A stretch of DNA of 63,391 bases, taken from NCBI GenBank assembly GCA_903827375.1, contig CAIKHZ010000252.1, positions 1 to 63,391 of the forward strand. The letters run 5' to 3'. Below, in pieces: positions 1-63,391 of the stretch. The position numbers and the translations under genes are program-made. This DNA comes from Akkermansiaceae bacterium (GTDB taxonomy: Bacteria; Verrucomicrobiota; Verrucomicrobiia; Verrucomicrobiales; Akkermansiaceae). Numbering within the stretch: position 1 is the first letter of the stretch; each line of letters starts with the position of its first letter. The notes beneath the pieces were generated by a model, which worked only from the letters and a program-made list of their open reading frames with translations, had not been told where the DNA came from and made no database searches.

Positions 1-26
1 CCGCCGGGTGGGCGGATAGAGTTGGA

Positions 27-113
27 GAGTAAGTCGCCGCATGACTCATCTGAAAATAGTGAAAAGCCTCAAATTTCAGGCATTGATAATCAACGGATTA
101 CAGCGACTTACTC
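27..113. repeat. 11-bp inverted repeat in the leading intergenic region
   Basis: The word gagtaagtcgc (27-37) returns as its exact reverse complement gcgacttactc (103-113), 65 bp apart. The segment 1-311 before the first gene otherwise shows no coding signal I can support. It could be a remnant of a mobile or REP-like element or a regulator site; nothing favours one reading. Confidence 0.4.
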
Positions 114-311
114 AGGAGCCAAAGGCGTTGTCGTTAGGTCACGTTCCGGAGCTATATGATCTCTTGCATGCTATCTGAGGGTTGCTTTTCCGCCATTTAA
201 CTTTTTTTGAGAATTTTGACTGATAGATATCATCCGTCGCTTTCGTTTAAGCATCGTCAATCTGTCGAATTTTCGCCGATTATCACTCCATCTTCCAATT
301 TTCATCCATCT

Positions 312-2951
312 ATGAGCCGACTCCATTTCTGCAACTTGCCACTAAGCCCCTCACTCCGCCTGTTTGCCCTTGCCTGCCTGTTGGTTTCCACCCTCGGAAC
401 TCCACCTTGTCAGGCCGACGTCAAAAGCGATTTCGTCCAGCCGCCGCTCAAGTTCCGCTCGCGGCCACTGTGGTTTTGGAACAATACTGCCGTCACGCCC
501 GCCGGCGTCGAGGAACAAATGCAGGGAGCCCGCGACAAGAGCGGCTATGGCGGCTTGGCACCCCTGCCATTCGGGGCCAAATTCACCCCGAAGTACCTCA
601 GCGACGAATACTTTGACCTCTATGGTGCCGCTGTCAACAAGGCCCGGGAGTTGGGCATGTTCATCACTATCTACGACGAATACGGGTTTCCCAGCGGCAG
701 TTGCGGTGCCAACATGGGCGATGGGATCCCGCGCTTCAAAAATAAATTCCCTGATGCCACCCTCCGCCGCCTCGATAAATTCGAGGACGTCCTCACCGGC
801 CCTGCTCCCTACTCCAAGGCACTGCCTCCAGGCAAACTCATGAGCCTCGTCGCCATGAACACCCATACCAAGGAACGCATTGATCTAACGAATAAGGCGG
901 TCGCTGGCAGCATCTCTTGGGATGTGCCCGCCGGATCGTGGAAAATCATGACATTTGTCTGCGTGTTAGACGGTGATCCTAACGTCGATTACCTCGACCC
1001 CGAGAGCTGTGCCAAGCTCGTCAGCATGGTCTATCAGCCGTATCACGACCGCTTTGCCAAGGACTTTGGAGCCACCATCGGCGGCGCGTTTTATGACGAA
1101 CCGACCCTCTACCGGGCCCAGGGCCGCACGTGGACGGACCGCTTCAACGAGACGTTCCAAGCCGCAAATGGTTTCAGCCCTACTCCCTATTATCCCGCAT
1201 TGTGGTATGACATCGGGCCGGAGACCCAGGCCGCCCGCAATTACCTCTTCGGCTGCCGCGCTCAAATGTACGCTGCTGGTTACGTCAAAACCGTTCAGGA
1301 CTGGTGCAGCGCCCACGGTGGCATCCCGCTGCTCGGCCATCAGGACCAGGAAAACGTCAAGAATCCCGTCGGCGTTTCTGGCGATCTGATGAAATCCTAC
1401 AAGTATCAGGATGTTCCGGGAATTGATAAAATCGGCTGGGACAATGACCCCGAGGCGTACTACAAAATCGTCAGCTCCGTGACCTATAACTGGGACAAGG
1501 CCCAGTCGATGACCGAAACCTATGGTGCCATGGGCAACCTCAGCTGGGACCGCTTGTACTCGGTGGTCATGGAACAATACGCCAAGGGCATCAACACCTT
1601 TGTCCCCCACGGCGTCTGGTATAACCTCGATAATATCACCTATCTCCCGGAATTGTCCTATCGCAATCCCCGCTACGCCGATGGTCTCTCCGCCTACAAC
1701 ACCTATATCGGCCGCCTCAACGTGTTGCTGCAGGCCCGCGGCCGCCATGTGGCGGACATCGCGCTGATCTATCCAATAGCCACGCTCCAGGCCGGATTCC
1801 ATTTTGACGGAGCCATCAGCCCGTATTCGGGTGGAGTCAACATCCCGGAGGCGGATTATATTTATCTGGGAGAACTGCTGGCCACCAAGGTTTGCCGGGA
1901 TTTTACCTTCCTGCACCCCGAAGTACTCGACGAGCGCTGCACCGTCCAGGGCGACACCCTCAAGCTCAATAACCCCATCAATTTCGAGGCCTACAAGGTG
2001 GTGATCCTGCCGGGCCACAAGACGATTCGCTGGAGCAATCTGCAAAAGCTCAAGGATTATTACGACAAGGGCGGCAGGGTCATTGCCACCGGCCAATTGC
2101 CGTGTCACTCTGCCGAATTTGGCCACGATGCAGACGTGGTGGCCACCATCCAGGCGATGTTTCCCAAGGCGACCCAACAAGTCCTCGCCACCGCTTGCTC
2201 AGAGTGGCGCGAGTCCGGTGCCTACGAGGCCGCCAAGGCGATTGATGGCAGCAAGGACAGCCATTGGGCACCGTCCGAAGAAGCCGCCAAGCAATGGTGG
2301 TTGGAAGTGGATTTTGGCAGTCCCCAAACATTCAACTCCTCCCTCATCGACGAGTCCTCAAAACGAATCACCGACTATCAGATTGAAGCATGGAACGGTT
2401 CCTCGTGGACGCCCTGCGCCAAGGGCACAAGCATTGGAACCGATAAGACGGACAAATTCCCGGCGGTCACCAGTTCGCGGGTTCGCCTAGTCATTGACGG
2501 TGTTTCCGGCGGAAACCCCGCCATCAGTGAGTTTGAGCTGCGCCTGAATGACGGCCCCAACCTTGCTCACAGTGATGCGCTCATGGTGCAGGAAAATCCC
2601 AAAGGCGGACGCGCTATCTATCTGAATTCACCGAATGAGACAAACCTCCGCCAAGCGCTCGATTTAGCCCGCAAAGTGTATGACGTGGATATTCAAAGCC
2701 AGCAGAAACTGCGCTATATCCACCGGGTGCTGAACAACCGCGACGTTTACTTCTTCGCCAATCTGGGCGACCAAGCGGCAGATGCCACGGTGCGCTTGCG
2801 CGGCAACTTCACCCCGGAGGCGTGGGACCCGCACACCGGTGAGTTTTCCGCACCGCAATTCACCCACACAACTGAGGATGGCGAGGCCGTGACCTGCGTG
2901 AAAGTGCCACTTGGCCCCGTTCACTCTCGCTTCATTATCAGCAAGGAGTGA
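312..2951 (+). CDS. secreted GH106-like glycoside hydrolase (putative alpha-L-rhamnosidase) with F5/8C domain
   Basis: Probable exported enzyme that removes rhamnose or related sugars from plant or algal polysaccharide. The start at 312 is preferred over an in-frame ATG at 207 because it places a clean signal peptide (hydrophobic LRLFALACLLVSTLG, then a small-residue cleavage region) at the N-terminus; 879 residues. The opening FRSRPLWFWN segment and the following sandwich/TIM-barrel-like region resemble GH106 and related verrucomicrobial glycosyl hydrolases. Residues about 626-745 look like an F5/8 type C (discoidin) carbohydrate-binding module, with AAKAIDGSKDSHW and WWLEVDFG. The sugar porter gene follows 73 bp downstream in the same direction, so a degradation-uptake pair is likely. 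The exact substrate is inferred, not visible. Confidence 0.75.
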   Translation: MSRLHFCNLPLSPSLRLFALACLLVSTLGTPPCQADVKSDFVQPPLKFRSRPLWFWNNTAVTPAGVEEQMQGARDKSGYGGLAPLPFGAKFTPKYLSDEYFDLYGAAVNKARELGMFITIYDEYGFPSGSCGANMGDGIPRFKNKFPDATLRRLDKFEDVLTGPAPYSKALPPGKLMSLVAMNTHTKERIDLTNKAVAGSISWDVPAGSWKIMTFVCVLDGDPNVDYLDPESCAKLVSMVYQPYHDRFAKDFGATIGGAFYDEPTLYRAQGRTWTDRFNETFQAANGFSPTPYYPALWYDIGPETQAARNYLFGCRAQMYAAGYVKTVQDWCSAHGGIPLLGHQDQENVKNPVGVSGDLMKSYKYQDVPGIDKIGWDNDPEAYYKIVSSVTYNWDKAQSMTETYGAMGNLSWDRLYSVVMEQYAKGINTFVPHGVWYNLDNITYLPELSYRNPRYADGLSAYNTYIGRLNVLLQARGRHVADIALIYPIATLQAGFHFDGAISPYSGGVNIPEADYIYLGELLATKVCRDFTFLHPEVLDERCTVQGDTLKLNNPINFEAYKVVILPGHKTIRWSNLQKLKDYYDKGGRVIATGQLPCHSAEFGHDADVVATIQAMFPKATQQVLATACSEWRESGAYEAAKAIDGSKDSHWAPSEEAAKQWWLEVDFGSPQTFNSSLIDESSKRITDYQIEAWNGSSWTPCAKGTSIGTDKTDKFPAVTSSRVRLVIDGVSGGNPAISEFELRLNDGPNLAHSDALMVQENPKGGRAIYLNSPNETNLRQALDLARKVYDVDIQSQQKLRYIHRVLNNRDVYFFANLGDQAADATVRLRGNFTPEAWDPHTGEFSAPQFTHTTEDGEAVTCVKVPLGPVHSRFIISKE

Positions 2952-3024
2952 GGCATGCTCTCTATCGCATTCGCGTGCTTTCCTCACCAAGCCCTATCCC
3001 TCAGCAACTCAAGCAACCCCCATC

Positions 3025-4782
3025 ATGACGACCCACTCGTTCCAATCAAATTCCAACGATAGCGCCCCGCAGACGCGCCTGGCCTATCTGTTGCCTATCT
3101 GCCTGGTGGCGACCTTCGGCGGCCTTCTGTTTGGCTTTGATACAGGCGTCATCTCCGGGGCCATCGAACCGCTCACCGCTAAGTTCGCTCTGGGCGATTT
3201 CATGAAAGGCTGGGCATCGGGCTGCGTGCTAATCGGTTGCGCGCTCGGCGTGCTCGTCGTCGGTCCGCTTTCCGACCGCTACGGCCGCAAACTCGCTATG
3301 TTTCTCGCGGCTCTCATGTTCTTTGTTTCATCTGTCGGCACATCTTTGCCCAATGATATCATCACCTTCATCATCTTCCGCTTCCTCGGCGGCATCGGCA
3401 TCGGCATCGCCTCCATCACCACTCCCATGTATATCGCCGAAATCTCCCCCGGCAATATCCGCGGCCGCCTGGTCGCCGTCAATCAAATCGCCATCGTCAG
3501 TGGACTTGCACTGGTCTATTTCGTCAACTACGGAATCGCCATTAAAGGACCGCAGTGGGCCGGTGTGACTCCTCCATCAGCTGCGCTTACGCGGCTCAAT
3601 CTGGCCCGTCTCACCCCTGCCATGTTAGATTCTCGACGCGGCACATTCACCCTGCCAGTGGGCTCCGACTGCGACGTGAAGTGCGGAATGAATGGCTCCT
3701 TGGGCGTGCTGGCAGACGCAAAGCAGATGAAACCAACTGCGGTGGCCCTCGCAAACATCGATGCCGTTAGCGCCACGCAATGTCAGGCGTCGATCCCCGA
3801 GAGCGCCCTGGCACGAGTGGATTGGGACGCATTCCATACCAGTGGCGGTGCTTACCCGCAGGCTGTGGTTACCGTGTTGGCCCCCGCCGAGGCTTGGAAT
3901 ATTCATCATGGTTGGCGCTGGATGTTTGCCGCTGGAATCTTGCCCTCCATGATCTTTGCTCTCATGTTGCTCGCTATCCCAGAAAGCCCGCGCTGGCTTA
4001 TCGAGAAACACCAAGATGACAAGGCCCGCCGTATTCTGGCCAAAGTCGCCGGCGAGCCGTTCGCCGCTGCTGAGTGTGCTGCCATCCGCGAAGCACTGGC
4101 TGGTGAGCAAGGCACCTGGCGCGAGTTGTTCTCCCCTCGTCTGGCGGTACCTCTCGGCCTGGGGGTAGCCTTGGCTATTCTCCAACAGATCACCGGGATC
4201 AACGTCTTCATGTACTTCGGCACCACCATCTTCAACAACCTAAGCAGTAAAACCGGCATCGATGCCGGCATGCTCAATCAAGCGATTATAGGCGGCTCTG
4301 GGGTCATCTTTACCGCCATTGCCATCGCCACTATCGACAAGTGGGGGCGCAAACCCCTGATGTTTGTGGGCAGCGCCGGCATGTTCGTCAGCCTTGTGGC
4401 CATGGGAGTGATGGCCCAGCAGATCAAGGATCCGGCATCGGCGGCATCACTCATGTTAGCATTTATCATCCTCTATATCGCCTGCTTCGGCCTCTCCGTC
4501 GGTCCCGTGGTGTGGGTGATTCTGTCAGAAATTTATCCCACCGCCATCCGCGGCCGCGCACTTGGCCTCGCCACGTTTTGCCTCTGGATCGCCGACTACA
4601 TCGTTACCCAGACGTTTCCCATCATGGATAAGAACGCATTCCTAGTGGCCAATTTCAAACATGCCTTCCCGTTTTATGTGTACGCTTTCTTTTGCTTGGT
4701 GCTCTTCGGCGTGATGTTCCTCGTGCCAGAAACCAAAGGCAGAACCCTCGAACAAATCGAGAAATTCTGGAACAAGAAGTGA
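3025..4782 (+). CDS. sugar porter family MFS transporter with large periplasmic insert
   Basis: Twelve-helix sugar:H+ symporter of the XylE/GalP type in the inner membrane. Visible family signatures are GGLLFGFDTGVISGA, SDRYGRK, PESPRWL, a second GRKPLM loop, LSEIYPTAIRGRA and PETKGRTLE. The ATG at 3025 is chosen because the region before it (from 2911) overlaps the upstream gene and has no sugar-porter character. The odd part is about 120 residues (roughly 172-292) inserted between helices 5 and 6, where relatives such as XylE have a short loop; the insert carries several Cys and looks extracytoplasmic. The gene probably forms an operon with the glycoside hydrolase upstream, so rhamnose or another released sugar is a plausible substrate. 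Confidence 0.85.
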   Translation: MTTHSFQSNSNDSAPQTRLAYLLPICLVATFGGLLFGFDTGVISGAIEPLTAKFALGDFMKGWASGCVLIGCALGVLVVGPLSDRYGRKLAMFLAALMFFVSSVGTSLPNDIITFIIFRFLGGIGIGIASITTPMYIAEISPGNIRGRLVAVNQIAIVSGLALVYFVNYGIAIKGPQWAGVTPPSAALTRLNLARLTPAMLDSRRGTFTLPVGSDCDVKCGMNGSLGVLADAKQMKPTAVALANIDAVSATQCQASIPESALARVDWDAFHTSGGAYPQAVVTVLAPAEAWNIHHGWRWMFAAGILPSMIFALMLLAIPESPRWLIEKHQDDKARRILAKVAGEPFAAAECAAIREALAGEQGTWRELFSPRLAVPLGLGVALAILQQITGINVFMYFGTTIFNNLSSKTGIDAGMLNQAIIGGSGVIFTAIAIATIDKWGRKPLMFVGSAGMFVSLVAMGVMAQQIKDPASAASLMLAFIILYIACFGLSVGPVVWVILSEIYPTAIRGRALGLATFCLWIADYIVTQTFPIMDKNAFLVANFKHAFPFYVYAFFCLVLFGVMFLVPETKGRTLEQIEKFWNKK

Positions 4783-5006
4783 CCCACCAGCCCTTCCGAT
4801 CTGCTGCCATTCACCCCGTCTCCTCTGCGAATCGGTATTTGTCAGTCAGTGTTGCACGCAAGTGCCTAGCGGGACAACTCGCCTCTAACCCCTTATGGAT
4901 ATTTTTTCACAAATCCAGCAATAATATCGAAATCGTGCTTGAAATGCGCCTTGACATCAGGTAGAGACGGGTCGGGACTACCCTGAATAACAAAAAATCA
5001 AGCACC

Positions 5007-5267
5007 ATGAAATCCATCAAAAATCTGACTCGTTTCACTTATGAAACTGCGGCCTTCCAGGGCTGGCGTTTATCCATCAGCCGCGCCGGTGCGGTGTTCA
5101 CCAAGTATTTTTCTGACAAGAAACACGGTGGTGAAAAGGAGTCTTTTGCTGCCGCGGAGAGCGCCTTGGCCAGCCTGAATGCTATTCTAGAAGGTGCCAA
5201 GCGAGTCAACGGCAAGCATACGGCAGCCACTATCCGCAAGATTGAGAAAATTCTCGAGTCAGCGTAG
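5007..5267 (+). CDS. small AP2-like domain protein
   Basis: An 86-residue basic protein. The central stretch GWRLSISRAG followed by KYFSDKKHGGEKES and an Ala-rich helix resembles the AP2-like DNA-binding fold found in bacterial and phage proteins (three strands with a conserved FSD..GG turn, then a helix). It is a stand-alone domain, not attached to an integrase or nuclease. A TTGACA at 4951-4956 could be part of its promoter, though no good -10 is visible at the right spacing. DNA binding is an inference from this weak family resemblance; alternatives are a small structural or toxin-antitoxin-like protein. Confidence 0.6.
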   Translation: MKSIKNLTRFTYETAAFQGWRLSISRAGAVFTKYFSDKKHGGEKESFAAAESALASLNAILEGAKRVNGKHTAATIRKIEKILESA

Positions 5268-5305
5268 TTGCTGGATAGGCTCACCCTCGTTCTTAGTGCT
5301 TGCCC

Positions 5306-5409
5306 CGTGCTTTTTCGAGGCGAAGCACGCGAGGGGAGGGGGGCTCCCGCGCTCATATGCGGAAACGGTATTCGCTTCAAGTCACTCTACTCAGTGTTCG
5401 TTCACTGAG
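5306..5409. other. two small hairpins between the AP2-like gene and rpoN
   Basis: Perfect 7-bp stems occur at 5306-5312/5323-5329 (cgtgctt/aagcacg) and 5390-5396/5403-5409 (ctcagtg/cactgag). Neither is followed by a T tract, so they are weak candidates for termination of the upstream gene; the second sits about 55 bp before the sigma-54 promoter. Confidence 0.3.
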
Positions 5410-5465
5410 TGCTGATCTTGAGCCCGAAGCATCAGCCCGATGGGAGATTTGAAAAATCAGAGGAT

Positions 5466-5482
5466 TTGGCACGTAATTTGCT
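5466..5482 (+). promoter_or_regulatory. sigma-54 (-24/-12) promoter of rpoN
   Basis: TTGGCACG, four bases, then TTGCT: a full match to the sigma-54 consensus with the required 10-bp GG-to-GC spacing. Transcription would start near 5493, giving a 16-nt leader that begins with the purine-rich AAGGAAG in front of the ATG at 5509. Because the gene behind it encodes sigma-54 itself, this indicates positive autoregulation through an enhancer-binding protein that is not seen in the window. Confidence 0.85.
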
Positions 5483-5508
5483 TTATTTTTTGAAGGAAGC
5501 CGGTTTAG

Positions 5509-6936
5509 ATGAGTTGCGGCAAGCCGTTTCCCATCATGTCTCAGGCCTCACTTCAGCAGTCCTTCTCCCAGCAGCAAACTCTTGCGCCACAGATGCGCAA
5601 GAGTCTGGAGATTTTGCAGGCTGGCACCTTGGAACTGGCGCAACTGCTCCGGCAGGCTCTCGAAAGCAATCCGCTGCTGGAGGAATGCATCGAATCCGTA
5701 TCGTTGGACGCCGATGCTCCCGATCCGGAGACGGCGGACTCTTTGGAGCATCTCAACGAGACGGATGACGACTGGCGGGATAACGCCATCACCAGTGGAC
5801 AGGCCATCTCTCGGAGCCAGGATGACGAGGAGCGCCGACAACATTTCTACGATTCGATCGTCGCCCCGGAATCCTTGCAGCAGCACTTGCAACTACAACT
5901 CGACCTGTCAATGATCGATCCTGAGCTGCGCCAGGCTGCACAGGCAATTTTGGGCAATCTCGACGCACGAGGCTTTCTCGATTTGCCGATCAAGGAATTG
6001 GGCATTCGCCTCGGCTTGAAGGCTGCGCCCTTGGATGCTGCCCTCAGGCTGGTGCAGTCATTTCACCCACCAGGGGTCGGCGCGGCCGGCATGATCGACT
6101 CCCTGCTGCTGCAACTCGAACACACCGGGCACAAAAAAAGCCTCGAATACAAGATTGTTCGCGATCATCTTGAGCCCTTGGCTCGCAAGCACTACGCGCA
6201 AATCGCCCGAGCTCTGGGCACCAGCGAAGAACGCATTGCCGAAGCTGCTGCGAGCATCGGCCACCTTTCGCTCAACCCCGGGGGCGAGTTTGAGCCCACC
6301 GAAAACCCGCATATTCTGCCCGATGTGATCATTGAGCGCGAGGTGGGCGGCCGGTGGCTCGCGCAGCTTACCAACGAGCACTTGCCGAACCTGCGCCTCA
6401 ATGATTTCTACAAGGATATGGTTGGCAGCAGTGGCGTGGATGCCAAGACCCGGCAATACCTGCGCGATCAAATCAGCGACGGCCGCAGCTTGATCCGCGC
6501 TATCTCCTTGCGCCAGGAAACCATCCTCGCAATCGCTCACAAAATCATTGAGCACCAACTACTTTTTCTGGAAAAAGGCCCGCGCCATCTGCGCCCGCTG
6601 ACCATGACGAGCATCGCCGAGGAGCTCAACATGCACAACGCCACCATCTCCCGTGCAGTGGCCGGCAAGTACCTGCTCACCCCGCACGGACTTATGGAAA
6701 TGCGGGCCTTTTTCACCTCCGGCTACCAAACAGACGGTGGCGTGGAAGTCTCCAACACCGGTGTGCGCCAAGCCATCCAACAACTCATCGCCCGCGAAAA
6801 CCCGATCAAGCCGCTGACAGATGCGGCCCTAACTAGAAAACTTGCGGCTCAAGGCATTGAGATTGCCCGGCGCACTGTCGCCAAATATCGCGAGCAACTG
6901 AATATCCTGCCCGTTCACCTGCGCAAGTCAACCTGA
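5509..6936 (+). CDS. rpoN: RNA polymerase sigma-54 factor
   Basis: Alternative sigma factor that directs RNA polymerase to -24/-12 promoters and needs an AAA+ activator. At 475 residues it has family length. The N-terminal activator-interacting region is Gln-rich (LQQSFSQQQTLAPQMRKSLEILQAGTLELAQ split over the first 50 residues), followed by an acidic stretch, the core-binding region and a C-terminal RpoN box (ARRTVAKYRE near residue 455). The start at 5509 is supported by an AAGGAAG at good spacing; an ATG at 5536 (MSQASLQQ) is the alternative. It stands alone, convergent with bipA 20 bp away, and is preceded by its own class of promoter. Confidence 0.95.
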   Translation: MSCGKPFPIMSQASLQQSFSQQQTLAPQMRKSLEILQAGTLELAQLLRQALESNPLLEECIESVSLDADAPDPETADSLEHLNETDDDWRDNAITSGQAISRSQDDEERRQHFYDSIVAPESLQQHLQLQLDLSMIDPELRQAAQAILGNLDARGFLDLPIKELGIRLGLKAAPLDAALRLVQSFHPPGVGAAGMIDSLLLQLEHTGHKKSLEYKIVRDHLEPLARKHYAQIARALGTSEERIAEAAASIGHLSLNPGGEFEPTENPHILPDVIIEREVGGRWLAQLTNEHLPNLRLNDFYKDMVGSSGVDAKTRQYLRDQISDGRSLIRAISLRQETILAIAHKIIEHQLLFLEKGPRHLRPLTMTSIAEELNMHNATISRAVAGKYLLTPHGLMEMRAFFTSGYQTDGGVEVSNTGVRQAIQQLIARENPIKPLTDAALTRKLAAQGIEIARRTVAKYREQLNILPVHLRKST

Positions 6937-6955
6937 GTCATAAGCCGCCGGAATG

Positions 6956-8806
6956 TCATCCGCGTTTACTGCGGTCTTCGGCGGCTTGGGTGGTGCCTTT
7001 GGCGGCGCGTTTGCGGGCATTGGCATCAAGTACCCGCTTGCGCAATCGGATGTTCTTAGGCGTGGCTTCCACCAGCTCATCCACATCGATGTACTCGATG
7101 GCCCGCTCTAACGAAAATCGGATCGGAGGGGTTAGTTTGGAAGTTTTGTCCTTGCCGGACGAGCGCATGTTATCGAGGTGCTTTTCCTTGACCGGGTTGA
7201 CTGGCAGATCGCCGACGCGGGGGTTTTCGCCGACGAGCATGCCGGCATAGATGGCGTCGCCTGGTCCGACAAACAATTTGCCTCGGTCTTCGAGGGTTTG
7301 CAGCGAGTAAGGGGTAGCCAAACCGGCATCCATCGAAACAAGGGTGCCCGTGGTGCGGTTGGTGATCTCTCCCGCGTACTCGGCGTATTGCTTGAACAAA
7401 TGGCTCATGATGCCATGGCCAGAGGTTAGATTAACCAACTCGGTTTCAAAACCAATCAAGCCACGGGTCGGAATAACCGCCTGAATAAATGTTCGCCCAC
7501 TTGGTTCCGTATCCATATGTTCCATCAAGCCTTTGCGATTGGCCATGATTTTGAGAATGCCTTGAGTGAAATCCCCAGGTGCTTCGATGTAGAGGGTTTC
7601 AAAGGGCTCTAGCAGTTTGCCCGCATCATCGCGGCGGAAAATGACCATTGGGCGGGAGACGAGGACTTCGAAGCCCTCGCGGCGCATTTGTTCAACGAGC
7701 ACGGCGATTTGCATCGCTCCGCGGGCAGACACATTGAAAATGCCGGATTGATCCGTGTCCTCAACCTGAATCGAGATATTGGTTTTTAACTCGCGCATCA
7801 ACCGGTCGCGAACGGCGCGGGATGTGACGTGCTTGCCCTCACGTCCGGCGAGCGGACCATCGTTGATAGAGAACTGCATCTGGACGGTGGGCGGATCGAT
7901 TGCGACGAATGGCAGCGGCTCCATGTCCGGCGAGGCCGAGAGGGTCTCGCCAATGTCGATGCTTTCAATGCCCGCCGCAATGCCGACGATGCCGCCTGCG
8001 CCGCAGCCTTCCGAGTCGGTCGTGGCCAACCCGGAGTAGGTGAAGGTCTTCATCACTTTGGATTGCTGTTTGCTGCCGTCCTTGCGCAACAACCAAATGG
8101 TGTCGCCCTTTTTGACGTCACCTCCAAGGATTTTTCCGATCGCCACTCGGCCTACGTAGTCATCCCACTCGATGTTAGATACGAGCATGTGAAATGCTGC
8201 CGCAGGATCCGCCTTGGGTTCCGGGATGAACTCAACAATTTTCTTCAACAGAGGGATGCAGTCCACGCGATCATCCTCCGGGTGGTCCATGAAGTAGCCG
8301 TCGCGTGCCGAGCCATAAACAAAGGGGGCGTTGAATTGGTCGTCATTGGCATCCAGATCGAGGAACAACTCAAGCACCTGGTCGTGGACCCTGAGCGGCT
8401 CGGAGAGCGGCCGATCAATCTTGTTGATGACGACGATGGGCTTGAGGCCCTCCTCCATCGCCTTTCGCAGCACGAAGCGGGTCTGGGCTTGGGGGCCACC
8501 AGAGGCATCGACGACGAGCAGCACGCCATCGACCATTTTCATGACTCGCTCGACTTCGGCCCCGAAGTCGGCGTGGCCCGGGGTATCGACGATGTTGATG
8601 GTGTAGCCCTCCCAGTGGACTGAGGTATTCTTAGCCTTGATGGTGATGCCCTTTTCGCGCTCGAGGTCCATCGAATCCATGGCTCGCTCGGTGACGGCTT
8701 GGTTCTCACGGTAGGTGCCACCAGCTTGAAGAAGCTGGTCCACGAGGGTGGTCTTACCATGGTCAACATGGGCGATAATAGCGAGATTTCTGATTTTCAG
8801 GGACAT
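6956..8806 (-). CDS. typA: translational GTPase TypA/BipA
   Basis: Ribosome-associated GTPase of the EF-G family, involved in 50S assembly and growth under stress or low temperature. The start at 8806 gives MSLKIRNLAIIAHVDHGKTT, the family's usual N-terminus with the G1 motif HVDHGKTT; 616 residues. DTPGHADF (G3) and NKIDRP (G4) follow, then domains II, III and V and the BipA-specific C-terminal domain. The open frame continues upstream past 8806 for about 250 codons, but that extension is the antisense shadow of the next gene and carries no TypA sequence. Ends convergent with rpoN. Confidence 0.96.
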   Translation of the reverse strand: MSLKIRNLAIIAHVDHGKTTLVDQLLQAGGTYRENQAVTERAMDSMDLEREKGITIKAKNTSVHWEGYTINIVDTPGHADFGAEVERVMKMVDGVLLVVDASGGPQAQTRFVLRKAMEEGLKPIVVINKIDRPLSEPLRVHDQVLELFLDLDANDDQFNAPFVYGSARDGYFMDHPEDDRVDCIPLLKKIVEFIPEPKADPAAAFHMLVSNIEWDDYVGRVAIGKILGGDVKKGDTIWLLRKDGSKQQSKVMKTFTYSGLATTDSEGCGAGGIVGIAAGIESIDIGETLSASPDMEPLPFVAIDPPTVQMQFSINDGPLAGREGKHVTSRAVRDRLMRELKTNISIQVEDTDQSGIFNVSARGAMQIAVLVEQMRREGFEVLVSRPMVIFRRDDAGKLLEPFETLYIEAPGDFTQGILKIMANRKGLMEHMDTEPSGRTFIQAVIPTRGLIGFETELVNLTSGHGIMSHLFKQYAEYAGEITNRTTGTLVSMDAGLATPYSLQTLEDRGKLFVGPGDAIYAGMLVGENPRVGDLPVNPVKEKHLDNMRSSGKDKTSKLTPPIRFSLERAIEYIDVDELVEATPKNIRLRKRVLDANARKRAAKGTTQAAEDRSKRG

Positions 8807-8965
8807 GCGGCGATTGGGGGAATGGAACGAGCTTAACGTGCGGGGAGCGGGTCTATGCACGCCTTTCCTGCAGGTTGCAAGACAGGATTCGGGAAAATCC
8901 GAGAAATTCCGAGTGCAAATTTGAGAAATGAGACAAATTCTGTCTGCAAGGGCGATTTTCGAAGC

Positions 8966-9436
8966 ATGACACTCGCTCGCTGTATATTTTCGTTGGCCTT
9001 CGTCGCAAGCCTTGTGGCCGCCCAGCCCAGTTTTGCAAAACGCGCCGCGCCGGTGCCAGTGGCACCCTTGGTGGTTGGAGAAACCACCTTCCGAGTCGCA
9101 CATTCTCCTCTCGGGCTGGTTGAGGCCGTGGACACCAAGAGCGGCAACCCTCTTTGGACGAAGCAGATTTATGTGACACGCTATGACCCGGCTCTTGAAC
9201 GCGACGTCCAGGACCGCTTCATCACCGGTCTGCGTGCGGAAGATGGCGGCATCATCGTCACCGTCGAAGGGGGGGGCGAGTATTTGCTCAACCGAGGCTC
9301 GCTGGAAGTAACCCGTCGCGAAGCCCAGCCCAAGTCCGAAACCCAGTCCAAGCCCGAAACCCAGTCCAAGCCCGAAGCTCTGCCCAAGCGCGATACCCTG
9401 CCTAGGGCCAAGGCCTCGCCCAAGGCTGGAAGCTAG
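8966..9436 (+). CDS. hypothetical exported protein with Gln/Lys/Pro-rich tail
   Basis: A 156-residue protein of unknown function. The start at 8966 gives a classical signal peptide (FSLAFVASLVAAQPSFA); an earlier in-frame start at 8855 would bury it. The middle contains PLGLVEAVDTKSGNPLWTKQ and YDPALERDVQDRFITGL, which reads like a single beta-propeller blade (compare PQQ-type DTxTGxxLW), so it may be a periplasmic single-repeat domain. The C-terminus has about three PKSETQSKPE-type repeats, a low-complexity linker that could touch peptidoglycan or the envelope. It is divergent from typA, sharing the intergenic region 8807-8965. Confidence 0.7.
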   Translation: MTLARCIFSLAFVASLVAAQPSFAKRAAPVPVAPLVVGETTFRVAHSPLGLVEAVDTKSGNPLWTKQIYVTRYDPALERDVQDRFITGLRAEDGGIIVTVEGGGEYLLNRGSLEVTRREAQPKSETQSKPETQSKPEALPKRDTLPRAKASPKAGS

Positions 9437-9495
9437 GGGAAAATGTGTCACTTTCTTGACGAGCTTGTCGCAGTGGGGTTTGCTGCCGCCGCGCC

Positions 9496-10314
9496 ATGTC
9501 CGATAAACTCGCCGAAATCCTCGCCACCAAGCAACTCGAAGTCGCCGCCCTGCTGCCACGGGCCTCGCTCCTGCGTGCTGCCGCCTTGCTGCGCAACGAC
9601 TTCCGTAGCTTCCGCAGTGCTCTGGATCGCGGGCCCGGCCGCCTCGGAGTCATCGCCGAGGTCAAAAAAGCCTCACCTTCCGTGGGCTTGATTGACCCTG
9701 ACTTCGACCCACTACGCCAAGCCGGCCGCTATATTGACGGCGGGGCCTCGTGCCTGTCGATCCTCACCGACGAGAAATATTTTCAAGGGTCTCTCGGGTA
9801 CCTCACAAAAATCTCGGCCATATCCCCGGCACCGTTGCTGCGCAAGGATTTCACCATTCACGAGCTGCAAATCCACGAGGCGGTCATCGCCGGGGCTGAT
9901 GCCATCCTGCTCATCGTTGCCGCCCTTGATGACGCCACCCTGCGCCGGCTTTATGACGAGGCCAAGTCGTTCCAGCTCGACGTGCTCGTCGAAGTTCACA
10001 ACCTCGCAGAAATGGACCGCGCCCTCGATCTCGGCGCCGACCTCATCGGCGTCAATAACCGCAATCTCAAGACATTTGCCGTCGATTTGGCAACCACCGA
10101 GCAATTGGCCGAAGAAGTGCCCGACGAGGTGCTCCTGGTGTCCGAAAGCGGCATCAAGTCGCCTGCCGATGCCCGCCGTGTGTTGGATGCCGGTGCCAAT
10201 GCCGTGCTCATTGGTGAAGCGCTGATGCGCGCCGGAGATCCCTCCCGCGAGATTGAGGCCTATCTGGCCATCACCACCTCAGTTGGGCATTGTGGAGAAA
10301 AGGATGCAGGATGA
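9496..10314 (+). CDS. trpC: indole-3-glycerol phosphate synthase
   Basis: Cytosolic TIM-barrel enzyme of tryptophan biosynthesis that ring-closes CdRP to indole-3-glycerol phosphate. The family signatures are clear: VIAEVKKASPS near residue 55, ILTDEKYFQGS, PLLRKDFTIHELQI, GADAILLIVA, VEVHN, GVNNRNLKTF, LVSESGIKS and a phosphate-binding GANAVLIGEALMR. At 272 residues it is full length. It is not accompanied by other trp genes here and is convergent with the following remnant and PEP-CTERM gene. Confidence 0.96.
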   Translation: MSDKLAEILATKQLEVAALLPRASLLRAAALLRNDFRSFRSALDRGPGRLGVIAEVKKASPSVGLIDPDFDPLRQAGRYIDGGASCLSILTDEKYFQGSLGYLTKISAISPAPLLRKDFTIHELQIHEAVIAGADAILLIVAALDDATLRRLYDEAKSFQLDVLVEVHNLAEMDRALDLGADLIGVNNRNLKTFAVDLATTEQLAEEVPDEVLLVSESGIKSPADARRVLDAGANAVLIGEALMRAGDPSREIEAYLAITTSVGHCGEKDAG

Positions 10315-10329
10315 CGGTGCAGGATCGAT

Positions 10330-10480
10330 TTATGAAGGTCTGAGGATATCGGCGTTATCGTCTGACGCGGCGAAAGTCAGAGCCATGGCCACTTGGGTCC
10401 CCTTCGTGTCGTTGTCGGAGACCTTGTAGAAATCCTGCACGCTGAGGTTGTTGGCGAGTGTGGAATCTCGCAGCAACCTC
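10330..10480 (-). pseudogene. possible 3' remnant of an unidentified gene
   Basis: Read on the minus strand, this stretch gives a protein-like tail (NNLSVQDFYKVSDNDTKGTQ, then VAMALTFAASDDNADILRPS and a stop at 10330-10332) with no visible start. Amino-acid composition looks genuine and the neighbouring frames do not, but I cannot name the family. It lies immediately behind the PEP-CTERM gene in the same direction. Confidence 0.25.
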
Positions 10481-10532
10481 GGGAAAGGTAGAGGGGCTAC
10501 TTGCTATCCGGCCGCTTGCAGGCCTGCCCGAC

Positions 10533-11123
10533 TCAAGCCGACAGCGCTCCGCGCTTTCGATAACCCAAGCAAGCGGCCAGACCCAAGGCCAGCAAGCTCC
10601 CCAAGGATGGCTCGGGCACCACTGCCACCGCCCAAGCGGCATAGGGTGGCGGGCTGAATGGGCTCGTGTCGCTGCCCCCGTAGCCATAATAAAAATTGAA
10701 GTTCACTCCTTGGGTGTCGCTCCAATACACTGGGTTGACGTTGGCTGCGAAGTCATTGGGGCCCTCACCAAACGCCACTGCGCTGCCGTATTTGTGATCT
10801 GCCCCTAGCGTTCCTGGGGCACCAATGGGATCCAGCTGGGTAAAAAGCGAGGCGAATTGCGCCTGATCTGGCAACTGCCAGCTCACGGTCTCCATCCCGG
10901 CAAAGGTAAGGCTCGCCGCCCAGTCGTGTGCGTCTTGCCAGCCCGTGAACAACCTCCCTGATACATTTCCGTCGCGGGTCCAGGTGATATTCTCCACAGA
11001 ATCGTAGATGAGATCGGTGCCGTTGATGTTGACAATCGTCAAACTGGCTTGGGCCAAGAATGGCATTGAAATGAACAAAACTACAATACTTTTGGCAACA
11101 GCAGATGGAATGTTTGGGTTCAT
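10533..11123 (-). CDS. PEP-CTERM sorting domain-containing exported protein
   Basis: Exported surface or exopolysaccharide-associated protein. It has an N-terminal signal peptide from the start at 11123 (SIVVLFISMPFLAQA), a middle domain with YDSVENITWTRDGN and WQDAHDWAASL of the DUF1566 kind often attached to PEP-CTERM tails, and a C-terminal VPEPS motif followed by a transmembrane segment and basic YRKRG: a complete PEP-CTERM signal processed by exosortase. No exosortase is in the window. 196 residues; a start at 11150 is less likely because it would add a non-signal N-terminus. Confidence 0.85.
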   Translation of the reverse strand: MNPNIPSAVAKSIVVLFISMPFLAQASLTIVNINGTDLIYDSVENITWTRDGNVSGRLFTGWQDAHDWAASLTFAGMETVSWQLPDQAQFASLFTQLDPIGAPGTLGADHKYGSAVAFGEGPNDFAANVNPVYWSDTQGVNFNFYYGYGGSDTSPFSPPPYAAWAVAVVPEPSLGSLLALGLAACLGYRKRGALSA

Positions 11124-11232
11124 GATATCAGTGCTCGAGTGCAGAATCATGCAGAGAAATGGGGGCCGGGTTTCACAGGCGGAAAAATAGCGAGTATAGC
11201 CGGATCGTCAAGACAGAGTATTGAAGATGGAC

Positions 11233-11945
11233 TCACAGATTCATGGCCATGACCAACGCGATGGCCCCAATAATCGCTTTGGGGGATGCCGGCTTAGTCA
11301 AATGGGTGGCGAAACCCGCTTCCCGGCTTCGTAGGATGTCATCGTCCATTCCATAGCCGCTCAGCGCGATACCGGGAAACCTGTGCCCGCGCTCGCCTAA
11401 CTTTCGCATGAGTTCATGACCGCTTCCATCTGGAAGTCCCAGATCGCTCACGATGAGATCGAATGGCTCTTGGTCGGCCAGTTTCAATGCCGTGGCCACG
11501 TTGCTGGCCGTCACGACACTGTGACCTTCGGTGGTCAGCACCATCTTTGTCAGCTGCGCTGTGACGGCGTGGTCTTCAACAAGCAAAACTCTCAAGGGCC
11601 GGATGGTTTGTTGCGAGGGTGGGGAAGTCGGGAGTGTCCCTTGCGACGCACTTTCGGCAAGCGGCCTAGCAGGTGAAGCGAGCGGAAGTTTGATGTGGCC
11701 AGAAAGTTGTCCTTGGCTCGGTTGGCGTGCTCGGTGGCGGCGCGGGCCTCGATGTGTTGCATCGCCAGTGATTTCATGGATGCCAGATGCGAGAGAAGCA
11801 ACTCATCTTCTCCAGTAAAGTCGCTACCGCCATGCTTGTTGCTTACCACAATCAAAGAGTGAACCATCCCCAACGAGCGGAGATCCAGCTGCGTCATGAA
11901 ATATATGTAATTCCGCGCTATGCATCTATCAAAAAAGCCAATTTA
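11233..11945 (-). pseudogene. hybrid histidine kinase collapsed by internal deletion (GAF end, H-box stub, receiver)
   Basis: Read leftwards from about 11945: the end of a GAF domain (VVSNKHGGSDFTGEDELLLS), then the start of a HisKA helix (NRAKDNFLA). Here the frame breaks. In the next frame the sequence resumes with GHIKLPLASPARPL, the typical end of a HATPase domain, then a linker and a complete receiver domain (LLVEDHAVTAQ, phospho-Asp in VSDLGLPDGSG, Lys in THLTKPAS) ending at 11233. The H-box histidine and the whole ATPase core are missing, so kinase activity is gone. The receiver could still be made from a TTG at 11595. The junction is near 11698. A copy of the dyad motif lies just upstream, as for a functional gene. 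Confidence 0.75.
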
Positions 11946-11962
11946 CTAACTTGTCCATGACA

Positions 11963-11979
11963 ATGGGGTGAAACCCTAC
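11963..11979 (-). promoter_or_regulatory. dyad motif copy 1 (kinase pseudogene)
   Basis: On the minus strand: GTAGGG TTTC ACCCCAT. Oriented towards the degraded hybrid kinase, the arrangement used at intact genes. A TAAATT appears downstream but about 5 bp closer than the usual -10 position. Confidence 0.75.
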
Positions 11980-12144
11980 CTCGTGTCTCCTTGCTTCTTG
12001 TAGCCCAAAAAAATTCGATAAGCGCACCCGCCTTTAACAGACGGGAAATTTTCCTTGACTAAGGGCTGGTAAGTTTGGATAAGATTGATTCTTCGAGAAT
12101 GGTTCCTTGTGAAATTGATTGTGATTTTGAAAACTTTCCCGCAC

Positions 12145-12192
12145 CATGCTCTATCGAATAGCACAAGATGCCCTCACTAACGTCGTGCGAGT
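12145..12192 (+). pseudogene. fragment of a NarX/UhpB-type histidine kinase (ATPase N-box)
   Basis: Sixteen codons, MLYRIAQDALTNVVRV, match the LxRIAQEALTNVxRHA signature that opens the HATPase domain of kinases that pair with NarL-type regulators. The similarity ends abruptly on both sides. It lies 76 bp upstream of a NarL-type response regulator in the same direction, exactly where a cognate kinase gene would end, so it is read as a relic of that kinase. Confidence 0.65.
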
Positions 12193-12267
12193 CGATATTC
12201 CTCGGTCGATGGGTTGCTCGAAGAGTAAGTTGATAGATTCTTCCGCCACCCCTAACCTACAATTCTC

Positions 12268-12945
12268 ATGAATTCCATCACTGTTCTGCTAGCCGAAGAC
12301 CACTTGATTGTCCGCGAGGGCCTGCTTGCCTTGCTCAAACACGAGACCAACATCCGAGTCGTCGGCGAGGCGGAGAACGGTCGGCAGGCGGTGGCGCTGG
12401 CCGCCTCGCTTTCGCCTGACGTGGTGGTGATGGATATAGCCATGCCGCTTCTCAATGGTTTGGAGGCCACGCGGCAGATTCTCCACGCATCGCCGACTAC
12501 CCGGGTACTCATTCTTTCAGCGCACGGAGATGATGCGTATGTTGAGCAGGCCATGGCTATTGGCGCGGCTGGTTACTTGGTCAAACAAACCGCTTCAAAT
12601 GTTCTGGCCGCTGCAATTAGTGAAGTGTGCAAGGGCCATCCGTTTTTTAGCCCCAGTATCTCAAAGCGCCGGTATCATCACCAACGCAAGGCCAAAGCCA
12701 TGGGCGAAAAGCCGCGTAAAGCCGCCGCCCACCTCACTTCGCGCGAGGTTGAGGTGTTACAGCTCATTGCCGAGGGCAAGGCGAATAAGGAGACCGCCGA
12801 CGAGCTGCACATCTCCATTAAAACGGTGGAAAAACACCGCCAGAAGCTCATGGAAAAACTCAACATCCACGATACAGCCAGCCTTACCCGATATGCCATC
12901 TCCGCCGGTATCATCGAGAGCAGCGTACAGGTGACTATCCTGTAG
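12268..12945 (+). CDS. NarL/FixJ-family response regulator
   Basis: Two-domain transcription factor of 225 residues. The receiver has the acidic pocket AEDH (residues 9-12), phospho-acceptor D56 in VVVMDIAMP, and Lys in GYLVKQT. The C-terminal LuxR-type helix-turn-helix (about 157-200) reads LTSREVEVLQLIAEGKANKE, then TVEKHRQKLMEKL. It is an apparent orphan: a kinase fragment lies just upstream and a collapsed hybrid kinase beyond that. It is the only intact LuxR-type DNA-binding protein in the window, and LuxR-type dimers bind short dyads, so it is the best local candidate for binding the GTAGGG/CCCCAT motif. A phosphodonor could be the hybrid kinase at 58 kb; both links are inference. Confidence 0.9.
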   Translation: MNSITVLLAEDHLIVREGLLALLKHETNIRVVGEAENGRQAVALAASLSPDVVVMDIAMPLLNGLEATRQILHASPTTRVLILSAHGDDAYVEQAMAIGAAGYLVKQTASNVLAAAISEVCKGHPFFSPSISKRRYHHQRKAKAMGEKPRKAAAHLTSREVEVLQLIAEGKANKETADELHISIKTVEKHRQKLMEKLNIHDTASLTRYAISAGIIESSVQVTIL

Positions 12946-13057
12946 CAACGCAGGATTGTCCTCAGTAGGCGACTATTCGAATGACGCATAACATTCCCAT
13001 TTTATGGTTCTTGGTGGCAAGGCTACCAGCGCATTGGGCAACAGGGTCCATAACAAA

Positions 13058-13076
13058 GTAGGGTTCCACCCCATGG
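13058..13076 (+). promoter_or_regulatory. dyad motif copy 2 (DUF3309 gene)
   Basis: GTAGGG TTCC ACCCCATGG facing the gene at 13201. A -10-like TAATCT lies at 13097-13102, the standard distance. Confidence 0.85.
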
Positions 13077-13200
13077 CAGGTGTGTGCCATCCAGGCTAAT
13101 CTATGCCTGTTCCACCTCGCTGTCGACGCTGCCAATTCGGGACATCAGACAGCGAAGATTCGCTGCCAGTGTGTCGGCGGCGAATTTGAAAGGAAATATT

Positions 13201-13359
13201 ATGTCAATAGGTTCAATTCTGCTAGTCATACTCGTTCTTATGGTGCTTGGTGCACTGCCGTCTTGGCCGCACAGCCGGAACTGGGGATATGCCCCGAGTG
13301 GCGGACTGGGATTCCTTCTGATGATCCTGCTGGTTCTGGTATTACTCGGCATGATCTGA
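13201..13359 (+). CDS. DUF3309 family small membrane protein
   Basis: A 52-residue protein with two hydrophobic segments (ILLVILVLMVLGALPSW and LGFLLMILLVLVLLGMI) flanking SRNWGYAPSGG, the DUF3309 pattern. The start is set by AAAGGAAA 5-10 bp before ATG 13201; upstream in-frame codons have no such character. Function is unknown; in other bacteria such proteins sit among small stress-induced membrane proteins. It has its own motif copy upstream and stands alone. Confidence 0.85.
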   Translation: MSIGSILLVILVLMVLGALPSWPHSRNWGYAPSGGLGFLLMILLVLVLLGMI

Positions 13360-13449
13360 ATCGGAGGATGTGCTTCGGCTTTGGGGTCAATATGACCGCT
13401 TTAGCCAAGCACAAGGTGATCTTGATGAACCCTCCCATGTTTCTAACCA

Positions 13450-13572
13450 CTGCTCTGGGTCTTCTACTCGGCGCAGATCTGCCTTTTCGGTGCCAAATTC
13501 GCACGGGTTTACGCGATGCACTGCGGCTCGAAAAGATCAGAAGTCGCCCCGCCGCCCATTGACGCCATCTAA
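13450..13572 (+). pseudogene. 3' relic of a YihY/BrkB-family membrane protein gene
   Basis: The frame from 13450 reads LLWVFYSAQICLFGAKFARV, then YAMHCGSKRSE and a stop at 13570-13572. This is the last helix and tail typical of YihY/virulence factor BrkB proteins (usual form LLWVYYSAQILLFGAEFTRVYA). A stop codon lies just before it in frame and no upstream part of the family is present, so only the tail of about 40 codons survives, between DUF3309 and AI-2E genes. Confidence 0.65.
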
Positions 13573-13607
13573 ATGATCTCGCGGTGGGTGTGAGGGCGGT
13601 CATTGGG

Positions 13608-14777
13608 TTATTCCTTCTCGCCAAACACTTTGTCTTTTTGAAGTTCATGCTTTTCCGAAACCCCGTCACGCAAGAACGGCTTGAGCCAAATGCGCTCGAT
13701 TGCCGCATAGGAAGCAATCACCGGTAATGCTGCCAGCGAGCCGGGGATCCCTGCGAGCAGCACTCCAGCCAATAATCCCAGCAGCACTGTGAGGGTGGAT
13801 AACCTGAGGTTCTTGCCATAGACCTTTGGCACAATGAAATAATTCTCAATGACATGAAACACCAGATAAAGAATCAACACCACAAGTGCCGTTTTGGATG
13901 ATACACTCAGAGCTATCAGGAATGCGGGTACCGTGGAGATGATAAATCCGAGAATCGGCAAGACGTCGAGGATGCCAGCGAGGATAGAGAGCGTCAGCGC
14001 ACCAGGCACATGAAGCACGCTCAATACGAGGTATGTGAAGATCATGACGAGCACCGAGGTGATGACTTGGCCTGAGACATACCCGAAGATGACCTTGGAA
14101 ATCTCCTGTCCCGTGATGCGCAGCTTGCGGCGGTTCAAGGGCGAGAAGAAGGCAAGCAGCCACTCGTAGGTCTTGCCGCCATCAATGAGTAGATACAACG
14201 CGATGACCAGCACCAGTGCAATCTCGGAAAGCCCGTTGAGGGCGATTCCTCCGGCTGACATGCAATGACTCAGCCATGGGTCGGCGGCTGACCAGTTGGC
14301 AGTATCCAGCATGCTTGCCAGATTGGTTCGAATTCCCCAGCTGAGGGGAACTTGGTTTAGTGTGTCAGCTCGCAACTGTGGGAACCTGTGGCTGAAAGTG
14401 GCCGCCTGATCGACCAGCGCAGGAACCAACAACGCGATGCCGACTCCCAGCACAGTGGCCAGTCCGCTGATGACGAGCGACAGGCTGACCCAATGTTTCA
14501 TGTGCTTGGAGTCCAGCCATCCGACAAAGGCATGCAGAGTCACTGACAGAAACAGCGCCAGAAACACCAGCAACAGCAAGGGCCATAACACATACACTGC
14601 ATAGGCGCACAAAAGCGCGGCAAATACCTTGATGATGGTGCCTCCGGGTATGCAAAGATCTATCCGCTGCGGCGCTTCGGCGACGGGGGGCGGGGCGGCG
14701 TGAAGTTCCGATGTTGCCATGGGCGGCGGCATGGAATGGCTTGGGGGCTTCAGCGGGTGATTCGGAAGTGGTGTCAT
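13608..14777 (-). CDS. AI-2E family transporter
   Basis: Multi-helix inner-membrane protein of the AI-2E/PerM family, whose members export small molecules or act as Na+/H+ antiporters. 389 residues from ATG 14777 (an in-frame start at 14837 is possible). Seven or eight hydrophobic helices are visible, with the family's signature region IAGILDVLPILGFIISTVPA and FHVIENYFIVPKVYGKNLRL towards the C-terminus. Its motif copy (14898-14916) lies 121 bp upstream of this start. The last 150 bp recur as a damaged copy at 42898-43047. Confidence 0.88.
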   Translation of the reverse strand: MTPLPNHPLKPPSHSMPPPMATSELHAAPPPVAEAPQRIDLCIPGGTIIKVFAALLCAYAVYVLWPLLLLVFLALFLSVTLHAFVGWLDSKHMKHWVSLSLVISGLATVLGVGIALLVPALVDQAATFSHRFPQLRADTLNQVPLSWGIRTNLASMLDTANWSAADPWLSHCMSAGGIALNGLSEIALVLVIALYLLIDGGKTYEWLLAFFSPLNRRKLRITGQEISKVIFGYVSGQVITSVLVMIFTYLVLSVLHVPGALTLSILAGILDVLPILGFIISTVPAFLIALSVSSKTALVVLILYLVFHVIENYFIVPKVYGKNLRLSTLTVLLGLLAGVLLAGIPGSLAALPVIASYAAIERIWLKPFLRDGVSEKHELQKDKVFGEKE

Positions 14778-14897
14778 GCTGCTTGGGACAATTTTCGTGA
14801 GACGGTTGGTTCCAATTTCGACGTGCCACTGCCGCATTTGAGTCTGTTTATCATAGTTCTTTTGACTTTTGAACCTAAGGTTATGCGAGCTATCTTG

Positions 14898-14916
14898 CCA
14901 TGGGGTATTTCCCTAC
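14898..14916 (-). promoter_or_regulatory. dyad motif copy 3 (AI-2E gene)
   Basis: Minus strand GTAGGG AAAT ACCCCATGG. A TTAGGT hexamer (14873-14878) lies at the usual -10 distance, and a TATGAT at 14850-14855 further on is an alternative. The following 50 bp resemble those after copy 11. Confidence 0.85.
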
Positions 14917-15011
14917 CGCCTGCGTTATCTGTTTGATTTCTGGCAAATATTTTTCGTAGCTATTATCCGTGAAATAGACAAGTTTCTCGGGCTACTTCGG
15001 CAAAGAACCCG

Positions 15012-15030
15012 GTAGGGTTTCTCCCCATAG
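15012..15030 (+). promoter_or_regulatory. dyad motif copy 4 (outer-membrane barrel gene)
   Basis: GTAGGG TTTC TCCCCATAG facing the gene at 15176, with TATAGT at 15050-15055 as a good -10. Copies 3 and 4 form a divergent pair about 100 bp apart. The 50 bp from here are nearly the same as those at copy 13. Confidence 0.88.
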
Positions 15031-15175
15031 TACATCCTGATCATTGCCGTATAGTCGTCTGCAAACGGCTTCTACGCAGGAGATATGTCCGGTGTTGAGT
15101 TGTAATATTCGGAGAACGAAAATATATGTATTAATTTATTGACAAACTCAAGAAACTTTCCTAACTTTCCTTTGT

Positions 15176-15985
15176 ATGAAAAAGTACACCCTGATATTAT
15201 TATTGACCGCATCACCGATCTTTGCCGGTGCTCCCACTCCGGTCCCCGCATCGCAATACAACACCGAACAAGGATTCACCTTAGGTATAGAGCCCATGGC
15301 TCTAGCTCCATATTCATCGAGCAGCTGGGATAAGAACGATTATACCTTTGCGGGTCGCGGATCGCTTGGCTATCAGTTCACTGACGGGCTGTTCGTCACT
15401 GCGACCTATTTTGGTTATGGTGGCGATCTCACAGATCACACTGCAATCACGGCGAGCCAATTGGACCATTATAGCGGCAGAATGAGTGCGTCGTACATGG
15501 ACTTGGTCGTCGGCCAGAACTTCAAACCAACCGACACGCTGAAGCTTTCCCCTTATGTGGGTATGCGCTGGGCCGTGGGCCAACAAGGATACACCGATTT
15601 CAGTACGTCCCCGTATCCGGTGGTGGGAGGTACTACGACAGTGCCGTCCTTCGCCAGTCGTGACGATTTTAAAGGTCTCGGAATTGTCCTTGGAGTGGAC
15701 GCCACCCGCGCATTGGGCAACAGTTTCTCCATCTACGGCACCGCCAAGGAGTCCGTGGTTTTCGGCAGCGGAAAATATGCCACCACCACCAGTCCGGAAA
15801 GTAGCAGCGATACCGTGGTGTCCATCAGCGAACTGGGCCTCGGCCTGCAGTATGACTTCAGCTTCAGCGGCATCACCTCCAATATTCGTCTTGGAGTTGA
15901 GGGTCAATGGTGGGCTCTTTCAACCTTTAGCTCCAGCAACATCGGCTTGGCCGGCTTCGTGATGGGTGCCAACTTCAGGTTCTAG
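15176..15985 (+). CDS. outer-membrane beta-barrel protein
   Basis: A 269-residue exported protein: signal peptide MKKYTLILLLTASPIFAGA, then alternating amphipathic strands rich in Gly and aromatics (YTFAGRGSLGYQF, LFVTATYFGYGG, LKLSPYVGMRWAVG, SELGLGLQYDFSF) and a C-terminal Phe (ANFRF), the BAM recognition signature. Strand count suggests an 8-12-stranded barrel, possibly of the Lpg1974/MOMP-like kind. No Shine-Dalgarno is visible. It has its own motif promoter and terminator, so it is a single-gene unit likely induced with the envelope genes around it. The ligand or role is unknown. Confidence 0.8.
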   Translation: MKKYTLILLLTASPIFAGAPTPVPASQYNTEQGFTLGIEPMALAPYSSSSWDKNDYTFAGRGSLGYQFTDGLFVTATYFGYGGDLTDHTAITASQLDHYSGRMSASYMDLVVGQNFKPTDTLKLSPYVGMRWAVGQQGYTDFSTSPYPVVGGTTTVPSFASRDDFKGLGIVLGVDATRALGNSFSIYGTAKESVVFGSGKYATTTSPESSSDTVVSISELGLGLQYDFSFSGITSNIRLGVEGQWWALSTFSSSNIGLAGFVMGANFRF

Positions 15986-16017
15986 TAATTAGCATTTATC
16001 CAAGAGATTCCCTTCAA

Positions 16018-16050
16018 AGCCTCCCCGGTTCCTCCGGGGAGGCTGTTTTC
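16018..16050 (+). terminator. rho-independent terminator of the barrel gene
   Basis: A perfect 11-bp stem (16018-16028 with 16034-16044, agcctccccgg/ccggggaggct), a 5-nt loop and a following GTTTTCTTTT. It lies 33 bp after the stop codon. Confidence 0.92.
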
Positions 16051-16101
16051 TTTTAGTGATTGTTTTTCATCTAACATCTTGTCCTATTCGGTAGGATGTC
16101 A

Positions 16102-16120
16102 CCATGGGGTAGAAGCCTAC
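16102..16120 (-). promoter_or_regulatory. dyad motif copy with one mismatch, no gene behind it
   Basis: Minus strand GTAGGC TTCT ACCCCATGG. It overlaps the stop codon of cbpM and points leftwards into the terminator region, where no gene follows. It is the only copy lacking a target and the usual -10, so it is either chance or an orphaned promoter. Confidence 0.4.
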
Positions 16121-16431
16121 CTGGGCCATTGTCGCAGTTCCTGCCGCAACTGCTCGATCTGATGCAAAAGATCCGAAACCAATCGTAAGCCGCTGTCGCT
16201 CAACTCATAGCCCTGGCGCAAGTGCTCGATGCGGCGGAGTTGGCGCAGACCCTCGGAGTTAAATTCCAGTGCTTCAGTGGTTGGAGATATCACGCCAATC
16301 TCATGATAATGCCTCACGGTTTGAATACTCACACATGCGAGTTCGGCGACGACCTCTAGTGAGTACACGGCTTCGGCTTCTGGATCGAAGGCCGTGCGAC
16401 TTTCGTCTTGTTGGGGAATATCGGGTTTCAT
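16117..16431 (-). CDS. cbpM: chaperone modulator CbpM / MerR-like protein
   Basis: A 104-residue protein with a MerR-type helix-turn-helix fold near residues 23-50 ([20 protein letters not shown], then HEIGVISP) and a C-terminal coiled helix ([19 protein letters not shown]). This is the layout of CbpM, which binds the J-domain of CbpA and inhibits it. Its start overlaps the end of the cbpA-like gene by 4 bp (ATGA), indicating translational coupling, which supports CbpM over an independent MerR regulator. Confidence 0.85.
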
Positions 16432-17381
16432 GCGGGACGTGGGCGAAAGGTTGAAGTGTCACGGAGTTTCTCCCAAAGGAGGCGTTCTTCCTCAAGCAGA
16501 ATGGTAGGGAATTGGATGTTGAGAACCACATGGAAATCACCGCGCCCGCCGCTTTTTCCCTTGGGCAGACCCCGGCTGCGCACGCGAAGTTGCTGGCCAT
16601 TCTCTGCTGAAGCGGGGATGCGAAGTTTGATCGGCCCGTCGAGAGATTGTACGACCGCTTCCGAACCCAGAACGGCTTCCCACGGTGCGATGTTCAGTTC
16701 ACGGAAAACGTCCGCTTCGCGGCTTGAAAAATCCGGATGCGCGGCGTGGCGGACTCTCAAGTAAAGGTCACCGGCGGATGCACCGTCATGACCCGTTTCG
16801 CCATGTCCCGGGACGCGGATTCGCCGTCCATCGGAGACCCCGGGCGGAATACGCACTTTAAACGACTGTGTGTCTGTCTTGCCGGACTGCCGGTTTACCG
16901 ATTGCAGTGAAATGGTCCGTATCGCCCCAAGCATGACTTCATCCAACGTGACGAGAATATCGCCTTCGATGTCATGGCCGCGTCCAGGCCGGGTTCTGTT
17001 GGGAGTCGTTGTGGAAGAGTCTTGCGAAAACCCATAGCGGCTCGCACCGCTGAAATACTGCTCAAAGAAGTCACTGAATCCGGTGCCACCAAAATGAAAC
17101 TCCTCATCACCTTCCTGCGTGCCGTGAGGAGATTGCTGATAGGCACCTTGATTCTGCCAGTCGGCACCGAGGCGATCATATTGTTTCCGCTTCTCTGGAT
17201 CACTCAGCACTTCATTCGCTTCATTGATCTCCTTGAACTTTTCTTCCGCTGAAGCCTTATCCTTCGCCACATCAGGGTGGTATTTTCGAGCGAGCTTGCG
17301 GAACGCCTTCTTGATTTCGGCATCACTCGCATCCCGGGCAATTCCGAGGGTGCTGTAATAATCTTTGAATTGTACTGACAT
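16428..17381 (-). CDS. cbpA: CbpA-like DnaJ co-chaperone
   Basis: Hsp40 co-chaperone of 317 residues. The N-terminal J-domain contains [19 protein letters not shown] and the HPD motif in [10 protein letters not shown]; a Gly/Phe-rich linker follows ([18 protein letters not shown]), then two C-terminal substrate-binding domains ([24 protein letters not shown]). The DnaJ zinc finger is absent, as in CbpA. It stimulates DnaK ATPase; in E. coli CbpA is a stationary-phase nucleoid-associated protein. It lies between a hypothetical gene and cbpM in an operon headed by motif copy 5. Confidence 0.93.
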
Positions 17382-17826
17382 GGGGGGAATACTTCGCTGG
17401 AGGCTGCCACAGATTCAGAATATCCGCCAGATCTATTTTGTCCGCGGTGCTTAATGGATTGCGCTCCATCTGGTTGATGAATTCAATGGCCTCACCGATG
17501 TTTACGCGGCGACCGTCGGCGGAATCCACAGTGTCCATCTCCATCCTGCTGCTCATCGTTCCTCCGCCGTCAGGCAAGCGTGTCTGCACCGCCTGTTGGG
17601 TCAAATCCTCCACTCTCTTAGGAGCCCGTTCTGGAGACTGCTCATCAGAACCCGTCGGCATGAGAAAATCCAGCGGACTGAATACCTGGTTTGGTGCCAC
17701 GGTCAGGGGATTGGCACTGGACATGAGCCATGTCCCCGCCACCATGGCCCAGCACAAGTGGTGGACCAAACAGGTTTCGAAATGGGATGACTCATGCAAT
17801 GGGACGTTGCTGATTGGCTTTCTCAT
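17323..17826 (-). CDS. hypothetical protein upstream of cbpA
   Basis: Open frame of about 167 codons in front of cbpA, overlapping its start by 59 bp. The N-terminal half has one hydrophobic stretch ([17 protein letters not shown]); the C-terminal half has [20 protein letters not shown] followed by [12 protein letters not shown], a helical region. I recognise no family. The motif promoter's predicted start of transcription (about 17827) nearly coincides with ATG 17826, so translation is either leaderless or starts at an internal Met such as 17745. A frameshift near the end would explain the long overlap. The alternative is that this is a long leader of cbpA. Confidence 0.45.
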
Positions 17827-17858
17827 AAGCACCAGAATAGGGCATCGAGAGGATTGGG

Positions 17859-17877
17859 CAATAGGGTGTTCCCCTAG
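17859..17877 (-). promoter_or_regulatory. dyad motif copy 5 (cbpA operon)
   Basis: Minus strand CTAGGG GAAC ACCCTATTG with TATTCT at 17834-17839 in the -10 position. It controls the leftward hypothetical-cbpA-cbpM operon. Confidence 0.78.
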
Positions 17878-17910
17878 CGAGGCTGCGCCTCAGACCCAAG
17901 AGACAAGACT
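17873..17910. repeat. short repeat with gaggctgcgcctc hairpin, copy A
   Basis: cctagcgaggctgcgcctc followed by agacccaag...caagact recurs, with few changes, at 56886-56916. The core is a self-complementary hairpin. Both copies lie directly beside a dyad motif. Confidence 0.6.
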
Positions 17911-18000
17911 GGAAGACGGCTCGGCTGAGCTCGCCGAACGCCCAAGAGCCGAGAACTTGGCCTAACGACAGCAACTTTTGTATTACAAGGATTCTAATGA

Positions 18001-18019
18001 GTAGGGGAAGACCCTATAG
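18001..18019 (+). promoter_or_regulatory. dyad motif copy 6 (ABC/DUF1854 operon)
   Basis: GTAGGG GAAG ACCCTATAG facing the ABC transporter gene at 18177; divergent partner of copy 5. The -10 position holds only a weak GATTGT (18040-18045). Confidence 0.78.
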
Positions 18020-18176
18020 CAAAGATCCTGTATTTCTGAGATTGTCAGGGTTCACGAGATGCTTGCGGTTTCTTCCCCGATTCGCTATCTGCGGAGTCCT
18101 AGACCCGCTCGCTAGGGCAAAGCCATAACTTATCCCATGAATCTCATTTGACTTCCCCTATCCGGCCTTCATTCCA

Positions 18177-20468
18177 ATGCAACTTCCAGATCAGTGGCGC
18201 AATGAGATCGGCATCGTCATGGCCGAGGATGAAGCCGTGATAGGCTCTCTTGATCTAGACCTTGATCTTCGACTGCACTTTGGAGCTGGCATAGTTGTGC
18301 TCACCGACCGGCGTTTCCTTGCCAAATCTCAGAGCAGTGCGGATTGGCAGCGCTGGGATCTTAGGCCCGGCCTAGTGCTCGATCACCATGATCGCGCTGG
18401 CCTCGGGAGCCTTGAATTGCGAGATCAAAACGGCTTGCTAGCCCGCTGGCGGCATACCCAGGGCCGGGAGGCTGCGGTTCGTCGGCTCACCGAGCAATTC
18501 CAGGAATATGTGGCAGCCATCACCGAGCAGCGCCCGGTGGTTCCGCCTGCAGAGGCTGTTTGCCCGATTTGCGAGAACGCGATTCCGCTAGGCTACGAGC
18601 GTTGTCCCCTCTGCGCGAAGACGGTGCACGCTCCGCCCTCAGTGTGGACCTTGCTTCGGTTGTGGCGGTTTGCCAAACCATACAGAAACTCCTTGTTGGG
18701 GGGCTTAGTGCTGACCCTGCTGGCAACAGCGGCCACCTTGGTTGCGCCTTACTTAACGATTCCACTGATGGATCAGGTGCTAATCCCTTTTCAAAACGGT
18801 GTGCCTATCGATGTCTCTAAAGTCGAACTGTTGCTCGGCGGACTGGTCGGTGCTGCACTCCTCGCCTGGGCCCTCGACTGGACCAAAACCTATATTCTCG
18901 CCTTGGTCAGCGAAAGCATCGGCTCCGATCTTCGCACCATCACCTATGACCACCTACAGGGGCTCTCGCTCGAATACTTTGGCGGCAAACGCACCGGCGA
19001 CTTGATGGCCCGCATTTCCTCAGGCAGCGACTACATTTGCGTATTTCTCGCGTCTCATTTGTTGGATTTCATTACTGACGCTCTGATGATCGTGATGACG
19101 GCCGCCATCCTGCTATCGATCAACGCGTGGTTGGCATTGGTGACTCTGCTACCCCTGCCTTTTATCGGGTGGCTGATTCATCTTGTGCGAGATAAACTTC
19201 GTCACGGGTTTGAACAAGCCTACCGGATCTGGTCGGAAGTAACCAACGTACTCGCGGATACAATTCCCGGCGTCCGGGTCGTCAAGGCGTTCGCACAGGA
19301 AGAACGTGAGTCACAGCGGTTTCGCGACGCCAACGCCCGCAATTTGTCAGTCAACAATCGCGTCAACAAGGCGTGGTCCTTGTTTTCTCCAACTGTGAAT
19401 GTTTTCACTGAAGTGGGACTGTTGGTGGTGTGGGGTTTTGGGATTTGGCAAGTCTCGAAGCACCAGATTACGGTGGGGGTCTTGATCGCATTTCTGGCCT
19501 ACACCGGCCGGTTTTATGGGCGGCTCGGGTCCATGAGCCGGATCGTCACGGTGACCCAACGTGCAGCGGCCGGAGCAAAGCGTATATTTGATATTCTAGA
19601 CCACGTGTCGAGTGTGCCGGAGCCGAGCCAACCGCTGCACCTAGACCCGGTTATCGGGGCGATCGAACTGCGCCACGTGAGCTTCCGGTACGGCACGCAG
19701 ACTATTTTGAACGATATTAATCTAAGGCTTTCACCTGGCGAGATGATCGGTTTGGTAGGCCACAGCGGATCGGGAAAGAGCACATTGGTCAACCTGATCT
19801 GCCGATTCTATGATGTGGTGGAAGGTTCGATTAGCCTCGATGGTGTGGACATCCGTTCGTTGCCGGTGGCGGAATATCGGCGCAACATCGGGCTGGTACT
19901 GCAAGAGCCGTTTTTGTTTTTCGGCACGATCGCTGAAAACATCTCCTACGGCAAACCTAAAGCAACCCGCGAGGAGATCATTGCAGCGGCGCGTGCGGCC
20001 CATGCCCACGAATTTATCCTGCGATTGCCCCAAGGATATGACTCGCTGGTCGGCGAGCGGGGGCAGGCATTGTCCGGTGGGGAGCGCCAAAGGATCTCGA
20101 TTGCCCGTGCCCTGCTCATCGATCCTCGGATCCTGATTCTAGATGAGGCCACCTCGTCGGTCGATACCGAAACCGAACTCGAAATCCAAGCAGCCCTCGA
20201 CAACCTGATCCGCGGCCGCACCACCTTGGCGATCGCCCACCGCCTGTCCACCTTGCGGCGCGCTGACCGTTTGGTCGTGCTCGACCGCGGGCAAGTCGTG
20301 GAGGAAGGTCGCCATGAGGAACTACTTGCCAAACGGGGTGCCTATTTCCGTCTCGACCGGGCGCAAACGATGTTTTTCAACGGCGGGTCGGCATCCCCCT
20401 CCGAGGATAGCGCCCAAGACAATGACGATGAATCCGCAGCCACCAAGGCGTCACCGAAAGAAATATAG
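18177..20468 (+). CDS. ABC exporter with N-terminal zinc-ribbon extension (cyanophycin-associated type)
   Basis: A 763-residue half-transporter with permease and ATPase fused. The ATPase has Walker A GHSGSGKST (about 528), the signature [16 protein letters not shown], Walker B ILILDEATSS and an H-loop AIAHRLS. The six-helix exporter domain spans roughly 160-450. Ahead of it lie about 125 residues of soluble sequence and a zinc ribbon CPIC...CPLC near 128-145, unusual for ABC exporters. This architecture, followed directly by a DUF1854 gene, is the pair annotated elsewhere as cyanophycin-metabolism-associated; no cyanophycin synthetase is present here, so substrate remains open. Controlled by motif copy 6; spacing to the next gene is 6 bp. 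Confidence 0.9.
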   Translation: MQLPDQWRNEIGIVMAEDEAVIGSLDLDLDLRLHFGAGIVVLTDRRFLAKSQSSADWQRWDLRPGLVLDHHDRAGLGSLELRDQNGLLARWRHTQGREAAVRRLTEQFQEYVAAITEQRPVVPPAEAVCPICENAIPLGYERCPLCAKTVHAPPSVWTLLRLWRFAKPYRNSLLGGLVLTLLATAATLVAPYLTIPLMDQVLIPFQNGVPIDVSKVELLLGGLVGAALLAWALDWTKTYILALVSESIGSDLRTITYDHLQGLSLEYFGGKRTGDLMARISSGSDYICVFLASHLLDFITDALMIVMTAAILLSINAWLALVTLLPLPFIGWLIHLVRDKLRHGFEQAYRIWSEVTNVLADTIPGVRVVKAFAQEERESQRFRDANARNLSVNNRVNKAWSLFSPTVNVFTEVGLLVVWGFGIWQVSKHQITVGVLIAFLAYTGRFYGRLGSMSRIVTVTQRAAAGAKRIFDILDHVSSVPEPSQPLHLDPVIGAIELRHVSFRYGTQTILNDINLRLSPGEMIGLVGHSGSGKSTLVNLICRFYDVVEGSISLDGVDIRSLPVAEYRRNIGLVLQEPFLFFGTIAENISYGKPKATREEIIAAARAAHAHEFILRLPQGYDSLVGERGQALSGGERQRISIARALLIDPRILILDEATSSVDTETELEIQAALDNLIRGRTTLAIAHRLSTLRRADRLVVLDRGQVVEEGRHEELLAKRGAYFRLDRAQTMFFNGGSASPSEDSAQDNDDESAATKASPKEI

Positions 20469-20474
20469 CGAATC

Positions 20475-20942
20475 ATGAGCGAGACCTTTGAACTTCACCA
20501 CGACCTGTTCGGACAGTTGATTCTTACGGATAGGATTGGGTGCGAACACGTTGCCGTCGAACTGAAACGGGCCTTTCCGATTACAGCGCCGCAAGAGGGG
20601 CTCTCCGTGCTGAGCAGAGAGGGCCACGAACTCGCATGGATCACCAGCCTCACTAACCTAACGGAGCAAACTCGTCGGGCGTTAGAAGATGAATTGGCAC
20701 TAAGCGAGTTCATGCCGGAGATCCTGCGGGTGTGCAGGGTTTCCGGGTATGCCACCCCTTGCACCTGGCAAGTTGAGACAGACCGCGGCAATACCAGTCT
20801 GGTGCTCAATGCCGAGGACGACATCCGGCGCTTGGCCACACCCGCATTATTGATCGTTGATGGCCGAGGCATTCAATTCTTGATCACAGACCCACACGCG
20901 TTGGATGCCACCAGTCGCAAGATCCTCGACAGGTTTCTGTGA
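20475..20942 (+). CDS. DUF1854 family protein, partner of the ABC exporter
   Basis: A 155-residue soluble protein with no signal peptide. The pattern DLFGQLILTDRIG, AFPITAPQEGLSVLSREGHE, ELALSEFMPEILRV and a C-terminal ATPALLIVDGRGIQFLITD fits DUF1854, a family repeatedly found next to ABC exporters of the preceding type. The two genes are 6 bp apart and surely co-transcribed. Function is unknown; a regulatory or cargo-recruiting role for the exporter is a guess. Its end is 4 bp from the end of the convergent SbmA/YddA-like gene. Confidence 0.8.
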   Translation: MSETFELHHDLFGQLILTDRIGCEHVAVELKRAFPITAPQEGLSVLSREGHELAWITSLTNLTEQTRRALEDELALSEFMPEILRVCRVSGYATPCTWQVETDRGNTSLVLNAEDDIRRLATPALLIVDGRGIQFLITDPHALDATSRKILDRFL

Positions 20943-20946
20943 TGGG

Positions 20947-22698
20947 CTACAGTTGCAAGAACGATCCCGACGGATTCTGAGTCATCTCCCAGGCTCCTGC
21001 GCTCTTCAATTGCAGCAGGCGCTCATGGAACTGCACAAGAGTCTCGCGGTGGCCAACGCTGATGAAGCCGATGTTTGACTCAAGCACAAGTTCGTAAATG
21101 CGCCTTTGATTATCTTCGTCGAGGGCACTGGTCGCTTCATCCAGAAAAACAAACCTGGGTCGGCGCAGGAATAGGCGGGCAAAGGCGACGCGCTGTTGTT
21201 CCCCAAGGGAAAGTACGTTCGTCCAGTCGATAGCCCTATCAAGATCACCATCAACACGGGCGAGTACGTCAGCAAGGTTCACCATCCCGATGACCCTGAG
21301 GATCTCTTCGTCATCAGCGCGCCTATCATGGGCGGGGTAGTGCAATTGATCGCGCAGGGATCCTGGCACCATATAGGGTCTCTGCGGGAGGAACATGAGA
21401 TGATGCAACGCAGGACGTTCGAGGGTTCCCTGGCCACTGGGCCACAAGCCGGCGATCGTTCGAATAATGGAACTCTTGCCCGATCCGCTGGCACCCATAA
21501 TAATGATGCTTTGCTTGGACTGCAGTTCGAAGCATAGGTCCTTTGCGAGCAATCTTCCGCCGTCCGGGGTCAGTACGGTGAGCTTGTCAAGCCTTACCTT
21601 GCTGCTGGTCTCGTCGAGCCGATGCACACCTTCGCGGGCGGAGCGTTCTTCCTCAGCGTCGAAATCATCGAGGTCATCCCACAAGATGCCCAGGCGCTGA
21701 ATACCGGCAAGATAGGAGCTGAGGCCCTCGAAGTTATCTGCGATGATCGACACCGAACCGAGTACCTGCGCAAAGGCACCGAGGGTTTGTGTCACCACTC
21801 CGAAAGGGATTCTGCCGCTCATGAACAAGGGTGCCACGATCAAGATCGGCACGATGAGCGCGAGATAATTATAGCTGTTGCGGAAGAAGCCAAGGTTGCG
21901 GTTCCACACGATGATCGAGCGCATGTTGGCCACCACAGCTCCGAGTCGGTGGCAGAGGTCAACATGTTCGCGCTTTTCACCCCGATAAAATGCGATCGAC
22001 TCCGCATTGTCACGCACCCGGACCAGACCGTAGCGCAAATCGGCCTCCTTTTGATACCTTTCATAATGCAGGCCAACCAGCCTCCTAGCTATAACAAAGC
22101 ACATGAAGGTGCCGGCGGTCGCGTAAGCCAAGGCGACGCCGACGAGCGTGCCGGAGATGCTCCAGAGCACGCCGAGGAAGCCCACCAAGGTCATCACCGA
22201 GGTGACGACCATCATGGCGTAGCTGAGGGAATCAAGTGTGAAGTTGCGAACGTCTTCGCTGATTCGTTGGTCCGGGTTGTCAATACTCTCGGAGCCACGC
22301 AAGCGGTAGTAGGCGCGGTTGTTGAAATAGCGTTTGATGAGATGCTGAGCCAGCCATTCGCGCCATAGCAACGCCAGCGACTGTTCTGACACCCGGTAGA
22401 AGACATTGATTACAACCGCGACGACGAAGGTTCCCAAATACCTGCCCATCGCGCCCCAATAGGCGGGGCCGTCCTTTTTCTCGATGGCCGTCATGAGGTC
22501 GCGTCCCGCGTAGCTTGTAAGCACCGTGACCCCGACATATGCTACTGACAGCACCAGCAACACGGTTAACAGCCCGCGTGCTCTGCCACGTCGTTCCGAT
22601 TTAAAGAACGCCTTGGTGATTTGAAAGAGCTGACGTGCAGTCTTGCCCAAATTCTCCTTGGCGATATGGCTAAGTGGTGTGCGCGGCGCTTGACTCAT
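20947..22698 (-). CDS. SbmA/BacA-YddA-like ABC transporter (fused permease-ATPase)
   Basis: Inner-membrane ABC protein of 583 residues from ATG 22698 (a TTG at 22722 is possible). The membrane domain has ABC_membrane_2 hallmarks (WREWLAQHLIKRYFNNRAYYRL, IDNPDQRISEDVRNFT), shared with E. coli YddA, SbmA/BacA and peroxisomal ABCD proteins. The ATPase has Walker A MGASGSGKSS, a FLPQRPYMVPGSLRDQL Q-loop region, signature LSLGEQQRVAFARL and FVFLDEATSALDE. Relatives import peptides or move long-chain fatty acyl compounds. It is convergent with the DUF1854 gene; I see no dyad motif directly before it. Confidence 0.9.
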   Translation of the reverse strand: MSQAPRTPLSHIAKENLGKTARQLFQITKAFFKSERRGRARGLLTVLLVLSVAYVGVTVLTSYAGRDLMTAIEKKDGPAYWGAMGRYLGTFVVAVVINVFYRVSEQSLALLWREWLAQHLIKRYFNNRAYYRLRGSESIDNPDQRISEDVRNFTLDSLSYAMMVVTSVMTLVGFLGVLWSISGTLVGVALAYATAGTFMCFVIARRLVGLHYERYQKEADLRYGLVRVRDNAESIAFYRGEKREHVDLCHRLGAVVANMRSIIVWNRNLGFFRNSYNYLALIVPILIVAPLFMSGRIPFGVVTQTLGAFAQVLGSVSIIADNFEGLSSYLAGIQRLGILWDDLDDFDAEEERSAREGVHRLDETSSKVRLDKLTVLTPDGGRLLAKDLCFELQSKQSIIIMGASGSGKSSIIRTIAGLWPSGQGTLERPALHHLMFLPQRPYMVPGSLRDQLHYPAHDRRADDEEILRVIGMVNLADVLARVDGDLDRAIDWTNVLSLGEQQRVAFARLFLRRPRFVFLDEATSALDEDNQRRIYELVLESNIGFISVGHRETLVQFHERLLQLKSAGAWEMTQNPSGSFLQL

Positions 22699-22832
22699 GG
22701 AAATGGGTACTCGTGTAATCAATGGGCACGACTCAGCGACCTATTGCATCCGATCAGTTATCAAGCAAAGGGCGTTGCCGACGGACCTGCTAGGGTGGTC
22801 AGCAACGCCACTGCTCGAAAACAAGAAAGCTT

Positions 22833-22979
22833 TTAGTGGGTTGCTCGTTCAATATGTTCGCCGGCGTTCTCAACATCTCGTCCGGCGCCCCGAACGGTGT
22901 TGCGGCAGCTTGCGCTGAAAAGCGAGATCAATGCGGCTGCGAGTAAAAGCAGGGTCAGACGATTGCGTGATAGTTTCAT
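22833..22979 (-). CDS. entericidin-like small lipoprotein
   Basis: A 48-residue lipoprotein: MKLSRNRLTLLLLAAALISL, lipobox FSASC with Cys25, then a tail RNTVRGAGRDVENAGEHIER. Size, lipobox and the GxGxDVENAG-like helix match the entericidin EcnA/EcnB family, small stress lipoproteins (EcnB of E. coli is a stationary-phase bacteriolytic lipoprotein). It is too small for routine gene calling. Motif copy 7 lies about 80 bp upstream with a TTAGAT -10, and a partly paired GGCGTTGC/GCAACGCC hairpin at 22768-22806 follows the stop and may end the transcript. Confidence 0.85.
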   Translation of the reverse strand: MKLSRNRLTLLLLAAALISLFSASCRNTVRGAGRDVENAGEHIERATH

Positions 22980-23060
22980 AATGACTGTGTTCTGTTTGTT
23001 TGTTTGTTACTTGTGTGTTCTTAATTGCGTGTTCAATCTAATCAAAGCATGGACCTGAGT

Positions 23061-23079
23061 CGATGGGGTGATTCCCTAC
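23061..23079 (-). promoter_or_regulatory. dyad motif copy 7 (entericidin gene)
   Basis: Minus strand GTAGGG AATC ACCCCATCG, with TTAGAT at 23036-23041 in the standard -10 position. Confidence 0.87.
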
Positions 23080-23133
23080 TTTTTAGCTAGCCGCCTATAT
23101 CTGCAAGCAGGTGGGCATGCCGGCGGAGCGAAT

Positions 23134-23265
23134 TCTGCTTGGCTCGCAGTCTCACCTCTGGCGGGTGCTCTCGGATTCGTCCGGCTGCCGCCTATCTACT
23201 GGCTATACTTGGTCCTCATGTTGCTAGGCTGCGCGATCTTTACCCAGATGGTCAAAATGTGGCTT
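23134..23265 (+). pseudogene. 3' relic of an MgtA-type Mg2+ P-type ATPase
   Basis: The frame reads SPLAGALGFVRLPPIYWLYL then VLMLLGCAIFTQMVKMWL, matching the last two membrane helices of magnesium-translocating P-type ATPases (usual form PLPxxYWxxLxxxLLGYxxLTQxVKxW). No other part of the roughly 900-residue family is present. The fragment ends 8 bp before motif copy 8. Confidence 0.6.
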
Positions 23266-23272
23266 GGTCTGG

Positions 23273-23291
23273 GTAGGGATACACCCCATAG
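23273..23291 (+). promoter_or_regulatory. dyad motif copy 8 (DUF883 gene)
   Basis: GTAGGG ATAC ACCCCATAG, 78 bp before ATG 23369 and divergent from copy 7. Only a weak -10 (GATGTT at 23312-23317). Confidence 0.87.
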
Positions 23292-23368
23292 CAGCAAATG
23301 CGCTCATCGTCGATGTTGGTGATGGAAGCCGGATCGAAGAGATCCCAACCTTAAATAAAAATGATACC

Positions 23369-23674
23369 ATGAACAAAACAGCACAAGCTATCTGCAATGA
23401 TATGGAACAACTCGCTGAGGACGCAGGCGCACTGCTGACGGCGACTGCCGGGGTGGCCGAAGACCATGTCGGGGAAGCGCGCAAGCGTCTTGCAGCGGGA
23501 TTGGACCGCATCGGGGAAGCATATGCCGTCGCCCGCGGAAAAGCAATTCACGGATCGCACGCTGCGGACGTGGCGCTGCGTGGCAATCTCTATCAAGTAG
23601 TTGGGATCAGCATCGTGGCCGGTGCGCTCTTCGGGTTTTTCCTTGCCACCCAGTGCCCATGTCGGCGGGACTAG
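23369..23674 (+). CDS. DUF883 (ElaB/YqjD-type) membrane-anchored protein
   Basis: A 101-residue protein with an amphipathic Ala-rich coiled region (EQLAEDAGALLTATAGVAED, then HVGEARKRLAAGLDRIGEAY) and a C-terminal transmembrane anchor (YQVVGISIVAGALFGFFLA). This is the DUF883 layout of ElaB and YqjD, tail-anchored inner-membrane proteins that in E. coli bind ribosomes in stationary phase. The start at 23369 is chosen because the family begins here; upstream codons cover the motif. It ends with a cysteine pair (QCPCRRD), not usual for the family. Head-to-head with the entericidin gene, each with its own motif copy. Confidence 0.85.
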   Translation: MNKTAQAICNDMEQLAEDAGALLTATAGVAEDHVGEARKRLAAGLDRIGEAYAVARGKAIHGSHAADVALRGNLYQVVGISIVAGALFGFFLATQCPCRRD

Positions 23675-23694
23675 AGTCCTTGTGAGGCGAAAGA

Positions 23695-23902
23695 TCAGAA
23701 CTCAGTGTTCGACCTCACGAGCGCCACAGGGTCGAGCAAGCTCAATTCTCTGAAATGCGAGGTCTGCCCCTATCGATCGATGGGGGCAGTCCTCGCATTT
23801 CAACATTTGTTTGAGGCATTGCGCTTCCGCCCAAAGCGGAAGGTTAGTGAATCTGACTTGTTCGCTCCGTTGTAGAAAGCGAGGTCGAACATTGAGTTCT
23901 GA
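23695..23902. repeat. MITE-like palindromic element with 22-bp inverted ends
   Basis: Near-identical inverted ends (23695-23716 and 23881-23902, gaactcagtgttcgacctc and its complement with one change) flank about 165 bp containing a 50-bp near-perfect palindrome (23752-23801) and a smaller hairpin (23824-23842). No coding potential. The right half recurs at 55586-55715. It is probably a non-autonomous mobile element or a REP/BIME-like structural repeat. Confidence 0.7.
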
Positions 23903-24001
23903 GGGTGCTTTCGTTAGGTCTAGTTTTCCAGAACCGGATCGATTGACGATTGATGCTTACTGACCGAACTGCAGCTTGAACGACAAAAGAGAGCAAAGAT
24001 G

Positions 24002-24068
24002 AACCACAAGGAGCACAGAGAACACAAAGCAATTGGCCCTTTTTGTGATCTTTGCGTTCTCTGTGGTT
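24002..24068. repeat. 67-bp hairpin repeat, copy A
   Basis: An imperfect inverted repeat (aaccacaagg... with ...ctctgtggtt). The right arm 24039-24068 is identical over 30 bp, inverted, to 55522-55551. The interval 23903-24110 holds no gene. Confidence 0.75.
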
Positions 24069-24110
24069 AAATCATTTGCATTCCAACCCAAGGATTCCTC
24101 AGTATTGGTA

Positions 24111-25652
24111 TCAGATTGAGTTCAGGAATTCGACCAGAGCGCGGCGCATCTGATCATCTCGGATCACGAAGGGATGGGCCGGACCGATGGTGACGGGCTT
24201 ACGATAGATCGCGCTTGCGGGTACCAAGCGTGCCGGATTGAGCAGGTCGTCGAGGGTTGGCACCGATTGATCGTGCAGGTAGGGAGCTGTGGCGTAGAGG
24301 CTCATCAGGGTAGTGACGCGAATACCACCGGAGTCCTTCATTCGGTTGGTGGGGGGGCCATTGGAACCGAGGGCATCAAACGGGATCACTCGCTGGTTGG
24401 TGTAAAGGCCCAGACTGGGATCGTGACAAGTGTCGCAGCGGGCCTCAAAGAACACCTTGCGGCCAAATTCAGCTTGTACCGGGTCCACATTTGGATTCTT
24501 GATAGGCTTGAGGGTGGTCAGGTAGCAGCATAGCGACAAGGAGATTTTCAGGGTGGCCATATAGGGTGAGCCCTGCATCAGCCATGCGTTAGAGTGGCGC
24601 TGGTACTCTGGCATCGGAATTCCGGCGCTGGACCACAAGCGCATTCCGTGGATTCCACGCGCCAGCATGATGGCGGTGGGATTTTCCACACCATCGGGGA
24701 AGAACCGGAATGAGAGGTCGGCAGTGCCCGGGGGCCAGCGCTCAGCCTGCAAGCGCATGTCCTCGGGAAGATTGTCGGCGGTCGCGATGAGTTTGCCGAA
24801 TTGAAGCGTGCTGGACGGCAAGCCCGGGACAATCTTGCCGGTGGCCGGGTCGCGCCCGGTATGGCAGAAGGCACATGAGTAACCCACCCGGAATTGGCCA
24901 TCCATGCCATGCTGTAACCTAACCCCGACGATTGGTGTTTTCATGGAAAACCGATCTGCCTCGCCCTCATCGACTTCGTTGGCGCGCGGCAGGAAGCCGT
25001 ATTTTTTCCACCGCAGTGGATCTCCCGCGATCTTGGTGCGCGGAATATTGAGTTTAGAAGACGCCTGCTCATTGAGCTGGGTCCAGCCAAAGAAGATCGC
25101 GTGACCGAGTTTGATGTTCTCCTCCTGGCCGAGAACTTGGAACGCGATGCCTTTGGATGCGCGTGGATTGCGGGTGACCGTCCGGAAGCTACCATTGGGA
25201 GTTATCTCGGTACGCAGGTAGTCCCAGAGCACCACATTGACGTCGCCAGATGTGCAGTGAATCGGAACCGTGAAGCGGATTTTGCTGTCGCTCCACTCCA
25301 GCACTTCCACCATGGGTTGGGCCTCGGTGAGATTGATGCTTACGGCGTTTAGACCCTGCGCGGACCCGAAGCCGTGCCCGGTGACGCTCACCACCGTGCC
25401 TGGTGGGCCCTCGCGTGGGTTGACGTCCCCAATCACCGGATCCTTGTCACCAGAGGGCACCATCTCACTGGCATAGGCATCCAGAATCGCGTCGCCGATC
25501 TTGGTAACATCGGTGGGGAGCTGAATCGCAGGCATCTTTGCCGGTGCTTCGGGGTAAATCAGCTTCTTGATCAGATCGATGGGCCGGAAGCCCGAGTTGC
25601 CAAAGATCACCACCATCATCAGTGCCAGTTGTATAGCTCGATTGTTTTTCAT
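24111..25652 (-). CDS. di-haem cytochrome c with IPT/TIG domain
   Basis: Exported 513-residue protein. After an N-terminal signal or anchor comes an IPT/TIG immunoglobulin-like domain (about 72-160, PREGPPGTVVSVTGHGFGSA). Two haem-attachment sites follow, CAFCH and CDTCH, the second in a FGRKVFFEARCDTCHDPS context typical of the C-terminal half of di-haem cytochrome c peroxidase/MauG-like proteins. A periplasmic redox role is likely; a MauG-like oxidative tailoring or peroxidase role is a guess. Last gene of the polyketide locus, but it has its own motif copy (25714-25732), so it can be transcribed separately. Confidence 0.8.
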   Translation of the reverse strand: MKNNRAIQLALMMVVIFGNSGFRPIDLIKKLIYPEAPAKMPAIQLPTDVTKIGDAILDAYASEMVPSGDKDPVIGDVNPREGPPGTVVSVTGHGFGSAQGLNAVSINLTEAQPMVEVLEWSDSKIRFTVPIHCTSGDVNVVLWDYLRTEITPNGSFRTVTRNPRASKGIAFQVLGQEENIKLGHAIFFGWTQLNEQASSKLNIPRTKIAGDPLRWKKYGFLPRANEVDEGEADRFSMKTPIVGVRLQHGMDGQFRVGYSCAFCHTGRDPATGKIVPGLPSSTLQFGKLIATADNLPEDMRLQAERWPPGTADLSFRFFPDGVENPTAIMLARGIHGMRLWSSAGIPMPEYQRHSNAWLMQGSPYMATLKISLSLCCYLTTLKPIKNPNVDPVQAEFGRKVFFEARCDTCHDPSLGLYTNQRVIPFDALGSNGPPTNRMKDSGGIRVTTLMSLYATAPYLHDQSVPTLDDLLNPARLVPASAIYRKPVTIGPAHPFVIRDDQMRRALVEFLNSI

Positions 25653-25713
25653 AGTTTGATAGGATATCTGTTGAAGTCAATAGTATTAGTGTTAGAATGA
25701 AGACTAGTTATGC

Positions 25714-25732
25714 CAATTGGGTATTTCCCCAC
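25714..25732 (-). promoter_or_regulatory. dyad motif copy 9, degenerate (di-haem cytochrome gene)
   Basis: Minus strand GTGGGG AAAT ACCCAATTG, with TAACAC at 25689-25694 where the -10 is expected. Two bases differ from consensus, but position and direction fit. Confidence 0.6.
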
Positions 25733-25738
25733 CGGTGA

Positions 25739-26509
25739 TCAGGGCAGCAATGCCAGTGACTCCCGTCCGAGGCGCTTCACTTCCGGATCGTCATTCTCCG
25801 TGTTTGGCATCGACAAGCCCTTTAATAGATACTTGCGTGCGTTGGCCTGATCACCCATTTGGGCATAAGTTCGGCCAAGTTCGACATAGTGGCGGAGGCG
25901 GTGGGGATTGATGGCGATAGCCTTGTCGAAGCACTTGAGGGCTTCGGCGTTGGTGCCTATCGGTAATCCACCATAAAACATCTCTCCGAAGGCGCGTTTG
26001 ACGCTTCCGATATTCGCCAGCGACTGGTGCCATCGGCCTAACACATGCCAGGCCGAATCATTGCGCGGATTGAGGAGCAGCGCCTTGTCAACGGCTATCT
26101 TGATGAGCGGCGTGGCGTCCACTTGCGTTTGATTGCTCTGCAAAGGCAGCATTTTGCCATAGGTGATAGCCGGGGATAGCTGGGCATCCGAATCCTTAGG
26201 ACCGAGAGCCGCAGCCTTCAAGCCATAGTTTAAGGCGAGGGTGCCGAGCCTGAGTTTCTCTTTGGGTATTGGGGCCTTGGCCATTAGATGGCGGTATTGG
26301 CGAGCGATGCTTACCAGCAATTGGACATTTTTTGGTTCCAATTTTTCGGCCGGGAGATAGTTTTTGAGAGCTTCAGCTGCATTGAAGGTTCGATCACCCG
26401 CATCACCTTTTTCGATGAGTTCTGCCGCTGTCTGAGCAAATCCCGGCTGGCATGTTAGCCATATTGCGGTGATAGCTGCCCACGGTTGGATAGAGAATGA
26501 AATTCGCAT
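25739..26509 (-). CDS. exported TPR protein
   Basis: A 256-residue periplasmic protein: signal peptide ending QPGFAQ, then about three or four tetratricopeptide-like helical pairs (residues 30-240), with recognisable pieces such as DKALLLNPRNDSAWHVLGRW and CFDKAIAINPHRLRHYVELG. The arrangement resembles RMDN/regulator-of-microtubule-dynamics-type TPR proteins found in bacterial envelopes. It probably acts as a scaffold for partners encoded in the same operon; 6 bp separate it from the amidase gene. Confidence 0.78.
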   Translation of the reverse strand: MRISFSIQPWAAITAIWLTCQPGFAQTAAELIEKGDAGDRTFNAAEALKNYLPAEKLEPKNVQLLVSIARQYRHLMAKAPIPKEKLRLGTLALNYGLKAAALGPKDSDAQLSPAITYGKMLPLQSNQTQVDATPLIKIAVDKALLLNPRNDSAWHVLGRWHQSLANIGSVKRAFGEMFYGGLPIGTNAEALKCFDKAIAINPHRLRHYVELGRTYAQMGDQANARKYLLKGLSMPNTENDDPEVKRLGRESLALLP

Positions 26510-26515
26510 GGCTTG

Positions 26516-27889
26516 TCAGAGGGCTGATTTGGAATGTCCGGGGACCTTGTGATGAGGTCGGCGACCGGCAGGGAGGGGGATTTTGGTGTTGATCAGGCGA
26601 CCCGCATTCAGGAGTTGAGCTTCGCTGCGACGTGGGCCGACGAGTTGCAGGCTGGTGACGGGATGGACCCTGCCGTGTGTGGGCATTGGGATGGGGATGG
26701 CCAGCGCGGGATTGCCTGCGAAGTTCACCCCTACGGTATTTTGCGAGTTGAAGACCATCCACTCGAAGGCAACGGATGAACTCCAGAATGGCCTGGCGGG
26801 AGGTAGCGTCTGGAGCGTTGGCACGGCGATGAGATCCACCTTCTCGAATATGCGATTGAGGTCTCTCTGCCATGCCTTCTGTCGTTTCAGCGCGCCTTTG
26901 TAACCCATCGCGTAGTCCATTTCGCCCATGCTGATGACGATCTTTGTGGTGCTCCACACGCCATCTTCCTTGAGATATTTTTGATCGCTGAGCCACGCAT
27001 CGGCAAGCGCGATGGTCTTGCCATCCGCTTCGGCCTGCGCCCATTTGGTTTTGAATGCAGGATCAATTTGGATGATCTTGAAGCCGCTTGCGATGAGGGC
27101 CTCGTCGATCGCTTGATCGATGGCGGGGTTCGTGTTGTCGAGATAGAGACGTCCTATGCGGATGCGGTTGGCGATGGGCTTGTCGGCGACCGCCGCGTTG
27201 TAGAGTTTGGCGAAATCGCGCTGTAGCAAGCCCATGCCGATCACCAGGTTAGGTAGGTCCTTGGCCATGGGTCCTACCGTATCGAGATGTTTGGGTGAGA
27301 TCGGAAAAACCCCTTTGGTGGAGACCAGGCCGTATGTGGTTTTGAGGCCGTAAATTCCGCAGCAAGCCGCAGGCACACGGATAGAACCGCCGGTATCGGT
27401 GCCGAAAGCCACGTCGGCCATGCCGGTGGCGACGGCGACGGCGGATCCGCTTGATGAGCCGCCAGGGATCAGGCTGGCTTGGTCACGTTTGTGATTGACG
27501 GGTGTGCCGAAGTAGCTGTTCTTGCCGGAGACTGTCACTGCGAGTTCAGTTAGGTTTGTTTTCCCGACAATGCGCACATTTCCTTCTCGGGCCAACTCGA
27601 GACATTGAGCATCCCGCACGGCTGGCGGCCGGTTTTTTGCCAGGTATTCGGATCCGGCGGTGGTCACCACCCCCTGCATGTCGATGAGATCCTTCACGGC
27701 CAAGCGAAGCGAATGATTATCTTTGGGGGGCGGCCAGTAAACGATGAAAGCGTGTTTGCCACCGCGCTGTCCGGCAGCCGACCATGAGTCCGAGCAGGCA
27801 CCGAGCAAGCCAATGAGTAGGATTCCTGCAACAACCTGCAAGGCAAGCCCACAGCAGTACAGGGTTACGTCTTTAGGGGATGTGATCAT
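26516..27889 (-). CDS. amidase signature family enzyme, probable lipoprotein
   Basis: A 457-residue amidase with the complete Ser-cisSer-Lys triad: Lys in LAVKDLID (about 66), cis-Ser in PGGSSSGSAVA and nucleophile Ser in TDTGGSIRVPAA. The N-terminus has a hydrophobic segment ending LLGAC, a lipobox, placing the enzyme in the periplasm at a membrane. Amidase-signature enzymes hydrolyse (or transfer to) amide bonds. Within a PKS-condensation-AsnB locus, plausible roles are releasing or trimming an amide in the product, or activating a prodrug outside the cytoplasm; this is inference. Confidence 0.85.
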   Translation of the reverse strand: MITSPKDVTLYCCGLALQVVAGILLIGLLGACSDSWSAAGQRGGKHAFIVYWPPPKDNHSLRLAVKDLIDMQGVVTTAGSEYLAKNRPPAVRDAQCLELAREGNVRIVGKTNLTELAVTVSGKNSYFGTPVNHKRDQASLIPGGSSSGSAVAVATGMADVAFGTDTGGSIRVPAACCGIYGLKTTYGLVSTKGVFPISPKHLDTVGPMAKDLPNLVIGMGLLQRDFAKLYNAAVADKPIANRIRIGRLYLDNTNPAIDQAIDEALIASGFKIIQIDPAFKTKWAQAEADGKTIALADAWLSDQKYLKEDGVWSTTKIVISMGEMDYAMGYKGALKRQKAWQRDLNRIFEKVDLIAVPTLQTLPPARPFWSSSVAFEWMVFNSQNTVGVNFAGNPALAIPIPMPTHGRVHPVTSLQLVGPRRSEAQLLNAGRLINTKIPLPAGRRPHHKVPGHSKSAL

Positions 27890-27907
27890 GGATTGTGCGT
27901 TTCATGG

Positions 27908-28741
27908 TTACTCGGTTCGGCGCGGAACACCCGGGTCTTTGAGACCATCGGCGGTGAACGTTCCATTGGCATAACTCACGGCATGGTTGATGCGTGAGCC
28001 CCTGAGTTCGGTGGAGGCGTCGGCGCGAACCGCGCTTACTGTGAGATCGGCGGGGATCCTACGCTCCAGGTCATCAGCGGCGACACGCGTGGTGGTGATG
28101 CGGCGGGCTAGGGTGCCTGAAGGCAGGAATTTATCGATGCGCATGGGGACCATGCGGCGGAGATCCACCCAAGTGCGCACACTGCCGTAATTGGAGTGCT
28201 GGCTTTTGTCCGGTTTGGATTCGAGGATCTGACAACTGACGCGATCAATCACCTCGGTGCCTATGATGGTCTGGTTTTGCCATGCGAAGAAATTTTCCAG
28301 CACATCGGCGAACGTCAGATCGCTGCCGAACAATGCATCCTTCATCTGCGAAGCCGTGAGGGGGCGCAGCGTGTCAGGCGGAGTGAAATAGGCACCGCTT
28401 GCCGGCTGCCCGGCGGGTTGCCGTAGCAACACTCCTTCCCCGGCCCGTGCCTTGGGCCAGATGACCTGATAGATCATCTCGGTGGCCGTGGCTGTCCGGC
28501 GCTGTTTGATTTGGAGTTGTAGGGTCATTTTTGGGGAATCGGGCAACGGCTTCACCTCCAGCGTCAGACGCACATAGGATGAGCCATCTTGCTGCAACGA
28601 GCCGAGTTTGGTTGCAATGTCCTTGGCCGTCATCGTCGGCGGGGGAGGGGCAGCGGAAGCGGACCCTGCCAGCAGCGCGATGAATGTGAACCGGTGGATG
28701 AGTTGATATATCGATTTCATCATGGATGGATGGTGGTTCAC
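27908..28741 (-). CDS. LolA-like outer membrane lipoprotein-sorting protein
   Basis: A 277-residue exported protein with signal peptide (FTFIALLAGSASA; starts at 28741, 28723 or 28720 are all possible). The half-barrel pattern (YVRLTLEVKPLPD, MTLQLQIKQRRTATATEMIYQ, GVLLRQPAG, TWVDLRRMVPMRIDKFLPSG) fits the LolA/LolB-like COG2834 family of periplasmic lipid carriers. It sits directly downstream of a LolCE/MacB-type permease gene, so it probably receives a lipidic molecule from that transporter and ferries it to the outer membrane. Given the PKS upstream, the cargo may be the polyketide. Confidence 0.82.
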   Translation of the reverse strand: MNHHPSMMKSIYQLIHRFTFIALLAGSASAAPPPPTMTAKDIATKLGSLQQDGSSYVRLTLEVKPLPDSPKMTLQLQIKQRRTATATEMIYQVIWPKARAGEGVLLRQPAGQPASGAYFTPPDTLRPLTASQMKDALFGSDLTFADVLENFFAWQNQTIIGTEVIDRVSCQILESKPDKSQHSNYGSVRTWVDLRRMVPMRIDKFLPSGTLARRITTTRVAADDLERRIPADLTVSAVRADASTELRGSRINHAVSYANGTFTADGLKDPGVPRRTE

Positions 28742-28748
28742 GAGGGGC

Positions 28749-29864
28749 TCAGCCTTGCATGGCTAGGCTGGGGTTGAGGCGAGAACTACGCCAAGCCGGA
28801 TAGATGCCGCTGATGACGCCGACGATCACGGCGATGGTCACCGCCATGACCATCAAGCGCGGGCTCAGATCCGGCTCAAGCAGTCCGTGGATGGCGGGCA
28901 GGGTTTCCAGCACTTTGACGCCCGCGCAGCCGATTGTCACGCCTCCGATGCCGCCTAACAGACCTAGCAAGGCGGATTCCCAGAGGATCAAGCGGATGAC
29001 GCGTTGGCGCTTCCAGCCGATTGCCAGCAATATGCAGATTTCCTGTTTGCGTTCGAAGACGGTCATTAGCATAGTGTTCATGACGCCGAGCACGCCGACG
29101 ATCACTGCCAGCAGCGAGGTGCCCCAACTCATGGCGCGAATAAAGCGATAGGCCTCACTGTTGCCGACGTGCTCGCCGGCCGGCATGGCGCGGGCTTCTG
29201 GAATTTGATGGTTGATTCGGGCGCAGAGTTGTTTGAGCTCGTCAGAATTCAATCCGGGGACAGCCCGCACATCAATGATGTTGATCTTGTCCTCGTTACC
29301 GGATAGTTTTTGATAGAGTGGCAATGACAGGATCACCGAGCCGTTTTCCACCAATGCCCCTCCATCGACGATGCCCACGACAGTCAATTCGGTTGATTCT
29401 AATTGAATTGAATCGCCGGTCTTTTTTTTGAGTGCCTCGGCGGCGTTTTGGCCGAGGACCACGGCGGACTCCAAGGCATCATTTGGCATCCTTCCGGCGA
29501 CGAGTTTGAGGTTTTGCCATGAGAAGCCGCCCCACTCGCGGGCTGAAACAACCATCATGGAGGAATCCTCGATGCCCGTGAGATCGACGAAAATCGAACA
29601 GGTGGCGGCAACTTGTGGGATGACGGCAATGGCATCACGCACAGCGGCGCGGAACGGTTTTGGGGCAAGCGCGCTGCCCATGTTGCTGACCACGATGTCC
29701 GTGCCGCGCGCCTTCATGCCGCTTGCCCAGCTTTGCTCGAAGCCCCGCGAAATGCCGACGAGCGCGACCACCGCGGCGATGCCGATGGCGATGCCCACCA
29801 GCGTGAGACTCGTGCGCACCGGGCGCCGCTGCAGGCCGCGATAGATGATGGTAAAGAAGGTCAT
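28749..29864 (-). CDS. FtsX-like ABC permease (MacB/LolCE type)
   Basis: A 371-residue permease with the MacB/FtsX topology: one N-terminal helix (TSLTLVGIAIGIAAVVALVG), a large periplasmic domain (about 40-240) and three C-terminal helices, ending WRSSRLNPSLAMQG. Partner of the ATPase encoded 4 bp upstream. Such pairs extract lipoproteins or lipidic substrates from the outer leaflet of the inner membrane by a mechanotransmission mechanism. The following LolA-like gene completes a Lol-like relay. Confidence 0.88.
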   Translation of the reverse strand: MTFFTIIYRGLQRRPVRTSLTLVGIAIGIAAVVALVGISRGFEQSWASGMKARGTDIVVSNMGSALAPKPFRAAVRDAIAVIPQVAATCSIFVDLTGIEDSSMMVVSAREWGGFSWQNLKLVAGRMPNDALESAVVLGQNAAEALKKKTGDSIQLESTELTVVGIVDGGALVENGSVILSLPLYQKLSGNEDKINIIDVRAVPGLNSDELKQLCARINHQIPEARAMPAGEHVGNSEAYRFIRAMSWGTSLLAVIVGVLGVMNTMLMTVFERKQEICILLAIGWKRQRVIRLILWESALLGLLGGIGGVTIGCAGVKVLETLPAIHGLLEPDLSPRLMVMAVTIAVIVGVISGIYPAWRSSRLNPSLAMQG

Positions 29865-29868
29865 TGTG

Positions 29869-30615
29869 TTAGGGCGAGATTGGGGCGGACGGATCGGTGG
29901 CGATTTGACCGTCGATCATGCGAATCGTGCGTGATGCCAGCAGGGCGATGGACGGATCGTGAGTGACGAGCACCAGTGTCATCTGTCTCTCGCGCTTTAG
30001 GCGGATGATGAGATCGAGGATGTGATGAGCGTTTTTACTGTCGAGATTGCCCGTGGGTTCGTCGGCGAGAAGCACGGACGGGTTATTGGCCAGGCTGCGG
30101 GCGATGGCGACCCGCTGGCGTTCGCCGCCGGATAGCATGGCCGGAAAATGATTGAGGCGGTGCTCCAAGCCGACGGATTTCAGCAATTGGACGGCATGCT
30201 TGAGTCGCTCGCTTGCGGAGCGCTCGGTTTCGAACATTGGCAGTTGGACGTTTTCCACCGCGGTGAAGGTTGGCAGGAGATGAAAGGCCTGGAAGACCAT
30301 GCCGATCTCCCGTGCCCGATAGAGCGCCGGGTCGGGCAGGGCAGGGAGGGACGCGCCGCGATACAACAATGAGCCCGAAGTTGGGAGATCGAGCGCGCCG
30401 AGCAATTGGAGCAAAGTGGTCTTTCCGCAGCCGCTGGGACCCATGATCGCCAGGAACTCACCCTGGACGATCCGGAAGTTCACACCGCGCAATGCCCGGA
30501 CCCGGCCATCGTCGAAGTCCTTGCACAGGCCGTTGGCCTCGAATACATATCTCATGGATGGGGTCATCAAGTTGCTAGATGAGTCCTCCGTTGCTAGTTG
30601 AGTTAGCTGGGTCAT
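29869..30615 (-). CDS. LolD/MacB-type ABC ATPase
   Basis: A 248-residue ATPase: Walker [12 protein letters not shown]-loop [18 protein letters not shown], signature [15 protein letters not shown], Walker [15 protein letters not shown]-loop VTHD. The FHLLP and PTGNLD elements are typical of the LolD/MacB/FtsE group that pairs with FtsX-like permeases. Its start overlaps the condensation gene's stop by 4 bp, so it belongs to the biosynthetic operon. Confidence 0.92.
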
Positions 30616-31970
30616 TGCAGCGAGTTTAGGATGGTAAAAGTCACGGTATCCAGGCTGCGGCAGGCATCCGCCAGTACCGCTAGATAGATGCGTCCGAGGT
30701 GCTCGATGGTGTCGGGGGCAAACCGCCCTTGCCGGTAGAGCCAGGCCACCTCGAGCGCTTCACCGTTCTCGTTGATCTCGCAGGCGAGGTTGAAGCGGGT
30801 GGTGCCGGTTGAGCGCATTCGGAGCTTGAGTGAGAGCCCCGGCACCGCGACGTCGGGCACCGGGTGGTTTTGCAGGGCAAAGCGCACATCAAACACCGGA
30901 TTGCAGCCAAGAGCCGCGGTTGCGCCCACCGCGCGTGCCAGTTCGACAAAGGGCATCGCGTTGGCGAAGGCGTCCACCGTGGCCAGATGCACCTGTTGTA
31001 GGCTGCTAGAGAATTTACGTGCCGGATCGATCTGGCAGCGCAACGGCACGATGCCCGAGCAATAGCCCATGGTTTCGCGTATGGTCTTTTTTCCACGGTT
31101 CGCTACCGGCGTGCCGACGACGACGTCATCGGCGCCGCACCATTTTGACAAGGAGATTCGAAATGCTGTTAGAAGCGTGCTGAAGAGAGTGGCACTGTGG
31201 TGGCGGGCCAGTTCCCGCAGTGCTCGACCCAACTTTGCCGGAACAGATGAGACGACGCGCTGCAATGGAGCAAGAGGCGTTGACGGATTGGCGAGCGGGC
31301 TCAACAGCCGGGGGGAATTGGCCAGTTTGGATTGCCAGTATTCAGCACGCTGCACGAGGTTCGGGGGTTGCCAGAATGCCCGTTCGGCCGCTCCCCAATC
31401 CGAGTAAGTGAGCGGCACGGGCGGCAGGCCGGCAGCCACCCCGCGCACCATCTGGAGGTAGGCCGCCATCAGGTCCTGGACGAACACCCCCAACGTCCAA
31501 CCGTCGGCGATGGAATGATGGATCGAGATAGCCAGCAGATGGTCATCGGGGCCGCGCCGAAACATCTCTGCCCGATAGAGCGGGCCCTGTACCAAATCAA
31601 AGGGCGTTCCGAAGATCTCAGCGGCCAGCATTTCAATTTCCTCGGGGCGCCGTTGCCAGACCTGCAGCTCGCGGAAACCCAACGCTGGCTTGCCGGTGTG
31701 ACGGATTAGTTGCATCGGCTGCTCCTTGCCGGGAAGAAACGACAAGCGGAATACCTCCTGCCGGTCCACCACATGTTGCAGCGCCGCCATGCTGCCTTCC
31801 TGTGTGAGGCGGCCCCGAACTTCAATCACTGCACAAATATTGTTAGATGCATCCCCGGCTGGCACCGGTGAGGTTTCCCACAGCTCACGCTGCGGATAGG
31901 TCAAGGGTTGGAGGCGGATCTCGCCGCTCTCCAGCCATTGCTTCAGACGGGTTCGTTGGTCGTCGGGCAT
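30612..31970 (-). CDS. stand-alone condensation-domain protein
   Basis: A 452-residue protein made of one NRPS-type condensation domain. The catalytic motif HHSIADGW (about 151-158) is intact; LTYPQRELWE near the start and RGKKTIRETMGYC (the C5 region) are also recognisable. There is no adenylation or carrier domain. Starting 8 bp behind the PKS stop, it most probably takes the ACP-bound chain and transfers it to an amine or alcohol, thereby releasing it, which would explain why the PKS has no thioesterase. The acceptor is unknown; an amide acceptor would fit with AsnB and the amidase. Confidence 0.88.
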   Translation of the reverse strand: MPDDQRTRLKQWLESGEIRLQPLTYPQRELWETSPVPAGDASNNICAVIEVRGRLTQEGSMAALQHVVDRQEVFRLSFLPGKEQPMQLIRHTGKPALGFRELQVWQRRPEEIEMLAAEIFGTPFDLVQGPLYRAEMFRRGPDDHLLAISIHHSIADGWTLGVFVQDLMAAYLQMVRGVAAGLPPVPLTYSDWGAAERAFWQPPNLVQRAEYWQSKLANSPRLLSPLANPSTPLAPLQRVVSSVPAKLGRALRELARHHSATLFSTLLTAFRISLSKWCGADDVVVGTPVANRGKKTIRETMGYCSGIVPLRCQIDPARKFSSSLQQVHLATVDAFANAMPFVELARAVGATAALGCNPVFDVRFALQNHPVPDVAVPGLSLKLRMRSTGTTRFNLACEINENGEALEVAWLYRQGRFAPDTIEHLGRIYLAVLADACRSLDTVTFTILNSLQ

Positions 31971-31978
31971 GAGCGGCT

Positions 31979-34900
31979 TCAGACTAGGATTGCAAGTGCC
32001 GGTTGGTCGGCGAGTTCTACCGCACTGGTGCCAAGCAGCCGTTCGATCTGTTCCTCTGACAGTGCGGCCAAGTCCACTTGGTCAACGGATACAGGTTCGG
32101 GAGCTAAAATCGACGTCTTGGCAGGACTGGCCCCGCCCAAATGTTCGGCGATCAAGGCGGCGATTTGATTGATCGTTCGGGCTCGCATCAGGCTGGCCGG
32201 AGGCAGGGCCACGCCCATGGCGCTTTCGATCGAGTTTTCGATTTCCACAGCCATCAGTGAATCCAGTCCCAAGTCGGTGAGGGGTTGATCGGCTCGCAGG
32301 CCGTCTGGTTTGACGCGAAGCACGGAGCCGACGACATCGCGCAGCGCCTGCCCGATGATGTCGAGTCGATCATCCGCTGTGGAGGCTTCGATCTTGACCC
32401 GCCAGTCACTCTTGGTGCCAGTGGATTCCACACCATCGACGCCGGCGGCGAAGATATGTTCTAGCAACGGACTTTCTTGGCTGCCGCGGAACGACTGCCG
32501 CCATTTTGACCAGTCCACCCGTAGCGCCAGCGCTTGGATGGTGCCGGCGTTAAGGAATCCTTCCAGCAGCACGATCACCTCGCTAGGGGTGAGTGGTGTG
32601 GTTCCTTGGCGTGCGAGGTATTCTGCGACCCGCTCGTTGCGTGCCACATACCCTTCGCCGCCGAGCGCACCCCAGTTGATGACCAAGGCGGGCAGGCCGC
32701 AAGCATGCCGCTGATGGGCCAGTGCGTCGAGGAAGGCGTTGGCCGACGCATAGTTGGCTTGGGCCGAGTTGCCGAAGACACTTGAAACGGACGAGAACAT
32801 CACAAAGCAATCCAGATCCATGCCCCGGGTCCCCTCGTGCAGCAACCAGGCACCGTAGGCTTTGGGTTCTATCACCTTTAGCATCCGGTCGCGAGTGAGT
32901 GCGGAGATTGGCGCGTCGTCGATGACCATTGCCAGGTGAAACACGCCCTTTAGTGGGTGTCCGGACGCCGTGATTTCATCTAGCAAGCGGTGCACATCGG
33001 CAGGCGAGCCGACATCGGCGCACGCCACTAGCACGTCCACGCCACGAGCCCGCAACAGGTTGAGAAACTCGATGGCGGCGGGAGTGGTCGCGCCGCTGCG
33101 GCTGGCCAGCATAAGATGTTTAGCGCCGCACGTTACCAGCCACTCGGCGAGCACTTTTCCGAATCCGCCGAACGCCCCGGTGATTAGGTAACAGGCATCG
33201 GCATTGACCTCGAAAGCAGGTGTCAAGGGCTCGCCTCGTCTAGCGACAAAGGGTTCCGGGAAAGCCACCACGACTTTGCCCGTGTGTTTTCCCTGGGCCA
33301 TCAGGCGAAACGCCGCATCCATGCGACAGGCCGGAAAGGCCCTGAAAGGCAACGGATGCAGCACACCTTGTGTCACCAATCCGGCTATTGTTTCTAGCAA
33401 ATCTCGCGTTTGGTCCTCATTGCCGCGAAAGATCGCATCCATTGCGACCACGTGAAACGAGGCGTTCCGGCGCATCGGCCACAGCGGGATCCGGGAGTTT
33501 TGATAGATATCTCGCTTGCCGATTTCTATGAACCGTCCAAACGGTGCCAGACACGACAGGCCCATGGGAATGGCTTCGGCGGAGAGGGCGTTGAGTACTA
33601 CATCCACACCTTTGCCGGCGGTGAGTTGCATGACGTCATCGGCGAAATCTCCGCGGCGAGAGTCGATGATATGGGTCACGCCGAGGATGCGCAACAGCGC
33701 GCGTTTGGACGGTGTGCCGGCGCTGGCGATGACTTCCGCGCCGAGGTGATGGGCGATTTGGATTGCGGCCATGCCGACGCCGCCTGCACCCGCATGAATG
33801 AGGATGCGCTCACCGGGCTTGAGTTGAGCGACGGTTTTCAACGCATGCCAAGAAGTCATGAACACCACGGGCAGCGTCGCTGCCGCCTCAAACGACAAGC
33901 TGTCTGGAATGACCCGCACGTCCCCAGCCCGTGCCATGGAAACGGTTGCCAGCCCGAACACCGCCAATCCAAACACACGGTCGCCAGGAACCACATGCGT
34001 GACGCCGCTGCCGACGGCGATTACCACACCCGCCACTTCGTCGCCAAAGATGCGGGCATCGGCTGTTTCTGCCGGATAGAGCGCCAACGCCTTGAGAACA
34101 TCTCGGAAATTCATACCAGCAGCCTTCACCTCGATCGCCACCTCGCCTGCGGCACATGTCGGCAGGGCGAAGGGTACTAACCGCAAGGCATCGAGCAACC
34201 CGCGTTCACGCGATTCCAAGCGCAACGGCACTGTGGAATCTAGCAATTGATCGCGCGGTTGCAATCCTCGATGAATGCGCCGGACAAAGCGTCCCTCGCC
34301 GCGGAACGCGACCTCACGTTCCGGGGTTCTGTCGAGTAATTCATGCCACAGACGCGCAGCATCCGCCGCCGTAGCGACGGGCGAAAGGTCAATTGCCCGG
34401 CAGGTGAAGTTGTTGTATTCATTGGCAACCACGCGCAGCAGGCCGATGGCCGGTGCTTGTGCGAGGGCCACCTCGGATTTTGGGCTCACTGGCTGGGCAC
34501 CGCGCGTCACCCAATCGATGCGCAGCTTGGCCACGGGTGACATGACACCGAGAGCTTGCGTCAAATGAAACAATGGATCCGTGCCTGACATGAGTGTGTT
34601 CGCGCTTGATCCAGGTTTGCTTTCGTCCAAACTCCATAGGCAGACAAACCGTACTGGCGGGTCCTGCGCACACGACTCTAGCAGATTGATCCAATCAGCA
34701 GGCACTTCGGCACGCAACGTGAATGCATCGGGAAGCTCTGCCGTGAATGCTGCGCCACGGCGCGCGACGCGGCAGCGGACACCGCAGGCGCGGAGATGCT
34801 CGGCGAGCTCGTTACCCAAGCCGGACTCGTCAGCTAACACTAGCCATGACTTCTCAGCAAGTTCGTCTTCGACCGCTTCGGCCACGGATTGGGGTTTGAT

Positions 34901-37900
34901 CCACGCCTTGCGCGCCATCAGGCCGATGAGGCTCTCGCCGCCTTGGGGGCGGATCAATCCGGACAAGGAGGCGGTTTCACTGAAGCCCGCCTCGAGCAAC
35001 ACGCATTCCCATTGCCGACTTTGCAATAATGGATGCTTCGGCCGCGCCTCGCGATCCCTGAAGCGCCACCAACCGGCGGTCAAACCAAACACCGCGTTCA
35101 ACCACAAATGAGGCGTGGCCACATCCACAAACATCAGGGTGCCGCCAGACACTAACAGCTCATAAAGATGGCGCAGGGTATCGCGTACATCACTCACCGC
35201 ATGGACGACATTGGTGCCTAGGATGAGGTCGAAAGATCCCGCCTCCAACCCTTGGTCAACACCCGGCTTCTCGAGATCAAACATCTGATATTCAACCTCT
35301 GGAAATGCCGCCAGCTTTTGGCGTGCCGCAGGAAAAAATGCCGCTGATATGTCACTGAACACATAACTGTGCCGCCCAGGCTCAAGGAGCGGCAACACCT
35401 GTGATGCCAGTCCGCCGGTGCCCGCCCCGATCTCAAGAATGCGCAGGCCCCGCCCCTCGGGTAGCGCCCGGGCGGCCTCTTCCACAGCCCGACCGATGGC
35501 CGCAAGCCACGGACTGGTGACCAGACCGTCGCCGTAGAACTGATCTAACATGTCCGTTCCACCACTGCTGAACAGGACCTGCACCGCCTCTTTTTCGCCG
35601 CGCATGATCGGCCCGAGTTCGGCACATGTGGCACCGCAGATGAGTGCTTCGGGCAAATGCCCGGGATACTTGCCGATGCTCGCGCTCAGCAACCCGGCCG
35701 AGCTGGCCACCGCTTGCTCAAAGGCGGTGCCCGTCCGATAGCCGTTGTCGGCCTTTTCCAGCATCCGTATTTCCACCAGATTGTCCGCCAACTGAGCGAA
35801 CGATGCTCGCATGGCTCCTGCTACCCCGAGCGAGTCTGCCGTGAAGTATCCCTCCGCGCCCATCTCACGCAAGCCGAACGCCACTTGGGCGGCGGTGAGT
35901 TCGTCTCCTGCCGCACTGGCGGCTTCCAGCGTCGCCCGTCCGCGAAAGTCGAGCACTTCATCTAATGCCTTTCTTGCCACTTCACATAGCCGACCTAACG
36001 GCACAGGTGCTTGTGTGGACGGGGCAGTCAGAGCTTCGGATTTCTCCCATCCGACGTGATAGATCAGGTCCCGGCCTTTGCCAGTTTTGCCGGAGCGGCG
36101 AGCCCCTTCCACGCTTATGGCGCGGAAGCCATTGATGAGTACGCATGGTCGGCCCGCCTCATCATATAACTCGATATCGCCATCGACCAGTTCATCATTC
36201 GCTTGGGTCACTCCAGCCCGAACAAAACTCGCGGTGCCCGGCGAACGCAAGAACAGGATTCTAGCGAAGCGCACCGGCAGGCGCAGGCCGGCGCTGCGGC
36301 CTTCCACCGTCGCGGCACCTGCGGAGAATATTTGCAGTGCGCCATCAAACAGCACGGGGTGCAGCGAGTATTCGCTCGCTCGCGGAGCGATGGCTGCGGA
36401 TAGCGAAACCCGCCCTTCCGACCTGCCGGCCCCTGTTGCCAACTCGCGAATTGGTCGGAACTCCTCGCCATAGCGCAGGCCCAGATCGCTCATGTGGCTG
36501 TAAAAGCCATGCAATCCAACGGTTGTGAGATCGGTGTTAGGGGTTTTTTCCCATCCGCTTGATGCGAATGAGGATTCCGTGCGCTCGCCTCGGAGTGATC
36601 CAACCACATGCACCGTCCATGATGCAGAGTTCTCGAATCGGCTTTGGATGGTAAACGTGCGGGAGTCAGGATCATAGGTGGTTTCTAGCAATAGTCCGGA
36701 CGCTGGCTCCGGCAGAATGAGTGGCTTGCGGATTTCAAAGTCTTCAACAACGAACGGTTTGCCATCGAAGAGTTGCATGCCAGCCTCTAACACCATTTCT
36801 ACAAATCCGGCCGCCGGGAAGATGATGAGGTTTTCCACTCGGTGATCCTTCAGGAATGCCATGTGCCGGCCATCAAGCCGGGTGAGCCACGTCGGCATGG
36901 CCCGAGACAATCTGACGTCTAGCAATCCTTGGCCACCCGGTGCCAGTCGTCCCTCACGCATGTCGGCGGACTCATTCCACCAGCGGCTTTTGTCCCATGC
37001 ATAGGTCGGAAGATCGAGCAGTCTTCGCGACGGAGTGAGTGCAGAGAAGTCTATCACTACGCCTGCCAGGTGGAGATCCAATGCCGTTTCTAGCAACGAT
37101 TCGTGTTCGCGCTCGCGGCGTGCCGAGGCCAGAATGACGGGCTTTTGGCCTTCTCCTGCCAGGCATTCCTGGAGCGAACGCGCCAAGGCGGGGTGAGCGC
37201 CAATCTCTAGCCACACGTCCGCCCCGAACCCGGCCACCGCACCGATTGCCGATTCAAACGCCACAGGTTGCCGCACGCCGCGCGCCCGATGATCCGCATT
37301 GCAGGCGATGCCAGCGAGTTGCCCACCGGTGACGGTGCTGAAAAACGGAAGAGTTGCAGGTTGCGGCGTTAGATCGGTCAGCGCGCCTTGCAGCGCATCC
37401 GCTGCGGGATACATCATGGGATGATGAAACGGGTGACTCACCAGCACGAAGCGGGCAAACACTCCTTGGCTTTCCAACTCCGCTGCGATGAGCTCAAGCG
37501 ACGTTCTCAGGCCAGCCAGAGTGAGTGAGCGCGGGCCGTTGAAAGCCGCAATGCATACTTGCGGGTCGTGGCGCTCTATCACAGCCTGAGCATCCTCCGG
37601 GAGCATGCCAACTGCCAACATGGTGCCGCCAGCCACCGAGCATTGTTCCATGAAGCGGCCTCGAAACACGATAATTTTGGCAGCTTGGTCCAAGGTCAGA
37701 ATTCCCGCGACGCAGGCGGCGGCCACTTCGCCCACACTATGGCCCACAACCGCGGCGGGCTGAACGCCCCACGATTTCCACAGCGCCGCCAGTGCCATCT
37801 GCATTGCGAAAATCGCCACCTGGGAAACCTCCGTGCGTTGCATTTGTGAATCCGCTTCCGAGCGTGCGAGTTCTTCTATCAGTGAGAACTTCGCCCATGG

Positions 37901-39700
37901 TTGGATGGCCTTGTCACAGGATTCGATCATCCGCCGGAACACGGCTTCGTGGCGCATGAGTTCGCGCCCCATCCCCCACCACTGTGCACCTTGGCCATTC
38001 ATGACAAACACAACCCGTGCTGCCGCCTCGCGCCGAGGCGTGAACGCCGTGCGAAACTTCATGCCCGGATTTTCCAGCGAAAATGCTCCGAGCTCCTGCA
38101 CCGCTTCGGCAAGGGATCGCGCTGTGAATGCCAGCCGGTGCGAGTGATGGTTGCGCCGAGAGCCTAACATGTATGTGAGATCTGCCAACGTCGGCGACCC
38201 GCCATTGAGCTTGGAGTGATCGTCCACCCACGCCGCCAAGCGCCAGGCTGCCGCCAGCAATGCTTCCTCGGAGCGCGCGGAGAGCACCAGTGGCCATGCG
38301 CGATCCACATCCATGAGCACTCTTGAGACCTGCACCAGCGCTGGCGCTTCCGTTAGTACGACATGTGCGTTTGCTCCTCCGAACCCGAACGAATTCACGC
38401 CCGCAGTGCGCATGCCATGGCTGATAGGAAACGCTTCGGTGGTTACGGCCACCCGCAGCTTCAGGGCGGTGAAATCGATGTTCGGATTGGGTGTGTTAAA
38501 ATTCAGACTGGGGGGAATTCGGCCGTGTTTGAGCATCAGGGCCACCTTTACCAAGGCTGCCACACCGGATGCGGTTTCCAAGTGACCGAGATTGGTTTTC
38601 ACGGATCCGATGACTAGCGGGGCATTTGCCGGGCGTGTGGCGCAGAGCGCCTCGCCGAGGGCATGGGCTTCGATCGGGTCCCCCACCGCCGTGCCTGTGC
38701 CGTGAGCCTCGACATAACTCACCCGTGATGGATCAATGCCGGCGTTGGCACACGCCTCACGAACCATCCGTGCCTGTGCGGCAGGGCTTGGCAGCGAGAT
38801 TCCGTTGGTATGCCCGTCCTGATTGAGCGCTGAACCGATGATCACTGCGTGGACCGGATCCCCGTCGGCGAGCGCATCTGATAGACGCTTCAACAATACA
38901 ATTCCGGCTCCTTCGCCACGCACAAAACCATTGGCGGCAGCGTCAAACGCCTTGCATTTGCCCTCTGGCGATAGCATCCCAGCTTGCGAGAACCCGATGA
39001 ATCCGTCCGGCGTGATCATCACCGTCACTCCACCCGCCAACGCCGATTTGCAGCGGCCTGCCAGAATATGCTCGCAGGCCACATGCACTGCCGTCAATGC
39101 CGACGAGCAGGCCGTGTCCAGCGCGAGGCTCGGCCCGCTCAGATTCAGGCAATAGGAAATCCGGTTAGCCGCGATGCTGTGGGCGCTGCCGGTCGGTGTG
39201 TGGGCGCTGATGCCGACGCGGTCGGTCGGTGTGTGTTGCAGCCCTTGGTAGTCATTGTGTGAGACTCCGACGAACACTCCGATATCCGTGCCGTGCTCGA
39301 AATCCAAGACCATCCCCGCATCCTCAATCGCCTCCCACGCCGTTTCCAGCAACAACCGCTGCTGCGGATCGATGTAGGGTGCCTCCCGTGGCGAGATCCC
39401 GAAAAATTGGGGGTCAAACTGGTCTATTGAGTCGAGGAACCCGCCGCGTTTGGCAACAGTTTTGCCAACCAGTCCTGGTTCCGAATCGAAAAAGCGCGCC
39501 GCGTTCCACCGGTCCGGCGGCACATCCGACACCGCCTCGCGACCCTCTGCTAACAACTTCCAGAATGAAGCAGCGTCGTTCACTCCGCCCGGAAAGCGGC
39601 AGCCGATTCCAATGATGGCGATGCCGTCCTTGACATTTTTATGATGGATTGGATCGGGCACCGGTGCCGGCATAGAGACGGAATTTTGGAAGAGGGACAT
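31979..39700 (-). CDS. single-module highly reducing type I polyketide synthase
   Basis: A 2573-residue PKS with domain order KS-AT-DH-MT-ER-KR-ACP. KS (about 25-450): DTACSSA with the active Cys, EAHGTGT, NLGHLE. AT (560-860): GHSVGEV and SHPFHHP. DH (920-1200): His in DHRVENLIIFP (Asn where Gly is usual) and HPVLFDGALQ. C-methyltransferase (1400-1560): LEIGAGTGG. ER (1800-2110): AGMNFRD, AGAGGVGMAAIQ. KR (2150-2400): TGAFGGFG and the YASAN Tyr. ACP (2440-2520): GLDSLMA. No thioesterase. A full reducing set plus methyltransferase predicts a saturated, methyl-branched acyl chain, built iteratively as only one module exists. Headed by motif copy 10 (predicted leader near 78 nt) and followed within 8 bp by the condensation gene. 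Confidence 0.95.
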   Translation of the reverse strand: MSLFQNSVSMPAPVPDPIHHKNVKDGIAIIGIGCRFPGGVNDAASFWKLLAEGREAVSDVPPDRWNAARFFDSEPGLVGKTVAKRGGFLDSIDQFDPQFFGISPREAPYIDPQQRLLLETAWEAIEDAGMVLDFEHGTDIGVFVGVSHNDYQGLQHTPTDRVGISAHTPTGSAHSIAANRISYCLNLSGPSLALDTACSSALTAVHVACEHILAGRCKSALAGGVTVMITPDGFIGFSQAGMLSPEGKCKAFDAAANGFVRGEGAGIVLLKRLSDALADGDPVHAVIIGSALNQDGHTNGISLPSPAAQARMVREACANAGIDPSRVSYVEAHGTGTAVGDPIEAHALGEALCATRPANAPLVIGSVKTNLGHLETASGVAALVKVALMLKHGRIPPSLNFNTPNPNIDFTALKLRVAVTTEAFPISHGMRTAGVNSFGFGGANAHVVLTEAPALVQVSRVLMDVDRAWPLVLSARSEEALLAAAWRLAAWVDDHSKLNGGSPTLADLTYMLGSRRNHHSHRLAFTARSLAEAVQELGAFSLENPGMKFRTAFTPRREAAARVVFVMNGQGAQWWGMGRELMRHEAVFRRMIESCDKAIQPWAKFSLIEELARSEADSQMQRTEVSQVAIFAMQMALAALWKSWGVQPAAVVGHSVGEVAAACVAGILTLDQAAKIIVFRGRFMEQCSVAGGTMLAVGMLPEDAQAVIERHDPQVCIAAFNGPRSLTLAGLRTSLELIAAELESQGVFARFVLVSHPFHHPMMYPAADALQGALTDLTPQPATLPFFSTVTGGQLAGIACNADHRARGVRQPVAFESAIGAVAGFGADVWLEIGAHPALARSLQECLAGEGQKPVILASARREREHESLLETALDLHLAGVVIDFSALTPSRRLLDLPTYAWDKSRWWNESADMREGRLAPGGQGLLDVRLSRAMPTWLTRLDGRHMAFLKDHRVENLIIFPAAGFVEMVLEAGMQLFDGKPFVVEDFEIRKPLILPEPASGLLLETTYDPDSRTFTIQSRFENSASWTVHVVGSLRGERTESSFASSGWEKTPNTDLTTVGLHGFYSHMSDLGLRYGEEFRPIRELATGAGRSEGRVSLSAAIAPRASEYSLHPVLFDGALQIFSAGAATVEGRSAGLRLPVRFARILFLRSPGTASFVRAGVTQANDELVDGDIELYDEAGRPCVLINGFRAISVEGARRSGKTGKGRDLIYHVGWEKSEALTAPSTQAPVPLGRLCEVARKALDEVLDFRGRATLEAASAAGDELTAAQVAFGLREMGAEGYFTADSLGVAGAMRASFAQLADNLVEIRMLEKADNGYRTGTAFEQAVASSAGLLSASIGKYPGHLPEALICGATCAELGPIMRGEKEAVQVLFSSGGTDMLDQFYGDGLVTSPWLAAIGRAVEEAARALPEGRGLRILEIGAGTGGLASQVLPLLEPGRHSYVFSDISAAFFPAARQKLAAFPEVEYQMFDLEKPGVDQGLEAGSFDLILGTNVVHAVSDVRDTLRHLYELLVSGGTLMFVDVATPHLWLNAVFGLTAGWWRFRDREARPKHPLLQSRQWECVLLEAGFSETASLSGLIRPQGGESLIGLMARKAWIKPQSVAEAVEDELAEKSWLVLADESGLGNELAEHLRACGVRCRVARRGAAFTAELPDAFTLRAEVPADWINLLESCAQDPPVRFVCLWSLDESKPGSSANTLMSGTDPLFHLTQALGVMSPVAKLRIDWVTRGAQPVSPKSEVALAQAPAIGLLRVVANEYNNFTCRAIDLSPVATAADAARLWHELLDRTPEREVAFRGEGRFVRRIHRGLQPRDQLLDSTVPLRLESRERGLLDALRLVPFALPTCAAGEVAIEVKAAGMNFRDVLKALALYPAETADARIFGDEVAGVVIAVGSGVTHVVPGDRVFGLAVFGLATVSMARAGDVRVIPDSLSFEAAATLPVVFMTSWHALKTVAQLKPGERILIHAGAGGVGMAAIQIAHHLGAEVIASAGTPSKRALLRILGVTHIIDSRRGDFADDVMQLTAGKGVDVVLNALSAEAIPMGLSCLAPFGRFIEIGKRDIYQNSRIPLWPMRRNASFHVVAMDAIFRGNEDQTRDLLETIAGLVTQGVLHPLPFRAFPACRMDAAFRLMAQGKHTGKVVVAFPEPFVARRGEPLTPAFEVNADACYLITGAFGGFGKVLAEWLVTCGAKHLMLASRSGATTPAAIEFLNLLRARGVDVLVACADVGSPADVHRLLDEITASGHPLKGVFHLAMVIDDAPISALTRDRMLKVIEPKAYGAWLLHEGTRGMDLDCFVMFSSVSSVFGNSAQANYASANAFLDALAHQRHACGLPALVINWGALGGEGYVARNERVAEYLARQGTTPLTPSEVIVLLEGFLNAGTIQALALRVDWSKWRQSFRGSQESPLLEHIFAAGVDGVESTGTKSDWRVKIEASTADDRLDIIGQALRDVVGSVLRVKPDGLRADQPLTDLGLDSLMAVEIENSIESAMGVALPPASLMRARTINQIAALIAEHLGGASPAKTSILAPEPVSVDQVDLAALSEEQIERLLGTSAVELADQPALAILV

Positions 39701-39810
39701 AAAGTATATGCGAATGTTTGGGAGAGATATTTACTGGCAAACCCCAATATTCATGTTTTAGTTAGCACATTTGAGGTTGCGAAGATGTTATGCTCGAGGC
39801 AAACCGCCTG

Positions 39811-39829
39811 CTATGGGGTGAAACCCTAC
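39811..39829 (-). promoter_or_regulatory. dyad motif copy 10 (PKS operon)
   Basis: Minus strand GTAGGG TTTC ACCCCATAG, the closest match to consensus, with TAACAT at 39785-39790 as -10. It faces the PKS; whether asnB on the other side is also controlled from this dyad is unclear. Confidence 0.88.
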
Positions 39830-39924
39830 TCTGTGGGGATTTTGGTTTCCTTCCCTGCGGGCTTCGGGTAAGGATTGGAGATCGCGGGTGCCTGTCAGGC
39901 ATTCTTAACCATGAAATATATCTT

Positions 39925-41907
39925 ATGTGTGGAATTGCGGGAGTGATGGACTTGGCCGGGAAGCGGGCGGTGCCGGAGGTTGTCGTTAGGCGGATGACCC
40001 GTGCACTCGTGCATCGTGGGCCGGACGAGGAAGGGTTCTTGTTTCGTCCCGGCATTGCGCTGGGATCCCGCAGGCTCAGCATTGTCGGTTTGGCTGATGG
40101 ACAGCAACCGGTTTGCAATGAGGATCAAAGCGCCTTCGTTGTCTTCAATGGCGAGTTGTTTGATTATATTGAGCAACGCGAAGAACTGATGGCACGTGGC
40201 CATCACCTGCGCACTCACTGTGATACGGAAATCATTCCGCACCTGTGGGAGGAACGCTCGGAGGGCATGTTCGACCGGTTGCGGGGCCAATACGCCATCG
40301 CGTTGTATGACGTACGCCGCCATCAGTTGACGCTAGGGCGTGACCGCTTTGGGATCTGCCCGCTTTACTGGACGCGGCAAGGCGACTGGCTGCTATTTGC
40401 CTCAGAGATCAAGGGGCTTCTTGCCTCGGGCATGGTGCCCGCCAAGGCCGATCTTGGAGGCTTGGATCAGGTATTCACTTTTGCCGCGATGCCGGGTCCT
40501 CGCACGTGTTTTGATGGAGTGAAGATGCTGCTTCCAGCCCACTATTTGCAGATCACGCCGACCACGGAAGGCGGCATGGCGCCGGTGATAGCTGAGCGCT
40601 GTTACTGGCGGATGGACTTTCCGGATCAGGGGGATGAGGTCACCTGCGGCGACCCGCGCCTGCTGGCGGATGAACTCGAGGATCTGCTTCTCAAAGCAGT
40701 GGCTAGGCGGTTGCGCGCCGATGTGCCGGTGGGTGCCTATCTATCAGGTGGTCTCGATTCCAGCATGATCGTGGCTATGGCCTGCCGCCTCAAGGGTCCG
40801 GCAATCAACACATATACCATCCGCGTCGATGATCCTGCGCTCGATGAACTGAGCGCGGCAAATCTGTCAGCCCGCCACATCGGCACCAAACCACCCGTGG
40901 TGCTAGACTTTAGGGCAGCCGATGCGCTAGCCATGTATCCCCAACTGATTCAGGCCGCTGAGGCACCCGTCATCGATACCTCATGTGCGGCGCTGCTCAT
41001 GCTGGCCCGGCGGGTGCATGCCTGCGGTCAAAAGGTCGTGCTCACCGGCGAGGGTGCCGACGAATGGCTCGCCGGCTATCCATGGTATAAGGTCGCCAAG
41101 CTCTTTGACATGCTCGACCTCATCCCCGGCCTGCGACTCAGCAACCTGGTTCGCCGCACCTATCTCCGAATCAATCAAGTTCCGCAATACCCAGCCGGGT
41201 TTCGCGATGCTTTGGAAAAGTCCGTCGGGGGTCCCAATGCATGGATTGATTCCTACGGCGTCCTGGCGCTATCGAAATTGCGGTTTTACGCGGCACCGAT
41301 GCGGGAGGTGCTTGAGCGCTCGAAGCCGTGGGATGATTTGGGGCTTGATCCAGAGCGTGCCAGGCACTGGGATCCCCTCAACCGCGGGCTTTGGGTTGGC
41401 GCGCGTGTTACGCTGGCCGGCCACCTGTTGCAAGCCAAGGGAGATCGCGTCGCCATGCACTCATCGGTGGAGGCTCGCTATCCGTTTCTCGATGAAGCCG
41501 TCTTCGACTTCACCGCCAAGTTGCATCCATCATGGAAACTCCACGGCTTCCGTGACAAATATCTGCTTCGTCTAGTCGCCGAGCGTTGGCTGCCACCTGT
41601 TGTCGCCCGCCGCCAAAAAGTCATCTTCCGGGCTCCGCTCGATAGTTTCCACCTCGACCCCGAACCGTCATTTGTCGCCGATTTGCTCAGTGCCGAATCA
41701 CTGCGTAGAACCGGGTACTTTGATATTGCCGCCGTGCATCACTGGCGCCAGGCCTATCGAAAGATGCGGCCTGGATCGCTGGCTCGCCTTTCCATCGAAA
41801 TGGGATTGGTCGCCGTTGTAGCCACTCAGTTATGGCATCACACGTTTCTCGGCGAATCATTGGCGGATCTGCCGCAGTGGGACTCTCATTCTTTTCTTCC
41901 CCTCTGA
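39925..41907 (+). CDS. asnB: asparagine synthase (glutamine-hydrolysing) family amidotransferase
   Basis: A 660-residue class II glutamine amidotransferase. The start at 39925 exposes the catalytic Cys2 (MCGIAGV), fixing the N-terminus. The glutaminase domain runs to about 210 (RRLSIVGL, VVFNGELFDY, THCDTEII); the synthetase domain has the PP-loop LSGGLDSSM near 275 and TGEGADEWLAGY. It makes an amide from a carboxylate via an acyl-AMP. Divergent from the PKS across a 224-bp region holding motif copy 10. AsnB homologues in secondary-metabolite loci often amidate the product or form a ring; here that is more likely than housekeeping asparagine synthesis, but not proven. Confidence 0.9.
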   Translation: MCGIAGVMDLAGKRAVPEVVVRRMTRALVHRGPDEEGFLFRPGIALGSRRLSIVGLADGQQPVCNEDQSAFVVFNGELFDYIEQREELMARGHHLRTHCDTEIIPHLWEERSEGMFDRLRGQYAIALYDVRRHQLTLGRDRFGICPLYWTRQGDWLLFASEIKGLLASGMVPAKADLGGLDQVFTFAAMPGPRTCFDGVKMLLPAHYLQITPTTEGGMAPVIAERCYWRMDFPDQGDEVTCGDPRLLADELEDLLLKAVARRLRADVPVGAYLSGGLDSSMIVAMACRLKGPAINTYTIRVDDPALDELSAANLSARHIGTKPPVVLDFRAADALAMYPQLIQAAEAPVIDTSCAALLMLARRVHACGQKVVLTGEGADEWLAGYPWYKVAKLFDMLDLIPGLRLSNLVRRTYLRINQVPQYPAGFRDALEKSVGGPNAWIDSYGVLALSKLRFYAAPMREVLERSKPWDDLGLDPERARHWDPLNRGLWVGARVTLAGHLLQAKGDRVAMHSSVEARYPFLDEAVFDFTAKLHPSWKLHGFRDKYLLRLVAERWLPPVVARRQKVIFRAPLDSFHLDPEPSFVADLLSAESLRRTGYFDIAAVHHWRQAYRKMRPGSLARLSIEMGLVAVVATQLWHHTFLGESLADLPQWDSHSFLPL

Positions 41908-42894
41908 GAGGATCGCCATCGACTCGACGCAAAGCCGCACCAACAGTGGACCCAGCAGGGCACCGGTGGTGCCGAACGCAGCGAGACCGCCAAGCATTGA
42001 CACCAGGACCAGGAACGTGGGCAACCTCAGGCGGCCATAGCGGGCGAGCATCGGCCGGACGAAGTTATCAATGAGGCTGTGAATTACGGCACCCACGCCG
42101 ACGACGACACCCGCCCGCCAGTATTGTCCGGCCGTGGCGAGTTCGATGGCGAGCGGAATCCAGACAAGCCCCGTTCCCACAAATGGAACTAGGGCACAGA
42201 TTGCCGTCAACGGGCCTAAAAGGAGTGCGCGTGGAACTCCTATTGCAATGTATGCACAAGTAGCCACCGCCCCCTGAACGAGCGCCGTTCCGCCACCAGC
42301 TACGATCAGCCCGCGGCCGGTTTCGTAAAAGGCACCCACCAGTCGGGTGACTGCAGCGTGGGGAATCGGTGCATGGTGCTCCAGCCAAGAGCGGATTCGT
42401 TCGCCCTCGACCGCGAACGTGTACAGTGCGGCCACGAAGACCAGCAAGCCGATGGTGGCTGTGGCAGATGCCCGTGCGACGATACTCAATGCGTGCCACG
42501 CATTTGCGCCGTAGCGGCCTGCCAGGTTTGCCCAATCGGGTGCCTCCGGTTGGGTGGCCGCTCCGGGCACACCCTGACCCAAGAGCACGCCCGCCAGAGA
42601 TCCACGGCCCTCGAGCGCAGCGCGTACCTGATCGAGGAGTTCGGCGACTCCCGACGCTAGAGCGGCAGCGATGCCGATGATCGGGATGAGTGCCCCCACC
42701 ACGAGGAGTACGACGACAGCAGCAGCGGCTCTCCGGCGACCCCTGAGTACACGCTCGAGCCTCCGAACCGGGCTCCCAAGAATGTCAGCGGCCCAGGCAG
42801 CAAGCACGAGCGGCACCCATAGGGGCGCAACAACCACGCTCGCCGCGATGCAGAGGGCCACCATCAGAATTCGCATGGGTGTGAGGGTTGTCAT
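41857..42894 (-). CDS. second AI-2E family transporter
   Basis: A 345-residue membrane protein with the AI-2E layout (N-terminal helices MVALCIAASVVVAPLWVPLV, C-terminal LLGPLTAICALVPFVGTGLV, LIDNFVRPMLARYGRLRLPT). It is distant from the AI-2E protein at 13.6 kb and notably Ala/Arg/Val-rich, with a more G+C-rich codon choice than its neighbours, so it may have been acquired. Its last 51 bp overlap the end of asnB tail to tail. A 150-bp damaged tail of the other AI-2E type lies immediately upstream, as if one paralogue replaced another. No dyad motif directly precedes it. Confidence 0.85.
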   Translation of the reverse strand: MTTLTPMRILMVALCIAASVVVAPLWVPLVLAAWAADILGSPVRRLERVLRGRRRAAAAVVVLLVVGALIPIIGIAAALASGVAELLDQVRAALEGRGSLAGVLLGQGVPGAATQPEAPDWANLAGRYGANAWHALSIVARASATATIGLLVFVAALYTFAVEGERIRSWLEHHAPIPHAAVTRLVGAFYETGRGLIVAGGGTALVQGAVATCAYIAIGVPRALLLGPLTAICALVPFVGTGLVWIPLAIELATAGQYWRAGVVVGVGAVIHSLIDNFVRPMLARYGRLRLPTFLVLVSMLGGLAAFGTTGALLGPLLVRLCVESMAILSEGKKRMRVPLRQIRQ

Positions 42895-42897
42895 AAG

Positions 42898-43047
42898 GTC
42901 ATTCCTTCTTACCAAACACGCTGTCATTTTTGCAGTTCATGCTTTTTTCGAAACCCCGTCACGCAAGAACGGCTTGAGCCAGATGCGTTCGTTTGCCGCA
43001 TAGGAAGCCATCACCGGTAGTGCTGCCAGTGAGCCGGGGATGCTGCG
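42898..43047 (-). pseudogene. 3' relic of an AI-2E gene, close copy of the end of the 13.6-kb gene
   Basis: About 150 bp aligns almost without gaps to 13605-13755. Read leftwards it encodes IPGSLAALPVMASYAANERI then WLKPFLRDGVS, after which an extra T in a T run shifts the frame, so the original HELQKDKVFGEKE tail is only recognisable in another frame. Everything 5' of this is missing. Confidence 0.88.
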
Positions 43048-43057
43048 GAGCGTGAGT

Positions 43058-44272
43058 TCATTCATGCCTCAAAGCATCGATGGGGTTAAGACGTGCTGCG
43101 CCGCGTGCAGGCGTGTAGCCGAAGATGACGCCGACGGCGGCGGAGAAAAGGAAGGCGATAAGATTGATCTGCAAGTTGAAATTGAACGGGACCGAGATGA
43201 TCCGCGCAAGGCTAGCACAGAGGGCGATCGCGAGCAGGATACCGACGAGACCGCCGACGCACGATAGCGTAACAGCTTCTACCAGAAACTGGAGCAGAAC
43301 CTCCCGGGCGGTGGCCCCGATGGCGAGACGGATGCCAATCTCGCGGGTTCGCTCTGTTACGGAAACGAGCATGATGTTCATGATTCCGATCCCGCCGACG
43401 AGCAGCGATACGCCAGCGACTGCGGCGAGGAGCATCGTCATGAGTTGGGTGGTTGACCCGAGAGTTTCGGCGATCTGGCGCGTGTCAAAGATGTTGAAGT
43501 TGTTGTCTTGGTTGCTCTGCAGGTTGCGGCGTTGGCGCATGAGAGTGGTGATCTCGGCAATGAGCGCAATGCTATCCGTTCCGTCGTGCGCGGAGATGGA
43601 GATCTGGCTAATGTCATGCGATGATGTTTTGCCAATCATTCGCCGTTGCAGCGCGGAGAGCGGCACGATGATCGTGTCATCCTGGTCGCCCATGCCAGCC
43701 TGGCCTTTGGTGGCGAGCAGGCCGATGACTTCGCACGATGCGCGGCCAATGCGAATCTTCTCGCCGATGGGATTTCCCGTGTCGAAGAGTTCCTTGCGGA
43801 CGGTGTTGCCGATGACGCAGACCGCGCTACCAGAACGGAGGTCGGCTTCATTGAAAAAACGACCATCGGCTAGATTCCACTTGCTGATTTGAAAATAGAT
43901 AGGCGTGGTGCCGGTGACCGTGGAGCTGCGCGCATTGTGCAGGTAGATCGTGCTCAGCGAGGCTGTGCGCACCGGTGCAATGGCGGCGATGCTGGCAATC
44001 TGCTCGCCAAGGCAATCCGCATCCTTCTCGGTGAAATTCGGCACACCGGCCGAAGCCGAACGCGAGCCGAAACCCGCGCCGGGACGCAGCGTTAGGAGAT
44101 TGCTGCCCAAGCTGGATATCTGGGCCTTCACGGCGATCGTCGCACCTTGCCCGAGCGTAACCATGGTGATGATGGCCGCCACTCCAATGAAAATTCCAAG
44201 GACAGTTAGAAAGGCCCGCGTGGGATTGCGACCGATCTCGCGCACTGCGATGGCAAAGGCGTTCCAAATCAT
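43058..44272 (-). CDS. MacB-type ABC permease
   Basis: A 404-residue FtsX/MacB-like permease: first helix AFLTVLGIFIGVAAIITMVT, the MacB_PCD periplasmic domain (about 45-270, with TVRKELFDTGNPIGEKIRIG) and three C-terminal helices with MNIMLVSVTERTREIGIRLA, ending RLNPIDALRHE. It works with the ATPase encoded upstream (4-bp ATGA overlap), an HlyD-like adaptor and an outer-membrane factor, giving a complete tripartite efflux or export machine. Last gene of that operon. Confidence 0.92.
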   Translation of the reverse strand: MIWNAFAIAVREIGRNPTRAFLTVLGIFIGVAAIITMVTLGQGATIAVKAQISSLGSNLLTLRPGAGFGSRSASAGVPNFTEKDADCLGEQIASIAAIAPVRTASLSTIYLHNARSSTVTGTTPIYFQISKWNLADGRFFNEADLRSGSAVCVIGNTVRKELFDTGNPIGEKIRIGRASCEVIGLLATKGQAGMGDQDDTIIVPLSALQRRMIGKTSSHDISQISISAHDGTDSIALIAEITTLMRQRRNLQSNQDNNFNIFDTRQIAETLGSTTQLMTMLLAAVAGVSLLVGGIGIMNIMLVSVTERTREIGIRLAIGATAREVLLQFLVEAVTLSCVGGLVGILLAIALCASLARIISVPFNFNLQINLIAFLFSAAVGVIFGYTPARGAARLNPIDALRHE

Positions 44273-44976
44273 ACACTGGGTTTGGTGTCGGATTCGATGA
44301 TGCCGTCTTTGATGACGATTTTGCGCCTTGCTGATGCAGCCACTTCGTCATCGTGAGTCACCATGAGCACGGTGATCCCACGGTCCACGTTGAGCCGGGT
44401 GAGGATTTCCATGACTTCGCGGGTGGTCACGGAATCCAAATTGCCTGTGGGCTCATCGGCGAAGAGCGTGCTCGGTTCGGTGACAATGGCCCGTGCAATG
44501 GCGACACGCTGTTGCTGGCCGCCGGAGAGTTCACCTGGGGTGCTGGCGAATTTCGTCGGAAGTCCCACCGAGGTGAGCGCCGCGAACGCCTTTTCGTGGC
44601 GGACCTTTCGCGATATGCCTCGGTAGAGTAAGGGCAACTCTACGTTCTCCTGAGCGCTGGTTCTTGCGAGCAAGTTGAAACCTTGAAAGATGAAGCCGAG
44701 GGCATAGCGGCGAAGCAGCGAGCGTTCTTCGGAGGTGAGGGTTTCCACCTCGATGCCTTCGTATATGTAGCTGCCGCTCGTCGGAGTATCAAGACAGCCT
44801 AGCACATTCATGAGAGTGGATTTTCCCGATCCACTCGGCCCCATGATGGCGACGAACTCACCACGCTGAATAGTTAGATTGATGCCCTTTAGCGCTTGAA
44901 ACGCTGCGTCACCGATGCCATACGTTTTTGTTAATCGCCGCACTTCAAGTAATGGAAATTGAGAGATTGCGTTCAT
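44269..44976 (-). CDS. MacB/LolD-type ABC ATPase
   Basis: A 235-residue ATPase: Walker A MGPSGSGKST, Q-loop FIFQGFNLLARTSAQENVEL, signature LSGGQQQRVAIARAI, Walker [15 protein letters not shown]-loop VTHDDE. Unlike E. coli MacB, where ATPase and permease are fused, they are separate here. Both ends overlap its neighbours by 4 bp, so translation is coupled across the operon. Confidence 0.93.
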   Translation of the reverse strand: MNAISQFPLLEVRRLTKTYGIGDAAFQALKGINLTIQRGEFVAIMGPSGSGKSTLMNVLGCLDTPTSGSYIYEGIEVETLTSEERSLLRRYALGFIFQGFNLLARTSAQENVELPLLYRGISRKVRHEKAFAALTSVGLPTKFASTPGELSGGQQQRVAIARAIVTEPSTLFADEPTGNLDSVTTREVMEILTRLNVDRGITVLMVTHDDEVAASARRKIVIKDGIIESDTKPSV

Positions 44977-46307
44977 GCAGGGGGCGTATTGGCGCGGGTG
45001 ATGATGAGCAGGCCCTCGACGAGACCCTCGCCGGAGATTTCTGTGTAGCGTCCGTCGCTCAGTCCGATCTTCACGTCGATAGATTCCGCGCGGCCATTGC
45101 GCAGTACCCAGACGTGCTCGGTGCCGACACCTGGCTTTGCATTGGAGTTCGCGGTTTCCGGCCGACTTCTATTTCTCGTTGGCATGGGAATTAGATTTTG
45201 CACAAAGGATTTCTTCGTCGTGGGGGTCGATGCAGAGGTGGCTGCGGGCGAAAAGCGCAGCGCTGCTGTTGGGACTAGGAAGACGTTCTTACTTTCCGCC
45301 ACGCGGATGTCGGCGGTGGCGGTCATGCCGGGGCGCAGGCTGAGGTCGTCGTTGCTGACTTCCAGATCGGCCTCGTATGTCACCACGTTCTGCGTGACTG
45401 TGGAGCCGTAGGAAACGACGGTAACCACGGCGTCGTAGGTTCGATCGGGCCAGGCATCCACGGTGAAGGAGGATTTCTGTCCACTCGCGACGCGGCCGAT
45501 ATCTGCCTCGGCGATTGCAACCTCCAACTTCATCTTTTCCAGCTTCTCCGCGATGACGAATAACTGTGGCGCGGTAAAGCTCGCCGCGACCGTTTGTCCG
45601 GGCTCAATGGTTCGTGTGAGTACCACACCGTCAATCGGCGATTTGATAGTGGTCTTGGTGAGGTCATTTTCGTTGACCAGTACCTGAGCTTGGGTTTGCG
45701 CGACCTGTGCCTCGGCACTTTGCAAATTGGCTCGTGCGCGGTCCGTTGCCGCCACGGCTGTGTCGATGTCCAATTTTGCAGGCACTTTTCCGCTACTGAT
45801 GCGCTGGAGTTCCTGCTGACGGGCGAGCGCCGTCTGGGTTTCCTTCACCGTGGCCTGGGATTGTGCGACCAAAGCCAGAGCGGCTTTCACTGCGGCGCGG
45901 CTGATATCCGTTTGCTGGGTGAGTTTGGCGTTATCGAGTTTGGCGAGCGCTTGCCCTTTGGTCACATGGTGGTTGAAATCGACATAGACCTCCAACGTGG
46001 TGCCTGAGAGTTCGCTGCCGATGATGACCTCGTTAGTCGGAAAAAGGTTACCTGTTGCTGTAATAGTTAGGTTTACATCACCGCGATGGAGTGCTTCGGT
46101 TGCGTAGGCTGGCAACTGTTTTTTTGCCTTCTCGATTTGTCGCCACCACAACCCACCGGTGATTGCCAGAAGGGCGGTTGTTAGGACGATGAACCAACGC
46201 CATTTGGAATGCTTGGATGGTCCTCCGGCCTTGACTGCTTCGGCGAGGTCGATAGGTGCCAGGGTGTCGGCAGCTTGCATGGTTGGAGTGGGGAGTGAAG
46301 GATTCAT
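44973..46307 (-). CDS. MacA/HlyD-type periplasmic adaptor
   Basis: A 444-residue membrane-fusion protein from ATG 46307, which overlaps the stop of the outer-membrane factor by 4 bp. One N-terminal membrane helix (FIVLTTALLAITGGLWW) precedes a barrel-sandwich region (GDVNLTITATGNLFPTNEV, YVDFNHHVTKGQALAKLDN), a long alpha-helical hairpin rich in Gln and Ala, and beta-barrel domains (AEADIGRVASGQKSSFTVDA, LRPGMTATADIRV). Near the C-terminus is a low-complexity insert (ATSASTPTTKKS...RNRSRPETANSNAK). It bridges the MacB-like permease and the TolC-like factor. Confidence 0.92.
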   Translation of the reverse strand: MNPSLPTPTMQAADTLAPIDLAEAVKAGGPSKHSKWRWFIVLTTALLAITGGLWWRQIEKAKKQLPAYATEALHRGDVNLTITATGNLFPTNEVIIGSELSGTTLEVYVDFNHHVTKGQALAKLDNAKLTQQTDISRAAVKAALALVAQSQATVKETQTALARQQELQRISSGKVPAKLDIDTAVAATDRARANLQSAEAQVAQTQAQVLVNENDLTKTTIKSPIDGVVLTRTIEPGQTVAASFTAPQLFVIAEKLEKMKLEVAIAEADIGRVASGQKSSFTVDAWPDRTYDAVVTVVSYGSTVTQNVVTYEADLEVSNDDLSLRPGMTATADIRVAESKNVFLVPTAALRFSPAATSASTPTTKKSFVQNLIPMPTRNRSRPETANSNAKPGVGTEHVWVLRNGRAESIDVKIGLSDGRYTEISGEGLVEGLLIITRANTPPA

Positions 46308-47719
46308 GGATGGGACCAACCGCCTCCGAGGGCTTTGTAGAGCTGAATGCACGCATTTGCTCGCTGGGTTGTTGCAATGACATTCTGATCCTCGAGGGTC
46401 AGAAGCGTTCGCTGTGTGTCAAGGGAAACCAAAAGAGATACTTGTCCCGCTTGGTACTGAATTCCTGATAGAGTGGCGGCCTCCCGGGCTGCCGCGATTG
46501 CTTTTGTCAAAATGTCTAATTTCTCATTGTAACGCCGGATGGCAATCAGAGCATTTTCCCCTTCCGACACTGCGGTAAGGACTGTGGCTTCGTACGCAAT
46601 GACCGATTGATTCTCCAATTCGCTTTGGATTGCTATCTGGTTTCGGATGCGTCCGGCATCGACGAGGGGCGCGGCCAGACTGCCTAGCACGCTTGCCGCC
46701 GTGGTTTCTGGAGAGAAGAGGCGTCCGGCTCTCAATGCCTCGAGGCCAAGGGATCCGCTGAGCGAGAGCGATGGCAGCCGCTGCTGCTTCGCCGCGTTTG
46801 TTCTGGCAAACGCGGCCTCCACCTGATGCTCCGCTGCTCTAACATCCGGCCGTCGGCGCAGGGCTTCCGCCGGAATCCCCACAGCGATATCCAGTCGTGC
46901 CTTTGGTACATTTCGCGGCTTGGCCAGCAAGGAGTCGAGCGTTCCTGGTAGGCGTCCTGAGAGCCGTGTGAGCTGATTGCGGGTTTGAGCGATGGTCAAT
47001 TGAAGCTCAGGTATTGAAGCACGCGCCTGTTCGAAAGCGCTGATGGATTGTTGCGTATCGAGGCCGCTGCCGGTACCCGATTGCTCGCGCCATTGAGTGA
47101 GCTGAACGGTTTCGTGGCGCGTGCCGAGACTGTGCCGCACCACCACCAACTCAGCTTCTGCTGAACGCAATGCCACATAGGCCGTGGCCACTTCCGCAGC
47201 CAGCGACACTTGTGCGCCGTAGAATTTCTCCTCGTTCTGCGCCAGGTCCTCCGAAGCAGCCTTGAGCGTCTGAGTTTGGCGGCCAAACAAATCCACCTGC
47301 CAGCTCGCATCCAGTGAAACATGGTAGCTTTCGCTCGCCGTTGTGACATGCGTCGTCCGGTTGCTCGCCCTTGCGCCGGTGCCGGAGGCATTTGCCGTGA
47401 GTTGCGGGAAGAGAGCCGCTTTTTCAACATTTCGCCGCGCACGATATTCCGAGATCCTCGACAATGCAGTGCGCACGTCTGTGCTGGAGACCAGTGCGAC
47501 TTCGACCAACTCATTGAGCACTGGATCATGGAACTGTTTCCACCACATTGCCAGTGAGGCGGCATCCAGTGGCTTGGAAGAAACCGGATGATGCTGCCAG
47601 CGAGCGGGGATCATGATACTGCCTATTTGGGCATCCCTGCCATCTGTGGCTACACAAGACGGAAGCCACAGAATGATGCCTGAGAGCAACAGGCGTGAGG
47701 AGATGTAGTTATTGATCAT
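46304..47719 (-). CDS. NodT-family outer-membrane efflux lipoprotein (TolC-like)
   Basis: A 471-residue outer-membrane factor. N-terminal lipobox LPSC (Cys22); then the duplicated OEP domains with WWKQFHDPVLNELVE, SLDASWQVDLFGRQTQTLKA, the second-repeat GIPAEALRRRPDVRAAEHQV and a final SLDTQRTLLTLEDQ helix. First gene of the tripartite operon OMF-adaptor-ATPase-permease, preceded by motif copy 11. The unusual order, with the outer-membrane factor first, is consistent over the whole coupled operon. Confidence 0.93.
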   Translation of the reverse strand: MINNYISSRLLLSGIILWLPSCVATDGRDAQIGSIMIPARWQHHPVSSKPLDAASLAMWWKQFHDPVLNELVEVALVSSTDVRTALSRISEYRARRNVEKAALFPQLTANASGTGARASNRTTHVTTASESYHVSLDASWQVDLFGRQTQTLKAASEDLAQNEEKFYGAQVSLAAEVATAYVALRSAEAELVVVRHSLGTRHETVQLTQWREQSGTGSGLDTQQSISAFEQARASIPELQLTIAQTRNQLTRLSGRLPGTLDSLLAKPRNVPKARLDIAVGIPAEALRRRPDVRAAEHQVEAAFARTNAAKQQRLPSLSLSGSLGLEALRAGRLFSPETTAASVLGSLAAPLVDAGRIRNQIAIQSELENQSVIAYEATVLTAVSEGENALIAIRRYNEKLDILTKAIAAAREAATLSGIQYQAGQVSLLVSLDTQRTLLTLEDQNVIATTQRANACIQLYKALGGGWSHP

Positions 47720-47781
47720 TCAGTTATGCATCGTCATAGTTCTTTTGCACTCCTAAACCTAAGGCCAGGAGCGCCGTCCTG

Positions 47782-47800
47782 CCATGGGGTATATCCCTAC
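47782..47800 (-). promoter_or_regulatory. dyad motif copy 11 (efflux operon)
   Basis: Minus strand GTAGGG ATAT ACCCCATGG, with TTAGGT at 47757-47762 at the -10 position. The next 50 bp share CCTTAGGTT and CAAAAGAACTATGA with the region after copy 3. Confidence 0.88.
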
Positions 47801-47810
47801 TTGGGACAAA

Positions 47811-48392
47811 CTATGGGTGCTTGTTGGCAACGATCTGGCGGGCGAGGGATTCGAGGGCACGGTTCATGGCGATGATGCGGCAGGCCGAAGAATCCGTGGT
47901 TGAGGGGATTGGGAGTTCGATGCGGAAGAAGTGGGCTGGAATTGGCTTGCCGTTGACCGGTTGGAGTTTCCATGTCCCTTTTAAGATCAACGTGTTGGTT
48001 CCGCCAGGATCGAATTGGGTGATGTCGAGTTCGAGCAGGGTGGGGTAGTCAAGGGTGGTGAAATTCTCCACGGGCCGGATGTTCATGGAGCCGGTGAGGT
48101 GGCTGAGATTGGTGGCTGTAACGCGGGAGATAGCCACGTCTAGCGATTCTGCCCACAAGTCAAGTTCACTCAGCACGAGCTCATCCCCCTTGCGGGTGAC
48201 GAGTTGCTGGCGGTCGAGATACCCGGGGATCGAAGGGCGTTTGATGGCGATGGTTGGCACTGAAGATGTTAGAGATCGCTCGACCACGAGGGGATCAAGC
48301 ACGTGGTGGACGGCTTGGTCCTTAACGGGTTGGAGAACGCCGCAACTGCTTAGGATCAACAACAGGGATGGCAGGGTATGATGGAGTTTCAC
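47811..48392 (-). CDS. PqiC/DUF330-like ABC transport auxiliary lipoprotein
   Basis: A 193-residue lipoprotein (lipobox LSSC, Cys17) with the pattern HHVLDPLVVERS, IAIKRPSIPGYLDRQQLVTR and ELDLWAESLDVAISRV of the PqiC/MlaA-associated auxiliary lipoproteins. It is the last gene of an MCE operon and overlaps the MlaD-like gene by 4 bp. PqiC sits in the outer membrane and receives the MCE tunnel, so this protein probably docks the MlaD-like protein there. Confidence 0.82.
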   Translation of the reverse strand: MKLHHTLPSLLLILSSCGVLQPVKDQAVHHVLDPLVVERSLTSSVPTIAIKRPSIPGYLDRQQLVTRKGDELVLSELDLWAESLDVAISRVTATNLSHLTGSMNIRPVENFTTLDYPTLLELDITQFDPGGTNTLILKGTWKLQPVNGKPIPAHFFRIELPIPSTTDSSACRIIAMNRALESLARQIVANKHP

Positions 48393-49399
48393 GGTGTGTG
48401 GCTCTTGCCGCTGAGGAGGGCGTTTGGGTTGCGTTTGAGATCGTTGGCGAGGTCCTTGAGGGCTCGGGTGGCTCGTTCGGTTTCATTCATTAGGTTCTGC
48501 ATGCGCAACAGAACGGGGGATCGGGGGTTGGCCATCTTTGAAACATCCGCCGCCGCCACGTCGATTTTGGCCAGCCCCGCATTGGCCTGCTGGATGACTT
48601 TTTCCACATCCTGCAACAGTGGATCAATCCCTTGGTTGGCCCTCTTTGCCAGTGTGTCAATCTGCGTGATGGCATCGTCAAGATGGTCAATTGATTTCGT
48701 TAGTTTATCATTTCTGGTGAGAGTTCGGACGTCTTCGGTGATGTCCACGAGGTTGGCGCTTATATGCTTCATATTGAGGGCAGTGATCTGGGTTTTGGCG
48801 CTGGTAAGCACATCACGAAGTTCATTCATCACGCTGGCGATATCCAGGCTGTTGAACTTCTTGAGCCCATCCGCAATGCCGGCAATGAGTTCATCCATTT
48901 GGGTGCCAATGGTGGGCACTGTCGGATAGAGTGGTTTGCTGTCTGGCTGATAAGTGAAGCTTTCAAGCCCGGGTACGATGTCAAATTCGATGTAAAGTTG
49001 TCCGGTGAGCAGGCTTTGTTGTTTCATTCGAGCACGCAGGCCCTCGCTAACGGCTTGTTTCACTCCGGCCTCCGAGGCCAAGTCGATGGCGGGGGCTGAT
49101 GTCGAGCCGACGGCAGCCAGGTCCTTTTGGGAGAGTTGGACGACGACGGGGATGATCTTGCGGTTGAGTTTGCGATCAATGAGCACTTTGATGGAAGCGA
49201 CGCGGCCGATGCGGACGCCGCCGAAGCGGACTTCTGAGCCGACGAGCAGGCCGTTGGCGCTGGAGTCAAAATAGAGCAAGATGTTGCTAGATTTCTCGAA
49301 AAACTTGCTTGCACCAAACAGCAGGAGCCCTGCGGCGGCGAGAAGAAGACCGACGAGGGTGAAGATTCCAATGAGGGTGGGGCTGGCTTTTTGGCTCAT
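48389..49399 (-). CDS. MlaD-like MCE domain protein
   Basis: A 336-residue protein with one N-terminal helix (LIGIFTLVGLLLAAAGLLLFG), a single MCE domain (about 35-125, SSANGLLVGSEVRFGGVRIG) and a long C-terminal helical region (about 160-330) that may form a needle-like tunnel as in larger MCE proteins, longer than E. coli MlaD (183 residues). It carries lipids across the periplasm with the MlaE/MlaF-type transporter encoded upstream. Confidence 0.9.
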   Translation of the reverse strand: MSQKASPTLIGIFTLVGLLLAAAGLLLFGASKFFEKSSNILLYFDSSANGLLVGSEVRFGGVRIGRVASIKVLIDRKLNRKIIPVVVQLSQKDLAAVGSTSAPAIDLASEAGVKQAVSEGLRARMKQQSLLTGQLYIEFDIVPGLESFTYQPDSKPLYPTVPTIGTQMDELIAGIADGLKKFNSLDIASVMNELRDVLTSAKTQITALNMKHISANLVDITEDVRTLTRNDKLTKSIDHLDDAITQIDTLAKRANQGIDPLLQDVEKVIQQANAGLAKIDVAAADVSKMANPRSPVLLRMQNLMNETERATRALKDLANDLKRNPNALLSGKSHTP

Positions 49400-50178
49400 C
49401 GTGGTGAGGTGGGTTGAGTTCCGCGGTTCAGAAAGAGGCGTACGGCGGGATTTTCCGAGTGATCGCGGAGGTCGCAGGGGTTGCCAAGGGCTCCCTGAGA
49501 GTGGGTGGCGGAATCAAGAAAAATTGCTCTGTTAGATATATTGAAAATACTGGCCAGTTCGTGGGTGACGATGACGATGGTGGAGCCTTGGCTGTCGCGC
49601 AGTCGGAGGATGAGGTCATCGAGGCGCCGGGAGCTGAGTGGGTCGAGTCCGGCACCGGGTTCATCCAAAAAGAGCAGGTCAGGGTCCCTTGCCATGGCTC
49701 GGGCAATGCCGGCACGTTTCTTCATGCCACCGCTAATCTGAGACGGGTAGTAGTTCTCATAGCCGGCGAGTCCGACGAGTGCGAGCTTGTAGGCAACGAG
49801 GTCGCGCAACGTCTTTGGCGGGATTTTTCCGGACTCTTCCAAGGGCACTGAGATATTTTCACCCAAGGTGAGAGATGACCAAAGTGCGCCGGATTGATAC
49901 ATGACGCCAAAGCGCCGGACGGTATCGGTTCTCTCGGCTGGATCGGCGGCAGTGAAATTCTTGCCGTCAAAGGAGATCGAGCCTTTGGCTGGCTCCAACA
50001 GGCCGATGAGATGGCGCAAGAGGGTGCTTTTGCCACAACCGCTGCCGCCCATGATCACGAAGATATCCTTGTCGAAGATCTCGAAGTCAAGGTCGTGCAT
50101 CACCACCTGGGTGCCATAGGTCATGGTCAGCCCCTTGACGGTGACCTTGGCTGCAGTTAGCTCGGGTGTGGCACTCAT
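49396..50178 (-). CDS. MlaF-like ABC ATPase
   Basis: A 260-residue ATPase: Walker A MGGSGCGKST, Q-loop VMYQSGALWSSLTLGENISV, signature ISGGMKKRAGIARAM, Walker B LLFLDEPGAGLDPLSS. The SGALWSSLT and GGMKKRAGIAR elements are specific to the Mla/MCE group. Its stop overlaps the MlaD-like gene by 4 bp. Confidence 0.94.
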   Translation of the reverse strand: MSATPELTAAKVTVKGLTMTYGTQVVMHDLDFEIFDKDIFVIMGGSGCGKSTLLRHLIGLLEPAKGSISFDGKNFTAADPAERTDTVRRFGVMYQSGALWSSLTLGENISVPLEESGKIPPKTLRDLVAYKLALVGLAGYENYYPSQISGGMKKRAGIARAMARDPDLLFLDEPGAGLDPLSSRRLDDLILRLRDSQGSTIVIVTHELASIFNISNRAIFLDSATHSQGALGNPCDLRDHSENPAVRLFLNRGTQPTSPR

Positions 50179-50180
50179 GG

Positions 50181-51317
50181 CTAGATATGAAGCAGGGTAA
50201 AAATGGCGGCGAAGGCGGAGTCGAGCACAATGACGGAGGTAATGGCAGTGACCACGGCGCGGGTGGTCGCCTGGCCGACTGCGGCAGTGGAATTGCCGGC
50301 CTGCATGCCCTGCCTACAGCTGCCGATGGCGATGATTGCACCGAAGAAGACGCTTTTGATAACGCCGAGGGATGAAGCTGTGAGGGTGACGGCGGCGAGG
50401 GTTTCAGTCCAATAAAGCACCGGTGGGATGCCAACGAAGTAACCCACGAGCATGCCGCCGAGGATGCCGGCGAAATTTGCGTAGATGGTCAGCAGTGGCA
50501 TCATCACCAGGAGGGAAAGGAGTCGTGGCAGGACGAGGAAATCAAACGGGTTGAAGCCAAAGGTGCGGAGTGCGTCGATTTCCTCGTTGGCCTTCATACT
50601 GCCGAGGTGGGCGGCGAATGCAGCCCCGGTGCGCCCACTCATGATGATGGCGGTCATCATCACGCCCATTTCGCGCACCATGGCGATGCCCACGAGATCT
50701 GCCACAAACAGATTGGCACCGAAGTTGGCGAGTTGCACATTTCCCACGAAGGCCAGAATCACGCCAATTAGAAAACTGATCAGTGAAACGATCGGCAAGG
50801 CTTGCACACCGCATTCCTGTAGCGTCAACCAGAAATCCTTGCGCCGGAAAATTGCCCGGCCGGTAACTAAGCGGCCTAACGATAGCATGGTCTCGCCAGT
50901 GAATTTAACGAGGGCTTTGCCATTCGTCCAAACGACAAGGGTGAGATTGCCCAGCTTGTAGATCTCTGAGGATGAGTCGGACGGCGTCTGGGGTTCGCTT
51001 TCCTCCGACACGGCCAGCGCAAGTTCCAACAGAGCACGCAAATTGACTGGCAAACCATCGAAGGCTGGGGATGGCGGCTTGTCTGGGGTGGCATCGGTGA
51101 CGGCGCGGATATGCGCGAGAAGGAAGGCCGGCAGGGTGGAATCGAAACAGGCATGAGCATCCATTTGATAATGGTCGGGGCATTGATTGGGTGTTGCTCC
51201 AGTGACTTCCAAGGCTGGCCCCTCGCGGTGCCAGTTCCCGGTAAGCTCAAGGGTGCAACTATCCCCATGCTGGTGCCAGATCGCCCGTGGCGGCGAAGAA
51301 TCAACGGCGGCCGTCAT
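50181..51317 (-). CDS. MlaE-like permease with N-terminal STAS-like domain
   Basis: A 378-residue MCE-system permease. The C-terminal 230 residues are MlaE-like (RKDFWLTLQECGVQALPIVS, EMGVMMTAIIMSGRTGAAFAAHLGSMKANEEIDAL split over residues 215-260, then FDFLVLPRLLS). The first 120 residues are soluble and begin WHQHGDSCTLELTGNWH, resembling a STAS domain (the MlaB role) fused to the permease. Heads the operon MlaE-MlaF-MlaD-PqiC and has motif copy 12 32 bp upstream. Confidence 0.9.
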   Translation of the reverse strand: MTAAVDSSPPRAIWHQHGDSCTLELTGNWHREGPALEVTGATPNQCPDHYQMDAHACFDSTLPAFLLAHIRAVTDATPDKPPSPAFDGLPVNLRALLELALAVSEESEPQTPSDSSSEIYKLGNLTLVVWTNGKALVKFTGETMLSLGRLVTGRAIFRRKDFWLTLQECGVQALPIVSLISFLIGVILAFVGNVQLANFGANLFVADLVGIAMVREMGVMMTAIIMSGRTGAAFAAHLGSMKANEEIDALRTFGFNPFDFLVLPRLLSLLVMMPLLTIYANFAGILGGMLVGYFVGIPPVLYWTETLAAVTLTASSLGVIKSVFFGAIIAIGSCRQGMQAGNSTAAVGQATTRAVVTAITSVIVLDSAFAAIFTLLHI

Positions 51318-51348
51318 GGATCAGGATTGCATGCAGATACTTGCCCGG

Positions 51349-51368
51349 CTATGGGGTATTTACCCCAC
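51349..51368 (-). promoter_or_regulatory. dyad motif copy 12, 5-bp spacer (MCE operon)
   Basis: Minus strand GTGGGG TAAAT ACCCCATAG. Spacer is one longer than usual and the -10 is weak (AATCCT). The motif lies so close to ATG 51317 that transcription from it would start at or inside the first codons, so an internal start or a different use is possible. Confidence 0.6.
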
Positions 51369-51629
51369 GATGACTTACGAGCGGGCCGGCGTTGCTGAAC
51401 TCTTGCCCGGGTAAATTTCCAACGTTGAAGGACTCGTTTCAAACACACAACCTCATTCCTTCGCCACCAGGAAGCATGTTAGAACCAGTTGTCAAAAAAT
51501 AATCCTTGTGCTGCCGGGAGATTTCACCACTAGATGGCCGCGTTACATCCCAAATCCGCTGGGTCATTGACGGTCAGCGTGCCGAAGACCGCGCAGAAAT
51601 CATCGCAACAACCCCCGCAACCCGCTACT

Positions 51630-54600
51630 ATGCAAACCGAAATCGCCATAAGAACCATGCATACCGCTCGAATCTGCAACCCCCTGCGAGTTGCCCTCAA
51701 ACACTCCGCGCTCGCTGTCGCTGTCGCGGTGGGACTTGCCGTCGGCAGCGTGCATGCGGCCGCACTCACCTGGGCCGTGGCAGGCGGTGGTGCATGGGAT
51801 GACACGACGGCAAACTGGACCGGAGGAGCAACGATCTTTGCCGGGGGCGACGAAGTGACCTTCAACAATGCTGTCGGCGGCACGATCACCATCGCGTCCG
51901 CCATATCGCCGGCATCCACCACCGTCAGCGCCACAGGCGGCACCTATGCCTTCAGCGGAAGCCCAGTTGCTTCTGGCTCGCTCACCAAGAGCGGCGGAGG
52001 CACGCTGCAACTCAACGTCACGCCGGCCAACTTCAGCAGCATCGCAGTCAATGGCGGCACGCTGTATTTGTATGCAGCGGAAACCGGGTTCGCACCGAAC
52101 GCGGCACCTTTCACCATCCCCAATGTGACGGTGGAAAGCGGTGCCACGCTTGAGGCGTTTAGGGCGCATGCCACAGGCGGCACCCTCACTCTTAACGGCG
52201 GGAGGTATTGGGAATGGAATGGTTGGAATGATGGCGGTTGGTGGGGACCCATTTACCTGGCCGCCAACTCCTACTTTGGGAGAACCGATTTTTACTGCTA
52301 CGCTCAAACGCTCGGTGGCGAAATCAGCGGCCCGGGGGGATTCACCTACGACAGTTATAACAACCAACAGGGGTCCCCTTTGACTCTCTCCGTCGCCAAC
52401 AGTTACTCAGGCCCCACGATTGTCAACAGCGGCAAGGTGGTCTGCAAAGATCCTTCCTCCCTCGGCAGCGGTGGTGCCCTGAGCATCGGCACCAGTGGCA
52501 AGGTCGCATTGAATTATACCGGTAACCACGCCGTCGCCTCGTTGACCCTCGGCGGAGTAACGATGACCAACCCTGGCACTTACGGCTCCCTCGCATCCGC
52601 AGCCACCTTCAAAAGTGCCTACTTTGACGGTACCGGAACGGTGTCGTATGGAGCCCCGGAGTCGGCAGCGTATATAACCTCCTTCGGGACCAACGTCACC
52701 GGGAGTGGCACCACCATTGGCACGGTTGCATCCAATGCGGCAACCATCACTTGGCTTGTGCCCGGTGGAACGGATTTGGCATCCCTCGCGCCTGACTTCG
52801 TATTGTCCTCCGGGGCGACGTGCAGCCAACGAAACACCGGTGACCTACCCGTCCCGGGTTTCGGCGCCGGCCCGGTGGTTTACACCATCCGCTCGCAGGA
52901 TCTATCGATCACCAATATCTATACCGTGACGGCCGAGTATTTGCCGGCTGAGTCCACTGTGTTATGGAACGTCGCCGGCGGTGGAATCTGGAACCTCTCC
53001 ACCTTCAATTGGCTCGGGCAGACGTCCGGTTTGCCCACGACATTCGTCACTGGCATCAATGCGATTTTTAACAAGACTGTCGGCGGCACGATCGTCATCG
53101 ATCCAGGCATGGAACCGCTATCCACCACCGTCAGCGCTGCATCCGGTAACTATACCTTCAGTGGCGGCCCCATTGCCGGCACAGGCTCGCTCACCAAGTC
53201 CGGTGCCGGAACACTGAAAATCGATGATTTAGTCAGCGGCACTGGCACTGTGGTTAGCAACACCTACACCGGCGGAACCATCATGAACAGCGGCACACTT
53301 CATTTGGGCGGCATGTTCTCTGGGATCAGTCCAGACTGTCGGGGGGCTCTGGGGACGGGAACGGTAACGCTCAACGGTGGCATGATCGAGTTTGACAGAT
53401 ACACCGATTCGAACGCACTGATTGTCAACGGTGGCACGCTCTACAGTCAAAACGGCTGGGGTGCCACGTGGAGCGGCCCCATCACCTTGAACGCCACCCT
53501 CACCTGCAATACCGGTTATGGCCTGACTTGCAGCGGTGCCATCAGTGGAGCCGGTGGCTTGAACAAGGTGGGTGGGGACACGTTGATGCTTTCCGGCACC
53601 AACACCTATACCGGCCCCACGACGATCAACGCCGGCACAGTGGCCTATAACAGCGCAGTGGACCAAACGCTAACAGGCGATATTTCCGGCCCCGGGAAGC
53701 TGACTAAAGGCGGGTCTGGCTCATTGACGCTCACCGGCGTGGTTTCCTACACCGGCGCGACGACGCTCACCGCCGGTACCTTGGTCTTGAGCAACGCGCT
53801 GGACCAAACCTTGCCAGGAGTCATTTCCGGTGCGGGCAACTTGACCCAGGCCGGCCCCGGCAGGCTGACCCTCACCGGCCTCAACACCTACACCGGCTCG
53901 ACTACCGTTAGCGGCGGCATCCTCGCCGTCAACGGCACCTCGCTCAGCGACACCGGCAAATTGGTCATCGATACCGGAGGCAAGGTGGAAGCTACCGGTA
54001 CCGAGATTGTGGACATCATGTTCTTCGGCACAACACCACAAGCCGCCGGAACCTGGGGCGCCTCTGGCTCGGGTGCAGACCACATTGACGACGACCGCTT
54101 CATCGGCACCGCCGGCGTGGTGAGCGTCACCAACATGGCAATCACGGGTAAAGTCACCCTTGAAGACGGCACCACTCCGATTGAGGGTGTCATGATCAGT
54201 GCCGTGGGTGGTCTATTGACAAGTAGTACGCACACACTTGCGGACGGCACTTACTCTGTCCCCGCCAAGGGTGGCGACACCGTGGATGTCACTGCCACCA
54301 AGGCCAAATATGTCGTGACCCATCCGGTGACCAACCTCTTTACAATCCATACGGCTACAGATCCAGCAACCGACATCAACTTCAAGATGATGCCGTTGCC
54401 CATCAGCAAGCTCGTGGATCTCAAAGCCAAGGATTTGACTGCTGGGCCTATCACTGACTGGACCAATGCCGGCACTGCCGGAGGTGTGTTCACTACGATC
54501 GCTGGAACAGGAACAGCTCCCGAAGTCAAGGATGTTGGTGGCACCAAGGCGGTTGCCATTACCGCCGGCTACGGCCTTGCATCCAGCTTCAACACTCCGG

Positions 54601-55391
54601 CTGCTATCACCGGTGCCAATCCGTGGACCATGGCTGCATGGGTTTACCGATCTGCCGATCTTCCCTGGCAGGGTTCAGAAGAATGCGTCATCGGTTTGGG
54701 TAATGCCAGTCCTAATTATGATTTGGTCATCCTGAACTACTCCAATGATCCCGATTGGGGCTATATCGACAGCGGGGTAATGAACTTCGGAAATGCCAAT
54801 CCTCCGGCCAGGGGTGTCTGGCATAGCATCGTGGCAACCTACGATGGCGTTACCCTCAACTACTACGCAGATAAGGTTCTGCTGAAGAGCGGCAGCGGTT
54901 CCCTTAGAACCCCCGGGGAACCGATGACCATCGGATTCATCTATGATGGCACCGGCATTCCGGGCTGGTCGGTTAGTTGGGCCAGCATCGCTTCAATCGA
55001 AGTCTATGACGGTGCCTTGAGCAAAACCTCAATAGATGCAATTTACGATGCCGGCCTTGCCTCACCCTCCTATTCCACCTGGGCCAGCACCAACGCCCCC
55101 GGCCAAACGCCGGATCAGGATTACGACCATGACGGCGTGCAAAATGGCATCGAATACTTCATGGGCAAGACGGGTTCGTCCTTCACAGCCATGCCCGGCC
55201 TGGACAGGACCAACACGGTCACCTGGCCGAAGTCTCCGGCCTACAACGGCACTTGGCAGATCCAAACCTCGCCTGATCTCGTCCATTGGACGGATGTGGC
55301 CGGCACTGACAACACCACCTCGGTTTCCTACACTCTGCCAACTGGCCGGGGCAAGTGGTTCCTCCGCCTGCTAGTGACGCCGGCGCAATGA
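51630..55391 (+). CDS. giant secreted autotransporter-repeat (PATR) and LamG-domain protein
   Basis: A 1253-residue exported protein (start 51630; 51657 also possible; signal peptide SALAVAVAVGLAVGSVHA). Most of it is autotransporter-associated beta-strand repeats: WxxxGGGxWDxxTxNW-type openings near 45 and 450, and SGTNTYTGPTTINAGT/VSYTGATTLTAGTLVLSN repeats at 680-770. A carboxypeptidase-regulatory-like region (IEGVMISAVGG) and a LamG domain (about 990-1140, NPWTMAAWVYRSADL) follow, then a short YFMGKTG/WQIQTSPDLVHW tail common in Verrucomicrobiota surface proteins. There is no C-terminal beta-barrel and no PEP-CTERM motif, so it is not a classical autotransporter. Function likely surface adhesion or polysaccharide binding. 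51418-51629 holds no other feature. Confidence 0.88.
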   Translation: MQTEIAIRTMHTARICNPLRVALKHSALAVAVAVGLAVGSVHAAALTWAVAGGGAWDDTTANWTGGATIFAGGDEVTFNNAVGGTITIASAISPASTTVSATGGTYAFSGSPVASGSLTKSGGGTLQLNVTPANFSSIAVNGGTLYLYAAETGFAPNAAPFTIPNVTVESGATLEAFRAHATGGTLTLNGGRYWEWNGWNDGGWWGPIYLAANSYFGRTDFYCYAQTLGGEISGPGGFTYDSYNNQQGSPLTLSVANSYSGPTIVNSGKVVCKDPSSLGSGGALSIGTSGKVALNYTGNHAVASLTLGGVTMTNPGTYGSLASAATFKSAYFDGTGTVSYGAPESAAYITSFGTNVTGSGTTIGTVASNAATITWLVPGGTDLASLAPDFVLSSGATCSQRNTGDLPVPGFGAGPVVYTIRSQDLSITNIYTVTAEYLPAESTVLWNVAGGGIWNLSTFNWLGQTSGLPTTFVTGINAIFNKTVGGTIVIDPGMEPLSTTVSAASGNYTFSGGPIAGTGSLTKSGAGTLKIDDLVSGTGTVVSNTYTGGTIMNSGTLHLGGMFSGISPDCRGALGTGTVTLNGGMIEFDRYTDSNALIVNGGTLYSQNGWGATWSGPITLNATLTCNTGYGLTCSGAISGAGGLNKVGGDTLMLSGTNTYTGPTTINAGTVAYNSAVDQTLTGDISGPGKLTKGGSGSLTLTGVVSYTGATTLTAGTLVLSNALDQTLPGVISGAGNLTQAGPGRLTLTGLNTYTGSTTVSGGILAVNGTSLSDTGKLVIDTGGKVEATGTEIVDIMFFGTTPQAAGTWGASGSGADHIDDDRFIGTAGVVSVTNMAITGKVTLEDGTTPIEGVMISAVGGLLTSSTHTLADGTYSVPAKGGDTVDVTATKAKYVVTHPVTNLFTIHTATDPATDINFKMMPLPISKLVDLKAKDLTAGPITDWTNAGTAGGVFTTIAGTGTAPEVKDVGGTKAVAITAGYGLASSFNTPAAITGANPWTMAAWVYRSADLPWQGSEECVIGLGNASPNYDLVILNYSNDPDWGYIDSGVMNFGNANPPARGVWHSIVATYDGVTLNYYADKVLLKSGSGSLRTPGEPMTIGFIYDGTGIPGWSVSWASIASIEVYDGALSKTSIDAIYDAGLASPSYSTWASTNAPGQTPDQDYDHDGVQNGIEYFMGKTGSSFTAMPGLDRTNTVTWPKSPAYNGTWQIQTSPDLVHWTDVAGTDNTTSVSYTLPTGRGKWFLRLLVTPAQ

Positions 55392-55521
55392 GGTGCCCGA
55401 AGATTGTGGATGGAAGATTGTGGATGGAAGATAGAAGAAGCGTCGGCGACTCTTCGATCCGCAATCCACAATCGCTCCGTACACATACTGGGGAGTCCTT
55501 GGTTTGGAATACAGATGATTT

Positions 55522-55587
55522 AACCACAGAGAACGCAAAGATCACAAAAAGCGCCAATTTCTTTGGGTTCTCTGGGTTCCTTGTCGA
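55522..55587. repeat. hairpin repeat, copy B
   Basis: aaccacagagaacgcaaag and the following 11 bp are identical to the inverted right arm at 24039-24068; the left arm (to 55587) matches more loosely. Lies in the non-coding interval 55392-55855. Confidence 0.75.
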
Positions 55588-55715
55588 TGGGGTCAGTCCT
55601 CGCATGGTAACATTTGTCAGATGCGTTACTCGTCCTCACGCAGCCGACAGTTAGGGAATCTGACTTGTTGGCACGGTTATCGAAAGTGAGGTCGAGCGCT
55701 GAGTTTTGGGGTTGC
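55586..55715. repeat. partial second copy of the MITE-like element
   Basis: Shares gtcagtcctcgcat, aacatttgt, ttag.gaatctgacttgtt and gaggtcgagc.(c)tgagttt with the right half of 23695-23902, with several changes. The left half is missing. The rest of 55392-55855 shows no coding signal. Confidence 0.65.
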
Positions 55716-55855
55716 TGGTACACGCTATCCGAGGTGAATTTGTCGGCTTTATTGGATGAACTGCGGTTTGCCAATAGCTTCCGTTTGGGATATATCCTCT
55801 CCCCGGCAACCCAAACAAACCAAGCGGGACGAACGCCAACAACCACCGCAGGACC

Positions 55856-56833
55856 ATGAGAAAAGCAGAAACATTCAGCCGGGAGCCGCAAGGGCAGAAC
55901 GTCGCCCACGACACCACTATCCACCAAAAATCCGAACAGGACCGAAAAGCCCTGCTGTTCGCCATGAATCTGTCACTTGCGATCGGCATTTTTATGGTCC
56001 TGCTCAAAGGCGGTGCCTACCTGCTGACGGGTTCGTCCGCCATCTTGAGCGATGCGGCCGAGTCCATCGTTCATGTGGCCGCCGTCGTCTTCGCCTCCTA
56101 CAGCCTGAGGCTCTCATTTCAACCCGCTGATGAGACTCATCATTACGGGCACTCGAAAATCTCGTTTTTCTCTGTTGGATTCGAAGGGGGCATGATCACC
56201 ATCGCCGCCCTCTATATTCTGGAAGCATCCATCCAAAACTGGATGGCCGGAATCCAAATCGAACACCTCGGGATCGGGACGATTCTCACTTTGCTGGCAA
56301 TACTAATCAACGGAGCGCTCGGGACCTACCTCATTAAACTCGGCACCAAACAAGACTCAAACATTTTGGTGGCGAACGGCCACCACACCTTCACTGATTG
56401 CTGGACCGGGATTGCTGTTCTAACAGGGCTTGGGCTCGTGCTTGCCAGCAAATGGCTGCCGTTCGACCCCATCTGCGGTATCCTCATGGCGTTCAACATC
56501 CTGAGGACTGGAGTGAGTTTGATGCGCTCGGCCTTCTCCGGCCTCATGGACAAAGCCGATCCCGAAGTCTATCTGGCGCTAACCACTCTGCTGGATTCCG
56601 AAACGAAAACCCGGGGCATGACCCACCACCAACTGCGCCTCCGCCACCTCGGTGACGCCCACGAAGTAGCCGTTCACCTCGTGTTTCCCCAAGGCGAATC
56701 CTTGCAGGCTGCCCACGCCACAGCCACCGAGATCGAGACGGCCATCCAAAACACCCTCACACCGGCCTACGTGACCACTCACCTCGAATGTGCCGGGAAC
56801 CATGACACAATCCACCCCGGTCGGCAAATCTGA
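55856..56833 (+). CDS. cation diffusion facilitator (CDF) family transporter
   Basis: A 325-residue inner-membrane H+/divalent-metal antiporter (Zn2+, Co2+, Fe2+ or Mn2+). Six helices; helix 2 carries SDAAESIVH (D/E metal site) and helix 5 HHTFTDCWTG with His and Asp, the paired tetrahedral site; HHYGHSKISFFSVG is the family signature. The cytosolic C-terminal domain (about 230-315) is present. No dyad motif upstream; it follows a repeat-filled interval. Confidence 0.92.
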   Translation: MRKAETFSREPQGQNVAHDTTIHQKSEQDRKALLFAMNLSLAIGIFMVLLKGGAYLLTGSSAILSDAAESIVHVAAVVFASYSLRLSFQPADETHHYGHSKISFFSVGFEGGMITIAALYILEASIQNWMAGIQIEHLGIGTILTLLAILINGALGTYLIKLGTKQDSNILVANGHHTFTDCWTGIAVLTGLGLVLASKWLPFDPICGILMAFNILRTGVSLMRSAFSGLMDKADPEVYLALTTLLDSETKTRGMTHHQLRLRHLGDAHEVAVHLVFPQGESLQAAHATATEIETAIQNTLTPAYVTTHLECAGNHDTIHPGRQI

Positions 56834-56885
56834 TTCGAGAGTTTGATTTCCATGCGGACGTTCTTGGGGTGTCAGCGGCTTCTTG

Positions 56886-56916
56886 CCTAGTGAGGCTGCG
56901 CCTCAGACTCAAGACT
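56886..56916. repeat. short repeat with gaggctgcgcctc hairpin, copy B
   Basis: cctagtgaggctgcgcctc then agactcaagact; close match to 17873-17910. It lies 16 bp before dyad motif copy 13. Confidence 0.6.
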
Positions 56917-56931
56917 CTAGGGGCGAGTGAG

Positions 56932-56950
56932 GTAGGGTTTCTCCCTATAG
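56932..56950 (+). promoter_or_regulatory. dyad motif copy 13 (PRC-barrel gene)
   Basis: GTAGGG TTTC TCCCTATAG, a symmetrical TAGGG-N5-CCCTA, with TAAAGT at 56970-56975 as -10. About 43 of 50 bp agree with the promoter of the barrel gene at 15012. Confidence 0.88.
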
Positions 56951-57083
56951 TATATCCTAATCGTTGGCGTAAAGTCGTTTGACTGCCGAAAGTGTGGACA
57001 ATCGCCAAACCTAGGTTCGTCCCATGCTGTCAACCGGACAACGCAGTCAGCCAATTAAAAGCGTTAACAGAAAGAACACGAAT

Positions 57084-57851
57084 ATGTTAAGTAAAGCAAC
57101 AACACTCAAGGGATATCAATTGCGCTGCCTGGACGGGGGGATTGGCAGAGTGGAGGAATTTTACTTCGATGACCAGCACTGGGCCATTCGGTATCTAGTT
57201 GCAAACACGGGCAGCTGGCTCAGGGGCAGGCAGATACTCATTTCTCCGCAAGCCCTGCGTGGCGTGAATGGAGAGGAGCAATCCATTACAATAGATCTAA
57301 CCATGGCTCAGATCGAGGATAGCCCGTCTCTGGAGAGTGATAAGCCTGTCTCGCGCCAATTCGAGGAGGCCTACCACGGGTATTATGGCTGGCCGGTGTA
57401 TTGGAGCGATAGCTATGAGTACGGCACCTATCCATTCATCATGCGCAACCGTCAGCATTTGCAAAGCCCCACCCACGGAGAGAAGGCGTGGGACCCCCAT
57501 CTCCGCAGCACCCGGGACGTGATGGGTCATCACATCCAAGCCAGCGATGGCGAAATTGGCCACGCCGAGGATTTTATCATAGATGACGAGAACTGGGCAA
57601 TTCGTTATCTCATTGTTGACACCCGCAACTGGTGGCCGGGAAAGCGCGTATTGGTTTCTCCGCAATGGATCGAGCGTGTGAGTTGGGAGGCATCCAAAGT
57701 CTTTGTCAATCTTTCCCGTGCGGCGATCCAGGGCTCGCCGGAATACAAGGAGGGCCTGCTAACCCGGGATTATGAGGCCCAACTGCACAGCCACTACCAG
57801 CGCGAGGGATATTGGGTTGATGAACTGGCCGAAATCCACCATTCCAGATGA
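57084..57851 (+). CDS. double PRC-barrel domain protein
   Basis: A 255-residue cytosolic protein with two PRC-barrel domains: residues about 1-90 (GYQLRCLDGGIGRVEEFYFD, then WAIRYLVANTGSWLRGRQIL) and about 145-230 (GHHIQASDGEIGHAEDFIID, then WAIRYLIVDTRNWWPGKRVL). The repeats are clearly homologous. The start at 57084 is chosen because the first barrel begins there; codons from 57024 lack domain character. PRC-barrel proteins of this type are common in stress-induced gene sets, function unknown. Alone behind motif copy 13, upstream of the hybrid kinase. Confidence 0.87.
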   Translation: MLSKATTLKGYQLRCLDGGIGRVEEFYFDDQHWAIRYLVANTGSWLRGRQILISPQALRGVNGEEQSITIDLTMAQIEDSPSLESDKPVSRQFEEAYHGYYGWPVYWSDSYEYGTYPFIMRNRQHLQSPTHGEKAWDPHLRSTRDVMGHHIQASDGEIGHAEDFIIDDENWAIRYLIVDTRNWWPGKRVLVSPQWIERVSWEASKVFVNLSRAAIQGSPEYKEGLLTRDYEAQLHSHYQREGYWVDELAEIHHSR

Positions 57852-57881
57852 CCATTTTCTAATGAGGTCGGCCGGTCTGTC

Positions 57882-57902
57882 TATAGGGTGAACACCCCAT
57901 AG
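57882..57902 (+). promoter_or_regulatory. dyad motif copy 14, 5-bp spacer (hybrid kinase operon)
   Basis: ATAGGG TGAAC ACCCCATAG, one base longer than usual; TAGCGT at 57923-57928 lies correspondingly one base further. It faces the kinase gene, suggesting feedback control. Confidence 0.75.
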
Positions 57903-57985
57903 CTTTCTCATGGAACTATCCGTAGCGTCGAGCTGCGACGCTGGAGAGCCCTCCGGCTGTGACTGCCCCATTTCCTCCTATTCTC

Positions 57986-60900
57986 ATGACCCAACCGCCT
58001 CGAACCCTCCGTAAACTTGTGGCCTCCCTCGTGGGGATTTTCCTGCTAGTCGTGCTGCCTGTGGCTCCATCGTTCTGGGCCTTCCGCCAAACTACGGAAG
58101 CGGTTGAGGCGCGCCAACATGCCTCGAAGGTCATTGATAGTGTAAAAAACTTGATGACTGACGTGATCGACGCCGAGACCGGTCAGCGCGGCTACCTGCT
58201 CACTGGCGAAGAGTCTTTTCTAGAACCATACCTAGCGGTACGGGAAGGCATCCGTGGCCAAGTCCAGCAATTGCGCCAAATCTCCCAGATCAGCGCTGTC
58301 ATCTCTCACCTCGACGCACTGCCGCCGTTGATCGATGCAAAATTGACCAACCTGGCGCAAGATGTCCAGCTGCGCCGCAACAATGATTTGGCTGCCGCCA
58401 CGACAAGTGTGAAAAGCCGTCAGGGCAAGCAATTGATGGATTCGATTCGCGCCGAGGTCGGCAACATCATCAGACTGGAGGAAGAAGCGCTGGCACAGCG
58501 TGAGGCGGTGTTCCAATCCAACATGCACCGTCTGTACTTTGGCATCGTTGGAGCGAGTTTCTTTACGCTGCTGGTCGGGCTTGGCTTCGCCTTTCTATTC
58601 TATCAGAACTCGAGGCGCCGGCTCGAGCGCTTGGTTCATCTCAAGACTCGCGAGTTGCTCGCGGTGCAGGAACTAACCAGTGAACGACTGCAGCAGGCCA
58701 ACCTCACCCTGCAACTCAGCGAAGAGAAGATTGGCGTTACTCTTAACTCAATCGGCGATGCCGTGCTGGCCACCGATGCCTACGCCTGCGTGACGAGCCT
58801 CAATCCGGTGGCCGAACAACTCACCGGCTGGACTCTGGCCCAAGCGTTGGGTCACCCGGTGAGCGAGGTCTTCCACATCATCAACAAGGAAACCCGCCTG
58901 CCCGCCACCATTCCAGTCATGGCTGCGCTGGAACACGGGACGGTCCAAGGTTTGGCCAATCACACCGTCCTCATGACCCGCGATGGCGGCGAAATCGACA
59001 TTGCCGACAGTTGCGCGCCCATCCGCAACCGCGACCTCGAGGTGGTCGGAGCCGTGCTGGTGTTCCGTGACGTCACCGAGGAGTATGCCGTTCAACAGAA
59101 ACTGCGCGACACCTCAGCTCTCGTCCAAACCATCCTCAGCACCGTGGTTGACGGTATCATCACGTTCCACGCCGCCAGTGGCAAAATCGAAACCGTCAAT
59201 CCCGCAGCAGAACGGATGTTCGGGTATCGTGCGGCGGAATTGCGCAACCAACCCGTCAGCCTGCTCATCCCGGAACTGGTGGATGATCAACACTTCGACG
59301 CCCTCAAGCCTCCGGCCGCAGACGCGACCACGCTCGGCAGCGACCTCGGGCGCGAGGCGCTTGGCCAGCGAAAGAATGGCTCTCCATTTCCGTTGGAGAT
59401 CGCCGCGAGTGAGATGTGGCTGCGCGGTCAGCGCTATTTCACCGGTATCTTGCGGGATCTAACATCGCGCAAGCAGATTGATGAGGCGCTGCTCAAGGCC
59501 GGAGCCCTGCAAAATGCTATTTTCAACAGTGCGAATTTCTCCAGCATCGCTACAGACGCCAAGGGGGTCATTCAGATCTTCAATGTAGGTGCCGAGCGGA
59601 TGTTAGGATATGCAGCTGCCGACGTAATGAACCGGATATCCCCGGCAGATATCTCCGATCCTCAGGAACTTATCGCGCGGGCCACTACCCTCAGCGTGGA
59701 ACTCGGCACCCCTATCACGCCGGGCTTCGAGGCTTTGGTGTTTAAGGCCTCGCGCGGCATCGAAGACATTTATGAGTTAACCTATATTCGAAAGGACGGA
59801 AGCCGTTTTCCTGCGGTGGTATCCGTCACGGCATTACGCGACGCGCATGAAGAGATCATCGGTTACTTGCTCATAGGCACTGATAACACCGTACGCAAGC
59901 AGATCGAAGAGGAGCGCAATCGGGTTGACATGGAGTTGCAGGAAAACACCCTCGAGCTTGTGAAAGCCAAGGCGGTTGCGGAAAAAGCCAATCAGGCCAA
60001 GTCGGATTTTCTCTCCAGCATGAGCCATGAGCTGCGCTCACCCCTCAATGCGATACTGGGCTTTGCACAACTGATGGATTCCGACACACCGCCTCCCACC
60101 CCCTCGCAGAAGACCTGCATCAATCAAATCCTCCACGCCGGGTGGTACCTCCTCGAACTGATCAACGAAATTCTCGATTTGGCAGTTGTCGAGTCCGGGC
60201 GCATGTCGCTGTCGCTGGAAGCCGTTTCAGTGCCAGACGTCATGATAGAATGCAAGTCAATGATCGAACCACAGGCCCAGAAACGCGGCATAAGCATGAC
60301 GTTTCCGTCCTTCACCGATCCTTGCTATGTCAGGGCCGACCACACCCGCGTGAAACAGGTGATCATCAATCTGCTTTCTAACGCGATCAAATACAACCAA
60401 GCCGGTGGCTCGGTGAATGTTGATTGCGTGCTGACGGTTCCCGACCGGGTGCGCATCAGCGTCAGGGACACGGGTGCGGGCTTGTCCCCTGAGAATTTGG
60501 CGCAGTTGTTTCAGCCGTTCAATCGCCTTGGCCAGGAGGCCGGTGGGGAGGAAGGCACCGGGATCGGTCTGGTTGTTAGCAAGCGCTTGGTTGAACTCAT
60601 GCGGGGGCAAATCGGTGTGGCCAGCACGGTAGGAACCGGCAGTGTGTTCTGGATTGATCTGTTAGTGGCCACTGATCCTCATGCCGGATACATTGAAGCC
60701 GCATGTGCCGCGATTGCCCCACCAGACCTCCCCGATGGCATCAGATCGCGCCTCCTGCTCTATATTGAAGACAACCCGGCCAACCTCAAACTCATCGAGC
60801 AACTCATCGCCCGCCGCCCGGACATGCGCCTTCTCACCGCGCAAAATGGCAACGATGGCATCAATCTGGCGCGCGTCAGCTTGCCCGACGTTATTCTAAT

Positions 60901-61219
60901 GGATATTAATCTGCCCGGCATCAGCGGGATTGAGGCAATGAATATCCTTCGCGTCGATCCACTCACCTCGCACATTCCAATCGTTGCCCTCAGTGCCAAC
61001 GCCATCCCCCGTGACATCGAGAAAGGCCTTGAAGCTGGCTTTTTCCGCTATCTCACCAAACCCATCAGGGTCAACCATTTCATGGAGACCATGAACGAGG
61101 TGTTTGAGTTCGCGGATAGCGCTCGTGGCGTGATTCGGCAAGAGAATGAGAGTCTCCGAGTCGCCCAGCAATTTCTCATGTTAGTGAGCAATAATGCAGA
61201 AATGAAATCAGACCAGTAG
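57986..61219 (+). CDS. CHASE3-PAS hybrid sensor histidine kinase with receiver
   Basis: A 1077-residue membrane kinase (ATG 57986; a GTG at 57959 is possible). Order: helix 1, periplasmic CHASE3 (about 40-170, DVIDAETGQRGYLLTGEESF), helix 2 (FTLLVGLGFAFLFY), three PAS domains (about 250-370, 385-500, 510-640), HisKA with His in SSMSHELRSPLN (about 680), HATPase with N-box NLLSNAIKYN and G boxes DTGAGLS and GTGIGLVVSKRL, receiver (about 920-1040) with VILMDINLPG and TKPIR. There is no HPt or output domain, so the signal must pass to a separate regulator; the orphan NarL-type protein at 12.3 kb is a candidate. Preceded by motif copy 14. Confidence 0.94.
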   Translation: MTQPPRTLRKLVASLVGIFLLVVLPVAPSFWAFRQTTEAVEARQHASKVIDSVKNLMTDVIDAETGQRGYLLTGEESFLEPYLAVREGIRGQVQQLRQISQISAVISHLDALPPLIDAKLTNLAQDVQLRRNNDLAAATTSVKSRQGKQLMDSIRAEVGNIIRLEEEALAQREAVFQSNMHRLYFGIVGASFFTLLVGLGFAFLFYQNSRRRLERLVHLKTRELLAVQELTSERLQQANLTLQLSEEKIGVTLNSIGDAVLATDAYACVTSLNPVAEQLTGWTLAQALGHPVSEVFHIINKETRLPATIPVMAALEHGTVQGLANHTVLMTRDGGEIDIADSCAPIRNRDLEVVGAVLVFRDVTEEYAVQQKLRDTSALVQTILSTVVDGIITFHAASGKIETVNPAAERMFGYRAAELRNQPVSLLIPELVDDQHFDALKPPAADATTLGSDLGREALGQRKNGSPFPLEIAASEMWLRGQRYFTGILRDLTSRKQIDEALLKAGALQNAIFNSANFSSIATDAKGVIQIFNVGAERMLGYAAADVMNRISPADISDPQELIARATTLSVELGTPITPGFEALVFKASRGIEDIYELTYIRKDGSRFPAVVSVTALRDAHEEIIGYLLIGTDNTVRKQIEEERNRVDMELQENTLELVKAKAVAEKANQAKSDFLSSMSHELRSPLNAILGFAQLMDSDTPPPTPSQKTCINQILHAGWYLLELINEILDLAVVESGRMSLSLEAVSVPDVMIECKSMIEPQAQKRGISMTFPSFTDPCYVRADHTRVKQVIINLLSNAIKYNQAGGSVNVDCVLTVPDRVRISVRDTGAGLSPENLAQLFQPFNRLGQEAGGEEGTGIGLVVSKRLVELMRGQIGVASTVGTGSVFWIDLLVATDPHAGYIEAACAAIAPPDLPDGIRSRLLLYIEDNPANLKLIEQLIARRPDMRLLTAQNGNDGINLARVSLPDVILMDINLPGISGIEAMNILRVDPLTSHIPIVALSANAIPRDIEKGLEAGFFRYLTKPIRVNHFMETMNEVFEFADSARGVIRQENESLRVAQQFLMLVSNNAEMKSDQ

Positions 61220-61229
61220 AAATCAACCT

Positions 61230-63391
61230 ATGAAAACAACAAGTCAATATTCGTACAAATCCAATGCCCCGCCGCGCCAGATGCGCAAGGCACGCCGGGT
61301 CTTGGCGCTGGTGGCGCTCATCGCTGCCGGCTGGAACATGGCCATTTGCCCAGCTGCAGTCCCCCCCCCACCCAGTGAGCCTGCCGCCAGCGAGCAGGGC
61401 GTGCAGGTTCTCACCCGCGGACCGGTCCATGAGGCGTTTGCCGGCACGGTTGTCTTCAATCCGGAACCGGGCGTGGTGGTGCCCAAAGCCCCGCCCTCGG
61501 CCATTGAAGAGGTGCCGCCAGGAGAGCGCCCGGTAGGCAACAACGTCACCTGGATTCCCGGCTATTGGGCATGGGATGAAGAGCGGATCGACTTCCTGTG
61601 GGTTAGCGGCACGTGGCGTGCGCTGCCACCGGGTCGCCAGTGGATGGCAGGCTATTGGGGGCAGATTACCGATGGCTATCAGTGGACATCGGGCTATTGG
61701 GAGGATTCTGCGGTAGCGGAGACGACCTATTTGTCAGCTCCGCCGGCGACCGTGGAAGACGGACCGAATGTCGCGGCACCCTCAGCGGACTACCGTTGGA
61801 CGCCGGGCAATTGGATTTGGAATGTAGATCGTTTTGCGTGGGGGCCGGGATATTGGGCACGCGGCCGGGCTGACTGGGATTGGAGTCCCTCGCATTATGT
61901 GTGGACGCCTCGTGGATACATTTTCGTGAGTGGTTACTGGGATTACCCGGTTAGCAGGCGCGGTTCGCTTTTCGCTCCAGTGTATTTTGATTCAGGAGTC
62001 TATTCCCATGCAGGTTATGCCTATTCGCCATCGATCGCAATTGATTTGGCAGTGTTTGCCGAGGCACTTTTCCTACGGCCCCGCTACAATCACTATTATT
62101 TTGGGGATTACTATGACAATAGCTATCAGCAAAACGGATACTACTCCGCCTTCGCCTACCAAACCAGCGGCTCCGGCTATGACCCGATCTATTCCCAACA
62201 GCGCTGGTCCCATCGCCATGATTCGGGATGGAATACCAGCGTGGGAGTATCCTACCAATATCGTCGTGATCATATCAGCGCCAGGCCGCCGCGCACTTGG
62301 GCCGCCCAGCAAGCCGTCGCCAGCACGGCGAGCTTTAAGCAGAACCGCATGCTGGTTGCCACACCACTTGCCCAGATGGCCAGTGGGAAAAATAGCAGCG
62401 TGAGATACCAGGCAGTGACCAAGGGTGAAAGACAAGTGCTTTCCCAACGTGGCCAGCAAGTGGCATTGTCGAGTGACCAACGGCGTACGGCCGAAACCAA
62501 GGGTGGCGCCCGGCCCAATCTCAAACCCGGCGAACTCATGGCACCAAGTAAAGTCGAACACGCCCGCTCGCCGATTGTCGCCAAGGCCGCCAATCAGTTA
62601 GGCAAAGGCAACGCTCCACCGGCGGCCCTGCGCTCACCCAATCCTCAAGCTGTCGCCCAACCCCTCACCGATGCAGGGGCTCGTTTGCCAAAATCCGAAA
62701 CGACTCGTCCACAGCCAGGAGCACGCAAGGCTCCGGTGACACTCGGCGATAAGCCGGGCACACCGCAACCGCGTCAACCTGCAGCAGCCCCCGGTGATAA
62801 GCCGGTTGCGCCACAGCCGCGTCAGCCCGCAGTGAAGCCCGGTGATAAGCCGGTTGCGCCACAGCCGCGTCAGCCCGCAGTGAAGCCCGGTGATAAGCCG
62901 GTCACGCCCCAACCCCGCCAACCTGCGGCCCAGCCCGGGGATAAGCCGGTTGCACCACAGCCCCGCCAACCTGCGGCCGTGCCCGGGGATAAGCCGGTTG
63001 CACCACAGCCCCGCCAACCTGCGGCCGTGCCCCGGGAAAAGACGCCCCAGTCTCAACCGCGCCAACCTGCGGCCCAACCCCAACCTCAACCGCGCCAACC
63101 TGCGGCCCAACCCCAACCGCAACCGCGCCAACCTGCGGCCCAACCCCAGCCTCAACCGCGCCAACCTGCGGCCCAACCCCAGCCTCAACCGCGCCAACCT
63201 GCGGCCCAACCCCCACCGCAACCGCGCCAACCTGCGGCCCAACCCCAACCGCAACCGCGCCAACCTGCGGCCCAACCCCAGCCGCAACCGCGCCAACCTG
63301 CGGCCCAACCCCAGCCACAACCGCGCCAACCTGCGGCCCAACCCCCACCGCAACCGCGCCAACCTGCGGCCCAACCCCAACCGCAGCCGCG
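61230..63391 (+). CDS. exported GYW-repeat protein with proline-rich tandem-repeat tail (incomplete at window end)
   Basis: Open from ATG 61230 through the last base, at least 720 codons; no stop is reached. Signal segment near 22-43 (RVLALVALIAAGWNMAICPA). Residues about 105-260 contain repeated PGYWAWD, AGYW, SGYW, TPGNW, GPGYW units, the YxWxxGYW repeat seen in planctomycete and verrucomicrobial surface proteins. A Tyr-rich region follows, then from about residue 500 a disordered tail of GDKPVAPQPRQPA and finally 11-residue QPRQPAAQPQP repeats. It starts 10 bp after the hybrid kinase and is therefore under motif copy 14. A cell-wall-spanning or surface role is likely. Confidence 0.85.
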   Translation, partial: MKTTSQYSYKSNAPPRQMRKARRVLALVALIAAGWNMAICPAAVPPPPSEPAASEQGVQVLTRGPVHEAFAGTVVFNPEPGVVVPKAPPSAIEEVPPGERPVGNNVTWIPGYWAWDEERIDFLWVSGTWRALPPGRQWMAGYWGQITDGYQWTSGYWEDSAVAETTYLSAPPATVEDGPNVAAPSADYRWTPGNWIWNVDRFAWGPGYWARGRADWDWSPSHYVWTPRGYIFVSGYWDYPVSRRGSLFAPVYFDSGVYSHAGYAYSPSIAIDLAVFAEALFLRPRYNHYYFGDYYDNSYQQNGYYSAFAYQTSGSGYDPIYSQQRWSHRHDSGWNTSVGVSYQYRRDHISARPPRTWAAQQAVASTASFKQNRMLVATPLAQMASGKNSSVRYQAVTKGERQVLSQRGQQVALSSDQRRTAETKGGARPNLKPGELMAPSKVEHARSPIVAKAANQLGKGNAPPAALRSPNPQAVAQPLTDAGARLPKSETTRPQPGARKAPVTLGDKPGTPQPRQPAAAPGDKPVAPQPRQPAVKPGDKPVAPQPRQPAVKPGDKPVTPQPRQPAAQPGDKPVAPQPRQPAAVPGDKPVAPQPRQPAAVPREKTPQSQPRQPAAQPQPQPRQPAAQPQPQPRQPAAQPQPQPRQPAAQPQPQPRQPAAQPPPQPRQPAAQPQPQPRQPAAQPQPQPRQPAAQPQPQPRQPAAQPPPQPRQPAAQPQPQP
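62740..63391 (+). repeat. coding tandem repeats (48-bp then 33-bp units)
   Basis: About five units of roughly 48 bp encoding GDKPVAPQPRQPA with variations (62740-63030) are followed from about 63055 by about ten 33-bp units encoding QPRQPAAQPQP, continuing to the window edge. Units differ at a few synonymous or Q/P positions, indicating recent slippage or unequal exchange. Array length is prone to assembly error. Confidence 0.9.

Follow-up and report, generated by a model that had tools for sequence, protein, structure and literature searches.

A compact gene set within the window (the whole stretch of 63,391 nucleotides analysed here) is, in our judgement, rather probably dedicated to the synthesis and export of a methyl-branched polyketide lipid and linked to a local regulon of stress type. 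A branched, fatty-acid-like lipid is probably built by a polyketide synthase (PKS) and passed by the locus's own pump and shuttle towards the outer membrane; we infer the product, its acceptor and its destination. Pfam searches recover, on the minus strand, the PKS, condensation (C), LolD-like, FtsX, LolA, amidase, TPR and cytochrome genes that an initial annotation had reported, and the idea that they form one functional unit is borne out by co-occurrence and synteny, the block recurring in relatives.

The PKS (31979..39700, minus strand; Pfam) is a type I enzyme of 2573 residues with a single module, KS-AT-DH-MT-ER-KR-ACP. Its ketoacyl-synt, AT, PS-DH, Methyltransf_12 (residues 1422-1522), ADH_zinc_N, KR and PP-binding domains all lie in one protein, and the catalytic residues of KS, AT, DH, MT, ER and KR, together with the ACP motif, are kept in all 28 full-length PKSs, the window's among them. 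All 28 retain the SAM motif of the MT domain, whose flanking positions show substitutions. This conservation upholds, as a prediction from sequence, the earlier proposal of a methyl-branched, reduced chain. With these domains and active sites, the PKS would extend malonyl units, presumably repeatedly and with malonyl specificity, methylate the chain with SAM and reduce it. The closest solved chain (best PDB match) is mycocerosic acid synthase (MAS); LovB and PsoA are PDB matches as well. Other genomes of the same order have longer homologues, with 37-41% identity.

Chain release is plausibly carried out in trans by a stand-alone condensation protein (30612..31970, minus strand; Condensation PF00668, E 8e-64). 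Its catalytic motif reads HHSIADG, and HHxxxDG is present in 33 of the 34 condensation proteins of at least 420 residues (window included), the exception being L047 with QHAIADG. The protein scores only 23 bits against the PapA5 model NF006787 (cut-off 396) and is instead an NRPS-type C protein. Only about 20 residues of the window's protein lie ahead of the C core, and inspection by eye reveals no beta-hairpin docking domain at that N-terminus. A SLiM-like tail at the C-terminus of the PKS matches a stricter pattern in 27 of 28 sequences and a looser one in 28 of 28, both patterns having been devised after the tails were inspected. The chain would leave the ACP through the C protein, without a thioesterase, and go onto a free amine or alcohol, since the locus has no adenylation or second carrier domain for a bound amino acid.

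An AsnB-type glutamine amidotransferase (39925..41907, plus strand; Asn_synthase and GATase) is transcribed divergently from the PKS. The initial annotation recognised the gene; its start had to be moved from 39790 to 39925, where the protein begins MCGIAG with the Cys2 nucleophile of the family. Because an N-terminal MCG is found in all 20 sequences read (window included), this start is adopted, and the divergent intergenic region is thus 39701-39924. The motifs MCGIAG and SGG[LV]DSS are each present in 19 of 19 sequences. AsnB may amidate the carboxyl of either the chain or the acceptor. As a point against the proposed reading, it does not adjoin the PKS in the upstream-flanked contexts G054, G057, G059, G085, G092b, L041, L048 and L056. 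The intergenic region between AsnB and the PKS holds a 2-kb insert in G086.

An ABC ATPase (29869..30615, minus strand; ABC_tran in Pfam) and a MacB/FtsX-type permease encoded by one gene (28749..29864, minus strand; MacB_PCD PF12704 and FtsX PF02687), presumably acting as a homodimer, would extract the lipid from the inner membrane and load it onto a LolA-fold carrier. The annotation had called this pair a LolD-FtsX transporter. Both components are present, but they fall below the curated cut-offs (231.1 bits against 307.75 for LolD, and 53 bits against 362.45 for LolC/E) and can therefore be termed only LolD/LolE-like. The permease is 57-99% identical to 13 orthologues. Foldseek matches of its model include MacB, ranked first, LolCE and HrtB; the model is poor (pLDDT 64) and weak in the periplasmic part, so that MacB and LolCE are indistinguishable by it. 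Housekeeping LolCDE was rejected on the basis of these scores and because the LolA of the locus is missing from most relatives (75 of the 99 genomes lack it at E <= 1e-20) and so is not a housekeeping protein. In MacB proper, ATPase and permease are fused in one protein that has HlyD as its partner; here the ATPase and permease are two genes and Pfam finds no HlyD partner in the operon, and a MacB efflux pump proper was rejected as well.

The MacB-like features of the permease nevertheless bear on a rather unlikely alternative, in which the product is a secreted specialised metabolite (a signal or antibiotic, perhaps a lipoamide), the FtsX/MacB-type transporter serves as exporter or in self-protection, and the LolA-like protein and the amidase mature or deactivate the compound by a prodrug logic. 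The MacB_PCD plus FtsX composition and the Foldseek ranking fit this scheme, and it gains further from a TolC-HlyD-ATPase-MacB-like operon that adjoins the locus and has its own copy of the motif described below, from the presence of the colibactin amidase ClbL among the PDB relatives of the amidase, from AcrB-type RND pump genes (by eye) in the vicinity of the locus in G057, G059 and G074, and from the patchy distribution. Unlike MacB proper, however, the transporter is unfused and its constant partner is the LolA-fold carrier (21/21). In addition, a membrane desaturase, a lipoprotein-like alpha/beta hydrolase and a patatin are neighbours in some relatives, which favours a lipid product retained in the membrane.

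The carrier itself (27908..28741, minus strand; LolA_like PF17131, E 4e-20) has a signal-peptide-like N-terminus. Its model (pLDDT 85) gives a Z of 27 to both 9tp6, P. gingivalis LolA3, and 4z48, a DUF1329 protein, and of 9-14 to LolA/LolB structures, so the periplasmic LolA-fold carrier of the annotation stands. LppX (2byo) is matched by Foldseek with E 4e-5 and TMq 0.30, and is not among the VIA matches listed. No LolB-like receptor was recognised at the locus with Pfam. A protein of this fold would cross the periplasm with the lipid as its cargo.

Downstream lie the genes for an amidase-signature lipoprotein with the lipobox LGAC (26516..27889, minus strand; Amidase PF01425, E 2e-60) and a TPR protein with a signal-peptide-like N-terminus (25739..26509, minus strand; Pfam), which also adjoin each other in relatives. 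A lipobox-like Cys behind a hydrophobic N-terminus is seen by eye in 11 of 11 amidase sequences, and the motif GGSSSGSA and the serine motif GTDTxGS are each present in 11 of 11. The two proteins may trim or assemble the lipid at the envelope. These features also suit a reading that runs against ours: the cargo of the LolA-type protein may be one of the locus's lipoproteins, for example the amidase, instead of a lipid. LolD/FtsX/LolA would then move such a lipoprotein to the outer membrane, and the PKS product would be used elsewhere, for example to acylate that lipoprotein or phospholipids in an unusual way. LolA family carriers classically transport lipoproteins, and the amidases have the lipobox-like N-terminus; yet seven genomes have the carrier without the amidase (21/21 for LolA against 14/21 for the amidase at E <= 1e-60), and we regard lipoprotein cargo as improbable.

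A lipid product agrees with the gene content of relatives, in which a gene for a di-iron membrane fatty-acid desaturase/hydroxylase lies between the condensation and LolD genes. The window has no such gene, but the same genome has one on another contig, and this displaced gene is preceded by a one-mismatch motif copy, at a distance of 57-135 bp that varies with the choice of start. In a tree it falls within the operon family next to G034, a placement shared by the PKS; loss of the desaturase in this lineage was thus rejected. If the overall reading holds, a dispersed gene is in this way re-linked to its pathway through co-occurrence and a common motif. The second His box, HxxHH, is present in 29 of 29 desaturases, and a search against PDB sequences gave no match. 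A mirror-tree comparison with the PKS over 24 contexts gives a moderate correlation (r 0.51; 0.71 for the window row); G009/G029, for instance, are grouped differently in the two trees, and the gene is missing from G057 and G054. Given this association, the enzyme would modify the chain, and because the system includes such a membrane enzyme, the annotation's description of the chain as saturated is doubtful.

The last gene of the locus encodes an accessory, RoxA-like di-haem c-type cytochrome with a TIG domain (24111..25652, minus strand; two CxxCH motifs), which scores 20 and 18 bits against the RoxB and RoxC NCBIfam equivalogs (cut-off 900). It occurs in five of 99 genomes, all PKS-positive, and in four of these it sits next to the locus, at the transporter or TPR end. 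All five PKS-positive genomes without a desaturase in place have the cytochrome, and none of the 16 with it. The notion that the cytochrome is a random neighbour was rejected on these counts, a weak rejection since only about two lineages are involved.

Co-occurrence was scored in 99 genomes (own included), 21 with the PKS and 78 without it. The condensation protein is found in 20 of 21 PKS-positive genomes and in 0 of 78 others, the desaturase in 18/21 versus 0/78, LolA (E <= 1e-20) in 21/21 versus 3/78, and the amidase (E <= 1e-60) in 14/21 versus 1/78, that one genome having a PKS fragment. Since these genomes share ancestry, Fisher values exaggerate their independence. Hence the expectation that LolA, amidase and cytochrome stay with the PKS holds for LolA and in large part for the amidase, and fails for the cytochrome (5/21). 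Synteny was read in 36 contexts; L038, L040, L042, L043 and L053 were omitted, being the same records as the G034, G028, G092, G095 and G054 contigs, and LolD counts, which include paralogues, were left unused. The order C-desaturase-LolD-FtsX recurs in four families and LolA follows in three; LolA precedes LolD in G077 and G098, and the amidase and TPR genes shift position among relatives. A chance neighbourhood of separate stress and metabolism genes would account for this mobility, for the few genomes in which the cytochrome is adjacent, and for G006 and G057, whose transporter genes are on contigs other than that of the PKS (in G057, the transporter set is apart from both PKS and C). The locus genes, however, co-occur with the PKS even where unlinked, and the shared gene order contradicts chance for the core, which makes this explanation very improbable.

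Across the phylum, the PKS set was found in five of 387 genomes (own included; at most four candidates scored each), all of the same order. A scan of genome contigs, which reaches close relatives only, yielded 20 loci, all Verrucomicrobiota according to their titles, and the best identity among plasmid records was 34%, to NRPS condensation domains. Conserved synteny across phyla, which the annotation anticipated, is therefore not seen in searches that reach little beyond the phylum; the system appears in one verrucomicrobial order. Its patchy presence (21/99 and 5/387) suggests a specialised compound and speaks against the general "structural" lipid first proposed. A full-text literature search returned no title or abstract opening describing the locus. 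A type I PKS cluster, not further specified, is mentioned in the part available of a report on Luteolibacter soli and could be the present one or another (PMC11427321).

Regulation is suggested by the motif GTAGGGN5CCCCAT, of which 8 of the 16 exact genomic copies lie inside the window. The copy GTAGGGTTTCACCCCAT (39813..39829, minus strand) sits in front of the PKS operon, 113 bp ahead of the PKS start, and is probably the "stress motif" to which the annotation refers without giving its sequence. That the locus shares a motif with stress-type genes is supported, but of 28 contexts only 5 have it ahead of the PKS, which counts against the proposed reading. A weak copy with two mismatches (25716..25732, minus strand), 64 bp before the cytochrome start, may be due to chance; 4.75 sites with up to two mismatches are expected per window. 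Copies at 11963 and 13058 flank a NarL/LuxR-type response regulator (12268..12945, plus strand; PF00072 and PF00196), which, as a guess, is a candidate regulator.

A more specific and only tentative version of the pathway is a stress-induced, SAM-methylated lipid amide, a Gram-negative counterpart of the methyl-branched outer lipids of mycobacteria. It would be released by the trans-acting C protein, oxidised by the desaturase/hydroxylase or, where this is displaced, by the periplasmic di-haem cytochrome, and delivered by an ABC/FtsX-LolA relay moving lipid and not lipoprotein to the outer membrane. Should the main synthesis-and-export reading be right, the locus would be one more instance of a lipid of polyketide type served by a dedicated Lol-like relay. 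Verrucomicrobiota would gain a new envelope lipid, and whether LolA-family carriers transport lipids could be tested cleanly by genetics.

Several known systems resemble the locus in part, and aryl polyenes, flexirubin and PDIM are precedents for polyketide-type lipids that have a Lol-like carrier to themselves. Aryl polyene clusters (ApeL/ApeM/ApeN), in the portion of the account available, combine a polyketide-type acyl chain with a dedicated LolA-like chaperone and an inner-membrane transporter, which serve to place it in the outer membrane (PMC8253772). The present locus likewise encodes a LolA-like carrier (PF17131, fold match) with its synthase. Unlike the aryl polyene clusters, it has one 2573-residue type I PKS in place of discrete KS, KR, DH and ACP proteins, ABC/FtsX components in place of an RND transporter (no RND protein is among the window's locus genes), and a trans condensation protein, with no LolB-like protein recognised. 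If the main reading is right, the locus would be, to our knowledge, the first such case with an ABC/FtsX pump at the step served by the RND protein in aryl polyene clusters. Flexirubin loci carry LolA2/LolB2, so that in them a lipid-pigment locus is linked to a LolA paralogue; they differ in having LolB2, and the excerpt available makes no mention of a type I reducing PKS (PMC11885536). In mycobacteria, PDIM involves MAS, the ABC proteins DrrABC and the carrier lipoprotein LppX, according to the part of the source available (PMC11539658). As with PDIM, a type I synthase for a methyl-branched chain, here a predicted one, is found with ABC proteins and a carrier of LolA-like fold. MAS is organised KS-AT-DH-ER-KR-ACP, without the MT domain that the present PKS has, and PDIM is released by PapA5, a member of the condensation superfamily; the C protein here is NRPS-like and not PapA5-like, the locus has no MmpL, and the envelope is a different one. 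The Lol lipoprotein pathway (LolCDE-LolA) shares the LolD-like ATPase, the FtsX-type permease and the LolA fold, and is set apart by the sub-threshold scores and the non-housekeeping LolA. Finally, the domain set, including MT with C downstream, is similar to that of fungal-type reducing PKSs and PKS-NRPSs (LovB, PsoA) and follows the fungal reducing PKS domain order, but, unlike in fungal PKS-NRPSs, C is a separate protein.

The genes named in the initial annotation are all present in the window. Reading leftwards from 39700, on the minus strand, a PKS with the domain order KS-AT-DH-MT-ER-KR-ACP is followed by a stand-alone condensation protein (C), a LolD-like ATPase, a MacB/FtsX permease, and a LolA-fold protein; behind these lie, in order, an amidase lipoprotein, a TPR protein, and a di-haem cytochrome. 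Most of the genes overlap or have less than 20 bases between them. The AsnB gene is divergent from the PKS gene. Its start should be 39925 rather than the ORF start at 39790, which would put 45 extra residues ahead of MCGIAG, because MCG is kept in all 20 AsnB sequences read, the window's included. The genome (G000; 6.1 Mb, 370 contigs) has a single PKS of this kind.

The core of the locus forms a biosynthesis-plus-export system that is conserved within one verrucomicrobial order. When 99 genomes, G000 included, were searched with seven proteins, the PKS was found in 21 (score >2000 bits). LolA is present in all 21 versus 3 of the 78 others (G024, G079, G080), and the desaturase, a membrane fatty-acid desaturase/hydroxylase, in 18 versus none. 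C is found at the orthologue level (>450 bits) in 20 versus none, a count that leaves out lower-scoring C domains of 12 further genomes (E <= 1e-40). The amidase occurs in 14 versus 1 (G026, whose 4.8-kb contig holds PKS and amidase pieces plus AsnB and TPR) and the cytochrome in 5 versus none; the TPR family is broader (40/99 genomes). Shared ancestry makes the corresponding Fisher p values too small (C, 5e-20; LolA, 1e-18; desaturase, 5e-17; amidase, 4e-11; cytochrome, 3e-4). In an evenly drawn sample of the phylum, 5 of 387 genomes, G000 again counted, are positive, all from one order.

Searching genome contigs with the condensation protein yielded 20 relatives, labelled as Akkermansiaceae, Prosthecobacter, Verrucomicrobiaceae, Verrucomicrobiales, Chthoniobacteraceae, Spartobacteria, or simply Verrucomicrobia(ota). 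The 36 contexts assembled around the condensation gene, the window among them, contain C by construction, and many stop at contig ends. They include the PKS in 34 cases, the desaturase in 30, FtsX in 29, LolA in 27, AsnB in 20, TPR in 16, and the amidase in 11. The common order is amidase-TPR, divergent AsnB, then PKS-C-desaturase-LolD-FtsX-LolA, from which the window departs by having amidase and TPR behind LolA and an operon without the desaturase. Some relatives have extra genes: an alpha/beta hydrolase whose start resembles that of a lipoprotein, a PaaK/F390-type adenylate-forming enzyme or a patatin, or a protein that reads as methyltransferase-like and has no Pfam or NCBIfam match.

Several contexts show other arrangements. 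G092 has two copies of the PKS and condensation genes (contigs C262 and C140; PKSs 75% and 71% identical to the window's). One copy comes with the desaturase and LolD set; behind the other, different genes run to the contig end. AcrB-type RND pumps (1020-1133 aa, by eye) occur in locus contexts of G057, G059, and G074, that of G057 lying one gene beyond PKS and C. In the Spartobacteria contig L041, LolD matches at 12382-12682 are divided between both strands and FtsX and LolA were not found, which would reflect either a rearrangement or an assembly fault. A second kind of PKS (37-41% identity, >1400 bits, open frames of 2945-4127 aa) is carried by G061, G069, G073, G078, G084, G087, G089, G092, G093, G095, and G096; in loci L029, L032, L033, and L036, a condensation domain lies downstream in the same frame, resembling fungal PKS-NRPS hybrids.

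The genome of the window does contain a desaturase, at about 1899-2846 of contig C187. It is 68% identical to the desaturase of the relative L047, which has FA_desaturase Pfam support; the C187 sequence itself shows three His boxes on reading. In the tree it falls within the operon family beside G034, as does the window PKS. We take it to be the moved member of the system, and therefore the "saturated" chain proposed in the initial annotation does not follow. Divergent from it, at 690-1457 (-), is a gene whose protein looks exported and has BON-like repeats (by eye).

The cytochrome is found in PKS-positive genomes G000, G028, G006, G054, and G057, exactly those without a desaturase beside C, and in none of the 16 in which the two adjoin (p 5e-5, before any ancestry correction). 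It lies behind TPR in G000 and G028, where the copy is cut by a contig end, and in G006 and G057 it sits past LolA and the methyltransferase-like gene in convergent orientation; around that of G054, no further locus gene was found in the 19.5 kb taken. Because the G028 assembly is in 950 contigs, its desaturase may be unassembled. In G006 a desaturase is present and the C gene was not found. By the tree, the carriers would fall into about two lineages, and the exclusion is a lead, not a result.

The KS, AT, DH, MT, ER, KR, and ACP motifs are kept in 28 full-length PKSs, the window's included, and the nearest solved relative is mycocerosic acid synthase. Malonyl-type AT domains have the motif HAFH, as against YASH. 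The window motif, HPFH, is closer to the former, and therefore methyl branches should come from SAM through the MT domain. Behind the ACP are acidic tails of the LSDEDIDRLL type (27/28 by a stricter pattern, 28/28 by a looser one), which resemble SLiM docking tails (PMC9113145). The window C protein, whose nearest solved relatives are NRPS C domains, has only about 20 residues ahead of its core, with no recognisable beta-hairpin domain. Since the window locus has no adenylation domain, a free amine or alcohol probably serves as the acceptor. The amidase is nearest to GatA, biuret hydrolase, and FAAH-type amidases, and AsnB to an AsnB-type 'hydroxyamidotransferase'.

The predicted LolA-like model (pLDDT 85) matches a DUF1329 protein with Z 27.4 (232 aligned, 2.6 A) and P. 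gingivalis LolA3 with Z 26.9 (233 aligned, 2.8 A), versus Z 9-14 for LolB/LolA. In the view of those who solved its structure, LolA3 has a function separate from the LolA-LolB pair (PMC13103446). The permease is highly conserved (mean column identity 79%, 14 sequences), and its Foldseek matches are MacB, LolCE, and HrtB, among which the model is too poor for a choice. Directly adjoining the PKS locus is a TolC-HlyD-ATPase-MacB-like operon (43058-51317, -), preceded by an MlaE/ATPase/MlaD/ABC_trans_aux set (MCE-type lipid transport); L047 also has a MacB relative (84% identity) near its PKS locus. The window further encodes an ABC transporter (ABC_membrane + ABC_tran; 18177-20942, +) adjoining a DUF1854 protein, and a 1285-aa protein with PATR autotransporter-type repeats (51534-55391, +).

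A motif upstream of the PKS gene (39813-39829, -) recurs in the window. The pattern TAGGGTTNNACCCCA was derived by reading the sequences ahead of the PKS in several genomes. With at most 1 mismatch, the window has 7 occurrences versus 0.03 expected; exact matches number 4 in the genome, 3 of them in the window, including the PKS site, versus 1 for the reversed control. GTAGGGN5CCCCAT, widened after the window hits were seen, matches the genome exactly at 16 sites. Eight are in the window (11963, 13058, 14900, 15012, 23063, 23273, 39813, 47784), which is 1% of the genome; the binomial value of 2e-12 is too small given that widening. With one mismatch there are 41 genome sites versus 17 for the reversed control, and with two, 14 in the window versus 4.75 expected. 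Same-orientation genes start 57-205 bp behind the motif: those for an AI-2E-type transporter, an outer-membrane barrel, the TolC-MacAB operon, and a weak DUF883 match, named from annotation searches, and, by eye, PRC-barrel-like, YihY-like, PLD-like, and histidine-kinase-like genes, together with the PKS and desaturase. The sites of the PRC-barrel, PLD, and desaturase genes have one mismatch, that of the desaturase at C187:1748-1764, between it and the BON-like gene. As downstream gene, only the longest ORF that begins within 400 bp was considered for each site; several exact sites lack a convincing one. A NarL/LuxR response regulator lies among exact sites, at 12268-12945. The motif precedes the PKS in 5 of 28 contexts (the window, G086, G092a, L047, L055). 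PKS-upstream regions hold 7 sites in 16.8 kb, whereas the other 845 kb have 13, of which the window accounts for 10. It is the types of gene involved that would link the motif to stress.

We infer the product, acceptor, cargo, and destination of the system. The locus belongs neither to the aryl polyene nor to the flexirubin clusters, which are closest to it in logic, and it is not a member of the PDIM system, the closest in chemistry.
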